A DNA stretch of 64,000 bases, from the NCBI GenBank assembly GCA_029339195.1, contig JAPTJF010000075.1:2185-66184 (forward strand), given 5' to 3'. Of this stretch, positions 1 to 64,000 are shown piece after piece. Positions within the stretch are counted from its first letter, which is position 1. The number at the start of each line of letters is the position of its first letter. The notes beneath the pieces were generated by a model. It worked only from the letters and a program-made list of their open reading frames with translations, was not told where the DNA came from and did not search any database. The stretch is from Micractinium sp. NFX-FRZ (taxonomy: Eukaryota > Chlorophyta > Trebouxiophyceae > Chlorellales > Chlorellaceae). Made by a program: the position numbers and the translations under genes.

Positions 1-222
1 AGGGCAGGGCAGCTGGTGGGGTGTGCATGTGCTGGCAAGGGCAGGGCAGGGCAGCTGGTGGGGTGTGCATGTGCTGGCAAGGGCAGGGCAGGGCAGCTGG
101 TGGGGTGTGCATGTGCTGGCAAGGGCAGGGCAGCTGGTGGGGTGTGCATGTGCTGGCAAGGGCAGGGCAGGGCAGCTGGTGGGGTGTGTATGTGCTGGCA
201 AGGGCAGGGCAGCTGGTGGGGT
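1..222. repeat. GC-rich minisatellite, 37/42-bp units
   Basis: About six head-to-tail units run from the first base of the window. Each unit contains CAGCTGGTGGGGTGTG followed by a CATGTGCTGGCAAGG block. Units are 37 or 42 bp because a GGGCA pentamer is present two or three times. It probably lies in an intron of the kinase gene, since the exon encoding the HRDLKP part of the catalytic loop is not found downstream and must lie left of the window. The remaining bases up to 666 show no convincing exon. The three overlapping reading frames through the repeat give Gly/Ala/Cys-rich nonsense. Confidence 0.9.
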
Positions 223-666
223 GACAGGGCATCCAAGCCGGGTGAGCGTGCTGGCTTGCTTGCTTCCTTCCTGGAATTGTTTCGGCTTGCAGCCTGTGTG
301 GGAAGGCAGCGGAACTGGTGGTGCAGCGCCGGGCTTGTGGTGCAGCACGGGGCGAGCGCGGGGTGTGCGCCCCCCTCCCCGGGTCGTTGTGCACTTGAAG
401 GGTGGGTGTAGTCTAGTCTAGTCGTAACAGCTGTTCACATCCGCAAGAGGTCAACTTCAACAATGGACGTGGTGCCCCGACTCCCACCGCTGCACCTCGG
501 CACGAAGCCGGGGTGGCCGCCTGTGGGCTGCGCCTGCCACCACTGGACCGCTGCAACCCTGCTGGCTGCACGTCCGCTGTGCCTCACATAACCCGCTGCC
601 CCCCCTCCTTCCCCTGCCTCACATAACCCTCTGCCTTTCCCTCCCCTCCTTCCTCTCCCTCCCCAG

Positions 667-3600
667 GCAACTTCATGCTGCTGACAGCGGACGAAGACTC
701 GCCCCTGAAGGCAATCGACTTTGGGCTGGCGGTGTTCTTTGACCCCGAGAAGCTGCCCCGCACGGATCTGGGGTTGGAGGGGACGCCCTGGTGAGCGAAG
801 TCTGTTCTGTGGAGGGGCACCCTGGCAATTACATGACATGTCACAAGGCCAGCCTGTGGGGACGAGCCGACGGGGGGAGAGTGGGGGGCACACCCGGCAG
901 ACAGGCACACCCTGCAGACAGGCTTCTCTCTTCACTCGTTCCCCGGCCGCATGCGGGCCCCTGAAGCCCTCCGAAAAAGCGGAGTGGAGGGCAGGTTACT
1001 GAAGGAAACCAGGCAACACGCTATGGACGGCACCCCGCCAGACAAGCAGTCGTCATGCCAAGGCTCATGCATCTGTCCTGTGTGTTCTTGTACCCCCTGC
1101 CATGGCAGGTTCATGGCCCCGGAGACCCTCTCCTCCAAGACCTACAACGCAGCAGCGTCTTACAAGCAGCCCTCAGCATGCCAAGGCTCCAACATCATGT
1201 CTGTGTTCACTGCCATCCTCTCTGTCGTGGCAGGTTCATGGCCCCAGAGACCCTTTCCTCCGAGACATACCCCGCCTCTGACGTGTGGGCCGCCGGTGTG
1301 ATGGCCTACCAGCTGCTCTCCGGCTACCTCCCCTTTGACGACCCGCGCAACCCCAACGCCCCCGCGCTCTCAAGTGGGTAGTGGGGCGCACGCGCGTGCG
1401 TGTGTGTGTGTGTGTGTGTGTTCTGCTTTGGTGTCGCGGTCACCTTCTCTCTGACAGGTGGCTGTCATTTTGTGTGCGCGCGGATCGCCAAGGGTACTTG
1501 CGTGGCATAGCAGCTGCTGCGCTTGCAGTCCCACGGTGCAGGCATGAGGAAGGGCATCCTCGGTGCAGCCCGCGCTCCCCCACCCACCCACCCCTCGACA
1601 TCTGCACCCCCGTTCTCTCACTGCGCTTGTGCAGCCATTTGGAAGGGCATCCTGACGGAGCAGCCCAGCTTCCGGCGCAGCGCGTGGAAGGAGGTGTCGC
1701 AGGAGGCCAAGGACTTTGTGGCCACACTCCTGGACAAGGTGAGGGTGGTCTGGTTCGTCATTTGCTGATAAAAGGTTTCACTAGACCAAAGCCGGGCACT
1801 AGTGCTGGCAATGCGGTCATTTCGCCGCCAGCACTGCCGCCCCACCCATGTGCCTCGAGTTTGGCAGGCGGCCAAGAACTTGATGCGTCAGACACTGCCG
1901 CACAAAGGTATGGCTTGCCTCCCTTTCAAGGAGAGGTTTTGTGGGGCAGCGGCGCCTGGATCGTGTCCCAAGGAAACAAAGCACTGCCTCCCTTGTTCTG
2001 CCTGCCCCCAGTAGCCCGCGTGCAATGGCTGGAGCGCAACAGACACGCTGCACCACCCCTTGTGCCCCCCCTGCCCTCCCACCCCTACCCCTTTTGAAAA
2101 CACGTCCCCTTGCTTCTCCCCCCCCGCTGCCACCCCCGCCTTCCCCCGCACCACAAGAAGCGGCCCAGCGACAAGGCCATTTACTAACCAGTCCTCCTGC
2201 TCCCCCGCTGCCCCCCCAGGACCACAAGAAGCGGCCCAGCGCCAAGGAAGCGCTGCGCCACCCCTGGCTGTCCCCCGCCTTCCACGAGGCCAAGAAGCGC
2301 CCCATCAGCGCCACGGTGGTGCAGCGCATCCAGGCAAGCAGCGTGTGTGGGATACATCGCATGCCTGTGTGTGCATGTGTGTGTGTGCGCGTGCGTGCAT
2401 GAGTGTGGGAGCCAAGGAGACGCCCCAACAGTGCAACAGTGGTGCAGCGCATCCAGGCAAGCTGTCAAGCTATCCTATGAATGCCATCGCGTGGTTGGTG
2501 CACATTCCTCGGCCCACCAACCGCCTCGCTCGTGCCTTCCCCCTGTGTGTAGCGCTTTGCCCAGACGAACGTGCTGCGGCGCACAATCCTGGAGCTCATC
2601 GCGCAGGCAAGCTGTGTGGTGGGGGGGAGGGTGGTGGGGAGGGTGCTGCCTGCCAAGGGACGCAGCCCCCGGGCTTCCAGAGCAGACCACTTTAGCCTCA
2701 CGTCGTCGTGAGATTGCTGTGTTGTACTTCTGTTGTGCTTCCATTGGTGTTTGTATTCCTGCCGTGCCTCTGTTCTGACAGGCTTCAGATCTTGTGGCGT
2801 GTGCAGGAGCTGCTGAAGATGATGCCAGCCCTATCCCCCACTGTGCATGGCCCCGGGGAGTTTGGCAGGTGAGCGGGCACCCCCAGCGTTGAGTTTTGCA
2901 GAGGTGAGCGGGCACCCGCAGCGTTGAGTTTTGCAGGGGTGAGCGGGCACCGGCAGTGCTGAATTTGGCAGGGGTGAGCGGGCACCCGCAGTGCTGAGTT
3001 TGGCACAGGTGAGCGCGCACCGGCAGTGCTGAGTTTGGCAGCTGAGTGGGCACCTGCAATGTGGAGGGGGCCGTGTGGGCAGAAGTCAATCGGATGTGCG
3101 ACGGCCGAGGAGCGTGCAACCCAGCCTGAGCGTGATCTGCTGGCCAGCAACTGCCGCATGCTCGCCGGCCCTCCCTCCTTGTCCTCCCGCCCTCCCTCCC
3201 AACTTGACTCGCCAGCAGTCTCACCTTCCACCCAACAACTCTCCCCCGCCTGCTCCTCTGCCCGCGCAGCTACCTGGCGCAGCATGGGCAGCAGCAGGGC
3301 GACGGCAGCGACGTCAGCTCGCCGCCAGCGGCAGGTGCCACGGACGGCCCCGCCGACATCTTCCCTATGAGCCCCGAAGGAGGGGAAGGCCTGGGCATGG
3401 CAGGCGACGCCTTGCAGGTGCGGCCTGGTGGGATTTCAAAGGTTTGGGGCGCATAAGGGGGTGACCTGGGGTTGGAGAAATGGTTGCAGGTCGAGGGCAG
3501 AACGGCGGGCGGCCTGGCGGGCGATGGGCACGGAGGCATGTTCCCCGTGAGCATGCAGGGAGGGGAAGCCTGGGCCTGGCGGGGGCAGCCGCGTAGGTGC

Positions 3601-5954
3601 GCCCGCACTTGCTGTTCATCCTCCCTCCCCCCTGCCTGCCTGCCTGCAGCCCCTGCACCTGGGCTCTGCAGCCCTGGGACCCGACATGGCCCGCAGCGCC
3701 TCCATCAAGTGAGCAAGCTTCTGTTCTATTCCTTTTGTTCCCTCCTTGTGCCTGCTTCCTAGGCTGTGATGTAGTCTTGCGCTTTGCAGCCAGCTCAGCG
3801 TGGCATGCGGCGCAGTGCAATCAGCAATGAGAGCTGTGCTGTGCTGTGCTGCGCTATCACGTGCGCTGCAGCGTGGCTGAGCTGGCGTGGCAGCGGGCCA
3901 TGCTGCGCTCACTGCACATGCTGGGCCATGCTGAGCCATGCTGTGCTGTGCTGTGCCGTGCTGGGGCCTCCCTGTGCGCTGCAGTGTGTCTGAGCTGGCG
4001 CGGCAGCGGGCGCGCACAAGCATGGACAGTGCGGGCGGCAGCAGCCACGGCGGGGAGTCGTTCAAATCGGTGAGCACCGGTGCAGGGCATGGGAGTGAGG
4101 GGTATTTCAAGAGTTAAAGTGACGTGTCGGTGCCTGGGATGAACAGAGTGCGGCGGTGGGTCGCCTAGAGCTTGCTCCCGCTGCTGCTTTTGCTCCCCTC
4201 TGCCGGCTGCCGGGCTCACTCCCCCGCTGTCTGCTCCCCCCACGGCAGGGCATGCTCACCCGGCTGGCGTCTCGTGGCCCCGGCGGCAGCGCACACGGCG
4301 GCCGCCTGTTTGTGCGCTCCCCCTCCACGCAGCAGCTGGCCCTACTGGTGAGGGAGCAAGCAGTGCCCGCTCGCCTCCCTTCCTGCCTCTGCTGGCAGCG
4401 GCCCGCTGGTGCTGCATGCCAGCATGCCCCAGTAGCATAGCCTCCCTGCCGCTCCTGCCCAGGGCAAGGGCTGTCGCGTAGCGTATGTGTGTTCGTATGC
4501 GTATCACCCGCTGCACATCCGCCCACCTGCACAGCAGGCACACTGGCAGGCAGGCGCATGTGCCCAGAGCTTCGCCGCCGCCTCACGCCCTCCACCAGCA
4601 CCGTCCTGACACCGCCGCCGCCGCCGTTGCCCTGCTGCAGGCGCGCGGCAGCCAGCGGCAGCGGGGGGCAGCCACTGTGCACGGGCCTGGGGATTACTTC
4701 CGGGTCATGCGGCAAGCCTCTGAGTTGGCAGCCATGGGTGGGTGGGTAGGGGGTGCAGGGTGGGTGCCAGTGGCTGGGTAGGGGGTGCAGGGTGGGTGCC
4801 AGTGGCTGGGTAGGGGGTGCAGGGTGGGTGCCAGTGGCTGGGTAGGGGGTGCAGGGTGGGTGCCAGTGGCTGGATAGAGGGTGGAGGCGCCCACGTACCC
4901 ATGGGTTGGGGGCTTTGGGGGCCACCCCGGGGGCAAGGACGAATGCTGGCAGGCCTCCATCAACTCCATCACCAGACGGCGCCTCCTTCTTTTGATTCGT
5001 GATTTGTAACGACAGGCGACTCCTCTCCACTTCCCTTGCCCCCTTTCTGCAGAGTCTGGGCATGGTCAGGGGGACTACCTGCGCGTGGCCCCCAGGAGCG
5101 AGGAGGAGCGGCTGGCGGCACGCAAGGCGGCCCGCCTCAGCCTCGACACGTCTGGTGAGTGGGGCAGGGGCCCCTGCACGCTAGGCATCCAGTTTGTGCA
5201 TGCACATTGCGCCATGCCTTGCTTGCCTCACTCAGCCTCGGTGCCAGAGACCGCAGCGAGCAGGCAGACGCCACCAGAGGTCGGGCCCGCCAGGCGTTTG
5301 CCCACACAGGCTTTTGTGCTGCCCTCCCTGGTGTGTGCAGCCCACGGGGGGGACGACTTCCAGCAGCTGCTGCGCCAGCTGGAGCACAAGCGCAAGGTGG
5401 GCCTGCCTCCTGCCTTGATTTTAAACCTGTTTTGGTGTGGCTGGATGGCTGGGTTAGGGGGGCAGCTGGAGCCCAAGCGCAAGGTGGGCCTGCCTCCTCT
5501 GTATAAACAACTCAATATGCAACTCTATCTGGCTTGCGCCTGGGCAGAGGGCCACAAACGTTTGCTGGCTGGCTTGCTGGCTGGCTGGCAGGGGGGCGGC
5601 TAGAGCGCGAAGCGGGGTGGGGCTGGCTGGGCGTGGGTCAACCAAGTGGGTTTGGCTGGGGCCACTGCACGTCGGTTGTGGCATGCATCAGGTGGGCGGC
5701 TGGCAGATGGGGGCCTGCAAGGCACCTGGAGCACAGGCATCAAGGGGGTGTGCCGGCCAGAGTGGCGCGTGCTCAGTGTGCCCCTGCTCGCTTCCTGCCT
5801 GCCTGCAACGCCGGTGCTGTGCACGCTCTGCCCTCTTGTCGCTCACATCCTCCGGGCACTTTTGTCGGCTGCAGGTGCCGGCGGTGCGGCAGACCAAGTC
5901 GTTTTGCGGCCTGCCTACCGCGCAGCCTCAGGAGGCAGCAGCGGGGGCGCAGCC

Positions 5955-5985
<31 letters not shown>

Positions 5986-6467
5986 GGTCCTCTGGGCTGG
6001 CCGCAGCTGGCGTCACCGTCGGGAGCGGTCCCTCTGACGCCGGTGGCGGAGCAAGCAGCGGCAGTGGCGGAACCGTCGGATGGAGATGGGGAGCGGGGGC
6101 CGCGGGCGGCGGCGCCGGCGGCAGAGGAGCGAGGGCGGGGGCGGGGGGCTGCCAAGGCACTGTTAGAGCGCTTGTCTGCAGACCCCAGCGACGGCACCGG
6201 CACCGGCAGCAGCGGCCTGCCTCCGCTGCCAGAGGAAGAGTGTGCAAGCAAGCCGCCGCTGCCGCGCGGCCACCCGCCGCCTGGCGGGCCGTTTGCCTCG
6301 TCTGCGCCAGCTGGCAGCGGCGTCGCTGACATGGCGCCACGCATGTCCAAGCGAGTCAGCTTTGCTGGGCTGGAGGCTTTTGGGGAGGCCGGCGGCAGCA
6401 GCGACGCCAGCAGCGGGCAGCAGCAGCAGCAGCCCCCAGGGCCGTCGCCCATGTCTGTTGATCTGCC

Positions 6468-6501
<34 letters not shown>

Positions 6502-9115
6502 CAGCAGGCACAGCAGCCGCCGCCGCAGCAGCAGCAGCAGCAACAGCAGAAGCAGCAGGGCTTGACTCTGGCATCCTTCTCAGCGGCAGCGGTGGCGGCA
6601 GCAGCTGCCGGCAAGGGCGGCGGCAGCAGCAGCGGGGGGCCGGCAGGGGCGGTGACCGACCCGAAAGACTTGGAGCAACTGATGCGGCGCATGCAGTTTA
6701 GAAGTAACAAGGGGCTGGGCCCAGGTGAGGTTTTTGTGAGCAGTTGTGTTGGCAGTTGTTGTTGCGGGCTTCAGTTCCTGCAGCCGGGCAAAGAGCCTTA
6801 ATGCTGGAGCAGACGGTGCGGCACATGCACCTTCCGCAGCAGCCAGGGGCTTCCTGCCCAGGCGAGGAATGGGTTTCCTGTCCTTGCTTGATGTGTGGCG
6901 CTCGCTACTGCTGAGAGCACGCTGCACAGCGCAGCTCAAGTGGCCTGCCTTCACTGGTGTATGGCTGGCTGCTAGTGCCCCTGCCCTCCTCCCCCCACGC
7001 CTTGCCCTGCCACAACTCGAAGTGCCCCCACTAGACGAATTGCTCACCCTTCACCTGTTGTTGTCCTTCCCCCATCCCGCCTGGCCCCTTCCTGCTTTCC
7101 TTCCCCCCCCGCAGGCGAGATGAGCGAGGGCTGCCTTGGCTGTCCCCTCTTCTTGCCCACAACCGAATCGCTCTCCCGCCCCTCCCTGCCCCCCCTGCCT
7201 GCCTCCCCCCCGCAGGCGAGATGAGCGAGGGGCTGCGGCAGCTGGGGTACGACCTGGAGCCATCAGAGGTGGCCATCCTCATGCAGCAGCTGGACCTGAA
7301 CTCAGACGGGCAGGTGGGTGCAGCAGGGTTGAAGCCAGCAGGGGGATGGGAGGTTGGTGCCCTCAGGGGGGACTGCAGAGGTGGCTGTCCTGGCGCAGCA
7401 GCTGGACCTGAACTCAGACGGGCAGGTGGGTGCAGTAACAAGCAGGGGGGTGGGAGGATGGTAGCGTGTTGAGGTGCCAATCCTGACGCGGCAGCTGCCC
7501 CGGGTCTCAGACGGGCAGGCGGGTGCAGCAGGGTGTGAAGAGGCAGGGGGATGTGAGGGTGACAGCTTCATGAAGGCCCTCGAACGGTTGCTACCCTGAG
7601 GGAGTTGCTGGACCTGGAGCCAGACGGGCAGGCGAGCTCGAGCGGCTTGCAGGGGCGGTGGGTGAGACGACAGTGAATGCCACGCCCGTGTGTTGGGGGG
7701 CCCTTGACAGCTTTACAATGACGCAGGCTGGCAGCTGGGGGCACAAGCTGGAGCCATCAGAAGGCTGCGCCCGAGCTCGCGGCCAGCTGGAAGTCCCGGG
7801 GCGCAACCACGCCAACCACACACAGCTGTATACTGTTGGCGCTTCACTTGCAACAAACCCCGCCTGCAGGTGCACGCCCCCGAGTTTGTGGCCAGCCAGA
7901 TGGACTGGGCGGCGCTGCAGGAGAGCAACAGGTGCGTGCTGTGTGTGGGGCGGGGGGAAGGGGCAGCGGGCGGGGCGGGTGTGGCGCCTGCGGCTGGCGC
8001 CCGCCTGCTGCCGTGCTGTCTGCTGTGCTGCCCGCGCCCTCGGTCCCTTCTCCGCCACCCCTTGTGGCTGGAATGTGGCGGCCGTCTTTTCAAGGAGCTC
8101 TCAGTTCGACTTGGACAGCTGCCCGACGTACTAGGTTGCACATATGTGGCAGTGACTGTGTTCATCCTGTCCCCCCTTGCAGGGACTTGTGGCTGGAGTG
8201 CGCCCGGCGTGCCTTTGAGGGCCTGGACTCCGACTCGGATGGGCGGCTGAAGGTGGAGAGCTTGCTGGGCACGCTGCGCGCCAAGCTGCCCGCCGCTGAG
8301 GTGGACTATGCCGTGGAGGATGCCCTGGTGGATGCCGGCTACGCAGGTGTGCCATGTTTGCTCCTTCTTGGTCTCTCTCGAGTCTGCTGCAAGTGAACTG
8401 CGGCATTGGTGCTGTGGGGGATGCCTTGGTCGAAAGCCGGTCATGGCGTTGGTGGGCAGGGCAGCCAGGATCCTGTCAACTGTATGCTGCCTCTGGACCG
8501 ACTCACAACACCCGCATGAACCACCAGCGTGGAGGGGACGAGGGGATGTGGTGTTGGCAAGCAAGGGCTCGCGGTGGAGCGTCTGGTTGGCAAGCAAGGG
8601 CTCGCGGTGGAGCGTCTGGTTGGCACGCTGGGCAACAAGCTCCCCGCCGCTGAGGTGGACTGCGCGGCAGGGGAGGCTGGCTGTGCAGGGCTGCTGTCGG
8701 CAGGGCTGAGCAGCGGTGGCTGGGCAGGCCTGCTGGCTGTTGGCCGGCTCCCTCTGTTCCCCTCTCCCTGTGAAACAGGCGCCGATGACGCAAGCTTTCT
8801 GCATGCACATGCTTTCATTTCCTCCGCGCCTCTTTCTTCCTCTTCTTCTTCTTCACTTCGCTTCTGGCCATGACTGCTCCACTGCCCCCCCGGCCCTCGC
8901 CCCTTGGCGCAGATGCGGACGAGGTCGATTTCGACGGCTTCCTGCGCATGGTGCGGGTGGGCTCTTACGACTCCCTGGACGCCTTGGAGCAGTACGACTC
9001 GCGGTACGGCGGCAGCCAGCACGGCAGGCACAGCGTGGACCTGGAGGGCAGCCAGCACGCGCTGCGCCTGGAAAGCGTGCCTGAGGAGACCCCCAGAAGC
9101 GGCGGCGCGCAGTAG
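667..9115 (+). CDS. CDPK: Calcium-dependent protein kinase, 5'-partial, with very long linker
   Basis: Exons: 667-790, 1234-1373, 1635-1738, 2220-2333, 2553-2606, 2807-2868, 3270-3417, 3650-3708, 3985-4069, 4249-4347, 4641-4737, 5053-5154, 5341-5396, 5875-6724, 7216-7313, 7870-7931, 8183-8346, 8913-9115 (stop TAG). All phases join, giving 872 residues here. The kinase C-lobe is clear: SPLKAIDFGLAVFF (DFG), TPWFMAPETL (APE), DVWAAGVMAYQLLSGYLPF and EALRHPWL. The N-lobe lies upstream of the window. A linker of some 550 residues rich in Gln, Ala, Ser and Pro follows. Then come four EF-hand positions: EF1 degenerate (RSNKGLGPGE), EF2 canonical (DLNSDGQVHAPE), EF3 with Ser instead of Glu at loop position 12 (DSDSDGRLKVES), and EF4 degenerate (DADEVDFDGF). 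The expected role is Ca2+-triggered Ser/Thr phosphorylation. The family is certain; whether calcium still controls it is open. Introns after exons 2220-2333 and 2553-2606 use GC donors (CAG|GCAAGC). Confidence 0.9.
1101..1150 (+). pseudogene. Duplicated acceptor plus start of activation-segment exon
   Basis: A near-copy of the intron end and first 42 bases of the exon at 1234 lies 125 bp upstream (acceptor gcag at 1105-1108, then GTTCATGGCCCCGGAGACC). It encodes FMAPETLSSKTYNA but lacks the following DVW motif and has no in-phase donor giving a full kinase domain. It is probably a decoy or relic exon, though alternative use cannot be excluded. Confidence 0.75.
1391..1421. repeat. GT/GC dinucleotide tract
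   Basis: A short microsatellite, cgcgcgtgcg then (TG)n, begins 17 bases after the donor of the kinase exon 1234-1373 and lies within the intron. A second GTGT-rich tract lies at 2363-2402 in a later intron of the same gene. Confidence 0.85.
2858..3056 (+). repeat. Tandem copies of a kinase exon end with its donor site
   Basis: The exon ends GAGTTTGGCAG followed by donor GTGAGCGGGCACC. This junction recurs about five more times as (G/T)AGTTTTGCAG-x-GTGAGCGGGCACCxGCAG, with a period of roughly 32-36 bp. Most copies keep a plausible GTGAGC donor; the last is decayed to CTGAGTGG. The first copy is taken as the real junction because it keeps phase with the exon at 3270. Confidence 0.85.
4738..4877 (+). 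repeat. 32-bp intronic tandem array after a donor
   Basis: Four to five copies of a 32-bp unit (TGGGTGCCAGTGGCTGGGTA plus GGGGGTGCAGGG) start at the donor of the kinase exon 4641-4737. The array fills roughly half of the intron. Confidence 0.85.
5952..6560 (+). repeat. CAG-rich coding tracts (poly-Gln/poly-Ala) in the kinase linker
   Basis: Within the 850-bp linker exon there are CAG/GCA runs at 5952-5982, 6418-6430, 6472-6500 and 6526-6560, read as poly-Gln or poly-Ala. They are in frame with the kinase. The antisense frames give poly-Cys/poly-Leu and are rejected as genes. Confidence 0.85.
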
Positions 9116-9430
9116 TCTGCCTGCTCTGGCCTCTGTAAACACCCGCGCCCCGGTCCTCGCAGACGACCGGCCGCGTGCTGTGGTGCAGATGAAGGCAGCC
9201 AGCGGAGTCAGCGAGCGGCCACAGCCAGCACGGCAGTAGGTCGACAGCCTCCCAGGCACGGCAGGCACAGCGCAGATCATCGACCCGGAGGCAGGCCAGC
9301 ATGCCATCCGCGTGACTAGGCGGATGGTGTCTCTTTAAGGCACGTGGTGGCAGTGGCGGCGGCGGCGGGCGTCAGGGTGCTGCGGCACACTTTTGTTGCA
9401 CTGTTTGAAATTTAGTCAGTACGCCACAAC

Positions 9431-9435
9431 TGTAA
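9431..9435 (+). terminator. Candidate poly(A) signal (TGTAA) of the CDPK gene
   Basis: TGTAA, the usual chlorophyte poly(A) signal, lies 316 bases after the kinase stop. Bases 9116-9649 otherwise show no coding signal and probably hold the 3' UTR and the promoter of the next gene. A weaker TGTAA at 9134 is close to the stop. Confidence 0.45.
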
Positions 9436-9649
9436 TCCTCATTTTGGCGCTCGGCGTGCCTGTTAGGGCAACAGTGAAGGGAGTGGGGGTCAGAGAGAGG
9501 GTCATGAGACGCCAAGTTAGCTTCTACTGGAATAAGAGGGATGCGTACAAGACCCAGTCACAGGAGAAGCACGCGCACTTCGTTTCGTTTCAGCGTGCCG
9601 GTAGCGTTCAAGTTCCGCCTCAGAACCTCTTCTCCCTCCGCCGTGCGCA

Positions 9650-11693
9650 ATGAGCGCAGTCGACGACCACCCAGCTGGCGTGCCGCCTCGCAAGCCGGTT
9701 AGAGGTCCAAGAACAGCTCGATGGACGGTGCGCTGCCGCTGCCAAGCGCCAACAGTCACCGTTGTTGTGCCTCTGCCGTCGCCGCCCGCCCGCCCGCCAG
9801 CCGCCCACCCGCCGCAAGGCACCACACTCCCTGGCGGGCCCAGTCTTAGCCACCCTGCGCTTCATGCGCGGCCCTCCAGCATAGTTTCGCACCAGCGTGA
9901 TTGCTGTAGGCATGCAGCACTGGGGCTCGTCCGCCTGCTGTCGAGCCGTCGTGCCCAGCCCCGCCCTGCGCCTCTCAGCGCTCGTCGCTCCCCGACCCTT
10001 TTGCAGGCTTGCAGTGGCAAGGGCCTGCTGGAGTTGACACTGGCGCTGTGCATCACACTCCTAGTCTGGCACTATATGTTGCCCAGCACACAACAGCATC
10101 AGCAACAGCAGAGCCTAGCACCACCAGCTGCAGTGGGAGCGGCTGACCGCGGCGGCAGGGTGCTGGCCGCCTCGGCAGCCGCACTCGGCGGCAGCAGCGG
10201 CAGCGCTCCCGCCGACCCTGGCGCCAGCACCCGTATTGCGGCAGCGGTAGAGGCCCTCATTTCGGCCCCTCTCCCGCGCCGCAGCCTCAACATCACGCCC
10301 GACGCTCCGCTGCTCTACATACACCAGCGCAAGGCAGCGGGGTCCTCCCTGCGCCGAGCGCTCGTGGAGGCCGCCAGGCTGGCACGCCTGCCCTTCTTCG
10401 CAGCTTGCAAAGCGGGCGTGCGGTGCGAGACGTTTGACCTGGCGGCAGCTCCGCAGGCAGCCCTGTATGCGGGGCACTTTTCCTGGGCAGAGATGCGCCA
10501 GCTCAGCCGGCGTGCGGTGAGTGTCACGAGCCTTGAGGTTTTGTCATGGCTTGCGGCAGGGGGAGGGCGGGGCAGGGCTTGCCGCCTGTTAAGCGGGCCG
10601 GGTGCACCTTGCTCGGTCAGAGGCACCATTGAGTGGCATACCTGAGATCCGACCCTCGGTGCAGGTGTGGGATGCTAACCGCGGCGCGTGGCGGCGCAAC
10701 CCCCGCCTGCACGCCGGGTGCCTCACCAGCTTCCGAGAGCCGCTGGCCCGCCTTGAATCCTGCTACTACTTCAAACGCGCCGTGGCGGCCAAACAGGCAG
10801 AAAAGGTGGGCGCCGGGTGGGAGGCTGGGCCGCTATCATGCTGCAACATGACACGCCGTGGCAGCCAAAGGCGGCTTTTCAGGTCAAAAGTTTGACTGGG
10901 GGGGAAGCAGCATGTGAGGCTGTGCACGTGTCTGTCTGCATTCCTTGTGTGGGGGGGACGGGGAGGCAGCTGATCAGATGGGTGCGTGTGGACCGGGAAG
11001 GGACGCACCATGCGTGTGCACTGTATGTGCTTGGTGATGCAGGCACGCTGGTGTGGCATGCTTATTGAGCCGCTGCTCCGGCCCCTGCGCCTGCTGTACC
11101 CACCAGGGCTGCCGCACATGTATGCCCAACGTAACCCCCCGCCCCGCACCCCCTGCCCTCACACACAGGCTGGCAAGCCGCCGCCCGCACCCGCCCGCGG
11201 GGCCTGCCTGTCCGACCTGGCGCCTGGCGAGATGCGCAGCGCGCTCAGCAGGGGCGGCGAGCACAGCTGCCTGAACGAGCCGCTGCGCATGCTGAGCGGG
11301 CTTGCTGACTCAGCAGACACCGATGACCTGGCACAGCTGCCCACACGGACAGCTGTGCTTGAGCTGGCGCTGGCCCACCTGGCACAATGTGTGCCCGTGG
11401 TCCTGGAAGAGCCGGACACCCTGCGCCTGGGCGCCCACTGGTTCCCCCAGCTGGCCCCAGCGTTTCAGCACATGCAGCAACGGAATGTGGGCACGGCGGC
11501 ACGCTGCCCGCTGAGCGACGCGGCGCGGCAGACCCTGGCAGAGCTAGCAACCGAGGAGCGAGTGGTGTATGATGCAGCGCTGTCCAGGGCGCATGCCATG
11601 CTGGCAGCGCTGCCGCCTGAGGAGGCAGAGGCAGCGGGGCAGGAGACAGGGGCCGGCACTGCCGCGGCAGCAGCACCGGCAGGCGCGGCTTGA
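9650..11693 (+). CDS. Type II membrane sulfotransferase (Golgi, carbohydrate)
   Basis: Exons 9650-10516, 10665-10805 and 11169-11693 (TGA) join in phase 0 to give 510 residues. A single hydrophobic stretch (LLELTLALCITLLVW) is followed by a Gln/Ala stem and a luminal domain. LLYIHQRKAAGSSLRRAL resembles the 5'-phosphosulfate-binding loop of PAPS sulfotransferases. SFREPLARLESCYYF resembles their 3'-phosphate-binding motif (RxPxxRxxSxYY). This fits the heparan 2-O / galactose 3-O sulfotransferase-like group, so transfer of sulfate from PAPS to a wall or secreted polysaccharide is likely. The substrate cannot be read from sequence. The N-terminal 120 residues before the membrane anchor are unusually long and basic. 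The true start could be further downstream or in another exon. Confidence 0.75.
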
Positions 11694-13136
11694 GATGGCG
11701 GCAAGGCGCAGCGGAAGTGGGGCTGGCGCGCAGGTGCTGCTGGCGGCAGGGGATGCCCTCCGCTGGGTGTGGGGTGCCTGCCCGCATGCGCAGCGATCTG
11801 CTCGTGCCCACCCCCCATTCCTGTGCTGTGCCGTGATCGGCTGCTCGTCCCTTCTGCACCCTGCACCCATCTTCCACCCAGCGCCGTCGCTTGCTTTTGC
11901 CCCTTGCCAGGCTGCGCCCCAGCTTGCCCCAGCTGCGCCCCAGCTGCACCTCAGCTTTCCTGCAAATAGACATGTCTGTTGCATTGGAGCCTGCCCAAGA
12001 TGTGTTCGTGCATGCAAACATGGGACACATGCGGTCGATGGTGGGCCTGGTTTGAAGGTACAGCCAGCTGCTGGCACTGGGAGCGGCGGGAAGCGGGCCA
12101 GGGGGCGCCAGTCACCCAGGGCTGCGGGCGCGCCCGCCGGGCCTCCGCTAGCGTTGCAGGGCACCGTGCCAGGCTGATTTGGGCGCATCAAAGGAGACGA
12201 GAGTGGGTTGTTGACGGTGCGACGGCGGCCTTAATTGCCCGAACACCCTAGCCCTGGAATTTGTCTGGCTTTCCCGCCTCTGTGAGCTTCACAGAGCCAT
12301 CCGAGCACCGATGGCAGGGCGGCTGGCGTCTTTCGTGACCTGCGTTTTGAACATGCGGCATGCCCAAGGGCTCCAACATCGCCCAGTGCAGGCCTTTTCA
12401 CACTCCCCCCGCTCCCCTACCCTCATGTGGGACCCCCTGAAGCCTAAATCCGCAGCTTCTGGCGCTCCGGCCTGTAGTGCACGAAGGGCAGACCTGTGGG
12501 GGAGGCGGCACTCTCGCTCCCCTGCTCCACACTCGCACTGGATTCCTAGACCTCTCAATTTGCCCTTCAGGCGCCTATAGCGCGCCGGTTGCTGCCCGGT
12601 CCAGTCGGGCCATGCGGGCACCGCCGGTGCGCCATGGAGGCCTCCTGACAGACTGGAGCGGCTTGCTTCAAAGGCGCCGCATGGCGGGCGATGTGGGTGC
12701 TGTTAACTCTCCGTTTCCAGGGATTCTACGCCGTTATTTCGAACTCTGCAACGCCACAGCCCTTCCCAGAGCAACCACAGCCCTACCCCATCACACTGCT
12801 GACATCCCCCAGGTGTGCCACCAAACCGGAAGCCCTCCCTGCACCTGCCTGCCAATCTGGGCTCGCCCCCCGGGCCCCCTGCAGATCGATGCACCAGCCT
12901 GGGGAGGGCCAGGGGGGCTGGGGCCCTGTATGCGCGCGCCCATCCCCCGATGGCGCCACTACATGTCTGGCGCAACAGTTATGCCTGACAGCCCAGCCCC
13001 CTGGGGTGTCGGTTACCGCCGGTTGTAGGGGTTAGACAGCGCAGCCTCACATCCACCCAGCCCTGACGCTGCATCCCCTCATCCCAACCCCGCCCCGCCC
13101 CCCCACCGCAGGCTGTACTACCCACCACCCACCGCC
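11694..13136. other. Intergenic, no supported gene
   Basis: About 1.4 kb between the sulfotransferase stop and the next start. Open frames on both strands lack splice-consistent continuity or recognisable domains. It probably contains the sulfotransferase 3' UTR and the promoter of the barwin-like gene. No TGTAA is seen on the plus strand. No repeat stands out. Confidence 0.6.
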
Positions 13137-14712
13137 ATGCGTCTGTCACGCACCCACCCCGCCACCCTGGCGGCGGCCCTGCTGGCCCTGCTGGCCCTCT
13201 GCCAGCTGGCCGCCCCCGTGGCAGCCGGCCGCGCCCTGCTGGACAAGAACTCCCCCTCAGAGCTGGAGAAGCAGCAGCTGGCCGCCCAGGAAGCTGAGCT
13301 GGCAAAGCTGGTGGCAGAGGGGCAGGCAGAGCATGCTCAGCAGGCGGCGGGCGAGGCCGCCAAGGCGCAGCGCGCGGCCGACGAGCAGGCGCAGCGCGAG
13401 AAGGAGCAGCTGGCGGCGCAGCAGGATGAGCTGGCGGAGCAGGCAAAGCGTGAGGGCGCGCACGAGTCTGAGGTGGCAGCGCTAGAGAAGGCGGCCCGCA
13501 AGGCTGAGAGGGAGGCCCGCAATGGCGGCGATGATGATGACAGTGAGGGTGAGCATGAGGAGAAGGATGGGGAGGACAAGGAGGCGCGGCGCGAGGAGGG
13601 CGGCTCTTCCGACAGCAACAGCAACAACAGCGACCGCAACAACAACAACGACGACAGCAGCAGCGGCGGCGGCAGCAGTGGCAGCAGCGACGGCGGGGAC
13701 GGCCTGCCCGGAGGCAGAAAGGTGGGCGCCGGCTTTGAGATGGACACACCCGAGGTCACCCGCGAGTCTGGCGGCGGTTCTGGCAAGATCGCTTACGCCA
13801 CGTGAGCACGCCTGCCTGCCTGCCCTGCTGCCTGCCTGCTTGGCCTGGCCTTTTATGCTTGCCTGCCTGCCCTGCCTGCCCTCCCTGCTTTGGCCGCCTG
13901 CTGCTCTGCCTGCGTGCTTGCCTGCTTGTCTGCCTGGGCCCGCTTTGCCTGCCTGGGCAGCAGCCTGCCTGTCGGCCTGCCTGCATGTGCCCGCCGGGCG
14001 CAGCCACCTCCCTCCTCCCCTGCCCCCGACCCACACCGTGCCCTCTCCCTCCCTCCCGCCCCCGCCCCCTCGCTCCTTGCAGCTACCACTACTACGCCCC
14101 CCTGTATGAGACCTCCTCCCTCTACTGCGCCGACGCCTTTGAGAAGATTGACAAGAAGACCCTGCTGACCCGCCCCTGGGTGAGCTGCTGAGCTGGCAGC
14201 GCTGAGCTGGCGGGGGGGGAGGCGGGGGGCTGTGCCTGGCAGGAGCAGCTACAGGGGGCAGGCGCCCGGAGCCAGCACTTGCTGACAGCCCGGCGGGGCT
14301 GCGGGTGAAACCGGGTTTCCAGGAGCTGCGCCATCCGTGCCCGGGGCCGGCGGGCGCAAGGCCGGCATCTGCCTCCCTGCCTCCAGCCCTCGTGTCGCCA
14401 GCCTCCCTCCGCGCCCTCCCTTTCCTCGCCGCCCCGTCTGACCCGCCCCTCCCTCCCCCTCCCTCCCTCCCCCTTCCCTGCCTTCAGACCGCGTACTGCA
14501 ACGACAAGGGCCTGGGCCCCATGTCTCAGGATAAGTGCGGCAAGTCGCTGTGCGTGACCAACACCGCCACCGGGCAGACCGTCAAGATGGTCGTTGTCGA
14601 CATGTGCGGGCAGGGGGGAGTGGACATGGACCCCCTGGGCTTCAATGCCATCGACGGCAACGGCGCCGGCGTGCGCGACGGGCACATGGACGTCACGCTG
14701 CGCTGGTGCTGA
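13137..14712 (+). CDS. Secreted coiled-coil protein with barwin/expansin-like domain
   Basis: Exons 13137-13801, 14083-14179 and 14488-14712 (TGA) join in phase to give 328 residues. A clear signal peptide (LAAALLALLALCQLAAPVAA) is followed by an Ala/Glu/Lys/Gln-rich probable coiled coil (about residues 35-130). An acidic, then Asn/Ser/Asp/Gly low-complexity spacer follows (about 130-195). The C-terminal third is a small Cys-rich domain. CGKSLCVTNTATGQTVKMVV, VDMCGQGGVDMDPLGFNAID and a final DVTLRWC closely follow the barwin / PR-4 double-psi beta-barrel pattern. Such domains bind or loosen wall polysaccharides, so the protein is probably wall-associated. No catalytic claim is made. The start ATG sits in a good context (CCACCGCCATG). 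Confidence 0.85.
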
Positions 14713-16561
14713 GCGCGCTGCGCTGCGCATGCTGCGCCCCGCCCCGCCTGCGCTGGAATCATGCGCGGGCGGGCGGTGCGCAATTGCCCCCACGCGCACA
14801 TGGCCCCCGTCCCTGCCCCCTCCCGTGCCAGTACAGCACAACCCCTTCTCTCCCTCTCCTTCCCTCGTGCCTCCCCTTCCCATCTGCACCCAATAATCCT
14901 CCCAACTCTGCGCCCAGTGCTGCCGGGTTTTGAAGTTGCTGACCCTGCGCCTAATCGTTTTTCACGACCGCCGGCCCGCCCGGCGCCCCGCCAGCCTGGC
15001 GCCAACCGACCCTCCCCCACTACCGTGTTTGGACTCAAGACCCCACCCTTTCCCCCCACAACAACGAGACCCCGACCTCTCCCCCTCTCCCCTGCCACAC
15101 CCACTCACCCACCCCACCCCACCTGCCCCCGTGTACCGCCACCGCGACATTGCTCCCTCCCCTATTTGCCCTCCCCCCGCACTGTGCCCCCCCACCCCCC
15201 CGCCCACTTTCATTCACCGGCCCATCGGCCCCCTGCCCATCCATCTGCCCCTACCCCTTCCTCTCCTTATCCTCCCCCTCTCTCGTACACACACTGCAGA
15301 ACTGCTTTTTGTCTTGCTCAAGCAGCAGGCGCCCCCTTCAACGCAGAAAGCCCAGCGCACAGCGTGCGCCCACCCCGCCCTCCGCACTGCGTGACATGCC
15401 TTTATTTGGCCCTCCATATATCACTGCGCTTCTTTATTTGGGCACCGCAGCCCAGCCTCTGCTTTCCCCACCGCCACGCCATGCTTGCGGGCCTGCCTGG
15501 GATCGCGGCAGCAGCGGCGTTGCACCCCCGCATGCTCCCCGCTCCCAGCGCATGGCCCTCGGCAGCCGCCGGTGTAAGCACAACATCGCATGGACCATTC
15601 AGCGGTGCAAAGGTCTGGGGGACAGAGGCAAGGCTGGGCAGCTGGTGCATGCGGGGTCTCTGTGTGCTGCCGGCGGTGGTCGGCCGCAACCCACCTCATC
15701 TCCGTCTGAGCCCCGGTTCTGGCACGCACGATTGAGCAGCCCGCAGCCTGAATCGGGCCGGTACCAGCCTCCTTTGCGTCCAGCAAGCTCGCGCAGCGAG
15801 CGTTAGAGTGATAACAACGAGCTCTTCGAATAGAACTGGCTCGGACTCGCCCGGGCGAGGGCCCCTGCTTTCTCCGTCTTACAGGCAGGCCAATGCATAC
15901 CCGATGGTGAGCGCGAGACGCAGCGAGGGCAGGCTGCCGCCGCCGCCGCCGCCTCCGGGGCATCCACTGCCAGCGTGCCCTGTGCCGCCGGAGCCATTCC
16001 CCCGTTGCTGTAGCTGGAGCCATTCCCCCATTGCTGTATCTGACACACACTGGAGCACTGCTCCTGCCCCCAGAGTCACAGGACTGGCCTCGGGCAGGCG
16101 CAATGTTGCTGCGCTGCGGCGGAGCGGCCTCGATGCGGAGCGGGCGGTTGCGGTGGTTTGCTGAACAGCAGCAAACACGTGCAGCCGGGGCATTGCGTGT
16201 GACAGGCACTGACAAGCCCACTAGCAAGGCAGCTTCTACATACGCCAGAGCCCTGCAGCAGCTGCAGTACGGCAACGACAGGTGGGCAGCCAAGAAGCCG
16301 TCACTTGCTGCGCTTTGCAAACATGGCATCCATGGCTTGCAGGCCCAGCCGCCAACAGGCGACGCGGCAGCAGCAACGGACGTGGCAGCCTCCCGTGCAG
16401 GGGAGGCAACACCCGAGGCAACTGCTGCCTGTGCGGCAGCAGCAGAAGCAGCTGCCCCTGCGGCCCAGCCTGCTTCTGCTGCTGCTCGCTCCCGGGGTGT
16501 GCGCCGCCGAGGGGAGCCGGAGCGCCCGGCATGTGCGCCGCCGGGGCTGCCTGCAGCCCGT
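14713..16561. other. Intergenic; pyrimidine-rich 3' flank and short direct repeats
   Basis: Bases 14713-15300 are strongly C/T-rich. A TGTAA at 15573-15577 is a distant candidate poly(A) signal for the barwin-like gene. Around 15988-16040 a 27-bp unit (GGAGCCATTCCCCCgTTGCT plus GTAgCT) is repeated twice. Long open frames on both strands around 15400-16700 look compositional. Confidence 0.5.
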
Positions 16562-16622
16562 TGGCACTCGGGCTTGTGCACCCCCAGAATGCCTTCTTGC
16601 AGGCCAGATGGCAGGCAGAAAA
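16562..16622 (-). pseudogene. MYND zinc-finger relic
   Basis: On the minus strand the sequence encodes CKKAFW, then after a one-base frame change VHKPECQR. This is the C-terminal half of a MYND finger (C-x3-C-x7-H-x3-C) as in the neighbouring ARM/MYND genes. An upstream FC matches the Tyr-Cys position, but its spacing to the next Cys is 13 bases instead of 9. At least two indels make it a relic, probably of an ARM/MYND copy. The remainder of such a gene is not recognisable around it. Confidence 0.55.
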
Positions 16623-17245
16623 CATATTCGCTCTCAGGCAGGCAGCAGTCGGTCGGGCAAGCAAGCAGGTATGCAGGCAGGCAAGCAGGCACTGCAACGT
16701 GGAGATGACCCGCCAGGTAATAGTGGAAATGGCCTGCCAGTTAATAGGCAATGCTGTTTCCTGCCAGGAGCACCTGCCTTGCTCAGTAATCAAGTCAACT
16801 ATATTATGGGAGGAGCATGCACCAAAGTGAGGCAGGCCTGAGGCCGTGGCTTCCCTCGGCCAGCAAGACTGCTGGGGCCCGCTCCTGGAAGGCTGGTCTG
16901 CAGAGACCGGGCGTATGAGGTGTCCTCATGCCTGCTAGCGTCATCATGATTCTCGGGCATCTTCATTCGGGGGTAGGAAATGTGACCTGTGAGTGGTCAC
17001 TCTCCGCCCGCTGCCGCCGCTGCGCCAGGCACTCACATCACCGGGCTCCTCATGGCCCGCGCTGTATGCACCCGAATCACTTTTGCGAGCCTGCAGCTGC
17101 TGTTCTGCTGCGCCCTGCTGCCCCGGAGAACCAGCCCAGGCAGTGCCAGGCCCCTGCCTGGCACGCTTCCTGCTCGCCCGCCCGCCTGGTGAGCGACCTC
17201 GGCTGGGGCAAACAGTGGCCTCGAGAGCTGCACTGCCCTTGATCG

Positions 17246-17255
17246 ATATATTATA
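17246..17255 (+). promoter_or_regulatory. TATA-like element of ARM/MYND gene 1
   Basis: GATATATTATAG occurs about 150 bases upstream of the chosen ATG. It is an isolated AT-rich stretch in GC-rich DNA and sits at a plausible distance for a core promoter. Confidence 0.5.
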
Positions 17256-17402
17256 GGGTCTGGCACCTCAGCCCCACCGCCGCTCACTCGCCGCCCGCCC
17301 GCCCGCCCGCGTGCCCACCGTCCCGCTTCGCCCTCTGTTGTGCAGAGCTCCTGCTGCAAACCGGGACGTTTCTCACCTCTTCTGACCGGCAGTTGTCAGC
17401 GC

Positions 17403-19489
17403 ATGGCGGCGTCAAGCCGCAACATCCCAGCACTGGTGCAGCGCCTGCGGGAGGGCGGCAGCGAGGCAGCGCAGGAAGTGGCGGCGGCCTTGCTGTGCAC
17501 CCTCTCATGCGACAGCCCGGAGCACAGCGCCGCCGTGGTGGCTGCGGGCGGCATTCCCGTCCTCCTGCAGTGCCTTGAGCATGGCAGCAGCGAAAAGCTG
17601 CTGGAGCTAGCAGCCAAGGCGCTGGCCAATGTGGTCCTCAACAGCCGCCAGCGTGGGGCGGCGATCACGACAGCAGGCGGCATCTCAACCCTGGTGCGAC
17701 GCCTGCAGCAGAGCAGCAGTGAGGTGGAGCAGGCAGCGGTTGCAGCCACGCTCAACGCGGACGCGTACGACGGCCCAGAGATCAGTGCAGCCGTTGCAGC
17801 AGCGGGCGGCATCCCTGCCCTGGTGCATTGCCTGGAGCGGGGGCGGCGGGAGGCGTTGCTGGTCATTGTAGCGAGCGCACTTGCCAGCCTTGCCGGTGGC
17901 AGCCCCACCAGGAATGCGGCCATAGCAGCGGCGGGGGCCATCCCCATACTGGTGCGGCACTTGGATCAAGGCAGCAAGGAGAATGTGCTCCGGACAGTGT
18001 CACGTGCGCTGGGCAACCTTGCCTTTGGCAGCCCCACAATGCAGGCAGCCATCGCCGCTGCCGGCGGCATCGGAGCGCTGCTGCGCTGCCTGGACCGCAG
18101 CAGCAACACGGAAGTGCAGGAGCAAGCAGCTGTGGCGCTGAGCAGCCTGTCCTACGCTTGCCCACCGAACAGAGCTGCCATTGCAGCAGCAGGCGGCGTC
18201 CCAATCCTGGCGCACAGCCTGCAGTGCAGCAGCAGCGAGGCAGAGAGGCAGGCGGCCGCGGGAGTGCTCTCGGATCTCTCCTATGACAGCCCGGAGCACA
18301 GCGCAGCCATTGTTGCGGCAGGCTGCATCCCCGCCCTGGTGCGCTGCCTGGGGCAGGGCAGCGCTGAGGGGCTCATTAAGTGTTCGGCGCTGGCGCTGTG
18401 CAACCTGGCGGTTGACTGCCCCGACAGCAAGGCGGCCATAGCAGCAGCCGGCGGCGTTCCCCTGCTGGTGTGCCACCTCAGCAGCACCAGCGATGCGGTG
18501 AGGGCGGAGGCAGCTGCGGCGCTTGGCGCGATTGCTGAAGGCAGGCGGGGCGAGGCGCCAGCTGTCGCTGCGGCGGGCGGCATTCCCCCGCTGGTGCAAT
18601 GCCTGGGCAGCGGCGACGGCGCAGCGCAGGAGGCGGCAGCTGCGGCGCTGGGGAAGCTGGCAAATTGCAGCTTATCATGCAGCTCGGCCATTGCAGCAGC
18701 AGGCGGCGTGCCAGCGTTGGAGCGGTTGACGCGCGACGGCGCCAGCGAAGCAGCCCGGGAGGCTGCAGCTGCAGCTCTCAGAAGCCTGGCCAACGCCGGC
18801 CAGGCCCAGGCAGCGCTAGGTGGCGAGGCTGCAGCAGCGGCAGGTGGCGAGGCCGAAGCACTGGCGTGCAGCGCGGCGCCCCGACATGCGACAGCAGGCG
18901 ATGCAGCAGGGGCCGAGGCGGCAATGGCGGCGCCGGCACCTGACGCCCCGCACGCGGCTGCCGAGGCAGCTCCCGCCAGGGTGTGCGCCGCCGAGGGGTG
19001 CAGCAACACGGAGCATCTGCGCCGCTGCGGCGGGTGAGCGGTGGGTGCCTTGTGTGTGTGTGCGGGGGTGTGCACGTCAGCCGGCTGCGATGAATTCAGA
19101 ATCGGGCGCTCGATCCTCACCCGACATGTCTAGCCAGCTGTTGCGACGGGTAGCACAAGCCTGCGTCTGCCTGCGTACATGGATCCATGGAGGTTGCATG
19201 CACACAAGCACCACAAGCCGAGGGGAAAGCACAGCTCAGCTGAAGCACGGATGCTGCCCCTCCCTCCCTGCACCACCGTGCTTGCCCGTGGCCAACTAGT
19301 TGCCTCACTGCACTGCACTGCACGCTTTGCCGGTCCACGCCTGCCTGCAGGTGCCGTGCCGTGCGGTACTGCAGCGAGGCGTGCAGGAATGCGCACTGGA
19401 AGGCGCACAAGCGCGAGTGCCGGCGCGTGCAGGCCGCTGCGGCCGCGGCTGATGCCGCGCGGCCCTCTCCCGAGCCTGCTGTGCTGTGA
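17403..19489 (+). CDS. Armadillo-repeat protein with C-terminal MYND zinc finger, paralogue 1
   Basis: Exons 17403-19033 and 19351-19489 (TGA), phase 2, give 589 residues. Roughly eleven ARM repeats of about 41-42 residues fill residues 5-490. Each follows the pattern SAAIAAAGGIPALVRCL with LxxLA-type second helices. An Ala/Glu-rich spacer follows. The MYND finger has Cys528, Cys533, Cys542, Cys545, Cys551, Cys555, His563 and Cys567, and is split by the intron between its third and fourth cysteines. MYND domains bind proline-containing peptides and ARM arrays bind proteins, so a scaffold or adaptor is likely; the partner is unknown. The start was chosen because all three paralogues begin M-x-A-x-S just before this point. 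An in-frame ATG at 17340 would add 21 residues. Confidence 0.85.
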
Positions 19490-19822
19490 AGCCTTAGCCT
19501 GGCATTGCTGGCAGTGTACAGCCCAAGTGCCGGCGCTCGCTTGGTAGGCCGCCGCCACCCCAACCGCCGCTGCCGCTGCTCAGACCGCCCCATAGCCCAG
19601 CACCCAGCAGCGTCCCCATTGCATTGGTACCTCTTTTGTGTCTGATACAGTTAGTTTGCTAGTGTGCCCACTCCCCAACACTGCATGACCAGTGTGCGCA
19701 CATGCGCTCGTCCCGCCTGCCTCTGCCGCACCTGCCCTGCACCATGTGCTGCCCGAGAAGCACCTGGACAGTTCATCAACATTAGGCGATAATCAACAGG
19801 TTGCAGCCACAGTCAAAATGGG

Positions 19823-19827
19823 TTACA
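19823..19827 (-). terminator. Candidate poly(A) signal of the ankyrin gene
   Basis: TGTAA on the minus strand, 273 bases past the ankyrin-gene stop, in the convergent interval 19490-20099. That interval holds both 3' UTRs and no further gene. Confidence 0.5.
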
Positions 19828-20000
19828 TAAGGGCAGATGGCAGAGTATACTGTAGTGAGGGAATGGACCCGCTGGGGAGAAGCCCTGGAGGGGAACAGGC
19901 TGCGAGCAGTTTTCGGGCTGGATAGAACAGAGCCCGCCCGCGATGGTTTTGGCACTTTGGGGTTGGTTGGGAGGTAACCTCGTCGGCTGCCTGGCCTGGC

Positions 20001-20108
20001 AGGCACAGCTGCCACACAGCCGTTCACACAGGCACAGCTGTCACACAGGGATGCCACACAGCCGTTCACACAGGCACAGCTGTCGCACAGTCACAGCTGT
20101 CACACAGC
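20001..20108. repeat. Short direct repeats (CACACAGCCGTTCACACAGG)
   Basis: The words CACACAGCCGTTCACACAGG and CACAGCTGTCACACAG alternate several times just beyond and across the last codons of the minus-strand ankyrin gene. This looks like local slippage. Confidence 0.7.
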
Positions 20109-21736
20109 CAGCACCATGCAGAGGATGTCTGGCGGGAGCTCCAGCCCCGCGCTGCGCTGTGCACGCGCCAGGCACAGCAGCAGCGTGTGCAGCCGCGCCC
20201 TGTCGGCCTGCGGCAGGCGGCGCACAATCTCGCGCACCTGCCCTGCCCTGCTGGCGACGGGCAGTGCCAGCGCGGCGGGCAGGGCGCGGCCCAGGCCAGG
20301 GCAAGGGGTGGGCACCAGCTGCCACACCTCGTCGGGCAGCATGATGTGGATGGTGAACAGATCTGCAAAGCTGTGCAGCGCACTGGGAGTGCCCCTGGCA
20401 GCGGGCAGGATGGTCTGGGCGGCTGTCGGCGCGCTGCTGGCTGCCAGCAGGGGGGGCAGCGCTGCAGAGCACCCCAAGCGGAGCGCTACGCCCAGGGGGG
20501 TGAGTCCGTCGGAGTTGAGCATCGCGGCAGCCTCGGGCGCCTGCTGCAGCAGCAGGTCCACCGCAGCCGCACGCCCGTGCGCCACTGCATAGTGCAGCGG
20601 CGTGCTGCGGAAATTGTCTGTGGCAAGGGCGGTGGCGGGTGCTGCTGCAAGAACCAGCTTCAGGGCGGCGGCGGTGCCGGTCCCTGCCACCCAGTGGGCA
20701 GCAGTCTGCCCTTCATCGTAGGCGGTGGCAGGGTTGCAGGCCTCTGAGGCAAGGTGGTTCAGCACGGCTGCGGTGTCACCCTGGCTGGCTGCCACAGTCA
20801 TCATCAGGCTGGCCCTGTAGCCTGGGTCGGACAGCGCACGCATCCGCATACGCTGCTGCTGCCTGCGCGCCTCAATCGCTGCCAGCTGCTTGGCCCGCCA
20901 CCTGCAGAGCGGTCGATCAAGAGGGCGGAGGGAGGGTCAGAGCGCTACTGACAGGGCGGGGACTGGGGCTGGGCGGGAGATTGTCTTCCACCAAGGGCGG
21001 CCAGCCTGGGCTGAGCTGAGCTGAGCTGAGCTGAGCTGGGTGCTGCATCGTGGCGGCGCTCACCGTCATGTGCCCAGCGGGCCCGCCTCTGCTGGGTGCT
21101 GCATGGTGACGGCCAGCTGGGTGCTGCGCCATGTCGTCCCATCCTTACCAAAGATAGGCCTCCAAACCGACGGCGGCTGGCACGATCATGTAGAGCGGCG
21201 GCTGGTTGGTGACCAGCACAAACAGGCAGCCAAGCACCACTGCAGCGCAGGGCAGGGGGCAAGGGTGCAAGGGGAAGTTGGGAGGGTGGAGGGCGGTCAC
21301 GCTTGCTGGGCCATGCCATCTTCCCTCCCGCCACAGAGTGTAATGGCTCTCCATAAGTCTTGTTACCCCTGGAGGCAGGGCGCTACACGTACTGAAGTTT
21401 GCCGCGGTGAGCGCCTTGAGGCGGGTAGGGTGGTCCGGCTCCATCGACCACAGCTGGGGGCAGAGCAGCACCATGAGAAACGATGCAAAGCCGACCAGCT
21501 CGGCAGCAGGCAGCACCCAGCATCCCTGCACGCACGATGTGCAGCGTGGACATGTGCTCAGCAAGTCGCATTGGGGCGCAATGCGCTGAGGGTTGCGCAT
21601 GTGCGCTGCGTCCCGAGGAGGAGGCGGGCGCCCGGCGGCGGTTGCAAGCTGTGGCGGTGGCGGTGCGGGGGCAACGTTGGGCGGCAGGGCCGCTCACCTG
21701 CGCAGCTACAGCCCATGCCATTCCATAGGCACCCAT
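20100..21736 (-). CDS. Membrane protein with C-terminal ankyrin repeats
   Basis: Minus-strand exons 21736-21698, 21525-21393, 21239-21149 and 20901-20100 (TGA) join in phase 0, 1 and 2 to give 354 residues. Two hydrophobic segments lie in the first 90 residues (WVLPAAELVGFASFLMVLL and VLGCLFVLVTNQPPLYMIV). A basic Gln/Arg helix follows (AIEARRQQQRMRMRAL). Next is an ankyrin block of about four repeats, including GQTAAHWVAGTGTAAALKLV, STPLHYAVAHGRAAAVDLLL and GLTPLGVALRLG. The last 100 residues have no recognised domain. A membrane-anchored adaptor is the most that can be inferred. An additional upstream exon is possible, because the frame stays open to about 21865 without an ATG. Confidence 0.75.
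21011..21037. repeat. (CTGAG)5 pentanucleotide tract in an ankyrin-gene intron
   Basis: Five copies of CTGAG are followed by three dispersed copies of CTGGGTGCTGC (21036, about 21093 and 21117) in the third intron, upstream of the acceptor at 20902. Confidence 0.8.
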
Positions 21737-23452
21737 GCTGAGCCGCTGCTGCAGGCGACGGTGGAGTGGCAGCCGGCGCACGACTCCGTTCAAGTCTTCA
21801 AGTCTTGAGTTTGGCCAGACACTGACCTTGTGCACGTAGCTATCGATAAGCAGAGGCCATCCCCATCAAGAGCTGCCCATGCATGTGAAGGCCAGTGGCG
21901 GGCTCGCTTTCCAGCCCGACGAGCTGGCTGCATGAACTCCCTTCTGCGGCTGGAGTGGGTGCTTTAAACTGAAAACTTTGCTTGCGATGCTGGTGAACGC
22001 GTGTCATGTCACAAGCGGTTGATCTGCAGCAACTTGGCGACGCCCGGCAGAGCCGTGACCGCCGTCGCCGCCACCGTGGCAAATTGCCCAGCAGCCTGAG
22101 GCCCTTTCGCCATGCTGCTTGAAAGTGTGTGAGGTTTAAGTTGCAACAGCGCGGCCCAGTTGTGTATCGAGGAGATCTGTCACCGTTCAACACGGTACCA
22201 CATCCAAGAGCGCCTGCAGGTGGGAGCACCCAACTGCAGGCCCTCCCACCAGAGCGGCTGCCGCGGCTGCCTACAGGAGAACTGCCGCGGCCGGCCGCAC
22301 TTGCCAGCATTGACTTCTTTTGCCACCACTGCCCGTGGGCTCTTCTTCCACGTGAACCAGAAGGGGAGGTGTTTTCATTGAAGTTGCACACCCTCCAAGT
22401 GCCCGCTCATCTTCCGTTCCTGTACCACACGGCTTGCCGGCCCCAACCTGCCTCTGCTCCCTGCCCAACTTTCCTGGTTAGCTTGGGGATCAGTTACCTA
22501 ATCAGCTGAAGCTCCATTGGAAGCATAGTGCAATCAAGCAATGTTTCCCAGGTTTCCATGGCACAGCATAAAACCAGCGCTGCTTCTGGCTGCCAATGGT
22601 GCCGCCAGAGTGCCGGGGCCGGCGGCTAAGCCTCTGGGCCTTTGCTTCATCTTCCCCCCGCTGTGTGATCAAGCAGGCATCCACCAATTCGCCGCTCCAT
22701 AGGCCCTCTCGGTCAGTGCTCTTTGGGCGCATCAACACCAAAATGTTCCGAGGCAGCGACGGCTGGGGACCCAGCCGCGGCCCGGGGCCGCTCAACTGCT
22801 GCTTGCAAGCTGTTTCAACTGAAGCACGGGCGGGGACAGCACCCTGGGGTCATGATCTTGTGCCGTACCCAAAGCGAACCAGCAGAAAAGTGTGGCGGCT
22901 GGCTGGCTGCTGTGGTTGGTTCTGTGAGTTGAGTGCGTGTGGTTGTTGCAAGCATGGGCGGGCACCCGCCCACTGCCGCCGGCGCTGCGCCAGCTGGCGG
23001 GGCGCTGCACCTCTGCCGCTTCTTCTTCTCCCTCTGCTCCACCAAGCATTTAGCTGCACTGAGACTGCCAGAGAGCGGGTGCTTGCGCTTGTTAAACGAC
23101 GGACACTGCGTAACCTCGGAGCAGCGCTCGACTGCTGCAGTGTCCCCCACACATTCGCTCAACCTCTTCCCAACATCACCTGCTTCGAGCGCGCCTGGCC
23201 CCACAGCTCCGAAGGCTCGACCGCAGCCGACTGAGACATCAAAGTGAGCGGCAGCGTGTGCTTGAACTTGCTATCATGTTTAGAACCTGCGCTGAGACAC
23301 CTGCAGGCTGCATGGGCCGCGGCCGCCAGGACTTCCCGCCCTGCGACGCCCCTCGGACTGCCTGCTAACTGCGCCGCCGCGCCGCCCACCCCATCTTTGC
23401 GCCCAGCCGCGCAGGAGTTCCTCTTCTTGGCTGCGCCCGCAACCAGGGCGTC
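21737..23452. other. Intergenic, no supported gene
   Basis: About 1.7 kb between the divergent ankyrin and ARM/MYND 2 genes. Several open frames exist on both strands (for example minus 22502-22795), but none has splice continuity, a domain or a conserved-looking start. It presumably holds both promoters. No clear TATA element is seen. Confidence 0.55.
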
Positions 23453-25299
23453 ATGTCTGCTTCGAGCAGCAATGTGGCAGCGCTGGTGCAGCGGCTGCAG
23501 CAGGCCGGCAGCGAGGCGGAGCAGGCGGTGGCGGCAAAACTGCTGTGCCGCCTGTCGTGCAACGGCGAGCTGAGCGCGGCCATTGCAGCAGCGGGCGGGC
23601 TTCCCGCCGTGGCACTACGCCTGGAGCGGGGCAGCAGTGACGCACTGCTGGTGATGGCAGCCGGGACCATGCGCAACATCCTGAACCACAGCCCGGACAG
23701 CAGTGCAGCAGTAGCAGCGGCGTGCAGCATCCCAGCATTGGTGCGCCACCTGCAGGGCCGCGTGAACAACGATCTGCACGATAATGCGGCCGCAGCTATT
23801 GCCATGATTGCTGCCAACAGCCCTAACAGGGCGTCTGCTGCCGTGGCTGCCGGCGCAATCCCGCCTCTTGTTCGGTGCTTGTCACTCAGCATTCGCGGCA
23901 GCAGCCGCAGCAGCCACACTGGCAGCGGCACCAGTGCCGCCTGCATTCGGCCGCTGCAAGAGCATGCAGCTGCGGCGCTGTGCGCCCTGGCTGAAGCCAC
24001 CCCCGACAGCATCGCAGCCATGGCAGCCTCCGGCGCCATTCCTGCCACGGTGGGTGTCCTGCGCAGCAGCGGCAGCGGCAATGGCGTGCATGTGGCGGCA
24101 GCCAGACTGCTGTTGTCCCTTGCAAACGGCCCTGCGGCCACAAAGGCGGCCATCGCCGCCGGCGGTGCCATTCCAGTGCTGGTGAGGCTGCTGCGTACCA
24201 GCGGCACCACCGACGACTTGCAGCACGCGACGGCCTGCGCTTTGGCGAAACTGTCCATCAACAGCCCAGAGCGCATTGCAGCCATTGTTGCAGCAGGCGG
24301 CATCGCTGCCTTGGTGCTGCGCCTGCAGCCCGGGCACGTCGAGGCCGTGCAAGGGACAGCAGCCTACGCTCTGGAAAACCTCTCCAATGCCAGCACGCAA
24401 CGTAGCGCAGCTCAGAACAGCGCGGCCATTGCATCGGCAGGTGCCATCCCCTTGCTGATGCAACACATGCACAGCAGCAACCCAGGCTTGAGGGAGTTTG
24501 CTGTCCGTGCGCTCTGCAGCCTCGCCCATGGCAGCTTTGAGTGTGGCGCGGCCATTGCGGCGGCCGGCGGCAACGCTGCCCTGCTGCAATGCCTGCTTGG
24601 CAGCGGGGAGGCAGTCCTGCAGGGTTCAATGCTCGATGCACGGCTTTTGCTTGCCACGAGCAGCCCCGAGCACAGCGCCGCCAGCAATGCTGACGGCGGC
24701 GTCCCAACGCTGCAGCAGCTACAGGGTAGCTGCTCCAGCAGGGAGGCCAGCGAAGCAGCAGCCGCTGCTCACAGCAGCCCGGACGACGCCGGCCAGGCCC
24801 AGGCAGCAGCAACCGACGCAGCCGCAGCAGCAGGGGGCACGACGGTCCCGCGTGCAGCAGACGAGGTTGCTGAGGCAGCGGGTGCCGAGGAGAGTGGGGG
24901 AGCTCGGAGCCACGGGAGCCCAGACCCGGCTGCAGCTGCTGCTGCCGCCGCAGCCAGGGTGTGCGCTGCTGAGGGGTGCACCAACGCCGAGCACCTGCGC
25001 CGCTGTGGCGGGTGAGTGGTGACAGCACACTGTGTAGCACTTTTTGCCCGTCATCAGCCCCGAAATGCCCCTACGCTGTGCTGCCTATGCTCTGCTGACT
25101 GGTCATCATTAAGGCCTGCCTGCCCTGTGTGAATCAGCATCGTTCATCCCACTTCCTTCCTCCCGCCTGCAGGTGCCGGGCTGTGCGGTACTGCAGCGAG
25201 GCATGCAGCCGGGCGCACTGGAGGGCGCACAAGGCAGAGTGCCGGCGCCTGCAAGCCGTCGCTGCCACGGCCGCTGCTGCTTCTGAGGCTGCACCATAG
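23453..25299 (+). CDS. Armadillo-repeat/MYND protein, paralogue 2
   Basis: Exons 23453-25011 and 25173-25299 (TAG), phase 2, give 561 residues. ARM repeats fill residues 4-430. A Ser/Thr/His-rich insertion (RGSSRSSHTGSGTSAACIRP) interrupts one repeat around residue 145-170. A matching but different insertion sits at the same point in paralogue 3, making these two closer relatives. An Ala-rich spacer leads to the MYND finger (VCAAEGC, RRCGGCRAVRYC, EACSRAHWRAHKAEC). The intron position inside the finger is identical to paralogues 1 and 3. The expected role is a protein-binding adaptor; nothing in the sequence names the partner. Confidence 0.85.
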
Positions 25300-25790
25300 C
25301 CCCCACTCAGCTGAGGAGCCTTGATCTAGCTTCAGCAGAATGCAATACACAACGTCCATCAAGCATTGGCGACTGCTGTTTTGCCTGTTAGATTGAGTGT
25401 TAATGCTGGTGTATAGTGCAGTACATGGTGCAAGGCAGATGGGCAGAGGCAGGCGGGGAGAGGCATGCGCCCACGCAATCCTGGACAGTGGCACCTGGGT
25501 CTCGGGGCAAAGAATCGGAGCAACAAAACAGTGCGATTGTGAAGCAGCAGCCCCCCGGGGTTGAATGGCACGGGGTGTGCCAACCGCAAGGTGCCACCTC
25601 AGCAGAAGCTGCCGGTGTTAGTGAACAATCGGCAATGAGCAGCTGCACTTACGTCTGGCAAAGACAGACTGTGCTGTAGTGGGTGTGGCATGAAATAGGA
25701 GGAAGGACAAGGCGCTGCCACCCCAAATGGTTATCGACTTGGACACGCTTTGAATCCTTCAGCAGGCGGCGGGCCGGTCTAGCTGGCGCC

Positions 25791-27680
25791 TCAGTTGTCG
25801 GCGCGTGCGGGAAGGGGCGTGGGCAGCCCCGTGGTGGGCTCGCGGATCGTCTTCTTGGCGTCGCTGCGAGGCAGGCAGGAGGATGGGCGGGCAGGCAGCA
25901 GGGGCAAGTTTTAGTTGGCATGCAACGATGCTGCAGCACACCACTGGTGCCGCCATGGCCACCGCCCGGCCACAAAAGTTGCCTGGGACGGCTGCACACT
26001 TGTGCTGCCTGCCACACTGCTGCTGGCCGGGCAGTTGCCCTGCCGTTGCCGCCGTCCAAACCATGTTGCTGTGGCACACCTGAAGTCAAGAGTCCTGGGC
26101 TTTGCCTCGGTAATGTACTCTCCCTGCAGCACGGCACAGCACAGCACAGCATGGCGCAGCATGGTAAGACCGTGCGTAGCGTCGGCGGAAGCAGGAGGGG
26201 AGCACAGCACAGCACAGCATGGCACGGCATGGCGCAGCATGGTGAGACGAGCGCAGTGTCGACGGAAGCAGGGAAGGAAGCACAGCACAGCACAGCACAG
26301 CACGGGCGTGACGTCGGAGCACAGCTGGACTACCACAATGGCTGCCTCCCACACAGTGTGCAGCTCCCCAGCCCCCAAGGGCATGGCAGCCCGCTTCAAG
26401 CAGAGGGGCAAGCAAGAGGGGCCCCGCCGGCCGGCCGTGCACCGCCGCTTGCAGGAAGAAAGTGCGCCCTTGGGCATGGCTCAAGGAAGACGATTGGGCA
26501 CAGGGACCGCCAGCTAGCATGCACTCTTGCAGAGCCCCAGCAAAGCCCCAGCGGTTGAAAGACCACACACACTCAAGCAAGGCCCAAACGGGCCTGCACC
26601 CAGCGCAGGCGCACCTTGGGTGCAGCATTGACGGTGGGCCGCTCGCCGCCGCGCGCCTGCAGCGTTGCCTGCAGCAGTTTAGCGGGAGGCAGGCAGGGCA
26701 GGGCGGCGGTCGTCAGGCTGTGGCAGTGCACATGGGTGCGCCTGTATGCTGGAGGTGGTCACATTGAACCAGCTGCTGCAAGGGCGCGGCAGGGCAGGCG
26801 CCAGGGGATGCCACACACACTCGCAAGAACCGCAATTTCAGGGGTGTGTGCCGCCATCACGGACCTGGATTGGCAGGCAAGACAGTTCTGTCCCGCAGCA
26901 GCCAGCAGGGGCGCTAGCAACACGGCAAGGCAGCCCTGTGGGCCAGCTGGACCCGCGTACCACTTGCTCGACTCCACACACAACCCACCTACACACACAC
27001 ACACATACACCAACGTCAACGTTCAACTTGCAGCACCGCCCCCCGCCCAACGCCCCCCCAACCCCACCTTCAGCTGCTGCTCATACGCGTCCCGCTTCTC
27101 GTAATAACTGGGCGCCCGCTTGGCAGCCTCCGCAGGCAGGCCCAGGCCCTGCGGTGGCAGCGGCAGGGGCGGGCAGGCATGCGAGAGTGATGAGAGGCGA
27201 AGTGGGATGGCAAGTGGAGGAGAGCGGGAGCAGGGAAGGGCTGGAGCCGCACAAAGCAGCGGGCAGGCGATGGGCAGCACGCTCGCAACAAGGGGCGCGC
27301 CCCAACACATAGAAACGTGCTTGCACTGGTACACCGGAAGACAATAAGGAAGAAGCAATGAAAGCAGCAAGAGCAGACTCGTTGCAGCACACTGACAGCC
27401 ATCTGCTTTGTCTGCCCTCTTGTGATCTTGCCCGGCCGTGCCTGCCGCCAGCCCGCCGCCGCCGCCGCCGCCGCCAACTCAGCGGGCGCCCAGCACAAGA
27501 AAAACTTGTGGCTCTCACCAGCACCAAGCTAGCGGCGACCGTGGCCAGCGCCGCGGTCTTTGCCGCCTCTTGCACAGCCCGTGGCAGGCCCTGCAGCTGC
27601 TGGCACCGCACTGGGCCGGGGCTGCGCCGGCAGGGCCGGGGCGCAGCGACCGCCTTGAAGGTCTGAGAACAGGTCTGCAT
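25791..27680 (-). CDS. Small predicted thylakoid-lumen protein, unknown function
   Basis: Minus-strand exons 27680-27519, 27148-27068, 26668-26615, 26123-26080 and 25863-25791 (TGA) join in phase to give 137 residues. The N-terminus is basic and Ser/Ala/Gln-rich like a plastid transit peptide. A hydrophobic helix (TAALATVAASLVLGLGL) ends in PAEAAKRA, which looks like a lumenal processing site. The mature part is small and charged: APSYYEKRDAYEQQLKATL, then GEYITEAKPRTLDFSDAKKT, with a Pro-rich tail. This layout is typical of lumenal photosystem-associated proteins, but no family was recognised. Targeting is inference. The start context (ACAACATGCAG) is good. Confidence 0.7.
26130..26310. repeat. 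CAGCA/TGCTG-rich tandem repeat at an acceptor
   Basis: Three diverged copies of an approximately 75-bp unit made of (CAGCA)n, ATGGCGCAGCATGGT and CGGAAGCAGG lie immediately upstream, in gene sense, of the 26123 acceptor of the lumenal-protein gene. The polypyrimidine/TGCTGTGCTG end of each unit resembles the real acceptor tract. Confidence 0.75.
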
Positions 27681-28398
27681 GTTGTCTTAAGCGGGTTGAG
27701 TGGATCAGCGAGGCAAAATAGTGGTTGGCAGAAGAGAAGCATTCCGGTCTGGCGCCCGTTCAGGGGCCAAAAGTGCAGGGCCAATTGCATCTCATGTCAT
27801 GGCCAGCATGCGCCTACATTCGGCACGTTTGTCGCTCGGTGGCACAGCCCACGTGCGTACGGCGTGACTACAGTTGCGACAAGGGAGGGAGGGATGCCGT
27901 CGCAAACGCCGCCCCGCCCGCGCTGCCCCGCCGGCGCCCGCCGCTGCCCCCTCCGGCACCCGTGTACAGGGTGAGACATGGGTGGCGCGGCAACGGCGGT
28001 GCAACTGGCAGCTGACGTTAAGGATCCGCTGCAGACATGTTCCCTTGCTGTTGCGGAAACACCATGCCAGCTGCCAATCGCTCAACCGTCAGCCAGCCCA
28101 CTGAGCGTCTCGACAGTGCAGTGCCTGGGCTGCTGCCAAACACAGAAGCCCTGCGCCACCACTAGCCAGGGGATGCCGAGCAAGGTGGAGGCAGTGGGTA
28201 CCCAGTTGTGCTGCCCAGCGTGAAAGTGGCAGCTGCTGGCCCAGCCCCCATGCCTCTTCAACATGTTCAACTGGCACGCATTCCATCGGCCTTCACAGCG
28301 CTGCTGCCACCCCCCACAACCGCAAACGTGGCCGTTGGCCCAGCCCTACCACGCTGCGTACCCTGCCATGCGCTTTGCACGGCTCTGAGTGCCTGCAG

Positions 28399-28520
28399 GT
28401 GCCAGGCTGTGCGGTACTGCGGCACCAGGCCTGCATCCGGGCCCCCACTGGAGGACCCCACAGCTGGTCAAGTGCCGGCGCCTGCACGCCAAGCTGCAGC
28501 GGCCGCTGAGACCGCCCCCT
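28399..28520 (+). pseudogene. MYND exon relic of the ARM/MYND family
   Basis: A preserved acceptor (cctgcag) is followed by GTGCCAGGCTGTGCGGTACT, nearly identical to the MYND exon of paralogue 2. An indel after the YC codons destroys the frame. The later GTGCCGGCGCCTGC block still aligns. No ARM exon is recognisable upstream in 27681-28398, so this is an isolated exon copy or the remnant of a decayed gene. It lies in the 3' flank of the minus-strand SGNH gene. The rest of 27681-28981 shows no gene. Confidence 0.7.
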
Positions 28521-28642
28521 GGCCCTGCACCCAGCTGAGGCACCTCAGCCTAGCTGGCAAGCATGCAGCATGTCTCCCTGCGTTGCGACTCTCATTGCCT
28601 TGTCATTTCCGCTTCATTACACCATTGCACAGTGGTACAGCA

Positions 28643-28647
28643 TTACA
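28643..28647 (-). terminator. Candidate poly(A) signal of the SGNH hydrolase gene
   Basis: TGTAA on the minus strand, about 335 bases beyond the SGNH stop codon and past the MYND relic. Confidence 0.5.
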
Positions 28648-28981
28648 TCGTAGTGTACATCGACACAAGCATGTGCAGCACACAGCGGAACCAGGGCTGC
28701 CCTGCGGGTTGTGCACAGTCGGATGAAAACACAGGGATCTGCACGGGTTGCAGTAGGGCAGGGAAGAGGATGCGCAGGTGGTGGGCAGATGCAGGCCAGG
28801 CAGCAGCACGAGGTACGGCTGCGCCTGCCCAAATGTACAGCCCGCCCCCGCCCTGTTGATGCGCAAACTGCTGCCGCCCCTGCCCCAGCAATACCTGGCA
28901 GCGCTAGAAGCACTTACTTGGTGGTGCCCAGTGGTCTTCCAGCCTGGGCACCTGCGGCAGCAGCCCCATGCCACGGGCAGG

Positions 28982-31183
28982 CTACAGCAGCTGCTTGACA
29001 AAAGGTAGGAGCTCTTGCAGCACGCGTTCCCACGCCTCGGGCTCCGGGTGGACGCCATCTGCACTGGGAAGCAGAAGCAGTACAGGTACTGAAGCGGGAA
29101 AAGCAGCAGTACAGTAGCGGGAAGAAGATGATGACGGCAGCCTTGAGGATGTGATCGACTTTTCGGTGGATTGTACTGCTTGCAAGCCTCTGAGAAGCCC
29201 CGGGATTTCGACAGGGGTGATGCAAGTCGCATGGTGGATCGGGCGACCGGAAGGCGTGGGGTCAACTCCAGCTCCTCACCCTCCCCAGGGCCTGCCTGGG
29301 CACAGGTCTGCCGGCACAGGTCTTCTCTCCACGCAGCCGCATGCTGCAGCGGCCACCCTAAGCTGGCGCCAGCCACTCACCCACCTGGCCTCAATCCAGC
29401 CTACCCACCAGCTCCCCTGGGCCCTGCCCTCCCGCCCTCCCTCCCCCCCAGCCTGCCTGGGAACAGCTCCAGCGGCAGCTGCTCCCCCGCCCCCGAGTAG
29501 TGCAGCCGAGGGTCGCCCGCTGTGGCGGCAAAGCTGCGCAGGGAGTCGTTGACCGCCCTTGCCTGCGGGGTCTGCACAGGGAACTCATTGCAGCAGGCAG
29601 GCAGGCAGGGAGGCAGGTGACAAAGGAGGGTGCCGGGTCGGTGCGAGAAGCAGCAGCTGGCAGGGCCGACTGCTCCCCCAGCTGTTTGCTTCTATCCAGT
29701 GCCGCCTGCCGTGGACGGCGCCACCTGCCAGCACCCATCAGTCAGAGGGGGAAGAGCGGGACCGCCCAGCTCCCTCACCCCCCGTGCTCAACAGCCCCAG
29801 CCAGTGTTACTGCAGCTGCCTGCAATGCACGCTGCCCTCACGCACCCGCTCGCAGAGCCAGAAGAGGGAGAGCAGCACGACGTGGGAGTCGGGGGCGGCG
29901 CGTAGGTACCGAGCAAGCTCTTTTATCTGTCCATGACGGAGGGAGGGTAGGGGGAGAGGGGAAGCGCAGCAGTGGCGCCGGTTCAGCAGCCACGGGAGGT
30001 GTGCAAGTCGACGGGGGCAGCCGGCTGACGGTATTAGGAGGATAGGGCACAGGCAGCAGCCTTGACGCGCCCCGGAAGCAGCGTGAACGAGCCAGCCATC
30101 ATGACAGTCGGAGTGGGGGGGCAGCCCAGTGGCCAGGGCAGCCAGCAGCAAAAACACAACGAAATGATAACAAAGGAGGGCCAGAGCACGGCACGTCAGG
30201 CTGGCGAGGCTGGCTCTGATGCCAGAGTCAAAAGATAAGTCGCACAAGGCATCCACACACGCACACACACGGCAGGCATGGATACGCAACGCCCCTGCGG
30301 CCCTTTCCATCCGCCCCACCCTCTCACCCACCCGCCCAGCAATCTCGGAGGGCCGCTCCCGCAGCCAGACATCGTTGGTGCCGATCTGCACGCAGTACAC
30401 TTGCGCCGCGGGCATGCCGCCGTTGCCCAGCCGCCAGGCCAAGTTCTCCACCTTGTCACCTGCGGGGCAGAAGAGCAGGAAGCAAGGCTGCTGAAGGTCT
30501 CTTACGGTTCAAGGCTGTCCAGCTTGGCGCCTGATGCACCAGGGAGGGCGGCGGCAGGCAGGGGGCGCCGGCGTGTGTGTGTGGAGAAGGAGCAGGAGTG
30601 GGCAGCGCACATGCCTCCCTGCCGCGCAGCAAAAAGGGTGGGCAGGGGGTGGCAGGGCGGGGCAAACGCACTATGCTGTCACTGCCGCGTTACTGCAGCA
30701 TGGCTCCCAGCCCACAGTGGGGTGGGCAGGGATTGCGGCATGGAGCCAGGGCGCATCGCTGCCTGTGCCGCCCCACAATCCTGTGCCACTCCACAGTGAC
30801 GGCTTCCCCATGCCACGCCCACCTGGTATGCCAAAGATGCCTACAGGCCCCCCCAGCGCCTTCTCTGCTGCTTGTAGCCGTTTGCCCAGCCGGCGGCCGC
30901 CGCCTGCCAGCCCGGCCGTGATCGAATCACCCAGGAAAGCGAGGGAGTAGGGCCCCCGCTGTGCCAGAGAGGCCAGCTGCTTGTTTTCCCAACGCATCTC
31001 GATGTGCTCTCGAGCCCAGGCTGGGCAGGCCGGAGCGGTGGCCGCCTGCAGAGAAGGGCACGGATCAAAGGGTGGGGGGCGGCGTCGAGCGGTCGGTCGG
31101 CTGGCCGACGGGCGATAGGGCGCTGCGGCACCCGATGCATCCCCACCCGAACAGCTCACCTGCTCCTGATCTGAAAGCGGCAT
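28982..31183 (-). CDS. SGNH/GDSL-family hydrolase (PAF-acetylhydrolase subunit-like)
   Basis: Minus-strand exons 31183-31160, 31045-30823, 30459-30332, 29926-29846, 29571-29457 and 29058-28982 (TAG) join in phase to give 215 residues. Block I AFLGDSITAG supplies Ser49, block III QIGTNDVW supplies Asn111, and block V DGVHPEPEAW supplies Asp191 and His194. This is the complete catalytic set of SGNH esterases, and the length matches the compact single-domain type. It is probably a soluble esterase or acetylhydrolase acting on lipid or carbohydrate esters; the substrate is unknown. The intron after 29571-29457 has a GC donor (CCCAG|GCAGGC), required by phase. The short start exon (MPLSDQEQ) was preferred over a longer in-frame ATG at 31447 because a TATA-like element lies between them. 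Confidence 0.85.
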
Positions 31184-31297
31184 GCCGCTGCAGGCTGGGC
31201 GAAAAGTGCCGGCGTGAAGGCGGCGCCTGGACACAGTCGTCCGCTGAACGGGCAGCAGACGGGCGCAGCCGTTATGCAGCAGTGAAGAAGATGATAG

Positions 31298-31306
31298 CAT
31301 ATATCG
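31298..31306 (-). promoter_or_regulatory. TATA-like element of the SGNH hydrolase gene
   Basis: GATATATGC on the minus strand, about 115 bases upstream of the chosen ATG at 31183. The interval 31184-32227 otherwise contains the 3' flank of the next minus-strand gene and no supported plus-strand gene. Confidence 0.45.
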
Positions 31307-31921
31307 AAGATGCAGACGAAGGGCCGGTGGAAGCCCAGAATTCCCGGAACGCCAAGCCCTGCTGCGCCTGCTGGGGCGGGACCCCTGTTTGCTGCAGGCA
31401 CCCCCCGTGGTTGGTCCAGAGTGCAAAAGCTTGGTGCAGGCAGCCATTGCGGATGGGATTCTTGTAACATTGGCTGGACTTCATAACCCCGCCCAGCAGC
31501 TGCTTGTGCCGAGATGCTGGCAGCGGGTGGCCCCACTGGGCCAGGGGCAGATGCGGCAGGTGTGGGGGGCCATCTCCTTCTGAATCGCTGACTGACTGAA
31601 CGCATCTATTCGAACTGTGCACCTGCGGATTCACATGTTGCCAGCCGTAATGTGGTTATTTTGCTGCCAGCCACAGCAGTGCAGTGATGCCCTGCCCAAC
31701 TAGGCCTTGGCGACTCGGGGGTCCCGTCTGGCACATTGACACACGTAATGTCCAGAACGGCCACCACGTCCATAGGCCACACACTGCAGGTCTTGTACAA
31801 CATCTGCAGCATGCGGCGACACAAAGCAGAGCAGGCACCTGCAGCAGTGCTGCTGCGTGAGCTGTCCATGCGAGAGCTGCCAGTCCGCCGTGGCTGTGCA
31901 GCCGAGCATGCATGTTGCGCT

Positions 31922-31926
31922 TTACA
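31922..31926 (-). terminator. Candidate poly(A) signal of the 158-residue orphan gene
   Basis: TGTAA on the minus strand, about 300 bases after the stop at 32228. Confidence 0.45.
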
Positions 31927-32227
31927 TGATGTCAACACGAACGCAGGGGGGGTTGCATGAAATTGGAAAGCTTGAGAAAACTACAGTGCTGGGTGGGGCA
32001 CAACCGGCGGCCCATTTGTGCAATGGCAGGCCGATTTGTGGGAGCAGGCAGGTGGCAGGTACAACGGATGCGGTCAGCAAGTCAGGCGGGGAGGATCACA
32101 AGGGAGTGGAAGTACAGACAGCTAGCCTAGAGGTACAGGATGCCGGGAAGGGGATGGCTCGCCTGAGTGCAGGGCAACAGTGCGTGCAGAGGGGCGCAGC
32201 CGGCAACAGCGGGTGCCTGCCGGCTGC

Positions 32228-33038
32228 TCACAGCGCCTCTGCGTCTGCCCAGGGCCCCGTGCCGCTGTCCTCGTCTGCCGGCCAGCTGTGCTCGCCCCAG
32301 GCGCGGGCGTGGGCGGAGCGCCGCCGGAGCGCTGCCGAGGGGCTCGGTGTGAACGTCAGAGCCTCTGAGCCGGCAGATGAGGCAGGGGAGCAGCAGGGGG
32401 TGAGCTCGCAGATGCCCTCCAGCTGCGGCTGCCACGTGGCACAAGGGAACCTGCTGCCCACGCTGCTGGGCTGCTGGTGGGTGCTGCCATGTGGGTGCTG
32501 CGCATCCCAATGCTGGGCCTGCGGGCAAGCGGAGGGGAGAGGGCAGGGGTGATGTGAGCATGCAATCCCTGCAGCACACGCCTGTGTGTCGAGTGGCAGG
32601 AGTGGTGGAGGATGCGACAGCGACAGGCGCTCGCAGCATGAGGCAGGGTGCAGGTTTGGCAAGACAGCGGCGGCAGCGGCAGGAGCACTGCTGGCAGCTC
32701 ACCCGTGCGGCAATGGCCCCTTCACACCATGCGCCTCGCTGGCTCACACATACGGTGCGTTGGTGGCAGAGGGGATGGTTCCTGCATGGGTCATCACGGA
32801 GTTGAGTGTTGAGTGAATGGGACGGGGGAACGCCAGGCTACGGTACGGCAGGCGGGCCACGGCATTGGAGCGGCAGGGCGGGAACGCCCTTGCCAGACGA
32901 GCCGGGGAAGCTACCCTCCGATCGCGCTCACCTTTCCTTGACGGTCTGAGTAAGTGCCGGGGCACAGCCCGCCGAGAGCGCGTTTCCCGCCATACGGAGG
33001 GCTTGCGGCCGGGCGTTCTCGTTCTGGACCTGGGGCAT
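32228..33038 (-). CDS. Small hypothetical protein (158 residues)
   Basis: Minus-strand exons 33038-32932, 32781-32703 and 32518-32228 (TGA) join with matching phases 2 and 0. The first exon (MPQVQNENARPQALRMAGNA, then LSAGCAPALTQTVKE) has a natural-looking start. The middle is Cys/His-containing (HPLCHQRTVCVSQRGAWCEG). The C-terminal exon is Ser/Pro/Trp-rich with an acidic end (EHSWPADEDSGTGPWADAEAL split over the tail). No domain was recognised and no membrane segment is seen. The three-exon continuity argues for a real gene; expression evidence is absent. Confidence 0.5.
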
Positions 33039-33603
33039 GGTGCGGACAGGTGTCCTGGCGGTCTAGGAGAAGAGCAGGTGATGTTTGCAGCAGACAAAGA
33101 TGGAGGACAGGCCTGTTTGGCGCGCTTGAAGGCCTGCCGCAAGCACATTCCCCGCAGCTTCCGCTCATACACACCGTGTGGGAGGCGACGCGGCGTTCGG
33201 TAACTTCCCGGTAGTGCTGCGCATTGCTGAAATGGATTGACGGCATGGGTGCCAGCCGCACAGGAGGTGTCAGAGCGCTGTGAGGCGAGCGGGCGGCGGT
33301 GCAGGCGGCACGAACGGCGGTGCAGTGCTGGGGTGAGCGCAGCCGGCAAAGCAGGATGGAAGGTAGTGTGTACCAGCGGCTGACATGCGGTCAACCCTGC
33401 CTGGAAATGCAAGGGGCTCCATGCTCTGGCTCGCACTGCGTGCTGTCCTTTTGTAAACGCCTGAAACTGGCCTCACTGATGCCTTCTTGCCGAGTTCAGG
33501 CAACCTGCGAGACAGCTAGCAGAGTCCAGGCCCGCTCCCTGCAACAACACCAGTGCTCAAGCAGGAGCGAGAAACCTGCCTCACAGCAGCGTGGTCGCGG
33601 TTT

Positions 33604-33608
33604 TTACA
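33604..33608 (-). terminator. Candidate poly(A) signal of the Y14 gene
   Basis: TGTAA on the minus strand. Its position argues that the Y14 reading frame ends before it, which fits the stop near 33836 rather than the unspliced frame that runs to 33516. The interval 33039-33603 holds no supported gene. Confidence 0.45.
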
Positions 33609-33835
33609 GCATTGGGTGCAGAGACTGGCAGTCAGGGGTGGGGTGGATCCGTAATGGGGAGGAGACGGGCAAAAGAGGAGGCGAGAAAAGAGCACAGGCA
33701 GAGATGCAGGGTCGGCAGGAGGGGAGGCCGACGCTCGCCAACCGCCAGGCATGAGAGAGGGCAGGCTGATGGGCAGGCAGGGGTGGGCGGGAGGGAGGAG
33801 GAGAGGCAAGGGTGATAGGCTAGCCTGCTTCACTA

Positions 33836-35989
33836 TCAGTCTGTCGGAACGGCAGTTCTGCGCCAGAGCCCCCGCCCATGCTGCGCTCGCCCGAAGCATC
33901 CTGCTGCTGCCCCAGCCGAGGGGCGGGCGCCGGCCTGTCGGCGCCACCTCACCGCCGCGCGCGGCGCAGCGGGCCGCTGCTGAACGCCCAGTTGACGTGC
34001 ACAATCTGCAGGCGACGGGGCACAGTAAAGTTTGTTGGGGGTGCATAAGATGCACGCGGAGACACCTGCGCCTCCCCCCCACACCTCCACAGGCGGCTCC
34101 TTCCCATGCCATGCATCAATCACTTCCCCCCCCATGAGCAGCCCGCAAGCCCCCACCCCCCAAGGCTGCCCACCCCCAACAACTTGCCAAGCTCCCTCTC
34201 CCCCGCAGCACACCTGCGTCAGCAGCTCCTTCCCGTCCATCTCGTCAATCGCTGCCTGCGCCTCCTGCTTGGTCCCATACTCAACCAGCGCGTAGCTGCG
34301 AGCAGGTACAGGGAGAACAAGCAACAACTGATCAGAACCATGCTGTGCAACAACAAATTGAGATGGGAGCAGTGCACCTCCAGCTTGATCCCATGCTCAA
34401 CCAGCTCGTGCTGTGGGCAAAAGAAAGAGTGAAGAGAACGAGCGATGAAGGCGAGTGCAGGTGTGGCGCTGCCCCCAGTATCCGCCCCCACCACCCAGCC
34501 ATACGTTTGCCTGGACAACCTCCCATCCTTGCCCCCGCAAACACTCAACACAAGCCATAAACACCCAGGGCACCCACCCACCCCTTGACGAATCCGGTGC
34601 GGCGGTCCAGGTTCATGTAAATGTTCTTCACGTCCCCAAACTCTGCAGGGTAGGGGGCAGGAGGGGATGCGAGGTCAGTGCGGACAGACAGACACACACA
34701 CACCGGAAATACCCACATGGCGGCGCAGGGTCTCAGAGATCTAGCGTTCTTCTGGCCTCGTTTGCCGAATTTTGGCGGCTGCAGGGCAGCTGGAGCCGGC
34801 AAGCACGCCTGGCGGCGGGCCGCTTTGCGGCACAACCACACACAGTGGCTACCAGATGGCCCGCCAGCGCTTGCGTGGCGGACATGAGGCGTGCGCTTTG
34901 CTGATCAGGTCGGCAGCTGCCTCCCGGCCCTCGGAGACCAACCCATCAGCCCTTCCCAGCGCCTCGCACACCAGGCCAGGCTGAAGCACTTCACTGCCAT
35001 CACACCCAATCGCGCGCTCAGACGCTCCCCAGCCCACCTAGCTGGGCCTCCCACCCTCCCATGCAAACACCTGCCCACCGCCCCGTCTCACCCTCTCCCA
35101 CCCACCCACCCACCCGCAAACAAATGACGTGCACCCTCCCACGCAGCACGCGCCCACCCCGCCACCCACCCAGCTAACTGGCCCGGCCACCCTCCCACAC
35201 ATGGCCAACCACCCTCCCCAGCTCCGTCTCAAGCACCCTCTCCCACCCACCCCAGCACCCTCCCCACCCTCCCCACCTGCAAACGTGTCGTGCACATCCT
35301 CCTCCTGCGCCTCCTCGTGCACCCCCGTTACCAGCAGCACCCAGCCCTCCACGGCTGCAGGCAGGTTCACGCGAAAGGGGGGGCAGTCAGCAGCAGTCAG
35401 CAGCGGGAAGGGCAAGGGCACAGCTGCACTCTGCAGCAGGCAGGCACGCATCCCGACTCGACGGGCTGGCGGGCAAGCGGCTGCGCCACCCGTGCGCCAG
35501 TGGGTCCAACAAATGCACCAAAGCTGTGCCGCCCTGCAAAGCGGCACAAGTCTGCCCCAACGCCTGCCAATGCTGCCGCGCCTGCGGTTCAGTCTGCTGC
35601 CCGACCGCCCTGCGCGTGCGGAGCGGTGCCCGCTCCCGCCCACCGCCCAAGCAGCCAGGCCCCCTCACATTTCGCGGGCCCTGGGCCAGCCTTGTCTGCG
35701 GGGAGCGACTCAAACTGCCCCCCCTGCAAGCGGTCCTCAAGCTCCATGGGCTCACGGAAGCCGCGGCCCTGCAGGCAAAACAAGGAGCACAACAAAGAGG
35801 GCAGGCGGGGGCAGTGAGGCAGTGAGGCAGCGGCGGCGGCGGCGGGAGGGGCTGCAGTTGTGCTCCTGCCGCGCTCCAAGCCGTCTGCCGTCTACCCCAA
35901 CGCTCCAGGACATCTCCACGGCCCACTGCGCCCCCCCTCGGACTCGCCTTCTGCTTGCGTGCCCCGCCCCTTGGCCGATCGACGTCCAT
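33836..35989 (-). CDS. RBM8A: Exon-junction complex RNA-binding protein Y14
   Basis: Minus-strand exons 35989-35948, 35768-35669, 35354-35277, 34642-34582, 34295-34214 and 34005 onward. The RRM is unmistakable: [60 protein letters not shown] and [11 protein letters not shown]. The N-terminus (DVDRP, RKQKGRGF) matches Y14. It pairs with MAGO in the exon junction complex deposited upstream of splice junctions. The first intron has a GC donor (AAG|GCGAGT). The C-terminus is unresolved. Reading straight through the last exon gives an unlikely tail to 33516. A 52-bp intron (33952-33901) would give an Arg/Gly tail ending [11 protein letters not shown] at 33836, consistent with the poly(A) site. Confidence 0.85.
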
Positions 35990-36135
35990 GCTGCCTGCCT
36001 GCTGCCTTCAACCTGCACGATGCCAGGAGAAAAAATCGGAGCGTCTATGAGACTTCCGAGCGCGCTCTGGCAGCGCCACATTGCGGCGATCTGCATGGAG
36101 CGACGCAGCTGCAGGCCTGCAGCGCTGGGAGCGTG

Positions 36136-36143
36136 GTATATTG
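36136..36143 (-). promoter_or_regulatory. TATA-like element between divergent genes
   Basis: GTATATTG reads as a TATA-like box on both strands, about 150 bases upstream of the Y14 ATG on the minus strand. The plus-strand FxxHAG gene starts about 500 bases away, so the element most probably serves Y14. Confidence 0.4.
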
Positions 36144-36638
36144 CACTTAGATGGTGTTACACACCTCTGAAGAGCTAAACGCCGCTCTCTGCCCGCCGCA
36201 GCTGTGGTGATGGCCGCTCTTCTCCACTGGCGACGCTCGGGGCTGATCTGGTGGCTGATTACAACGCTATGCTTCCTCAACAAGCGCTCAGTCGGCCAGG
36301 ACGCCCCGGCCCACGTGGCCTCTGAGTTTTCTTCCGCGTTCCCCAGCTTGCACAGCTCTCCTGTGTGCTTGGGCGCCCAAGACATCGTGTTTCATTCGAC
36401 AAGGGACCAGAATTGGCCACCTCCCGCTCGGGAAGCCCCTCCCTCGATACCCCAGTTTGCTCGCAGCGGTTTTGCTGCCTGCAGAGGTGGCTGTGGGCGT
36501 AGATGACGAAAGACAAGTAGCACAAACTTTGGAGGCGGGTCTGCATGCCTATGTTGCGGAGGCTGCTGAGGGTGGAGGCCGGGAGCGGCGCCGGCCGGAA
36601 GTCGGGTGCGGTGGCTCGGAGGCTTTGGGCAGCCTCGC

Positions 36639-38127
36639 ATGCCATTGCATGCGTGCCACATTGTGATGCCTCCGTGCAGTGCGCTAAGTGGCTTTTTGCG
36701 CTGCCGCCTGCCTCCGCGCCGGTGCGCCTCTTATTTGGCCAACCGCAGTGTTGCATTTGTGTGTGAGGTGCTGGCCCCGCCCGCATGTCAACAGCACGTT
36801 GTCCCGGCCTTGAAACCACCCCACCTGTGTTTGCACAGATTGGCTGCTAGGGGGGCACTCTCAACACACGCTCGTACAGTGCACCAGCGCTTGCTGCCAC
36901 GGCCAGCCGCTGGCCGTGTCGGCACTTGGCGGGGGCATCTACCGGGCAGCCGACTTTGAGGCGCATGCAGGTGGGGCAGGGGCGGCGAGCTGGGGCTTTG
37001 GGGCATGAGGTGCGATGCACTCAGTGGCGGGGAGGGGACTTGCAGGGGGCTACTGCACCGCAATGCGGGGGCACGAAGTAGCAGCGAGCCAGTGCCGGCT
37101 GGCGTGTCCGCTCCGGGGCTACCGCTCACCGTACCACGCCTCCCTCCCTCCTGGGTCGCTCCCCGCAGGCTGTGCGCCGCACAGGCACTGGCAGGAGACG
37201 CTGCGGGTGGGGTCTTGGTTGAAAGTGAGGGCGGCAAGCCAGAGGGTGGGGCAGAGCCTTGTGGTGGCGGCGCTGCAGAGGAGGGCGGCGGGAGGCTGCT
37301 GCGGCAGCGGCAGAGCGGGATGGGGCAGCGGGAGCAGGCACAGCACGCACAACAGCATGCAGCGCAGGCACAGCAGGCGCAGCAGGCGCAGCAGGCACAG
37401 CAGCAGGCAACGCTTCCACAGCAGGCGCAGCAGGCACAGCAGGCTCAGCAGCAGAGGCACAGCAGGCTCAGCAGCAGAGGCACAGCAGGCTCAGCAGCAG
37501 AGCCAGGAGGTGCAGGATCCCCCGATGCCCCAAGCCCAGGAGCTGGCGCCCCCGGCACAGCAGTAGTTCGACAGCCCCGTCGGGGACAGGGGTTGCGAGA
37601 TGTGCCACCGGGAGCTGGGCGAAAAGTGAAGTGTAGTTTGCAAGCAAGTGATGCAGCTGCCGCTGACGCTGACCGGCACAGCAGGCACAGCAGGCACAGC
37701 CGCAGGCCACCCAGCAGCAGCAGGCACCACGCATGTCAACAGCCTCGCTCTTCTGTCCCGCTGTGCCCCGCAGGGTGGTGGCGGCGTGCAAGGACCTGCG
37801 AGCGCCCGTGGCATTGTGGCTGTCACGGGTGATAGACGCAACGCGCCCCTCCGAGCTACTTGCCAGAGCGTTCTTGGTCGGGTGCCAGGCGACACAGCCC
37901 GGGCCCGGATCATGCGCCTGCCTCACCGCCTCACTCTGCAGGAGCGCCGCCACCTGTACACACCCTCCCACCCCTGGCAAGGCGAGAAATCAAGCCCAAA
38001 TGTCGAGCCACCTCCCCCCTGCCCCTGCCTGCAGGAGCGCCGCCTGCGACTGCAGCTGGAGCAGGGGCGCCACGCTGCGGCGGCGCATGGCATGACCACA
38101 GCGCTGCGCCTGGCGGGCATGGCTTAA
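36639..38127 (+). CDS. TDBD-like (FxxHAG) domain protein
   Basis: Exons 36639-36767 (start tentative), 36880-36970, 37169-37224, 37567-37625, 37774-37888 and 38035-38127 (TAA) join in phase to give about 180 residues. VAFVCECTSACCHGQPL, then GGIYRAADFEAHAGCAPHRH and WQETLRVGSWLK resemble the C-x-C...HG...FExHAG core of the TDBD/SAND-like domain of plant PHD-finger nuclear proteins. A second Cys cluster (GCEMCHRELGEKVVAACKDL) and a helical C-terminus (LRLQLEQGRHAAAAHG) follow. A small nuclear regulator is plausible but inferred. Acceptor tag at 37564-37566 skips a CAG-rich tandem array. The penultimate intron needs a GC donor (CAG|GCGACA). The 5' end is uncertain: a hydrophobic short frame at 36204-36506 might be an upstream exon or unrelated. 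Confidence 0.6.
37368..37508. repeat. CAG-rich array including three 23-bp units
   Basis: Imperfect CACAGCAGGCG units lead into three exact copies of a 23-bp unit (GCACAGCAGGCTCAGCAGCA plus GAG) at about 37438-37506. The array is interpreted as intronic in the FxxHAG gene, because exons at 37224 and 37567 join in phase without it. Confidence 0.75.
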
Positions 38128-38180
38128 TGCGCAGCCCGTGAGGACTGGGCCGGCTGCTGAGCAGCGCCGGATTGCATGCA

Positions 38181-38238
38181 TGCAGGCAGGCAGGCAGGCT
38201 GCTGGGCAGAGCAAGCTGCAGGCAGGCAGGCAGGCAGC
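38181..38238. repeat. (GCAG/GGCA)n microsatellite
   Basis: Two tetranucleotide GGCA runs flank GCTGCTGGGCAGAGC, downstream of the FxxHAG-gene stop. No supported gene lies in 38128-39375. Confidence 0.85.
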
Positions 38239-38770
38239 GGTTGCAGCGATTCACCCACCACTGTTTTCAGGTCCGCTCCGAGTGCGGCACGCCATCTTCC
38301 TCTGTGTCGCCCACCCTCTCGCCTCCACCTGAGGTGCGCGCCCGTGCCTGCCTACGCTTGCAACGCTTTCGCCCCACTGGTGTGGGCACGCTCATTGTTT
38401 ACCGGACAGTTCTGGCCACGGATGGAAGGTTGGAAGGGCGAGGGAGCGAGCAGAACCCCAGAACGATTGCATCACGTGCGTCCCACTCTTTGCTCCTAAT
38501 TGTGCTGGCCTCCTGCAGTAACCTGTAGTACACTTGCCCGCCACTGTCAGAAAGAGGGATGCCCTAAGAGCGAACAGTGATGCTTGTCTGTGGCTGGACG
38601 GCTGAGGAGGCTGAAGTGATAACGTTGGAGTGGCGCTGCCAGCTCAGACGCGTGCTGCCTCTGCAGACGTGCCGCTGCCAGCCTGGCAGGCACCTGCAGC
38701 AACCCTTGCTGCTGCTGCTGCGCTTGCAAAGCTGGCAGACCAAACACTACACAGCCTGCAATCTGCTGAG

Positions 38771-38775
38771 TTACA
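38771..38775 (-). terminator. Candidate poly(A) signal of the SnRK1 beta-gamma gene
   Basis: TGTAA on the minus strand, about 600 bases after the stop at 39376, in an interval without another supported gene. Confidence 0.4.
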
Positions 38776-39375
38776 GGTTGATGTTGGGGCATGGCGGCAT
38801 GGTCGCCCAGACAAGGATTGGGAGCAAAGACGGGAAGACAGGGGACGGCGAACGGAGGAAAGAATAGTGTGCTTGTGGAGTGCGGGCCAGCCAGGCAGCC
38901 TGCAACAGTGCGACGGGTGGTAAGGGCAAGCTGGGTCAGAGGCGGCTGCAGCAGCTGGCCGGCAGGCTGCGGCACGCGGAGGGACCGATTCTGAGTGCAC
39001 ATTGAGAGCGCAAGGGGCGGGCAACAGGGGCAGGAGGAGGGGCCGTCGGGCGGAGGGGCCGTATGCTCGAGCAGTGCTGGGAGGGGCAGGGGAGAGGGGT
39101 TGCAGGGTGAGAGAGAAGCAAGGCGAGCCTGCAGCCGCGGGTGGGCACATCAGTGGAGACGGCCTATGCTGCGCCAGCACCAGCGCCAGCGCCGGCCGCC
39201 GCTAGCGGGACAGCAACCAGCCCGCTGCAGGCTGGTGGGCAACGGGCCCCGGTGGGCAAGGGGCCTGCCTGCTGTGCCGTGCCTGCTGTGCTGCGCCCGC
39301 TGCTGCGCCAGCTGCTGGCCGGGGCAGTGCCCGTTGGGCCGGAGCAGGGGGGAGTCCTGCCAGGTAGCTGCCGGG

Positions 39376-42300
39376 TCAGAGGAGGAGGAAAGCCGCCACG
39401 TCAGAGAGGCTCACGATGCCCTCCACCCGCCGCGTCTCCCCATCCACTACCACCAGCCGCCGCACGCCCGGCACCGACAGCCGCTCCACTAGAGAGCGCA
39501 GCGGGTCGTGGGGCGTGCACATGTGCAGGCGCTTGGAGGCCGCAGCGGCGGCTGCCGCAGCCGCGCCAGCCGCCGCTGCGTCGGCTGCGCCGCCGAGGCT
39601 GGCGGCGGAGCCGCGGGGCGAGCCGCCCCACTGAGGCGGGCCGCCCGCCGCCTGCGCTGCCGCCGCCGCCGCCTGTGGCGGCGGCAGCGGCGGGCCTGCC
39701 AGCGCCAGCGCTTGGCCCACGGTCACATCCTCAAACTGCAGCCGCGCGTATGCGTTGCCCTGCAGGCAGCACGGTGAGCAGGCAGAGGGGAGGCGGGGCG
39801 AGGCGGGGTGAGGCAGGCCCGGAAGCGGGCGAGCAGGTTGGGGCGGGCAGGCAGGCAGGCAGGCAGTGTGCATACAGCGATGCCACGCGCAGTACTGTGC
39901 CCCGTGTTGCCAGCCCTGCAAAGCACAGCTCGCCAGCAGCAGCCCCAGGGCAATTGGGTTCGAGGCACACTCCCACCCCCGGCCCTACACAAAGCCTTCA
40001 CCCCAACGTGCCCACACGCACCTTTGCAAGCATCGTGATGTCAGCCCGAGCGTACACATCCAGCAGCACCCCCGCTGAGTCCACAACCGGCAGGCACGAC
40101 ACCCCCGCCTCCAGCAGCAGGCCTAGGGCCTGGGTGAGAGGCGTGTCGGGGTGCACGCAGGCCAGCTTGGCGACGCGGCAGGCGGGGCGGCGGCGCCGCG
40201 GCGCCGCGCCGCCGCTGCCAGCGCTTTCCTGCGGCGAGGCGGGACCGGGCGCAAGGTGTTTGTTTTAACATAAGCAGGGTGGCAGTGCAGGATGCACCAA
40301 ACCAATGGTGGGCAGCACATTGCTGGTTGATTTTGTAATTGGCAAGGCGGGCCAGGGCAGGGGGGGCAGTACCGAGGCGGCACGGCGGCTGCACGGGCAC
40401 AGCTTGGCGCCAGCGCGACCTGCCCGGGGGCAGCCCGCCCCGCCGGCCGGGGCATGACCATGCCCCCCTATACCCTCCACTCCCGCCCTCCCGGCCCCTC
40501 TGCCCACCCCGCCCGTTCCCCGCCCCCGCCCGCCCTGCACCCCTGCCCACTCTATCCCCACCCCGCCCACCGCACCTGCTGCTGCTGCTCCGCTTGAATG
40601 GAGGCCGCCATGCTGCTGTTGAGGGCCCATGTGCCGATGGGCAGCGAGCTCAGAGGCTGAGCCAGCAGGGGCAGCGAAGCCAGGGAGGCGCGGAAGTGGC
40701 GCATGAGGCACGCCAGCACTCCAGAGATGGTGGCCGTGTGGAGCACGTCCCCCTCGGGGCACTCGGATGCTGCCAGGGAGGCGGAGGCGGTGGGGGAGGG
40801 CGGGGAGGCAGTGGGGGAGGGGGGCGGCAGCGAGGCGGCGGAAGGGACGCCGGGGGGGCCTGCAGGCGGCGGGACAGGCGGGACGGGGGGGCAGGCGGGG
40901 AGGCCGGCGGTGGGCCAAGGGGCGGGGTGATCAGTCGGGGGGTGAAGGGGTGGGATTGGAAGGGTGGAACTGCAGACGGCTGGCACCATGTGCCGATGCA
41001 GGCAGGCAAAGCTTGCAACAGCTGCAGCACAGCTGCCCTAGTCACGCATGCCAGCACAACCCCAGGCGAGCAGGCGCAGCCGTCGCAGCAGCTCTGGCCG
41101 CGAGCTGCCCGGGGCGGTCGGCGCACTGCTGCCTGCGCTGGTTGCTTGGGGCCCTCGGCCCCTGGCCCCTGCCTCCCGTCCCCACCACGCAAATTCAGCC
41201 GCTCCCCGCCCGCCCGCCTGCCAAACCGGAAACCACCCAACAACGCTCGCTCACCCTTGCTGTTGTTGGAGAGCACAGGCGCCATGCTGCAGCCGCGCTC
41301 AAACAGCGTGCGCACGACCGCCGACAGGCTGTCGTTGGGGTGCACGGCCACCAGCGGGCGCGGCGGCTGCACCCCCTCCGCCTCCAGCTCCTCTCGAAGC
41401 GACCTGCGGGGCGGGAGACGGGAAGGAGAAGCATGGTGGGGGTAGGCGGATGGAAAGATGAGGGCAACGGGGGCATAGAGGTGGGTGCACCCCCTCCGCC
41501 TCCAGACGGGGCCATAGCGGTGGGTGCAAGGGCGGCGGGGGTACAGCAAGTGGGGTGAGCGGCTGCACCCGGTCTGCCTCAAGCGACATGCAGGGGGTGC
41601 ACAGAACGACCTGCAGGACGTGCTGGGTTACATGCTGCCAACGCCTTCATGTATCGTGCTGGGTTACATGCTGCCAGCGCCTCGCTGTCTCGCCCGCCGG
41701 CTCAGGTCCCAACCTTGCAAAGCTGCACCTCAGGCACCCATACAGGTGAGGTTCAAACCCCCCAGGTCTTAGCCTGTCTTAGCAGGTGGGAGCTCACCGC
41801 ATCGTGTGCTGGTCCACCTCCTGCTCGCTAAAACCCTAACCACACACCCGACACCCAAACTATGAACTCTCGACAGTTCATATCTTAAAGTAGGGGCTCT
41901 GAGTAGTAGCTCACCGTATTGTGTGCTGGTCCATCTCCTGCTCGCTCATGGGGTTCACCCCGCTGCTGACCACGGAGCGCAGGTGCTGCAGGGGGGCACA
42001 CAAGGCGGGAGGAGAAGGGGCAGGGGGCACGACTCAGCAACTGCTAGGTCTTGTAGGGGCTTGCGCCTCAGGCTCTCATGTTTATGTGTGTATGGCGGAG
42101 CGGCAGGGGCAGAGAGGCACGGCAGGGGCCGAGAGGCACGGCAGCGGCAGAGAGGCACGGCAGGTGCGTGGAGCCGGGTGTGCGGGGTGCCGGGGGAACA
42201 AGGCTGGGCGGGCGAGGGTGGGCAGGTGAGGGGGCACGCTGGCCGGCTGGAGGCTGGCCCACTGGCCAGCGCGGCAGTACGCGCAGTCAGCAGCCAGCCC

Positions 42301-45300
42301 AACACACTCATTCCTAAATAGCAGGCCGTGCCGACCCACCAGCAGCATGCGGATAAAGTCGAGAGGCCGCCAGCCCACCCAGCAAACCACAGCCCAGCAG
42401 CCCACCCAACAAAATCAGTACTAGCTGGCATGCGTTCTCAGCCCAGCCACCTGCAGCATGTGTATGAAGTCGGATGCCGACAGCATGCCCAGCACGCGCC
42501 CCTGCTCGCCATCCCACAGCGGCGCTGACGCAATGCCTGCACACACGTGCATGGGCACAGGGGGGGCGGCGGCATTGTGGAGGGAGGCGGGGGGGCACGT
42601 TGGGCATCAACAGCGGGGGTGTGACTCGCAGCAGGCGGGCCGGGGGTCATAAGCGGGGCAGGAGCATTGGGACGGCAGGGCAGGGCATGCAGGCGGGGCC
42701 TTGGGCACCTGGGGCACACTGGAACAGAGAAGCAGGGGGTGATTCCACAGCCTCCCTCCCCTCCCTGGCTGGCGCACCCTGCCTCAGCACTCCTCCCCTC
42801 CCCGCCCTCCCTTCCTGCCTCCCCCCGTGCTGGCTCACCCTGCTCCTGCCTGCCTCCCTGCGCTCCTGGCCGGGCTCACCCTGCTCGAGCACGCCCTCCC
42901 TGCCCTCCCTGCCCTGGCTCACCCTGCTCGTGCAGCGCGTGGAAGGCCTGGCGCATGGGCAGGTCGACATCCAGCAGCACCACCTTGCCGCTCTCGGGGA
43001 TGAGCTCGTAGGCTGAAGGGAGGGTGAGGGTGAGGGGTGGGCAGGAGGGAGGGCGGGCATGAGGAGGAGGGGTGGGATGGGGGAGGCTCAGGCGGGAGCT
43101 TATTGACCGGGCAGTTGCGAGAAGAAAGATGGGCCGAGGGGCATATCGGTAAGCTCGGCGAATCGGCAGGCGGGAGGGGCAGGTTGGCACCCAGCAGCAC
43201 CAACTTGCCACCCCCACGGCTGAGCTCGTAGGCTGAAGGGGGGGTGACGGGCGCGGGGAGACAGGGGACGCGCAAGGGAGGGAGGCGGGCACAATGACAG
43301 GGGCAATGGCAGGGGCAGGGGGAGGGTAGATGTGGGCGTGTGTGTGCCGAGTACCCTTGAATGTCCACGCCAGTAGTCCACCGGTAGTCCAAGCAAGCAC
43401 AGTGCTTACTCACCCCCTGCTCCCTCCCTCCCTCACCCGAGTGATGGTTCAGGAATTCGGCCACCTTGCGCTTGGTGTACATGGGCTCATCCGCCTGCAC
43501 GGCAATCGGGGCCAGCACGCCGCCGCTGCCGCCGCGCCCGCCGCCCCCGCTGCTGCCGCCTGCGTCGCCCGTCGCCACCTCCATGTCCGCCACTGCAGGC
43601 GGGGAGGGGGGGATATGATGACGGGCATGGGAAAACAGGTTGGGTTGGTTTCGTAATGAAGTGATGCCGGGTGTTGCTCGCCGCCCCCCATGTCCCCCAC
43701 TGCAGGACGGCAGGGACAGACGAGGGCGGGGGGGAGCGGCATGCTGTGTTTGCGTGGGTCGGCGTCGTGTGGAGGGCGAGAGAGGTGGAAACCAGGCGAG
43801 CGTTGAGAGGGGGGCAGCCAGCTGAGGTACGCATTTCGCCTAGGGGGCGGCAGCAGCATCCGCATGCAAAGCAGCCAAGCAGCGGCACACTTGGCAAGCA
43901 GCGCACACCACCTGCCAAACTCCCTGCCCCGCTACACACCCACCAGCCCCGCCCCCCACCTGACTGCGCCCGAGAGGAGGGCGCGGTGCCGCCGTGGCTC
44001 AGCTGGTGGTGAAGCATGCCGGCCTGCGGCTGGTGCTGCGGGTGCTGCTGTACGCCGTGCTGCTGCTGCTGCTGCTGCTGCGGGTGCGCATGGTGCGGGT
44101 TCTGCGCGTGCTGTTGCTGCTGCTGCTGCTGCAGGCTCTGGTGCAGGCCGCCCGGGGGGGGATGTCTGCGAGGACAGTGTGTGTGCGGGGCGGGCGAGCG
44201 AGCCGGCGTGTGGGCGGCCAGGCCACCCGACATGCCTGAGTGCCTGGTGCCCAACGCTGGGACGACGCGCATGCATCACTCGTGCACAAGGCTGGGACGA
44301 TGTGCATGCATCACTCCGTGCACAAGGCTGGGACGACGCGCAGGCACCACTCGTGCACACACATATGCACACACAGCCACCCGTGCTTCTGCGCCGCCGC
44401 CTCCTGCCCCTTCAAAAGTGGCTCCAAACATGCCCCTCCACCACACAGGCCTCACATGCTAACGATCCTGCTTGTGCACATGACGCACACTCACCCGTGC
44501 TTCTGCGCAGCCGCCTCCTGCCCCTCCGATTTGGCTCTAAGCATGCCCCCTCCACCACACAACCCTCACATGTTAACAATCCTGTCTGTGCACACAACGC
44601 ACACTCACCCGTGGTTCTGCGTCGCCGCCGCCGCCTGCCCCTCCGGCTTGCGCACAAACAGCCAGTTGTTCACGTTGCCCAGCGGGTCGGGCATGAAGGG
44701 CTGGCTCTCGTCGTGCCGCCACTCGCCGTCAACGATGAACTTGTACTGGTGGTAGCTGCAGGCACGGAGGGGGCGTGGAGAGCGGGGGCAGGGGTGGGGG
44801 CACGTTGATCATCAGTACGCAGCACTGAATGAGTGCAGGCCCAGGCCACCGGTCATCAGCAATGATCTTGCAATGCTGCTGGCTGCAGGGGGGACGTTGG
44901 TTTAGGTGATTTCCATGTGACGGCAAGGAAGCTGTGCAGGGCGCGACGTCGACGGCAAGGGACGTTGCCCTACAGTGAGGGCTGCAGGGAGGCCGAGGGA
45001 GGGACCAACGTTTGATGACATGACAAAGGAGCAATGGCAAACTAGCACGATGCCGCACACGATCGGTGCGTTGGGGTGGGCCGGGGCGACCGGCACCGCC
45101 GGGAAGTGAACCAGGAACCAGCAGCCTCACTGGAGCTGGCAAAGAGAAGGAAGCTCTCCCGCCTCCACCCTCCCAGGCACTCGTGTCCACCAGCGGCAGC
45201 CACGGCAGCGGCGGCAAGCTGGCGGCAGCACGGTTGGCAGCGCACGCAGCACACCATCACCACTGCCCCAGGCGGCCAGTTCATGCGGAAGGCCGAAAGG

Positions 45301-45659
45301 ACAGCAAGGATGGCATCCAAAATGTGCAGCATGCCTGCGCCATAGCCAAATAGCAGCTGCCAGGGGCGCCAGGGCTGCCCTCGACCGTCCCGCCCGCCTC
45401 ACCCCGGCGGCAGGTGCACCACGACCGTGAACGTGCCGGGCTGCCCCTCCACCGCCGCCATGGGCACCGTCTCCACCCATCGTGTGAAGGAGCCGCACAG
45501 GTGGACCTGCAGCAGCGGCGCGGGAAGGCGAGGTGGAGAGGCCGCCTCATGGAGCGCCCTAGCGGCTGCAGGGCCTCTGTCACATCGCATCCGTGCTCAT
45601 CATCGCACCTGATTGCCTCCGAAACGCCATACAAACTTGGTGGGCACGAAGAAGCTCAT
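39376..45659 (-). CDS. KINBG: SnRK1/AMPK beta-gamma subunit (CBM48 plus CBS domains)
   Basis: Twelve minus-strand exons: 45659-45609, 45506-45403, 44755-44609, 44165-43960, 43592-43437, 43012-42923, 42536-42451, 41985-41915, 41403-41255, 40769-40576, 40228-40022 and 39759-39376. All phases join, giving 614 residues. Residues 5-100 are a CBM48 glycogen/starch-binding domain ([44 protein letters not shown]). A Gln/His-rich linker (about 105-165) follows, then CBS repeats: [89 protein letters not shown] and [20 protein letters not shown]. This order is the plant/algal beta-gamma subunit of the SnRK1 energy-sensing kinase; it binds adenine nucleotide and carbohydrate and bridges the alpha and beta chains. 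An Ala/Gly insertion (about 516-563) interrupts the fourth CBS repeat. Confidence 0.93.
42097..42166. repeat. 22-bp tandem repeat (GGGGCAGAGAGGCACGGCA)
   Basis: Three to four copies of a GCAGaGAGGCACGGCAGgGG-type unit lie in the intron between SnRK1 beta-gamma exons 42536-42451 and 41985-41915. Confidence 0.8.
42760..42930 (-). repeat. Repeated donor-side echoes of the LHEQ|G exon
   Basis: The exon end and donor (GAGCAGGGTGAGC in gene sense) at 42930-42918 recur in degenerate form near 42892-42876, 42842-42832 and 42778-42766, separated by CCCTCCCTGCC spacers. The copy at 42923 is the only one giving the conserved CBS sequence in phase. Confidence 0.7.
43181..43240 (-). pseudogene. Relic copy of a CBS exon inside the preceding intron
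   Basis: Bases 43181-43240 align without gaps to 42961-43020, exactly 220 bp away. The copy keeps the cttcag acceptor and encodes [20 protein letters not shown] instead of [20 protein letters not shown]. It then diverges and lacks the donor. Use in place of the real exon would destroy the CBS1 sequence. Confidence 0.85.
44232..44350. repeat. About 38-bp tandem repeat (GCTGGGACGACGCGCATGCA)
   Basis: Three units containing GCTGGGACGA(C/T)G(C/T)GCA and CACTCGTGCACAAG lie in the SnRK1 beta-gamma intron between exons 44755-44609 and 44165-43960. Confidence 0.85.
44370..44650 (-). repeat. Three tandem copies (about 113 bp) of the CBM48 exon end with donor
   Basis: The junction NHG|GTGAGT at 44600-44640 is repeated at about 44486-44530 and 44374-44420 together with the flanking intron (CTCCACCACACAxCCTCACA). 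Each copy keeps an antisense ACTCACCCGTGxTTCTGCG-type end, that is, a potential GTGAGT donor in at least two copies. Only the first donor, in gene sense, joins in phase with the following exon. Confidence 0.85.
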
Positions 45660-46273
45660 GGTTGCCTGCCAGAGCCTGTCGCGCGGCGATGGTGCACAAC
45701 AGTTATCACCGAATCCACGTGCTGGTCATGCCACACGGCCTGGAGCGCCGACAGAGCTGGACGGCTGCGCGAACACCGCTCTGCGCGGCCTCGTGTCGCG
45801 GTGTCGGCAACAGGGGTTTTCAAGACAATGCACGTCCTTTAGGACAAGCCAGGGCGATCATGAGGGTCTCGGCAAACCATCATGTGTCGGTGGCGGCAAG
45901 CCTGCTGCGCCGAGGGTGTGGCGTGAGAGGCAGGCTTCTGTCGAGCTATGTCGAGCTATGCGGGTTCACTGAGCGATTCTGGGCTGGGTACGAGTGTTGA
46001 GTTCGAAAACAATGCACCGCAAGCTGCTCCTTTGAGCCTGCACATCCAGGGGCGGCGGCAGCCTGGCGGCGCCCTTACTGGCAGGCAGACGCCACAATGG
46101 GCTGGCCACACGGGGCGATGCGTGTGTAGTGCACTCAAGAAGCAATGTGATGGCGCAATAACTGAAAAGGTGAAGGATGCATCATGGCATGAACATGGGG
46201 GTGCTTGGAGGATCGGCCGGGCAAGTGAGGGGTGGCACAATGGAGGAGAAAAGTTCAAGAGCGGCAGCGGAGG

Positions 46274-49200
46274 CTATCGCCGTGAAAGGAAGACGGCTGG
46301 CGCCACGGCGGCCTGGACCTGCGCCACTCGGTACCACCGGCCGCCTGGGGGTGTGATGATGATGCTGCACACAAGATGGCAGGAAAAGCAGGAGCGAGAG
46401 CAGAGTTGAGGGGATGGGGCAGGGAGGGTGGGGGGATTGAGAGGCCAGGCAGGCAGGCCCAGCGGACTGGGAAGGCCAGGGCTTCCTGTCGGTGTTCACC
46501 TGCTTAACATGAAACCAGAAACACCAAACAAGGAAACCAAACAAGGTTCCAAACGTGTTCCAAACACACAAGGCTTCTGGATGGCTTGCCCCCCTTGGCG
46601 CGGCCTGTCCTCTGCCTCCCGCCCACCCCCCTGCTGAGCCCACGCTCTGCCTGCCGCCTCCCGTGCCCCGCCAACCCACCCCCACCCCACCCCACATCTC
46701 GGGAAGAAGCTGCGCCCAGCTGACCGGGCCACCTGGCCAATGCATGCATGTTTTCTGTGCTCGCAATGCACATGGATGGATGCCAAGCCGACCTTTGGGA
46801 GCTGCGTCCCCTCCACATGCCTCTGTCAAATGACATGCATGCTTGCAACTGTTGCACCGCAAGCATGGACCAAATCTAGTGTCTGCAAAGGAACCAACCA
46901 CCACCCTACCTGTTCGAAAATTTGTCCAGCAGCACCCTGCCGCTGGCTGCATCAAATCTGTCGACGCTCCACGCCAGCACATCCAAGCGTCGAGTGCCGC
47001 CGAACGTCGCGTTCTGCGGTGCAGCGGGGCAGGGGCAGGGCAGCGGTGGGCGCAAGGCGGGCAGGGCAGCGGGCGGGTGGGGGTGGGGCAGGCGGGGCTG
47101 GCAGAGGCCTGCCTTGCAACGAAGCGGGTGCTTCAGGCAACGCCGGTACGGCCTTGGCATGGCCCCTTAGCGCGCGCTCCTCGAAAGCCGGCGGCGCTTG
47201 CTCCCCAGCCCCCACCAGCCCCGCCCTGGCCCCTGGATCACCCTGCCACCTCCCCTTCCCTCCTGTCCTCTGACCTCCTTCCCCCCACGCTGTCCTCCTC
47301 CCCCCAGTCCCCTGAAGACTTTGGGACTCGTGCACCCACCTGCCAGTGCATCCTAAAGCTCTGGAAAGCAGCGGGCTGCAGCACAACTTGGATGCGCGGG
47401 GCATACATGGCCGCCACCGCCTGGGGCAGCGTGACCAGCGCGCCACTGGGGGGCGCAAAGTAGGTTTCGGCTGCGCGCCGCGCGGCGGGGGTGGCGGGGA
47501 AGGGGCCGCCGAATGTGGGGCTGAACCAGCGGCGGTGGATGCCCAGTGGCCCTGCAGGTGGGAGGCATGGGCATGGGTATGAGTGGGGGTGGCTGTAAAG
47601 TGTGCGGGCGACTGGAACAGGGGCGGGCAGCGGGTGCGGGTGGGGGCAGCTGGTGTGGGAGGTTGACGGGCTGGTGGGCAGGGCCGAGCAGGCAGGGTGT
47701 GGCACGAGGTTGGCAGGCAGGTGCTCAGCCCAGTCTCAACCAAGTAAGGGCCCACAAAGCAGGCGGCCTCCTGTCTGCATGGTGGCCAGATCTTTTCCCT
47801 GTCCTCAGCTGAATGGCTCGCCTGCCCCACCCACATGCCAGTCCCGCTACCGCCTCCCCCACCCCCGCCCCCGCCCACCCGCAGCACTCGCAAACCGCCC
47901 CTTTCTCGCTCCAATTCACTCTCCCGCCCACCCACCCGCCCACCCACCCGCCCACCCACCATAGAAAAAGCCCTTTGCCGCCACTGTCAGGCTGATGAGC
48001 CCCGGCAGCAGGTTGATGCGTGAGGTGACGCCCAGGTCGCCAGCTGTCAGGTCCAGCAGGTGCCGACCCGGCCAGGCCAGCGGGTCGCCAGCTGGCAGGC
48101 CGGGCGGCGGCGCCAGCGCAGGCGAGCCGTCCAGGGTGTAGCGCTCCCAGCTGCAGGGCGGGGGAGGGGGCGGGTTGGGCGGGTTGAGGAATTCGGGGGG
48201 GCACATGTAGAGGTTGGGGCAGGGCGAGGAGATGGACCTCCTTGACCTGCCGCAGCCTTTATATGTGGGTTTCATGTTTACAGGGCTCTGCCTTGTGCGG
48301 GGAGGTGCCAGCAACCCAACCCAAGCAGCACAGCGGGGTGCCCGCCTTTGCGTCTCCCAGGCAGGCAGGGAGGCAGGCAGGCAGGGAGGCAGGCAGGCAG
48401 GCAGGCCGGCAGGCAGGCCGGCAGGCAGGCAGGTGGGTGAGCTCACTTGACCGGTCGGGAGCTTGCCAGCTGGGAGGCATTCAGCGAGCAGGTGGTGGCC
48501 CACGCCGTGGCGTTCCCCGCCAGCTCCCTGGCCTGCAAGGAGCAGAGTAAGGCTAGTAGGAGCAGAGTAAGGCTAGTAGGAGCAGAGTAAGGCTATAAGC
48601 GGACGCACGCAAGCGAAGAAACTGGGATGCACGGCGGCACGCGGCGCCCGGCAGCATGAGGGCTTCACCCATGCGCCAGGAGAGCCCACGCTGGTTCTCC
48701 CTGCTGCACACCAGCAAGCCCTGAACCACCACGCCCTGCCCTATACTGCCCCCGACCACAAGGCGGGCCGCCAGGCAGCTCAGGTCAGGCTGAGTCCGCC
48801 CATGTCCTGGAACCACTCCCCTGCCCCTGCCCGCCCGCAGCTTGCCTTGCTTGTCGCAGCGGCAAAGGCGGTGGCGTTGAAGGCCCAGGCGGGGGAGAGG
48901 CCTGGGACAAACTCGTTGTTGGGGTTGAACCCCACCCAGGTGTTGTGCCCGGGGTACTGCTGCCCCCGGCTGACCGCCCAGCTCAGCGGGGTCAGCACGG
49001 CTGCACACGACACGGGGGAGGCAAGCATGTGCATGGATGGGTGAGAGTGGGAGATGTTGGCGGGTGGGGTTGGCTGGACAGGGCACGGCGCGGCAGGGTG
49101 GGCGTGACCGACGGACAAGCCAGGCCATGCGCTTTGCCGGCGGTGCGAGACGGGAAGCCGGCAAGCAGGGTGGTGGTGGCCTGGCGTGTACGGCAGCCGG

Positions 49201-50155
49201 CAGCAGGAAGGGCAGCAGGCAGCCGGCAGGCAGCATGGCAGTCCCCATGCTCCCCCGCTGGCTTGCCGCTTCTCACCGGGAGGCACCAGGCCGGAGGCCT
49301 GCGCATCACGTCTCAGCCAGTCCAGGCTGTCCGACGTCAGGCTGCGCTGGGGGCGCAGCCAGAGGGCGTCGTAAGTCATTAATGTGTTGGCCCAGATGTC
49401 GGCCTGCTCCGCAGGGGGGAGGGAGGAGGGGAAGCAAACATGGGGTGAATGCAGGGGAGCGGAGGGGAGGCTGCCAGGAGGTCAGGTGAAGGCAGGCAGC
49501 TGTACGCCCTGGCTGCAGACCATGGGCAGACAGGGGGTGGGCAGGCAGAGAGATAAGAGGGGTGGGGTGGGAGGGGCAGACTCGGAGCAGCGGGGCCCAG
49601 GCAGGCAGCGCTCCGATCAGCTGGTTTGCACCCTACACTGCGGAGTTCACCCTTGTGAACTCCCTGGTGCCTCCCCCTGGCCCGCAACCCACCGCATCTG
49701 CCGCTGTGGCGCTGCCTGGCACGCTGTCTCTGGCCAGCAGACCATACCAGTACGTCTGCGGCAGCAGCTTTGCTACGCGGGTGCTGCTCTCGGTGACGGT
49801 TGGCGAGCCGAAGCGTGTCAGCATGTGGAGGTGCTGCATCCACAGCAGCCAGCCAACCTCCGTGGGCAGCGCCGGCAGCAGTGGCGGCCTGGGGGGTGGC
49901 CGCGGAGGCCGCGGGGGGCTGGGCGGCAGAGGGCGTGGTGGCGGCGGCAGAGGCGGCGGCTGGGGAGACTGTTGCCGCCGCGAAGCAGGAGGCGGGATGG
50001 GGCGCACATTTGCTCCTGCAGTGCGAAGCGGAGAGCGTAAGGAGGCAGCTTTTCGTGCAGGCGGGCGCTCCTGTGCAGCGCTGGCGGGGCCGCGCACCTG
50101 CCGCTGCCAGTATCGCGACCAGGAGGCAGACAAAGACGAAAGCAGCTCGTCCCAT
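46274..50155 (-). CDS. Secreted Pro-rich protein, unknown function (448 residues)
   Basis: Nine minus-strand exons: 50155-50098, 50015-49693, 49403-49277, 49000-48846, 48532-48447, 48150-47960, 47551-47340, 47013-46910 and 46364-46274 (TAG). All phases join. A signal peptide (FVFVCLLVAILAAA) precedes a Pro/Arg-rich segment (PPLPPPPRPLPPSPPRPPR). A globular part with several N-glycosylation sequons (NATA, NASQ, NATF) follows. Characteristic stretches are LPQTYWYGLLARDSVPG, NTLMTYDALWLRPQRSL, GHNTWVGFNPNNEFVPGLS, GRHLLDLTAGDLGVTSRINL, HRRWFSPTFGGPFPATP and ITPPGGRWYRVAQ. I do not recognise the family. An extracellular or wall location is likely. The intron after 49000-48846 uses a GC donor (AAG|GCAAGC). 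A CTATATTG element at 50275-50282 is a plausible minus-strand TATA box. Confidence 0.75.
47926..47960. repeat. (CCCGCCCACCCA)n array at a donor site
   Basis: Three 12-bp units of CCACCCGCCCAC directly abut the exon boundary at 47960 in the secreted-protein gene. In gene sense this reads GGTGGGTGGGCGGGTGGG, so several overlapping GTGGGT donors are available. Confidence 0.85.
48355..48434. repeat. (GGCA)n microsatellite in an intron
   Basis: About eighty bases of GCAGGCAGGxAGGC tetramers begin 13 bases beyond the donor of the secreted-protein exon 48532-48447. Confidence 0.9.
48535..48598. repeat. 20-bp tandem repeat (AGGAGCAGAGTAAGGCTAGT) x3
   Basis: Three near-perfect 20-bp units lie directly upstream, in gene sense, of the acceptor at 48533. 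Confidence 0.9.
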
Positions 50156-50274
50156 GGTCAGTAAGCAGCTGCGACAGGCCGACAAGCCCGGCCCGCCTCT
50201 GAGCGGGCTGCCTCCCCGCGGCCCGCCCGCAGTGCAGCTGGAGTTGTAGCAAGCGGGGCCAGTTCTGACGGAGG

Positions 50275-50282
50275 CAATATAG
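50275..50282 (-). promoter_or_regulatory. TATA-like element of the secreted-protein gene
   Basis: CTATATTG on the minus strand lies about 120 bases upstream of the ATG at 50155. The rest of 50156-50645 shows no gene; it should also contain the 3' flank of ARM/MYND 3. Confidence 0.45.
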
Positions 50283-50645
50283 AAGCAACACTGCAAGCGA
50301 AGCACGCGACCGAGCTCGAAGGCTGGCAGGGTGGAAGCTGCCTGGTAAGTACCAGTACTGCCGCCTCGCTGCCAGTTGCAAGCAGGGGGCCCACCCTGGA
50401 GGCCATGGAGGCCAAAGGAGCTGTGAATTCTCCTTTCAGGTATCACATGCTCATGCCACACTGAAGATATGTGCTTTGAACCACAGATGAGCGTAAGGGC
50501 CCTGGGCGGCTACTGCCCAATGCTGCTATGGCACGACCTCCCCTTGCATGGGGGGGGAGGGTCCTTTAGATGGAGATGGGCGGGTCCTTTAGAAGGTGAG
50601 AGCAGGCATTCAAGTGCAGGCAAATGAAACACGGTTACGTGGTGG

Positions 50646-52624
50646 TTAGCTGGATGGGTCCTGGGCAGCGCGCAGGCGCAGGCACTCGGGCTTGTGCGCC
50701 TGCCAGTGGGCGCGGCTGCACGCCGGGCTGCAGTACTTTGCGGCGCGGCACCTGCAGGCAAGAGGGGCCAGCAGCAGTATGCAGTGCCGCAGTGAGCAGC
50801 CAGCAATTTATATCTTGGCAGGCGCAGGCATGGTGGCAGCGCAAGTCCCAGCGCGAGTGTACCACCTGCCGCACGTTCTGATGCCGCCTCCGTCGGCGCC
50901 AGGCACAGCCCTGGAAAGCCCCAGCATGCTCACCCGCCACAGCTGCGCAGGTTCCGAGTGTTGCTGCACCCCTCGGCCGCGCACACTCGCACGGCAGCAA
51001 CAGCAGCAGCCACGGCTGGCGCGGCTGCTTGAGGGACATCTGCTGCCGCCTCTGGCTGCGGGTCATCGGCGTGTGATGGCGCCGTGTTGCCCGCCGCCGC
51101 GCTCTCACCAACCGGCGTGTCGGTGGCGTGCGCCTGGCCAGCATGCTGCGCCTGCCCCTCACTTTCCAGCACACGGAGGCCTGCAGCCGCTGCCCGCCTG
51201 ACCTCCTCGCTGGCGCCACCGTGCAGCTGCTGCAGTGCCGCCGTGCCGCCGGCAGCAGCCACGGCGGCGCTTCGCTCGGGGCTGCCTCGCGCGAGGTTTG
51301 TGAGGGCCACAGCTGCCCGGCACCGCAGGTCGTCGCTGCCTCCGCTGCTGCTGCGCAGGCAGTGCACCAGGGTTTCGATGCCCCCACCTGCAGCAATGGC
51401 TGTGCTGCACTCTGGGCTGCCACCCGCCAAATTGGACAGCGCAGCTGCCGCGTTGCTCCGCACATCCTCGCTGCCGGTGGTGCGCAAGCGCTGCAGCAGG
51501 GCAGTGACGCCGCCCGCCGAGGCAATGGCTGTGCTGCGCTCGGCGCTGCGGACGGAGAGGTTGCCAAGCACGGAGGCGGCTTGCATGTGCACAAGTGCAT
51601 CGCTGCTGTGCAGCAGGCGGTGCACCAGCAGTGGGATCGCGCCTGCTGCCGCCACGGCCGCTGAGACTGAAGCTGCGCTGCCCTGCGCACGGCCGCAGCA
51701 CAGGGTGGCCAGCGCCGCTGCTGCGGCTGCCTGCACTGCCGCGCTGCGCTCTGGCTGCAGGCACGCCACCAACGCCGCAACTCCGCCTGCTGCCACAATA
51801 GGTGCATTGCGCTCTGGGTTGGTGGATGCAAGATTGGCCAAGGCGACCGCGGTGGCTTGCTGCACCCGCTCGCTTTCGCTAGTGCGCAGGAGACGCACCA
51901 GCACCGGAATGGCGCCAGCGGCAGCGATGGCCGCCCTCAGAGCCGGCCCCGCATCGACCAGTGCGTGCAGGGCTTCAGCGGCTGCCGCATGCGCCCCGTT
52001 GCCGCTGCCGCTGCTGCGCAGGACGCCGACCAACGCAGGGATGGCGCCAGCGGCTGCCAGGGCGGCATGCGTGTCGGGGGCATCTCGAGCCAGGGTGCCG
52101 AGCACTTGAGCTGCGTTCTGCACCAATTGCTGGGTTTGCAGGTGGCTGCCGCCGATGCTGGCGCGGCTGCTGATGGTGCGGCTGTTGGTGGTTAGGCAGC
52201 GCACGAGCGCCGGGATGCCGCCAGTTGCGGCGACAGCGGCGGAGCAGGCGGCGCTTCCGCACGTGATCACGTAGAGGGACCCCGCCGCTGATCCTTGCAC
52301 CGCAATGCTGGCACGCCCCCGGAGGCAGCGCACCAGCGCTGGTATGCCCCCCGCACCCACAATGTCCGCCTTGCTGTCGGGGTGGTGACAGGCAAGGCTC
52401 GCCAGCACAACAACTGAGGCCACGAGTAGCACCTCGCTGCTTCCTGTCTCCAGGCACCTGACCAGCACGGGAATGCCGCCAGCTGTCACCACCGCCGCGC
52501 TGTGCTCGACGCTGTCTGATGCGAGGGCAGCCAGGGCCTTGGCGGCATCCGCCTGCTCCGCCTCGCTGCCGGCCTGCTGCAGCCGCTGCACCAGCGCTGG
52601 CACCGCGCTGCTTGGCGCCGTCAT
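50646..52624 (-). CDS. Armadillo-repeat/MYND protein, paralogue 3
   Basis: Minus-strand exons 52624-50934 and 50751-50646 (TAA), phase 2, give 598 residues. The start MTAPSSAVPALVQRLQQAG matches the other paralogues. An open frame continues to 52888 but is not supported by them. Eleven or so ARM repeats (AAIAAAGAIPVLVRLL, SAAVAATGGIPALVRCL and similar) include a Ser/Thr/Gln insertion (TNSRTISSRASIGGSHLQTQ) at the same place as the paralogue 2 insertion. The MYND finger is RVCAAEGCSNTRNLRSCGGC, AKYCSPACSRAHW, then QAHKPEC. All zinc ligands are present. Intron position and phase equal those of paralogues 1 and 2. An adaptor role is inferred. Confidence 0.85.
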
Positions 52625-53829
52625 GAGATGTGAGACCAGCCAGCAAGAAGAACAAAAATTCAGAGCTGGAAGGTATTGAACCCTGCAAGGGAGCAGGTCC
52701 AAGAGCGCGTTTGGGGTGCGGCATATGAGCTGCTCTGTGGCGGGGCGTGGCAACGTGAAGAGCGGGTCGTCTGCCGCGTGCGGCAGGCGGCGCCTGCCAT
52801 GCCCCCGCCTCGATCGCGACCCCGTTGACAGCTTATCGCAACGTTGGGAGCCGATAAAGCTGCGGTTCAAGCGCGCTTGAGGTCGCACCTTGGAGGGCCG
52901 CGCGCCAGCTTTCTGAGAACCGGGGCGCTCACGGCCTGAATGCGCTTGGCTGCTCTTCAGTTCCCACTGGATGCATTACACCGATAGCTGCACTGCCCCA
53001 GCATCAGGAGGGTGATGTCAGTAGGTGGCAGAGCGCCGCCAGCGGCAGTGGCACAGCAGTGACAGCAACCTCCGCATGTGGCATTGTGGCAGCCGGTCAG
53101 GCGACACACATGCGCCCCCCATAATCAATGTGGTTATGTGACAGCTGTGTGCGGGGTTAGGCCCCGTGTCCGCATTCCGCAGGCGGCCGCACAGCGCGGC
53201 ACCCAAAGATGGGTGCCAGCAGCAAAACGGCGTGGGGAAACCCGGCCCCCCAGCTGCGAGCATGGGAAGCTGCGAGGTAGACAACGCCTTGAAAAGGGCC
53301 GGGGCGAGTAGAATGTCCGAGGCAGAACCAGCCCAAGGTGGGCGTCGCACCGCTGGCGGCACCAGCTGTGCAGTCGCAGGTGCACACCTGAGCTGGCGCC
53401 GGCTGACGTTAGCGAGCACTCGCAGGGCATTAAAGCTGTGCTCGTGATTGCTCTCCCTGCTACTCAATGCTGCAAGTGATGTGCTGGAATTTGCTCTCCC
53501 TTTCAAGCAGTGAACCCCATGCAGGAGTGTGCCTTGGCGCGTTCTTACAGCAAGCTTCTTCAGCAGACTGGCTGGTGGCGTCAGAGGGCAGTCAGGAGGC
53601 ACACGTTTGGGCGTGCAGGGATGTATCAGGGACAAATCAATTTGGAGAGCTCAGAGAGAGGGGAAAGGGATGGGTAAAGGAGGGGCCCGGGACATAGTGC
53701 GTTTGGGTGTCAACACCCGGGGAGGCGAGGGGGCACGCCTCGGCTCGCTGGCACAGCATACTTCCTGCCGTGCCCTGCTGCCGCCCTCCGCCGTGCGGGC
53801 GCACTCTCTTGGTGCAGCACTGCGCTCGT
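52625..53829. other. Intergenic, no supported gene
   Basis: Holds the ARM/MYND 3 promoter side and the 3' UTR of the chitin deacetylase, whose candidate TGTAA signal (minus strand) is at 53545-53549. Open frames at 53018-53635 (minus) and 53166-53447 (plus) lack splice continuity or domains. Confidence 0.55.
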
Positions 53830-56800
53830 CTACTTGTTCTGCCTCTGCAGGTTCTGGTTGATGACCGCAATCTCCTGGTTGTAAGTGTCGATCATTTGCT
53901 GCAAGTGGGGTGGGGAGCGGTGGGTGTGGTGGGTGGGCGGGTGGCGGAGAAGGAGGGCAGCCGCCCATTGCCCGATTGGGGTGTCAGCCAGCACCAGCTG
54001 CACTGCACCCCACCCAGCTGCCGCTGCTAATGCTGCTTCCACTCCACTTTTGCTGCAGCCACCCCACACTCCCCCCTCAACCTCACGCCAGGATGTCTGT
54101 CACACTTGCTTGCCTGCACCCCACCCCCAAACCCCACATCGTGCCCAACACTCAGTGGATGTTCACCACCACCACCACCCCACCACCACCCCCCACCTGC
54201 ATGCGCCACCCCTTCCCAAACACACACACCGCCATCAACCGATAAGGGGCAAGCCCGCACCTGCTCAAGTGCCCCGGTGGGCTGACTGGTGGGCTGGACC
54301 CGGTGGGCACCACCTACTTGCACACATGCACCCCCTTCCCAAACCGTGCACCACCGTGTGAACCGATCAAGGCCAAGCCCCACCTGCTTGAGCGCCCCGG
54401 TGGGCTGCTGAGCTGGCAACACCCCCTCCCCCAAAAACTCTCCCAACAACATGCCACCATTCACCAAAAGGGGCCACACCCGCACCTGCTTGAGCGCCTC
54501 GTGGACGGGGTCCTCCGAGGGGTTCACCCCATCCATGCCCACGCGGCTGCCTTTGGGCGCCTGCGGGGTGTGGAGGGAAGAGGAGCAAGCGACGGAGCGG
54601 GAGGGTTGTCAGGAGGAGCAGCAGGCCAAACAGCTTCAGCACGACCGCAGCGGAGGGGTGAGGAGCAGGCAGAGCAGGCGCGGCAGGCGCACAAGCACCA
54701 GTGCTGCTGCTTCATGATTATAGCCAGCCAGCCGGCCAGGCACGCTTGTGGGGTGCCTGCTCACCTTCTCCTCCTTGTCACTGGTGGTCCCAAAGGTGGG
54801 CTCCCCGCCGGCCAGCAGGGCGTCGATCAGGGGGTTGCTGGGGGTGGGGCTGCGCGGTGTGATGGTCGGGGAAGGGCAGAAGAAGACAAGGTGTGTCAGG
54901 CAACGGCAGCCGCGTGACATGACCACAGCATGGGGGAGGCGCAGCGGCTGGCACGCATATTGCACAAGTTAAAAGATAAAAATAACACGTGATGATGAGA
55001 ATGCCAGGCCACGGTATGATGTGACGATGACTACGCCATGGCTTGACGATGATGAGTGTCAGCAGGCAGGCCAGGTCAGCGGGCCTCACCTAGGGCTGGC
55101 GGGGGTGGCAGGGGCGGGGGACGGGCTGGGGGACGGGGTAGGGGTGGTCTCGTAGCCCTGCACAACCGTGGCAAGCATGTGAGGGCGACGGTGGGCAATC
55201 AGCAGGCCGGCTTACAGAGCCGTCGCATACGCCCACCTCTGCCAGCGTATATACAGATCAGCCAGGAGGCACAGCATAGCACGGGCCCAGCCCAGCGCAG
55301 GCACAGCACGACTTCAGAGCACAAGTAGAGTTGTAGCACATGTCGCCGAGGGGGAGGTTCTTGGGGGGGGGCGGCCAGCAGGCATGATGCATTGCGCGGC
55401 ACAGCAGGGACTGCGCCTTACAGCAGGCATGATGCACAGCAGGCGCAGCAGGCGCAGCAGGCTGACCTGGACGTAGATGTCGCAGAGAGTGAGGTTCTGT
55501 GGTGTGGCCAGCGTCACGTACTTGCCGACGCCCGCGCACTCCACCGACACGGCGGCGTTGGCGGGCAGCTTGATGTTCTGCGGGCGGAAGTTCACAGCGG
55601 GGGCGGGTGACGATGTGATGGGGGAGTGCGGCGAGTGAGCATCGAATGTCGGGGGGCACACACGCATGTGCTGCACCGGGCCGCCTGTCCCCGTCAGCTG
55701 GCAGCACAGCACCCCTCAAGTTGGAGCCGCACATGAGTCTGACTATGCAAATGATGCCCCACACATAAGCGATTGCCCCACATGTGCTGTAGCACTGAAC
55801 ACCTACCCAGGCCCCCTTACCATGGCGCACACGGGGTTGGACATGCCGTTGTTGGCGGGGGAGTCGCCCACAAACAGGAAGGCGCCCTCTGTTGCCTTGC
55901 CCGCCGTCACCTGGATGCTGGTCACCGACAGTTGCTTCTGCGGGGTGGCAAGAGGTTGCACGGGGAGCGAGACAGGGGAGCGTGGGCAAGCCGTCACCGA
56001 AATGGAGGGGACACACATGGGGGAGGGGCAGGTGGCTGCAGCAGCATGGTGTGGCCGTGTGGCAGCAGGTGCGTGCCGGCATGAAAGTCAGCAGCACCCC
56101 AGGTGCTGAGCCAGCTGTTGGGGCTGCCCTCCACTTCACCACTTGTTGCCCCAGCCCATCCAACTCCCAAATCCGTACGAATACAAGCAATTCCTCGCGT
56201 GCCCCCTGCTCCCCGCCAGCTCAGCCTCACCGGCAGCACCACTGTGAAATAGTTGCCGGAAGGGTCGGTGGCGGTGGCGCATGAGTCGCACAGGCCGTCC
56301 ACGGCGCGCAGGGCCTGCGGGGTTGAGGCACGGCACAAGGGCAAGGGTTGAAGGCGGGGCTTTGCAGGGGCGAGCCCCAAGCCGAAGATAGAGAGACAAG
56401 ATGGCGCAGGACGTCCACGGCAGGCAGCGCCTGCGGCAGAGGGGGCGAGGCACACCAGCATGGATGGCTGCTTGGCTGGCAGAACGGTACCGCCAGCGCA
56501 GGCCTGCCTGCCAGCCGGCCAAGCGTCCAGGCACAAAGGCGCACCTGGGAGTAGAGGGCGGAGTTGTCCTGGGTGCCAGAGATGCCCAGCCCCACAAAGT
56601 CCTGCAGCGGGTGGCCTGCAAACCAAACGCAGAGGGCGGAGAAATAACACAAACGTGCCCGGGTGGACAGGCGGGTGAGGGAGCGCGGCTGGCGCGGGGA
56701 GACGAGCAGGCACAGCATGGCAGTCATAGCAGGGGTGCAGGTTGAGTTGCCCCCTCCTGGCCTGTGGCCCCCCTCACGCCATTGCACAGCCGCAGCGACA

Positions 56801-59800
56801 GGAAGGGGCGGACACAATTGTAAGCACGCACGGTCCTGGCACGCACCGCAGTTGGCCACGGAGGGGTCGGAGGAGCCGTCCACGGGGGCCTGCTCCTGCA
56901 CTGGCTCACGCTTGGCGTGGTCTGTTGCAGGGAGAGGAGGCAGGGTGAAGTTGGCAGTTGTGAGGTTTGAGCGGTAGGCAGGGGACCTGTGGGGGTGGCA
57001 GGCCGGGTGGGCGGGGCGGGCGGGCAGAGAGGCAGCTTGCCCTGCCCTAATGACTGGCCACCTTGCACATGCAGTAGGGGGGATGCCTGGGGGCAGTAGA
57101 AAGACTGGTCGTGCATCACACCTTGGAGGCACCTTGCCTGCCCCCAAAATTTGCATGCACATAGATGGATGCTAGCTCCCAAAGCCAGGGCTCACTCACC
57201 GGGGCAGGAGAGGGAACTGTCATGTACCACTGATCACCACACTTGGAGGCAAAAACGGCGCTCACCGGGGCAGGACAAAAACTTGTCGGCGTTGGACCAA
57301 ACCTTGGACACCGTGCCTCCAAACCCTACCCTACACAGCTAGACTCTAACTACCGGTTGGCTGCAGACCCACTCACCGGGGCAGGAGAAGGACTTGTCTG
57401 CGTTGGACCACACCTTGGGCACGGTGCAGGCGCGGGTCTCGGGGTCGATGCAGAAGCCGGGCTGGTTGGGGATGAACTCAGCGATGCACACGCAGGCGCA
57501 GGCGGTGTCGGAGAAGTTGCCTGCACATTACCGTGGGGAGGAACGAATGGTATGAGTGATTGGTTTGAATGGGGGTGGAATGAAGGGTTTCAGTGGGGGC
57601 CTGCAGCAATGCTCGGGGTTGAAGTCGGACTAATGCTGCACAACAAGACGCATGGTCGTTCGGGGGCTGTATGGGTGGAAGCTGTGGAGGCCAAACAGTT
57701 AGTGGCATGCCGCATGCTGCCCAGCCATCCTCCCCCCATGAGCTGCTGCTGCCGCTGCCAACAGCCGTCTCTGGCTGCCGCTGCTGGCAGCCCGGCGCCC
57801 AAGGGGGGGCTCACCGTTGACGCACGACACGGCCTGGCAGTACTGCCCCGATGGGAAGTACATGTCGGTGGGGGCGTCGCATCCCTGCTTGGCGCGCTGC
57901 TTGCGGTACTCGCTGGCGCTCACTGGGTTCTTAATCCAGTCGATGACCTGCGGGGGGGAGGCAGGATCGTGGTAGTGAGGGGAGAGGATGTTAAGCGTGG
58001 AGGAGACACTCAAGGAAGGGCAAGTGGGAGAGGGGCAGGCACAAGCACAGCAGCACATGCTGCCGCCCCTTCGACACACACAAGCAATGCAGCTTTGCCC
58101 TGCCAAGCGAAGCTGCCGCACCTCGCTCATGGTGACGAACCACGTGTTCTCAAAGCCCAGGGCATAGTTGATGAACTGGCTCATGGCGGCTGCAGCGGGG
58201 GTGGGTGGCAGGGCAGGTTGGTGGTGGGGGCAGGGGTGTGAGGGGGCCTGGTGCGGTATGTGTGAGGTGCAGCAAAAGGTGCAGGACGGTGTGCGCACCC
58301 AGGCAGCTCAACAACAACCCGCCCGCACATGTCCTGCGCATGGGCAAGGCCTGCCGCCAGCCTAGCCCAGCCCCGGTGGATGTGGCAAGTCCAACCGGTC
58401 CCCAAACAGACCCAAACCCAAACCCAATTAGGCCACGGCCGGCAAGCACCCACCCACCTGCGCGGGTCTTGTCCATGAGCCAGGCGGCGTGGATGTAGAC
58501 GCCCACAGGGGACTTGTTGCTGCGGGTGGGCAGGGAGAGCAGGAGGCACCCAGGGAAGGAATGGTTGGCCACAGCCGGAGGGAGACCATTCAATGCCTGC
58601 ACACCTGATCGGCCCTGCCCTGCCCACTGTTGCGCAAACCTGTGATGCTCCCGCAGCGCCGCCCAATGCTGCCAAGCCCACAATGTGTGCACCATGCACT
58701 GGCTGCACTCTGGTGAAACAAACACGAGCGGGCTCACCCCTCGTAGCTGCGGTCGAACTCGAGCTTGTAGGCCTCGTACAGGTCGCCCTGCACAGCGGGC
58801 ACAGCACAGGACGGAACCGGGTGAGCGGCATGTCTGCACGCGTGGCTGGAGCATGCATGCAGGGCCCCAATTCCAGGCCACCGTCCTGCAGCGACCGGCG
58901 GGTGGGTGCGCAGACAAGGTGGCACCCGGGTGGGGCGGCTCCACTTGACAGCCTGACTCAAACCCGCGCCTGGGGTCTGGTTTGACAGCCCACCCTCGGA
59001 CCCGTTCCGGACATTCCACACACCATGCCCTTCCACCACAAGTCCCCATAGCACGACTCAATCTCACCTGGGGGTCCATGTTTGTGAGCACCACGCCATC
59101 CTCGTTCTGGATGTCCCACATTGGGAACTCCCACAGGCCGGGCAGGGTCTCGTTGACGGAGCAGGGGCCTGCAAAGGTGGGGCAGAGGGCGGAGGCAGGT
59201 TGAGCTGGCCGAGCTGCAAGCGGATGCCGGAGCAGTGTGGGCAGGCTGTACGATCCATTGGCGAGGCAGGCAGGCAGGCAGGCACCAAGCAACTGTTGTG
59301 GTGTGCTGTGCGCCTGCCGAAGTCGGAGGGCTGGCGGCGGCAGGAGGGCGGACACCGGCAGCGATCAAGGGCCAGCAGCAGTGCCGCGGGCTCACGTCAC
59401 ACAGAGGTGAGGTGAGGCTGTACACGGGCACAGGCAGTACAAAACCACGGGTGCCCAGCGCACCGGTGCCCAGGTCGCAGCGCTGCGGGATGCCGTGGTC
59501 CATGGTGTAGGGCCACAGGCGGGTGTTGCCGTCGGGGGAGGTGGCGGTGGGGAAGGGCTCGGGGATGGAGGAGTCGTAGGTGAAGCCTGCAGGTGAAGGA
59601 TGCAAATGATTGAAACACTTTCAGAGTGCTGACGTGAAATGGGGCTTGGAAGGTGGGGCCTGCAGGCGAGGGAAGGGGCGCCCATAATGTAGCACGGTTC
59701 CACCGGGTGGCAGGCTGGCTCATCGATCGCTGCTGGCGCCGGGCTGCTGTGCCAAGCGCGAGGCGGCAAGCTGCACCTGCGCCTGTGCCCCCCTGCTAAC

Positions 59801-61922
59801 ATGCATCCCTCACCGTTGGCTGCCAGGATGGCGCGCTGCTCGGGGGAGTGCATGAGGAAGGGCGAGCGGAAGCCCTGCAGCGCGGGGGGATTAGAGGTTT
59901 GGGTGGTCAAAGGATGAGGCACCGCAGGTGGGCGCGGGTGCGGCCCCCAATCAACCAATGGGCGAGGCAAGGCTGAGCAAGTGGGTGTGCCGACCCCTCG
60001 ACAGCTCCAGCTTCAGACCGCGTGCAAGCACAGCGCATGCCACACACGCAAGCAAGGGGCAGGTTTGAGCAGCAGAAGGGGTTCAACGCAGCCGGCCCGG
60101 AAAGCCCACCCTCGGGCATCTCCTCTACCGGCACACGTTTGTTTGTACATACACCCAACAGCAAACACTCCGGTAAGAATGTGACGTGAAAAGAAACAAC
60201 GCAGGGCAAGGCACACACCCGGATCTTCTCGAGCGGCACGTGGGCGGTCTGGTTGAGCCACAGCTTCATGCCCACAATCTGGAACAGGTCTGCACAGCAG
60301 GTGGTGGCCACGCCAGGCACAGCAGCGGGTTGGCAGGCAGGACAGGGTGGAGGGCAGGCAGGCAGGCGCAGCAGGTGGTGGCCATGCCAGGCACAGCAGC
60401 GGGTTGGCAGGCAGGACAGGGTGGAGGGCAGGCAGGCAGGCGCAGCAGCAGATGCCCATGCCGGCGCACATGCTGTGCCGCTCTCTTCCCTCCCCCTTCT
60501 CTTCACCGCAACCACGTGGCCGCCCGTGTTCAACCAACCTTGGTGTGCGCGCTGTGCACACTCACCGGGGTCAGCCACGTGGTACAGCGTGTGCGTCGCG
60601 ATCTCGTGGTTCTTCATGTACACCTCCTGGACCAGGTGGTAGTCCGTGTAGTTCTGGCTCACAAACCAGCTGCAGTTGCGCGGGTGGGTAGAGGGGATAA
60701 GTAGAGGGAGAGGTGCATGGCATGGCAGGCCGTGCAATTCTGGCTCACAAGCCAGCTGCTGCCGCCAGGGTGGGCGAGCTGGCGGCTGCCGTGCCGCCAA
60801 GCACGCCTCAAGCGTCCACCGCCCCCCAGTCGCGCTGCGCTGTCCCTGCTGGCATCCCGTGCTGGCATCCCGTGCTGGTGCCAGCCTGGCGTGACGCACG
60901 TGGCGGGGATCTCGCAGCCCTGGGGGTTGTAGGCCTTGGAGGTGATGTCGAGGATGACGGGCATGGTGGTGACGGTGATGGCGTCATCATTGGTCTGCGG
61001 AGCAAGAGTACAAGAAGAGGGAGGTCAGAGGTGGGGCAAGGGAGGGGTACGGTAGGGAGGCAGGCACGGTGCTAGCGGCTGTCACTGGGTTTCGGGGTTA
61101 GGGTTTGTGTGTGGGGGGCAGCATGGATCAGGGAGTGCACCGTGGCGGAGGCTGCACGGGAGGAGCGCTTGTGGACGGCCGGTGCATGCATGCTTTGCAC
61201 AAAATGCGTGGCATGCCCGGGGTTCTGAGCGGGCCGATTGGCGTCCTGCGCTGCGCCGGAAGAGGACTTCCCACCTGCCACTGGTCGGTGGGCAGAGGCC
61301 CTCACTGCTTGCCACCAACAACGTGGGGGTGGCCCAGCTGCCCTGCCCGGCCGCCCGGCCACCACTCATCAGCTCACCAGCACCACGAATTGTGGGATGT
61401 CGGCGGGGGCGAAGCCGCCGGGGATGCCGTGGGAGGCGCACTTGCAGTTGGGGAGCACGCAGGAGGCGGGGCAGTTGTAGCCGGGTACCTGCGGCAGGGT
61501 GGGTGTGTTAGTGGGTGGGTAGAGGCAGCACGCGGGCGGCGGGGCAGTTGTGCGCATGGGCCCGCAAGGCAAGGAGGCCGACGGTTGGCTGCAAGCACAC
61601 AAACGTTGCAAAGCAGGCAAGAAGGCGAGAGAGGACTAGCAAGCAGCATGCGGGCGGCAGACGGGAGTCGCGCGGCAGCGGCGGCGGCAGCAGTGGATGT
61701 GTTTAACTCAGTGCACACATGGCCCTGCTGCATTTATTGCTAGATGCCACAGCACAGCTCCAGAGGCAAGCTGATCGGCTGCGATTGCGCCTGCCCCACC
61801 CGGTCAGCGCGCACAAGCCCTGCCGCACACACCTGCACCGTCTCCTGTGCGGATACGGCCAGGCAGCTGCTGGCAAGCAGTAGCAGGGCCGCCCAGGCGG
61901 CGGAGCGCTGAGCTCGCTGCAT
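53830..61922 (-). CDS. CDA: Secreted chitin deacetylase (CE4) with fucolectin-like C-terminal domain
   Basis: Twenty-two minus-strand exons: 61922-61833, 61488-61378, 60994-60900, 60669-60566, 60289-60219, 59874-59814, 59586-59464, 59168-59068, 58787-58738, 58519-58458, 58189-58122, 57947-57815, 57520-57377, 56921-56847, 56615-56545, 56314-56231, 55937-55821, 55577-55467, 55157-55090, 54849-54765, 54560-54486 and 53898-53830. All phases join, giving 655 residues. A signal peptide is followed by a CPASCVLPNCKC module. The CE4 motifs come next: TNDDA (Asp70 base, Asp71 metal), HTLYH (His125 and His129, metal), GFRSPF (Arg160) and VYIHAAW (His279). The first motif is TNDD, not the usual TFDD. 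Residues 415-557 (DGSSDPSVAN, SNPVCAM, GVGKYVTLATPQ, LTLCDIYV) resemble an F-type lectin/F5-8C beta-sandwich. A Pro/Ser linker and a Gln-rich coil end the protein. It should remove acetyl groups from chitin-like wall polymer. Confidence 0.93.
54255..54500 (-). repeat. Echoes of the HEALKQ exon end with its donor, three copies
   Basis: The exon end EALKQ|GTGCGGGTGTGG at 54473-54500 is followed in the intron by copies reading TGALKQ|GTGGGGCTTGGC (near 54381) and TGALEQ|GTGCGGGCTTGC (near 54258), about 101 and 123 bp apart. Each keeps a potential GTG(C/G)GG donor. The first keeps phase with the last exon; the others would add residues in frame with stops nearby. Confidence 0.85.
57190..57420 (-). 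repeat. Echoes of the SFSCP|G exon end with donor, three copies
   Basis: The junction at 57371-57417 (TCC TGC CCC G|GTGAGT in gene sense, preceded by VWSNADK) recurs at about 57261-57310 (VWSNADKFLSCP|GTGAGC) and in shorter form at 57191-57215 (CTCTCCTGCCCCGGTGAGT). A more diverged copy may lie at 57095-57130. Two echoes keep perfect donors. Confidence 0.9.
60298..60448. repeat. 74-bp tandem duplication next to a deacetylase acceptor
   Basis: Two almost identical 74-bp units (GTGGTGGCCACGCCAGGCAC ... GGCAGGCAGGCAGGCGCAGC) occur in the intron adjoining the exon that starts at 60289. Confidence 0.9.
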
Positions 61923-62817
61923 TGCGATGTGGTCTGCGGCAAGGGAAGCGCAGCGGGAGGTTCGTGCAAACGCGGAGGCAACCAGCCATTCAACCACCAC
62001 CCAACCACCACTCAAGTCATGGCGGCCGGAGGCGCTCCTCGTGGGAAGGCGCCCCGCGCCCACTTGGCTGCCAGGGGAGAAGAACGTGGGTTTGGAGAGC
62101 CCCGCTGATCGGGCGACCGCTGCCAGCCAATCCTGTGCGCCTTGCGGGCGGAGCTGGCGACAGCTGACCTCACTGCAGCGCACCTGTCAAGTGGAGGGAG
62201 TACAGGTCCAAAAGTGAGCACGATCGGTGGTGCAGGCAGGCCAAACCGCGGCGGCAGCAGCGTGCATGACTCAGAAGAAAGTTGCGGGCGCGACAGTTGG
62301 TCAGTGACACAAAGCAGGCACTCTTACCGTTCACGGCCACCAGTGCATACATTCACCAGTTGGGTTGGCTGTCAGACGCAACGGGCTGCCTGTTCCACAA
62401 GAGGGCAACAGCTGGCAGCAGCCTGTCACTGTCACCGCTGCCGGAGGTTTTTAGCGCTCTGCATTCGGTGAGTGCGCGGCATTTGGTGAGCGGTGGCAGC
62501 TTCTGCATGCACGCGCTTGTGCCGCGGTCGCGCGCCAGGCCATGCTGCAACGACCTGCACGTCGTGAAGGGCGCGCTTCTCAGACCCCGCGGCGAGCCAC
62601 GCCTAGCAATAGGAACGGACTGTGCATGGCCAGCGCACCGGCAGCCGCCGCACCGGCCCCGCGGGCCGTGGGTGGTTGCCGCCCGCCAGCAGCGCACAAC
62701 CGCCGCTGCGGCGGCAGGTGCAACCAATGTGCTGGTACTGCGCTCTGCGTTCAGCCGTCCCGCCTGCATGCGTGCTCACATGCCTGTGCGTTTCATATTT
62801 CCGTGTTATGACAGGCC
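61923..62817. promoter_or_regulatory. Divergent promoter region of the two chitin deacetylase genes
   Basis: About 0.9 kb separates the two head-to-head start codons. No strong TATA box is visible. An AT-richer CATATTTCCG at 62793 lies close to the plus-strand start. Open frames inside lack support. Confidence 0.45.
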
Positions 62818-64000
62818 ATGAGGAGCTCCCGCACTGCGGCCCTGGCCGCCCTGGCCCTTCTGCTGGGCGTGGCGGCCGTGAGCGCCGCCCCCACCGACTA
62901 CAGTGAGTGCCCGCCCCGCCTGCTGGGACTCATCCAATCTGCCTGCCTGACGGCTGCCTTAGGAACATAAATGACATTGCCCTCAGCTCGTGCTGCATCT
63001 CGTGACATTGTCACCTGAGCGCCTCGCATGCACTGCCCCTCACCCGATGCACCCCACCCCGCCGCTGCACCGTGCTTGCCCGCCCTCCCCCCGCCCCGCA
63101 GCCTGCCCCGCCTCCTGCCAGCCCAAGCTGGGCTGCATGTGCGCCTCCAGCAAGGCCCCGGCCGGCATTGCCAACGGCGACACCCCGCAGTTCATTGTGC
63201 TGACCAACGATGACGCCATCACCGTCGTCTCCCAGCCCATCATCCTGAACATCACCGAGCGCCACAGCAACAAGAACGGCTGCAAGATGCCCGCCACGTG
63301 AGCTCGAGCCGCACGGTGCTGCACGGGGCGACACGTCAAGCTTGTCCAGGGAGCCCAGGGAGCCCCAAAGCTTGCTTGCTTGTGCATACGCCCTCCGCCT
63401 GGGGGCACACAGATTAGCGCACCAGCAGCTGCTCCCCGCCTCCCCTGACCACCCTGCCCCTGCCCATCTCCCTCCCCTCTGATGTGCTGCACAGCTGGTT
63501 TGTGTCCATCGCCAACACCGACCCCAACCTGGTCAAGCAGGTGTTCGTGCGCGGCCACGGTGAGCTTAACGGGGGCAGGCTCTCGTGGCGCTGCGTGGGA
63601 AGGGCGGGGATGGCGGTGCTGGCTGGCACAGCTGGGCTGCGCTCTCCTGCTGTTGCCCTCGATGCTTGCGCTCTAATCCCTCGCCGCTCCCTCCGCCACG
63701 CATACCCTCATGCCCCTCCAGCCGGCCGAGACCGCCACCCTAGCTCTAGTGTGCGCCTGTCCCTTCATGCTCCCCTCATGCCCACCGCCCTTTCTGTCTT
63801 CCTTTCTCCCCGCGCAGAGATTGCCACCCACACAGTGAACCACGTGGCCAACCCCAACGCCACCGAGATCGTGGGCGCCAAGGACTGGCTGATCAAGGTG
63901 TGTGCGGCAGTACCAGCAGGGCGTCAGTGCGGTACTGCAGGGCGGGCAGCAGGTGCAGCGTGCGCACCCCACCCCAATGGAGTGATTGTGGAAGCCCAAC
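62818..64000 (+). CDS. CDA: Second chitin deacetylase (CE4), 3'-partial
   Basis: Exons 62818-62902, 63102-63297, 63495-63559 and 63818-63897 join in phase; the gene continues past the window. The signal peptide is AALAALALLLGVAAVSA. The mature N-terminus has the Cys module (CPASCQPKLGCMCAS), the metal motif VLTNDDAITV and, split over an intron, HEIATHTVNH. Residues aligned to the neighbouring deacetylase are highly similar, and the intron in the ...PAT|WFVS region has the same phase, so the pair probably arose by inverted duplication. An extra intron splits the His motif here. The arginine and later motifs and any lectin domain lie outside. Confidence 0.9.

What the first reader, a model, noticed from the sequence alone, without database searches (positions are those of the whole stretch)
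1101..60770. Genome-scale pattern: introns carry degenerate tandem echoes of the adjoining exon edge plus splice site
In at least six unrelated genes (CDPK, SnRK1 beta-gamma, chitin deacetylase, Y14, the FxxHAG gene, the lumenal-protein gene) an intron begins or ends with partial copies of the neighbouring exon together with its donor or acceptor. Clear cases are near 1109/1234, 2146/2220, 2309/2429, 2858-3056, 3361/3541, 3861/3974, 5376/5463, 7100/7213, 7270/7380/7470/7603, 34256/34372, 37936/38031, 41790/41909, 43181/42961, 43688/43581, 44370-44650, 54255-54500, 57190-57420 and 60731/60645. Spacing is mostly 85-220 bp. Duplications span the exon-intron boundary and have then decayed. This implies repeated intron growth by junction duplication and a large reservoir of decoy splice sites. 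I know of models of intron gain by tandem duplication at AGGT, but not of such a systematic junction echo across a region.
Basis: partly seen in the sequence, partly recalled or inferred. Interest (0 to 1): 0.88.

Follow-up and report, generated by a model that had tools for sequence, protein, structure and literature searches.

The report
Splice-junction tandem duplications in algal introns
In this green-alga genome many introns carry a decaying, roughly 100-base head-to-tail copy of the neighbouring exon edge with its splice site, apparently ordinary small tandem duplications that survive because one of the two splice sites keeps working, so introns grow and gain decoy splice sites.

Summary
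The echoes are real: 25 of 27 pairs tested at the cited places beat all 2,000 Markov controls. They are not local. In 344 kb (window plus 28 stretches of the same 66-Mb Chlorellaceae-like genome) 160 tandem pairs score >=40, against 1 in a Markov control, with a size class at lag 65-135 (91 pairs, mode 100-120). That class spans splice junctions more than random placement gives (46 vs 26.6; outside the window after relabelling 35 vs 20.2). Intronic copies decay as noncoding DNA and are single in relatives at the four CDPK sites checked. Copies are head-to-tail (119 direct, 3 inverted). 0 of 17 in-register pairs joins donor to acceptor, so this is not AGGT-type intron birth. Much of the junction excess follows from one-sided decay and loss of exon-internal duplications; one of six simulated settings comes close to the truncated look. 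Open: the ~105-bp size, few young copies, short exon-side extents, AT-rich spacer (GC 0.563 vs 0.643). Verdict: real, genome-wide in the sample, new variant of a known kind.

The parts
1054..1270 (+). CDPK-like gene: 124-bp tandem duplication over an acceptor; copies 1054-1145 and 1177-1270; acceptor boundaries 1109 and 1234
   Evidence: SW 85, 76/97 identical; alignment with labels; relatives P0001, P0002 and P0017 lack the echo peptide
1541..1666 (+). acceptor echo: boundaries 1541 (echo) and 1635 (used), spacer 1572-1628
2143..2247 (+). acceptor echo, copies 2143-2176 and 2214-2247, lag 71; echo AG lost
   Evidence: SW 57
2289..2462 (+). donor echo (GC donor), copies 2289-2339 and 2411-2462, lag 122
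   Evidence: 46/52 identical
2858..3041 (+). 35-bp minisatellite that carries a donor; different size class
   Evidence: TRF period 35, 5.3 copies
3357..3604 (+). weak donor echo, copies 3357-3425 and 3537-3604, lag 180
   Evidence: 51/69
3833..4011 (+). acceptor echo, copies 3833-3898 and 3945-4011, lag 112
   Evidence: 57/67
5376..5498 (+). donor echo, copies 5376-5411 and 5463-5498, lag 87; spacer 5412-5462 without clear likeness to either flank
   Evidence: 35/36; flank test p 0.28 and 0.94
7080..7236 (+). acceptor echo, copies 7080-7134 and 7185-7236, lag about 103
   Evidence: 48/56; relatives have one EMS/DMS motif
7264..7640 (+). four-copy decaying array of an EF-hand exon end plus donor (about 7264, 7376, 7470, 7603)
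   Evidence: 55/60 for the first two copies; relatives have one copy; copies 3 and 4 read by eye
34257..34419 (-).
   Evidence: 40/48; RRM_1
37936..38044 (+). weak 16-bp acceptor echo, 37936-37951 and 38029-38044
   Evidence: 16/16, score 32
41791..41946 (-).
   Evidence: 36/39; AMPK1_CBM and CBS
42957..43258 (-). acceptor echo, copies 42957-43037 and 43177-43258, lag 220
   Evidence: 68/82
43564..43715 (-). weak echo, copies 43564-43608 and 43673-43715
   Evidence: 36/45
44362..44645 (-). 114-116-bp array of 2-3 copies reaching into an exon
   Evidence: score 184; TRF period 114, 2.3 copies
54200..54504 (-). three-copy array, lags 123 and about 101
56288..56436 (-). acceptor echo, copies 56288-56320 and 56404-56436
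57261..57427 (-). chitin-deacetylase-like gene A, echo copies 57261-57316 and 57372-57427, lag 111
60637..60774 (-). chitin-deacetylase-like gene A, donor echo, copies 60637-60688 and 60723-60774, lag 86; the matching intron of paralogue B has none
   Evidence: 42/52

Best explanation
Head-to-tail duplications of about 80-130 bp arise in this genome. When the duplicated unit spans a donor or acceptor, the result is exon-site-intron-exon'-site'-intron'. The gene keeps its protein by using one of the two sites, so the event is close to neutral, whereas units wholly inside an exon are mostly lost. The copy left in the intron then decays as noncoding DNA. Its exon-derived part stays recognisable longest because only one partner drifts; the intron-derived part drifts in both copies and by indels, leaving the look of an exon edge plus splice site echoed about 100 bp away. 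Each event lengthens the intron and adds a decoy site. SHOWN here: head-to-tail orientation, size class, junction excess, noncoding decay, single copies in relatives at the sites checked, gene-copy specificity in the paralogues compared. INFERRED: neutrality, which site is used in the cell, and the molecular source (most likely end-joining of staggered breaks after fill-in, or a related replication error).
For: 119 direct vs 3 inverted pairs at lag 65-300. Lag 65-135 class, n=91: junction-spanning 46 vs 26.6 by random placement, 0 of 300 simulations as high; with one copy non-exonic and placement kept inside genes, 41 of 81 vs 24.4. Exon-intron pairs crossing a junction: 50 of 55 vs 58% expected. 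Mismatches in exon-vs-echo columns are near equal over codon positions (0.123, 0.132, 0.165; p=0.06); gaps in the 47 truncated pairs are 1 bp 20 times, 2 bp 6, 3 bp 1 (whole aligned block). Site distances mod 3 are 21/19/25 of 65, stops 0.51 vs 0.50 in control. Polypyrimidine tracts stand upstream of 3' echoes beyond the aligned block (0.709 vs 0.529, n=17, p=6e-6). Introns with a truncated junction echo: median 401 (n=41) vs 276 nt. Paralogues: of 7 introns matched by position between the two deacetylase-like genes, 4 have a pair in one gene only and none in both. L032 has a 114-bp acceptor duplication, its paralogue L033 none at score >=36. The CDPK paralogue L030 shows no echo of the FMAPE acceptor (best score 14, against 66 for the same test in the window gene) but has a 94-bp duplication over the donor of that intron. 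Simulated random 105-bp duplications aged 0.1-0.3 substitutions per site with frequent indels give intron-side extent <30 in 0.78 (observed 41 of 50), length/lag 0.53 (observed 0.52) and close identity quantiles.
Against: The matching simulation was picked after the fact from six settings; four earlier settings with ages uniform 0-0.5 gave extent <30 in only 0.33-0.49. Even the best setting puts 23% of exon-side extents above 55 nt, against 9 of 93 observed, and 51% of intron-side extents under 15 nt against 32 of 50. With a constant rate, young contiguous pairs should be common: I estimate roughly 21 of 65 junction pairs at >=0.90 identity and contiguous from the detection rates (treating its fractions as independent); 3 of 65 are seen. 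So either the rate fell or something else truncates young echoes. Some echoes are perfect yet unlike on the intron side (47/47 in L007, 29/29 in L005). The size mode (100-120) and the AT-rich spacer are not predicted. Pairs wholly in intergenic DNA are rare (2 vs 15.2), though that label contains at least one missed gene.
Confidence: 0.66

Rival explanations
1. A junction-directed process: breaks or template switches are placed by transcription or splicing near splice sites, so that an exon edge of about 33 nt plus the splice consensus is copied into the intron about 100 bp away.
For: Source profile peaks at -36..+12 (3.9-5.5% of junctions at score >=32) and is 0 of 862 for exon windows -72..-36; exon-side extent median 33, intron-side 12 nt over 93 junction echoes, 9 at identity >=0.88; 16 of 19 junction pairs at >=0.90 identity are spaced; exon-side extents run shorter than in the simulation; intergenic pairs rare.
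Against: One-sided decay plus random tandem duplication of age 0.1-0.3 gives most of the same anatomy; intron-side flanks keep weak homology (p=2.6e-5 for 51, 0.0038 for the 21 at identity >=0.88, but 0.083 for the 11 acceptor cases among these) and splice-end composition; exon-intron to intron-intron ratio is close to random after time correction; inverted copies almost absent.
Confidence: 0.19
2. Echoes are functional alternative exons or alternative splice sites kept by selection.
For: Echo dinucleotide still AG or GT in 81 of 101 tallied sites (a pair can be tallied twice); the HMM reads a few as exons; 10 of 65 echo segments are in frame and open.
Against: No clear codon-position bias, frame-breaking gaps, distances even mod 3 and stops as in control, relatives have a single copy at the four CDPK sites (three of the four are clean gaps, the fourth is a 3-residue difference).
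Confidence: 0.06
3. Intron birth by tandem duplication of an exonic AGGT.
For: Same class of mutation; introns and exon copies involved.
Against: 0 of 17 in-register junction pairs are donor-to-acceptor (10 acceptor-acceptor, 7 donor-donor); introns that carry echoes are long.
Confidence: 0.02
4. Assembly artefact or chance low-complexity similarity.
For: GC-rich, repeat-rich sequence; recent copies could be collapsed or mis-joined.
Against: Copies mostly differ by 7-22% (10-90% points); order-4 Markov control gives 1 pair against 160; inverted pairs 3; exon-edge probes against other introns give 0 to 0.001.
Confidence: 0.03

Closest known systems
Small tandem duplications from fill-in and end-joining at staggered breaks (PMC8355091, passages read; rice insertions of Vaughn and Bennetzen 2014 seen only as a cited reference there, content recalled)
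   Same: Direct head-to-tail copies, short units, local.
   Different: That paper calls small tandem duplications the commonest short (<100 bp) insertions in human DNA; here there is a separate class at 65-135 with a mode at 100-120, survivors sit at splice junctions, and most look spaced. No enzyme dependence tested.
Intron gain by tandem genomic duplication, AGGT model (review PMC3443670, passages read; Hellsten 2011 and Gao and Lynch 2009 seen only as references)
   Same: Tandem duplication changes exon-intron structure.
   Different: Here existing introns lengthen; in-register pairs are donor-donor or acceptor-acceptor (17 of 17).
Tandem exon duplication with mutually exclusive exons (recalled)
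   Same: Exon sequence recurs in a neighbouring intron.
   Different: Copies are mostly exon edges, out of frame, without protein constraint.
Introners (PMC9860276, search listing and start of abstract only)
   Same: Genome-wide change in introns.
   Different: No sign of a dispersed family among the few spacers searched, but that search was partial.

Membership tests
Small tandem duplications | Copies in direct orientation, local | tested here: met
   119 direct, 3 inverted at lag 65-300
Small tandem duplications | Copies adjacent, no unrelated filler | tested here: inconclusive
   75% of 65 junction pairs are spaced; one simulated setting with decay gives similar spacing; weak intron-side homology
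Small tandem duplications | Little or short microhomology at ends | not tested
   ends are too decayed for most pairs
Small tandem duplications | Dependence on end-joining or fill-in enzymes | not testable with these tools
   needs mutants
AGGT intron gain | Donor of copy 1 in register with acceptor of copy 2 | tested here: not met
   0 of 17 in-register pairs
Tandem or mutually exclusive exons | Copies under protein-level constraint and in frame | tested here: not met
   a few pairs labelled exon in both copies may be exceptions (4 wholly exonic pairs)
Introners | Spacer or insert belongs to a dispersed repeat family | tested here: inconclusive
   No listed hit overlaps the 5 window spacers in the stretches searched, but only 39 of 608 and 19 of 20 first-look candidates were scored and simple repeats are skipped
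Minisatellites | Short period, placement without regard to junctions | tested here: not met
   lag <60 class has no junction excess (5 vs 8.3), the 65-135 class does (46 vs 26.6)

The most novel reading that the evidence does not exclude
Splice junctions in this lineage are hotspots of a size-limited (~105 bp) duplication process tied to transcription or splicing. Introns grow mainly by repeated copying of their own junctions, each event is tolerated only when the stretch between used site and decoy is AU-rich, and a past burst seeded a large reservoir of decoy splice sites, perhaps at a third of junctions if the simulated detection rates are right.
Probability: 0.2. Interest if true: 0.8.

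Novelty: new variant of a known kind. Interest (0 to 1): 0.52.

Why it matters
Where introns get their length and their cryptic splice sites is usually argued from transposons and random drift. A genome in which a visible fraction of introns (77 of 627 in the sample with a pair of lag 65-250) carries self-derived copies gives datable, natural experiments on splice-site competition: a copy of a working site placed about 100 nt away, with the outcome of selection readable in the sequence.

Tried and rejected
Templated insertion of a short piece from about 100 bp away: considered because most pairs at >=0.90 identity are spaced. Set back because only 3 inverted pairs exist, because lag varies less than spacer (coefficient of variation 0.15 vs 0.31 for lag <=150), because 3' echoes keep a polypyrimidine tract beyond the aligned block, and because echo introns are about 125 nt longer, 90% interval 38-158. 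Against that: in the same, copy length correlates with lag (+0.30) about as strongly as with spacer (-0.31), so the lag is not fully independent of copy length.

Intron insertion with a long target-site duplication, or spacer copied from elsewhere: the best match in the sample had median score 31 for 33 spacers and 31 for control introns, but the fraction scoring >=40 was 0.27 vs 0.09, some of it from other copies of the same arrays or simple sequence.

Splice motif at the exon-side end of the block: none enriched (AG 0.47 vs 0.39, GT 0.20 vs 0.40). Gene conversion keeping echoes fresh: not testable without alleles. Repeat-directed C-to-T mutation: changes run towards G and C (0.177 vs 0.079).

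Rfam found nothing at gathering score. A phage comparison with one 171-base query found nothing. A first BLAST self-search was replaced because blastn appears to drop matches near the main diagonal (that reason is recalled).

Literature: ten searches (one search returned none). I saw titles and abstract starts of the top 2-20 rows only; none of these describes this pattern. Most subscription papers are not held, and two that I asked for were not.

Dropped before counts: copies with strong 1-12-base periodicity; overlapping pairs reduced to the best; lags below 15 or above 600 not searched; 16 short exons inside duplicated blocks relabelled as intron for the robustness run.
Full report
WHAT WAS CHECKED. 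The window is G000:C75:2185-66184 of a 66.07-Mb, 838-contig genome, GC about 0.65. The CDPK-like protein at its left end is closest to Micractinium conductrix (61%, full length) and then Chlorella vulgaris (57% over 68%), so this is a Chlorellaceae-like green alga. I aligned the cited pairs: 25 of 27 beat every one of 2,000 Markov controls. The exceptions are 2858/2893 (part of a 35-bp minisatellite) and 57190/57250.

GENE MODELS. No annotation was available, so I trained an HMM gene finder on the window plus 28 stretches of 10 kb (344 kb). It settled on 26% exon and 53% intron, donor CAG|GTGAG with about 7% GC donors, acceptor TGCAG|G, and 1,280 junctions. Pfam recovers AMPK1_CBM plus CBS, RRM and GDSL domains, and a polysaccharide deacetylase match just below cut-off, in 4 of 6 proteins tried. 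The HMM missed an ARM-repeat-like paralogue at 23451-25280, so its intergenic class is not clean.

SIZE CLASS. A banded self-alignment found 160 tandem pairs scoring >=40 (order-4 Markov control: 1). Lags fall into two groups: minisatellites at 15-45, and a class peaking at 100-120 with a second hump at 180-220. Direct pairs outnumber inverted ones 119 to 3 at lag 65-300.

JUNCTIONS. Of 91 pairs with lag 65-135, 46 span a splice junction against 26.6 by random placement; 45 have one mostly-exon and one mostly-intron copy against 25.4; wholly intronic pairs are 14 vs 23.5, wholly exonic 4 vs 6.5 and wholly intergenic 2 vs 15.2. Minisatellites show no such excess (5 vs 8.3). The excess survives relabelling of suspicious short exons, use of exons >=60 nt only, exclusion of the window, and a null confined to genes. 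Of 55 exon-intron pairs, 50 cross a junction (58% expected).

DOES IT NEED A JUNCTION MECHANISM? Mostly not, I think. An exon piece can get into an intron by tandem duplication only if the unit crosses the junction, and it stays visible longer because the exon partner is constrained. Comparing exon-intron pairs of divergence <=0.10 with intron-intron pairs <=0.20 gives 14:12, close to the random 28.7:23.6; with 0.06, 0.08 and 0.12 as cut-offs the ratio is 4:4, 9:7 and 19:13. In high-identity pairs the similarity often stops 3-15 nt into the intron (intron-side extent <30 in 41 of 50 at identity >=0.85), which at first looked like a copied exon edge only. Four simulated settings with ages uniform to 0.5 did not reproduce it (0.33-0.49). 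Of six further settings, the one with ages 0.1-0.3 and more indels came close (0.78; length/lag 0.53), though with more long exon-side extents than seen (23% above 55 nt against 9 of 93). Intron-side flanks keep weak homology, and 3' echoes keep a polypyrimidine tract beyond the aligned block (0.709 vs 0.529, n=17). These last results speak for a duplicated unit that included intron; the simulation alone would not settle it.

FATE OF THE COPIES. Mismatches are near even over codon positions, gaps break the frame, distances are near even mod 3 and stops are as in control. At the 4 CDPK sites where the HMM read an echo as coding, relatives have a single copy, clean at three and as a 3-residue difference at the fourth (four relatives aligned, three of which cover the first site). 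So these look like decoys, not alternative exons. Junction pairs in register are 10 acceptor-acceptor, 7 donor-donor and no donor-acceptor, which excludes AGGT intron birth for them.

POLARITY. Between the two neighbouring chitin-deacetylase-like genes, 7 introns match by position; 4 carry a pair in one gene only, none in both. The CDPK paralogue L030 shows no echo of the FMAPE acceptor (best score 14; 66 in the window gene by the same test) and has its own 94-bp duplication over a donor. In a second paralogue pair (L032/L033), one gene has a 114-bp acceptor duplication that the other lacks at score >=36. There the echo sits at the position of the other gene's acceptor, has lost its AG, and the downstream copy, with a diverged intron tail, now serves (my reading of the alignment).

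UNEXPLAINED. (1) Young contiguous pairs are few: 3 of 65 junction pairs, where I estimate about 21 at constant rate. (2) The spacer between used site and decoy is AT-rich (GC 0.563 vs 0.643, n=44, p=1.6e-9) while the far flank is not significantly so (0.623), and simulated detection does not cause this. Selection for intron recognition beside a decoy is my guess. (3) Why about 105 bp. (4) Scarcity in intergenic DNA. (5) Exon-side extents shorter than simulated.

EXTENT. 43 junction-spanning pairs in 344 kb (relabelled genes) extrapolate to about 8,000 detectable ones in 66 Mb, if the sample is representative; pairs are unevenly spread (16 of 29 loci).

CHANGE AFTER CHECKING. Confidence in the best explanation went from 0.68 to 0.66 and in the junction-directed rival from 0.18 to 0.19, because the recount of exon-side extents fits the simulation less well than I had written; the introner test is now inconclusive because the genome search scored only part of its candidates.

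Noticed in passing
window 17403-19486, 23451-25280, 50649-52624: ARM-repeat-like genes with a shared cysteine-rich (MYND-like, recalled) C-terminus; many relatives on C75, C162, C421 and other contigs. The HMM missed the middle one.
   Followed up: partly
window 60325-60465: The intron repeat of 74-bp period here matches 15 listed places on 11 contigs at 70-90%; possibly a dispersed intronic repeat or simple GGCAGGCAGG sequence.
   Followed up: no
window 2334, 2606 and genome sample: GC-AG introns are frequent: about 7% of HMM donors have GC; at 2334 the echo copied the GC donor too, 2606 read by eye.
   Followed up: no
window 53833-64000 with L031: Two chitin-deacetylase-like genes stand head to head, about 40% identical (246 of 616 aligned residues); 7 of gene A's 24 introns match one of gene B by position.
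   Followed up: partly
exon-versus-echo alignments in the sample: Echo differences run towards G and C (0.177 of A/T sites, 0.079 of G/C sites), and CpG sites differ twice as often as other C/G sites (0.214 vs 0.096).
   Followed up: no
L032 and L033 (contigs C722 and C792): Two small contigs hold diverged copies of a deacetylase gene; the larger aligned pieces are about 72-90% alike, and one intron is nearly unalignable.
   Followed up: partly
3' echoes in the sample: Branch-point-like CTNAY is less frequent upstream of 36 echo acceptors (0.22) than of used ones (0.40); random intronic CAG 0.14. Decoys may be silenced by branch-point loss.
   Followed up: no
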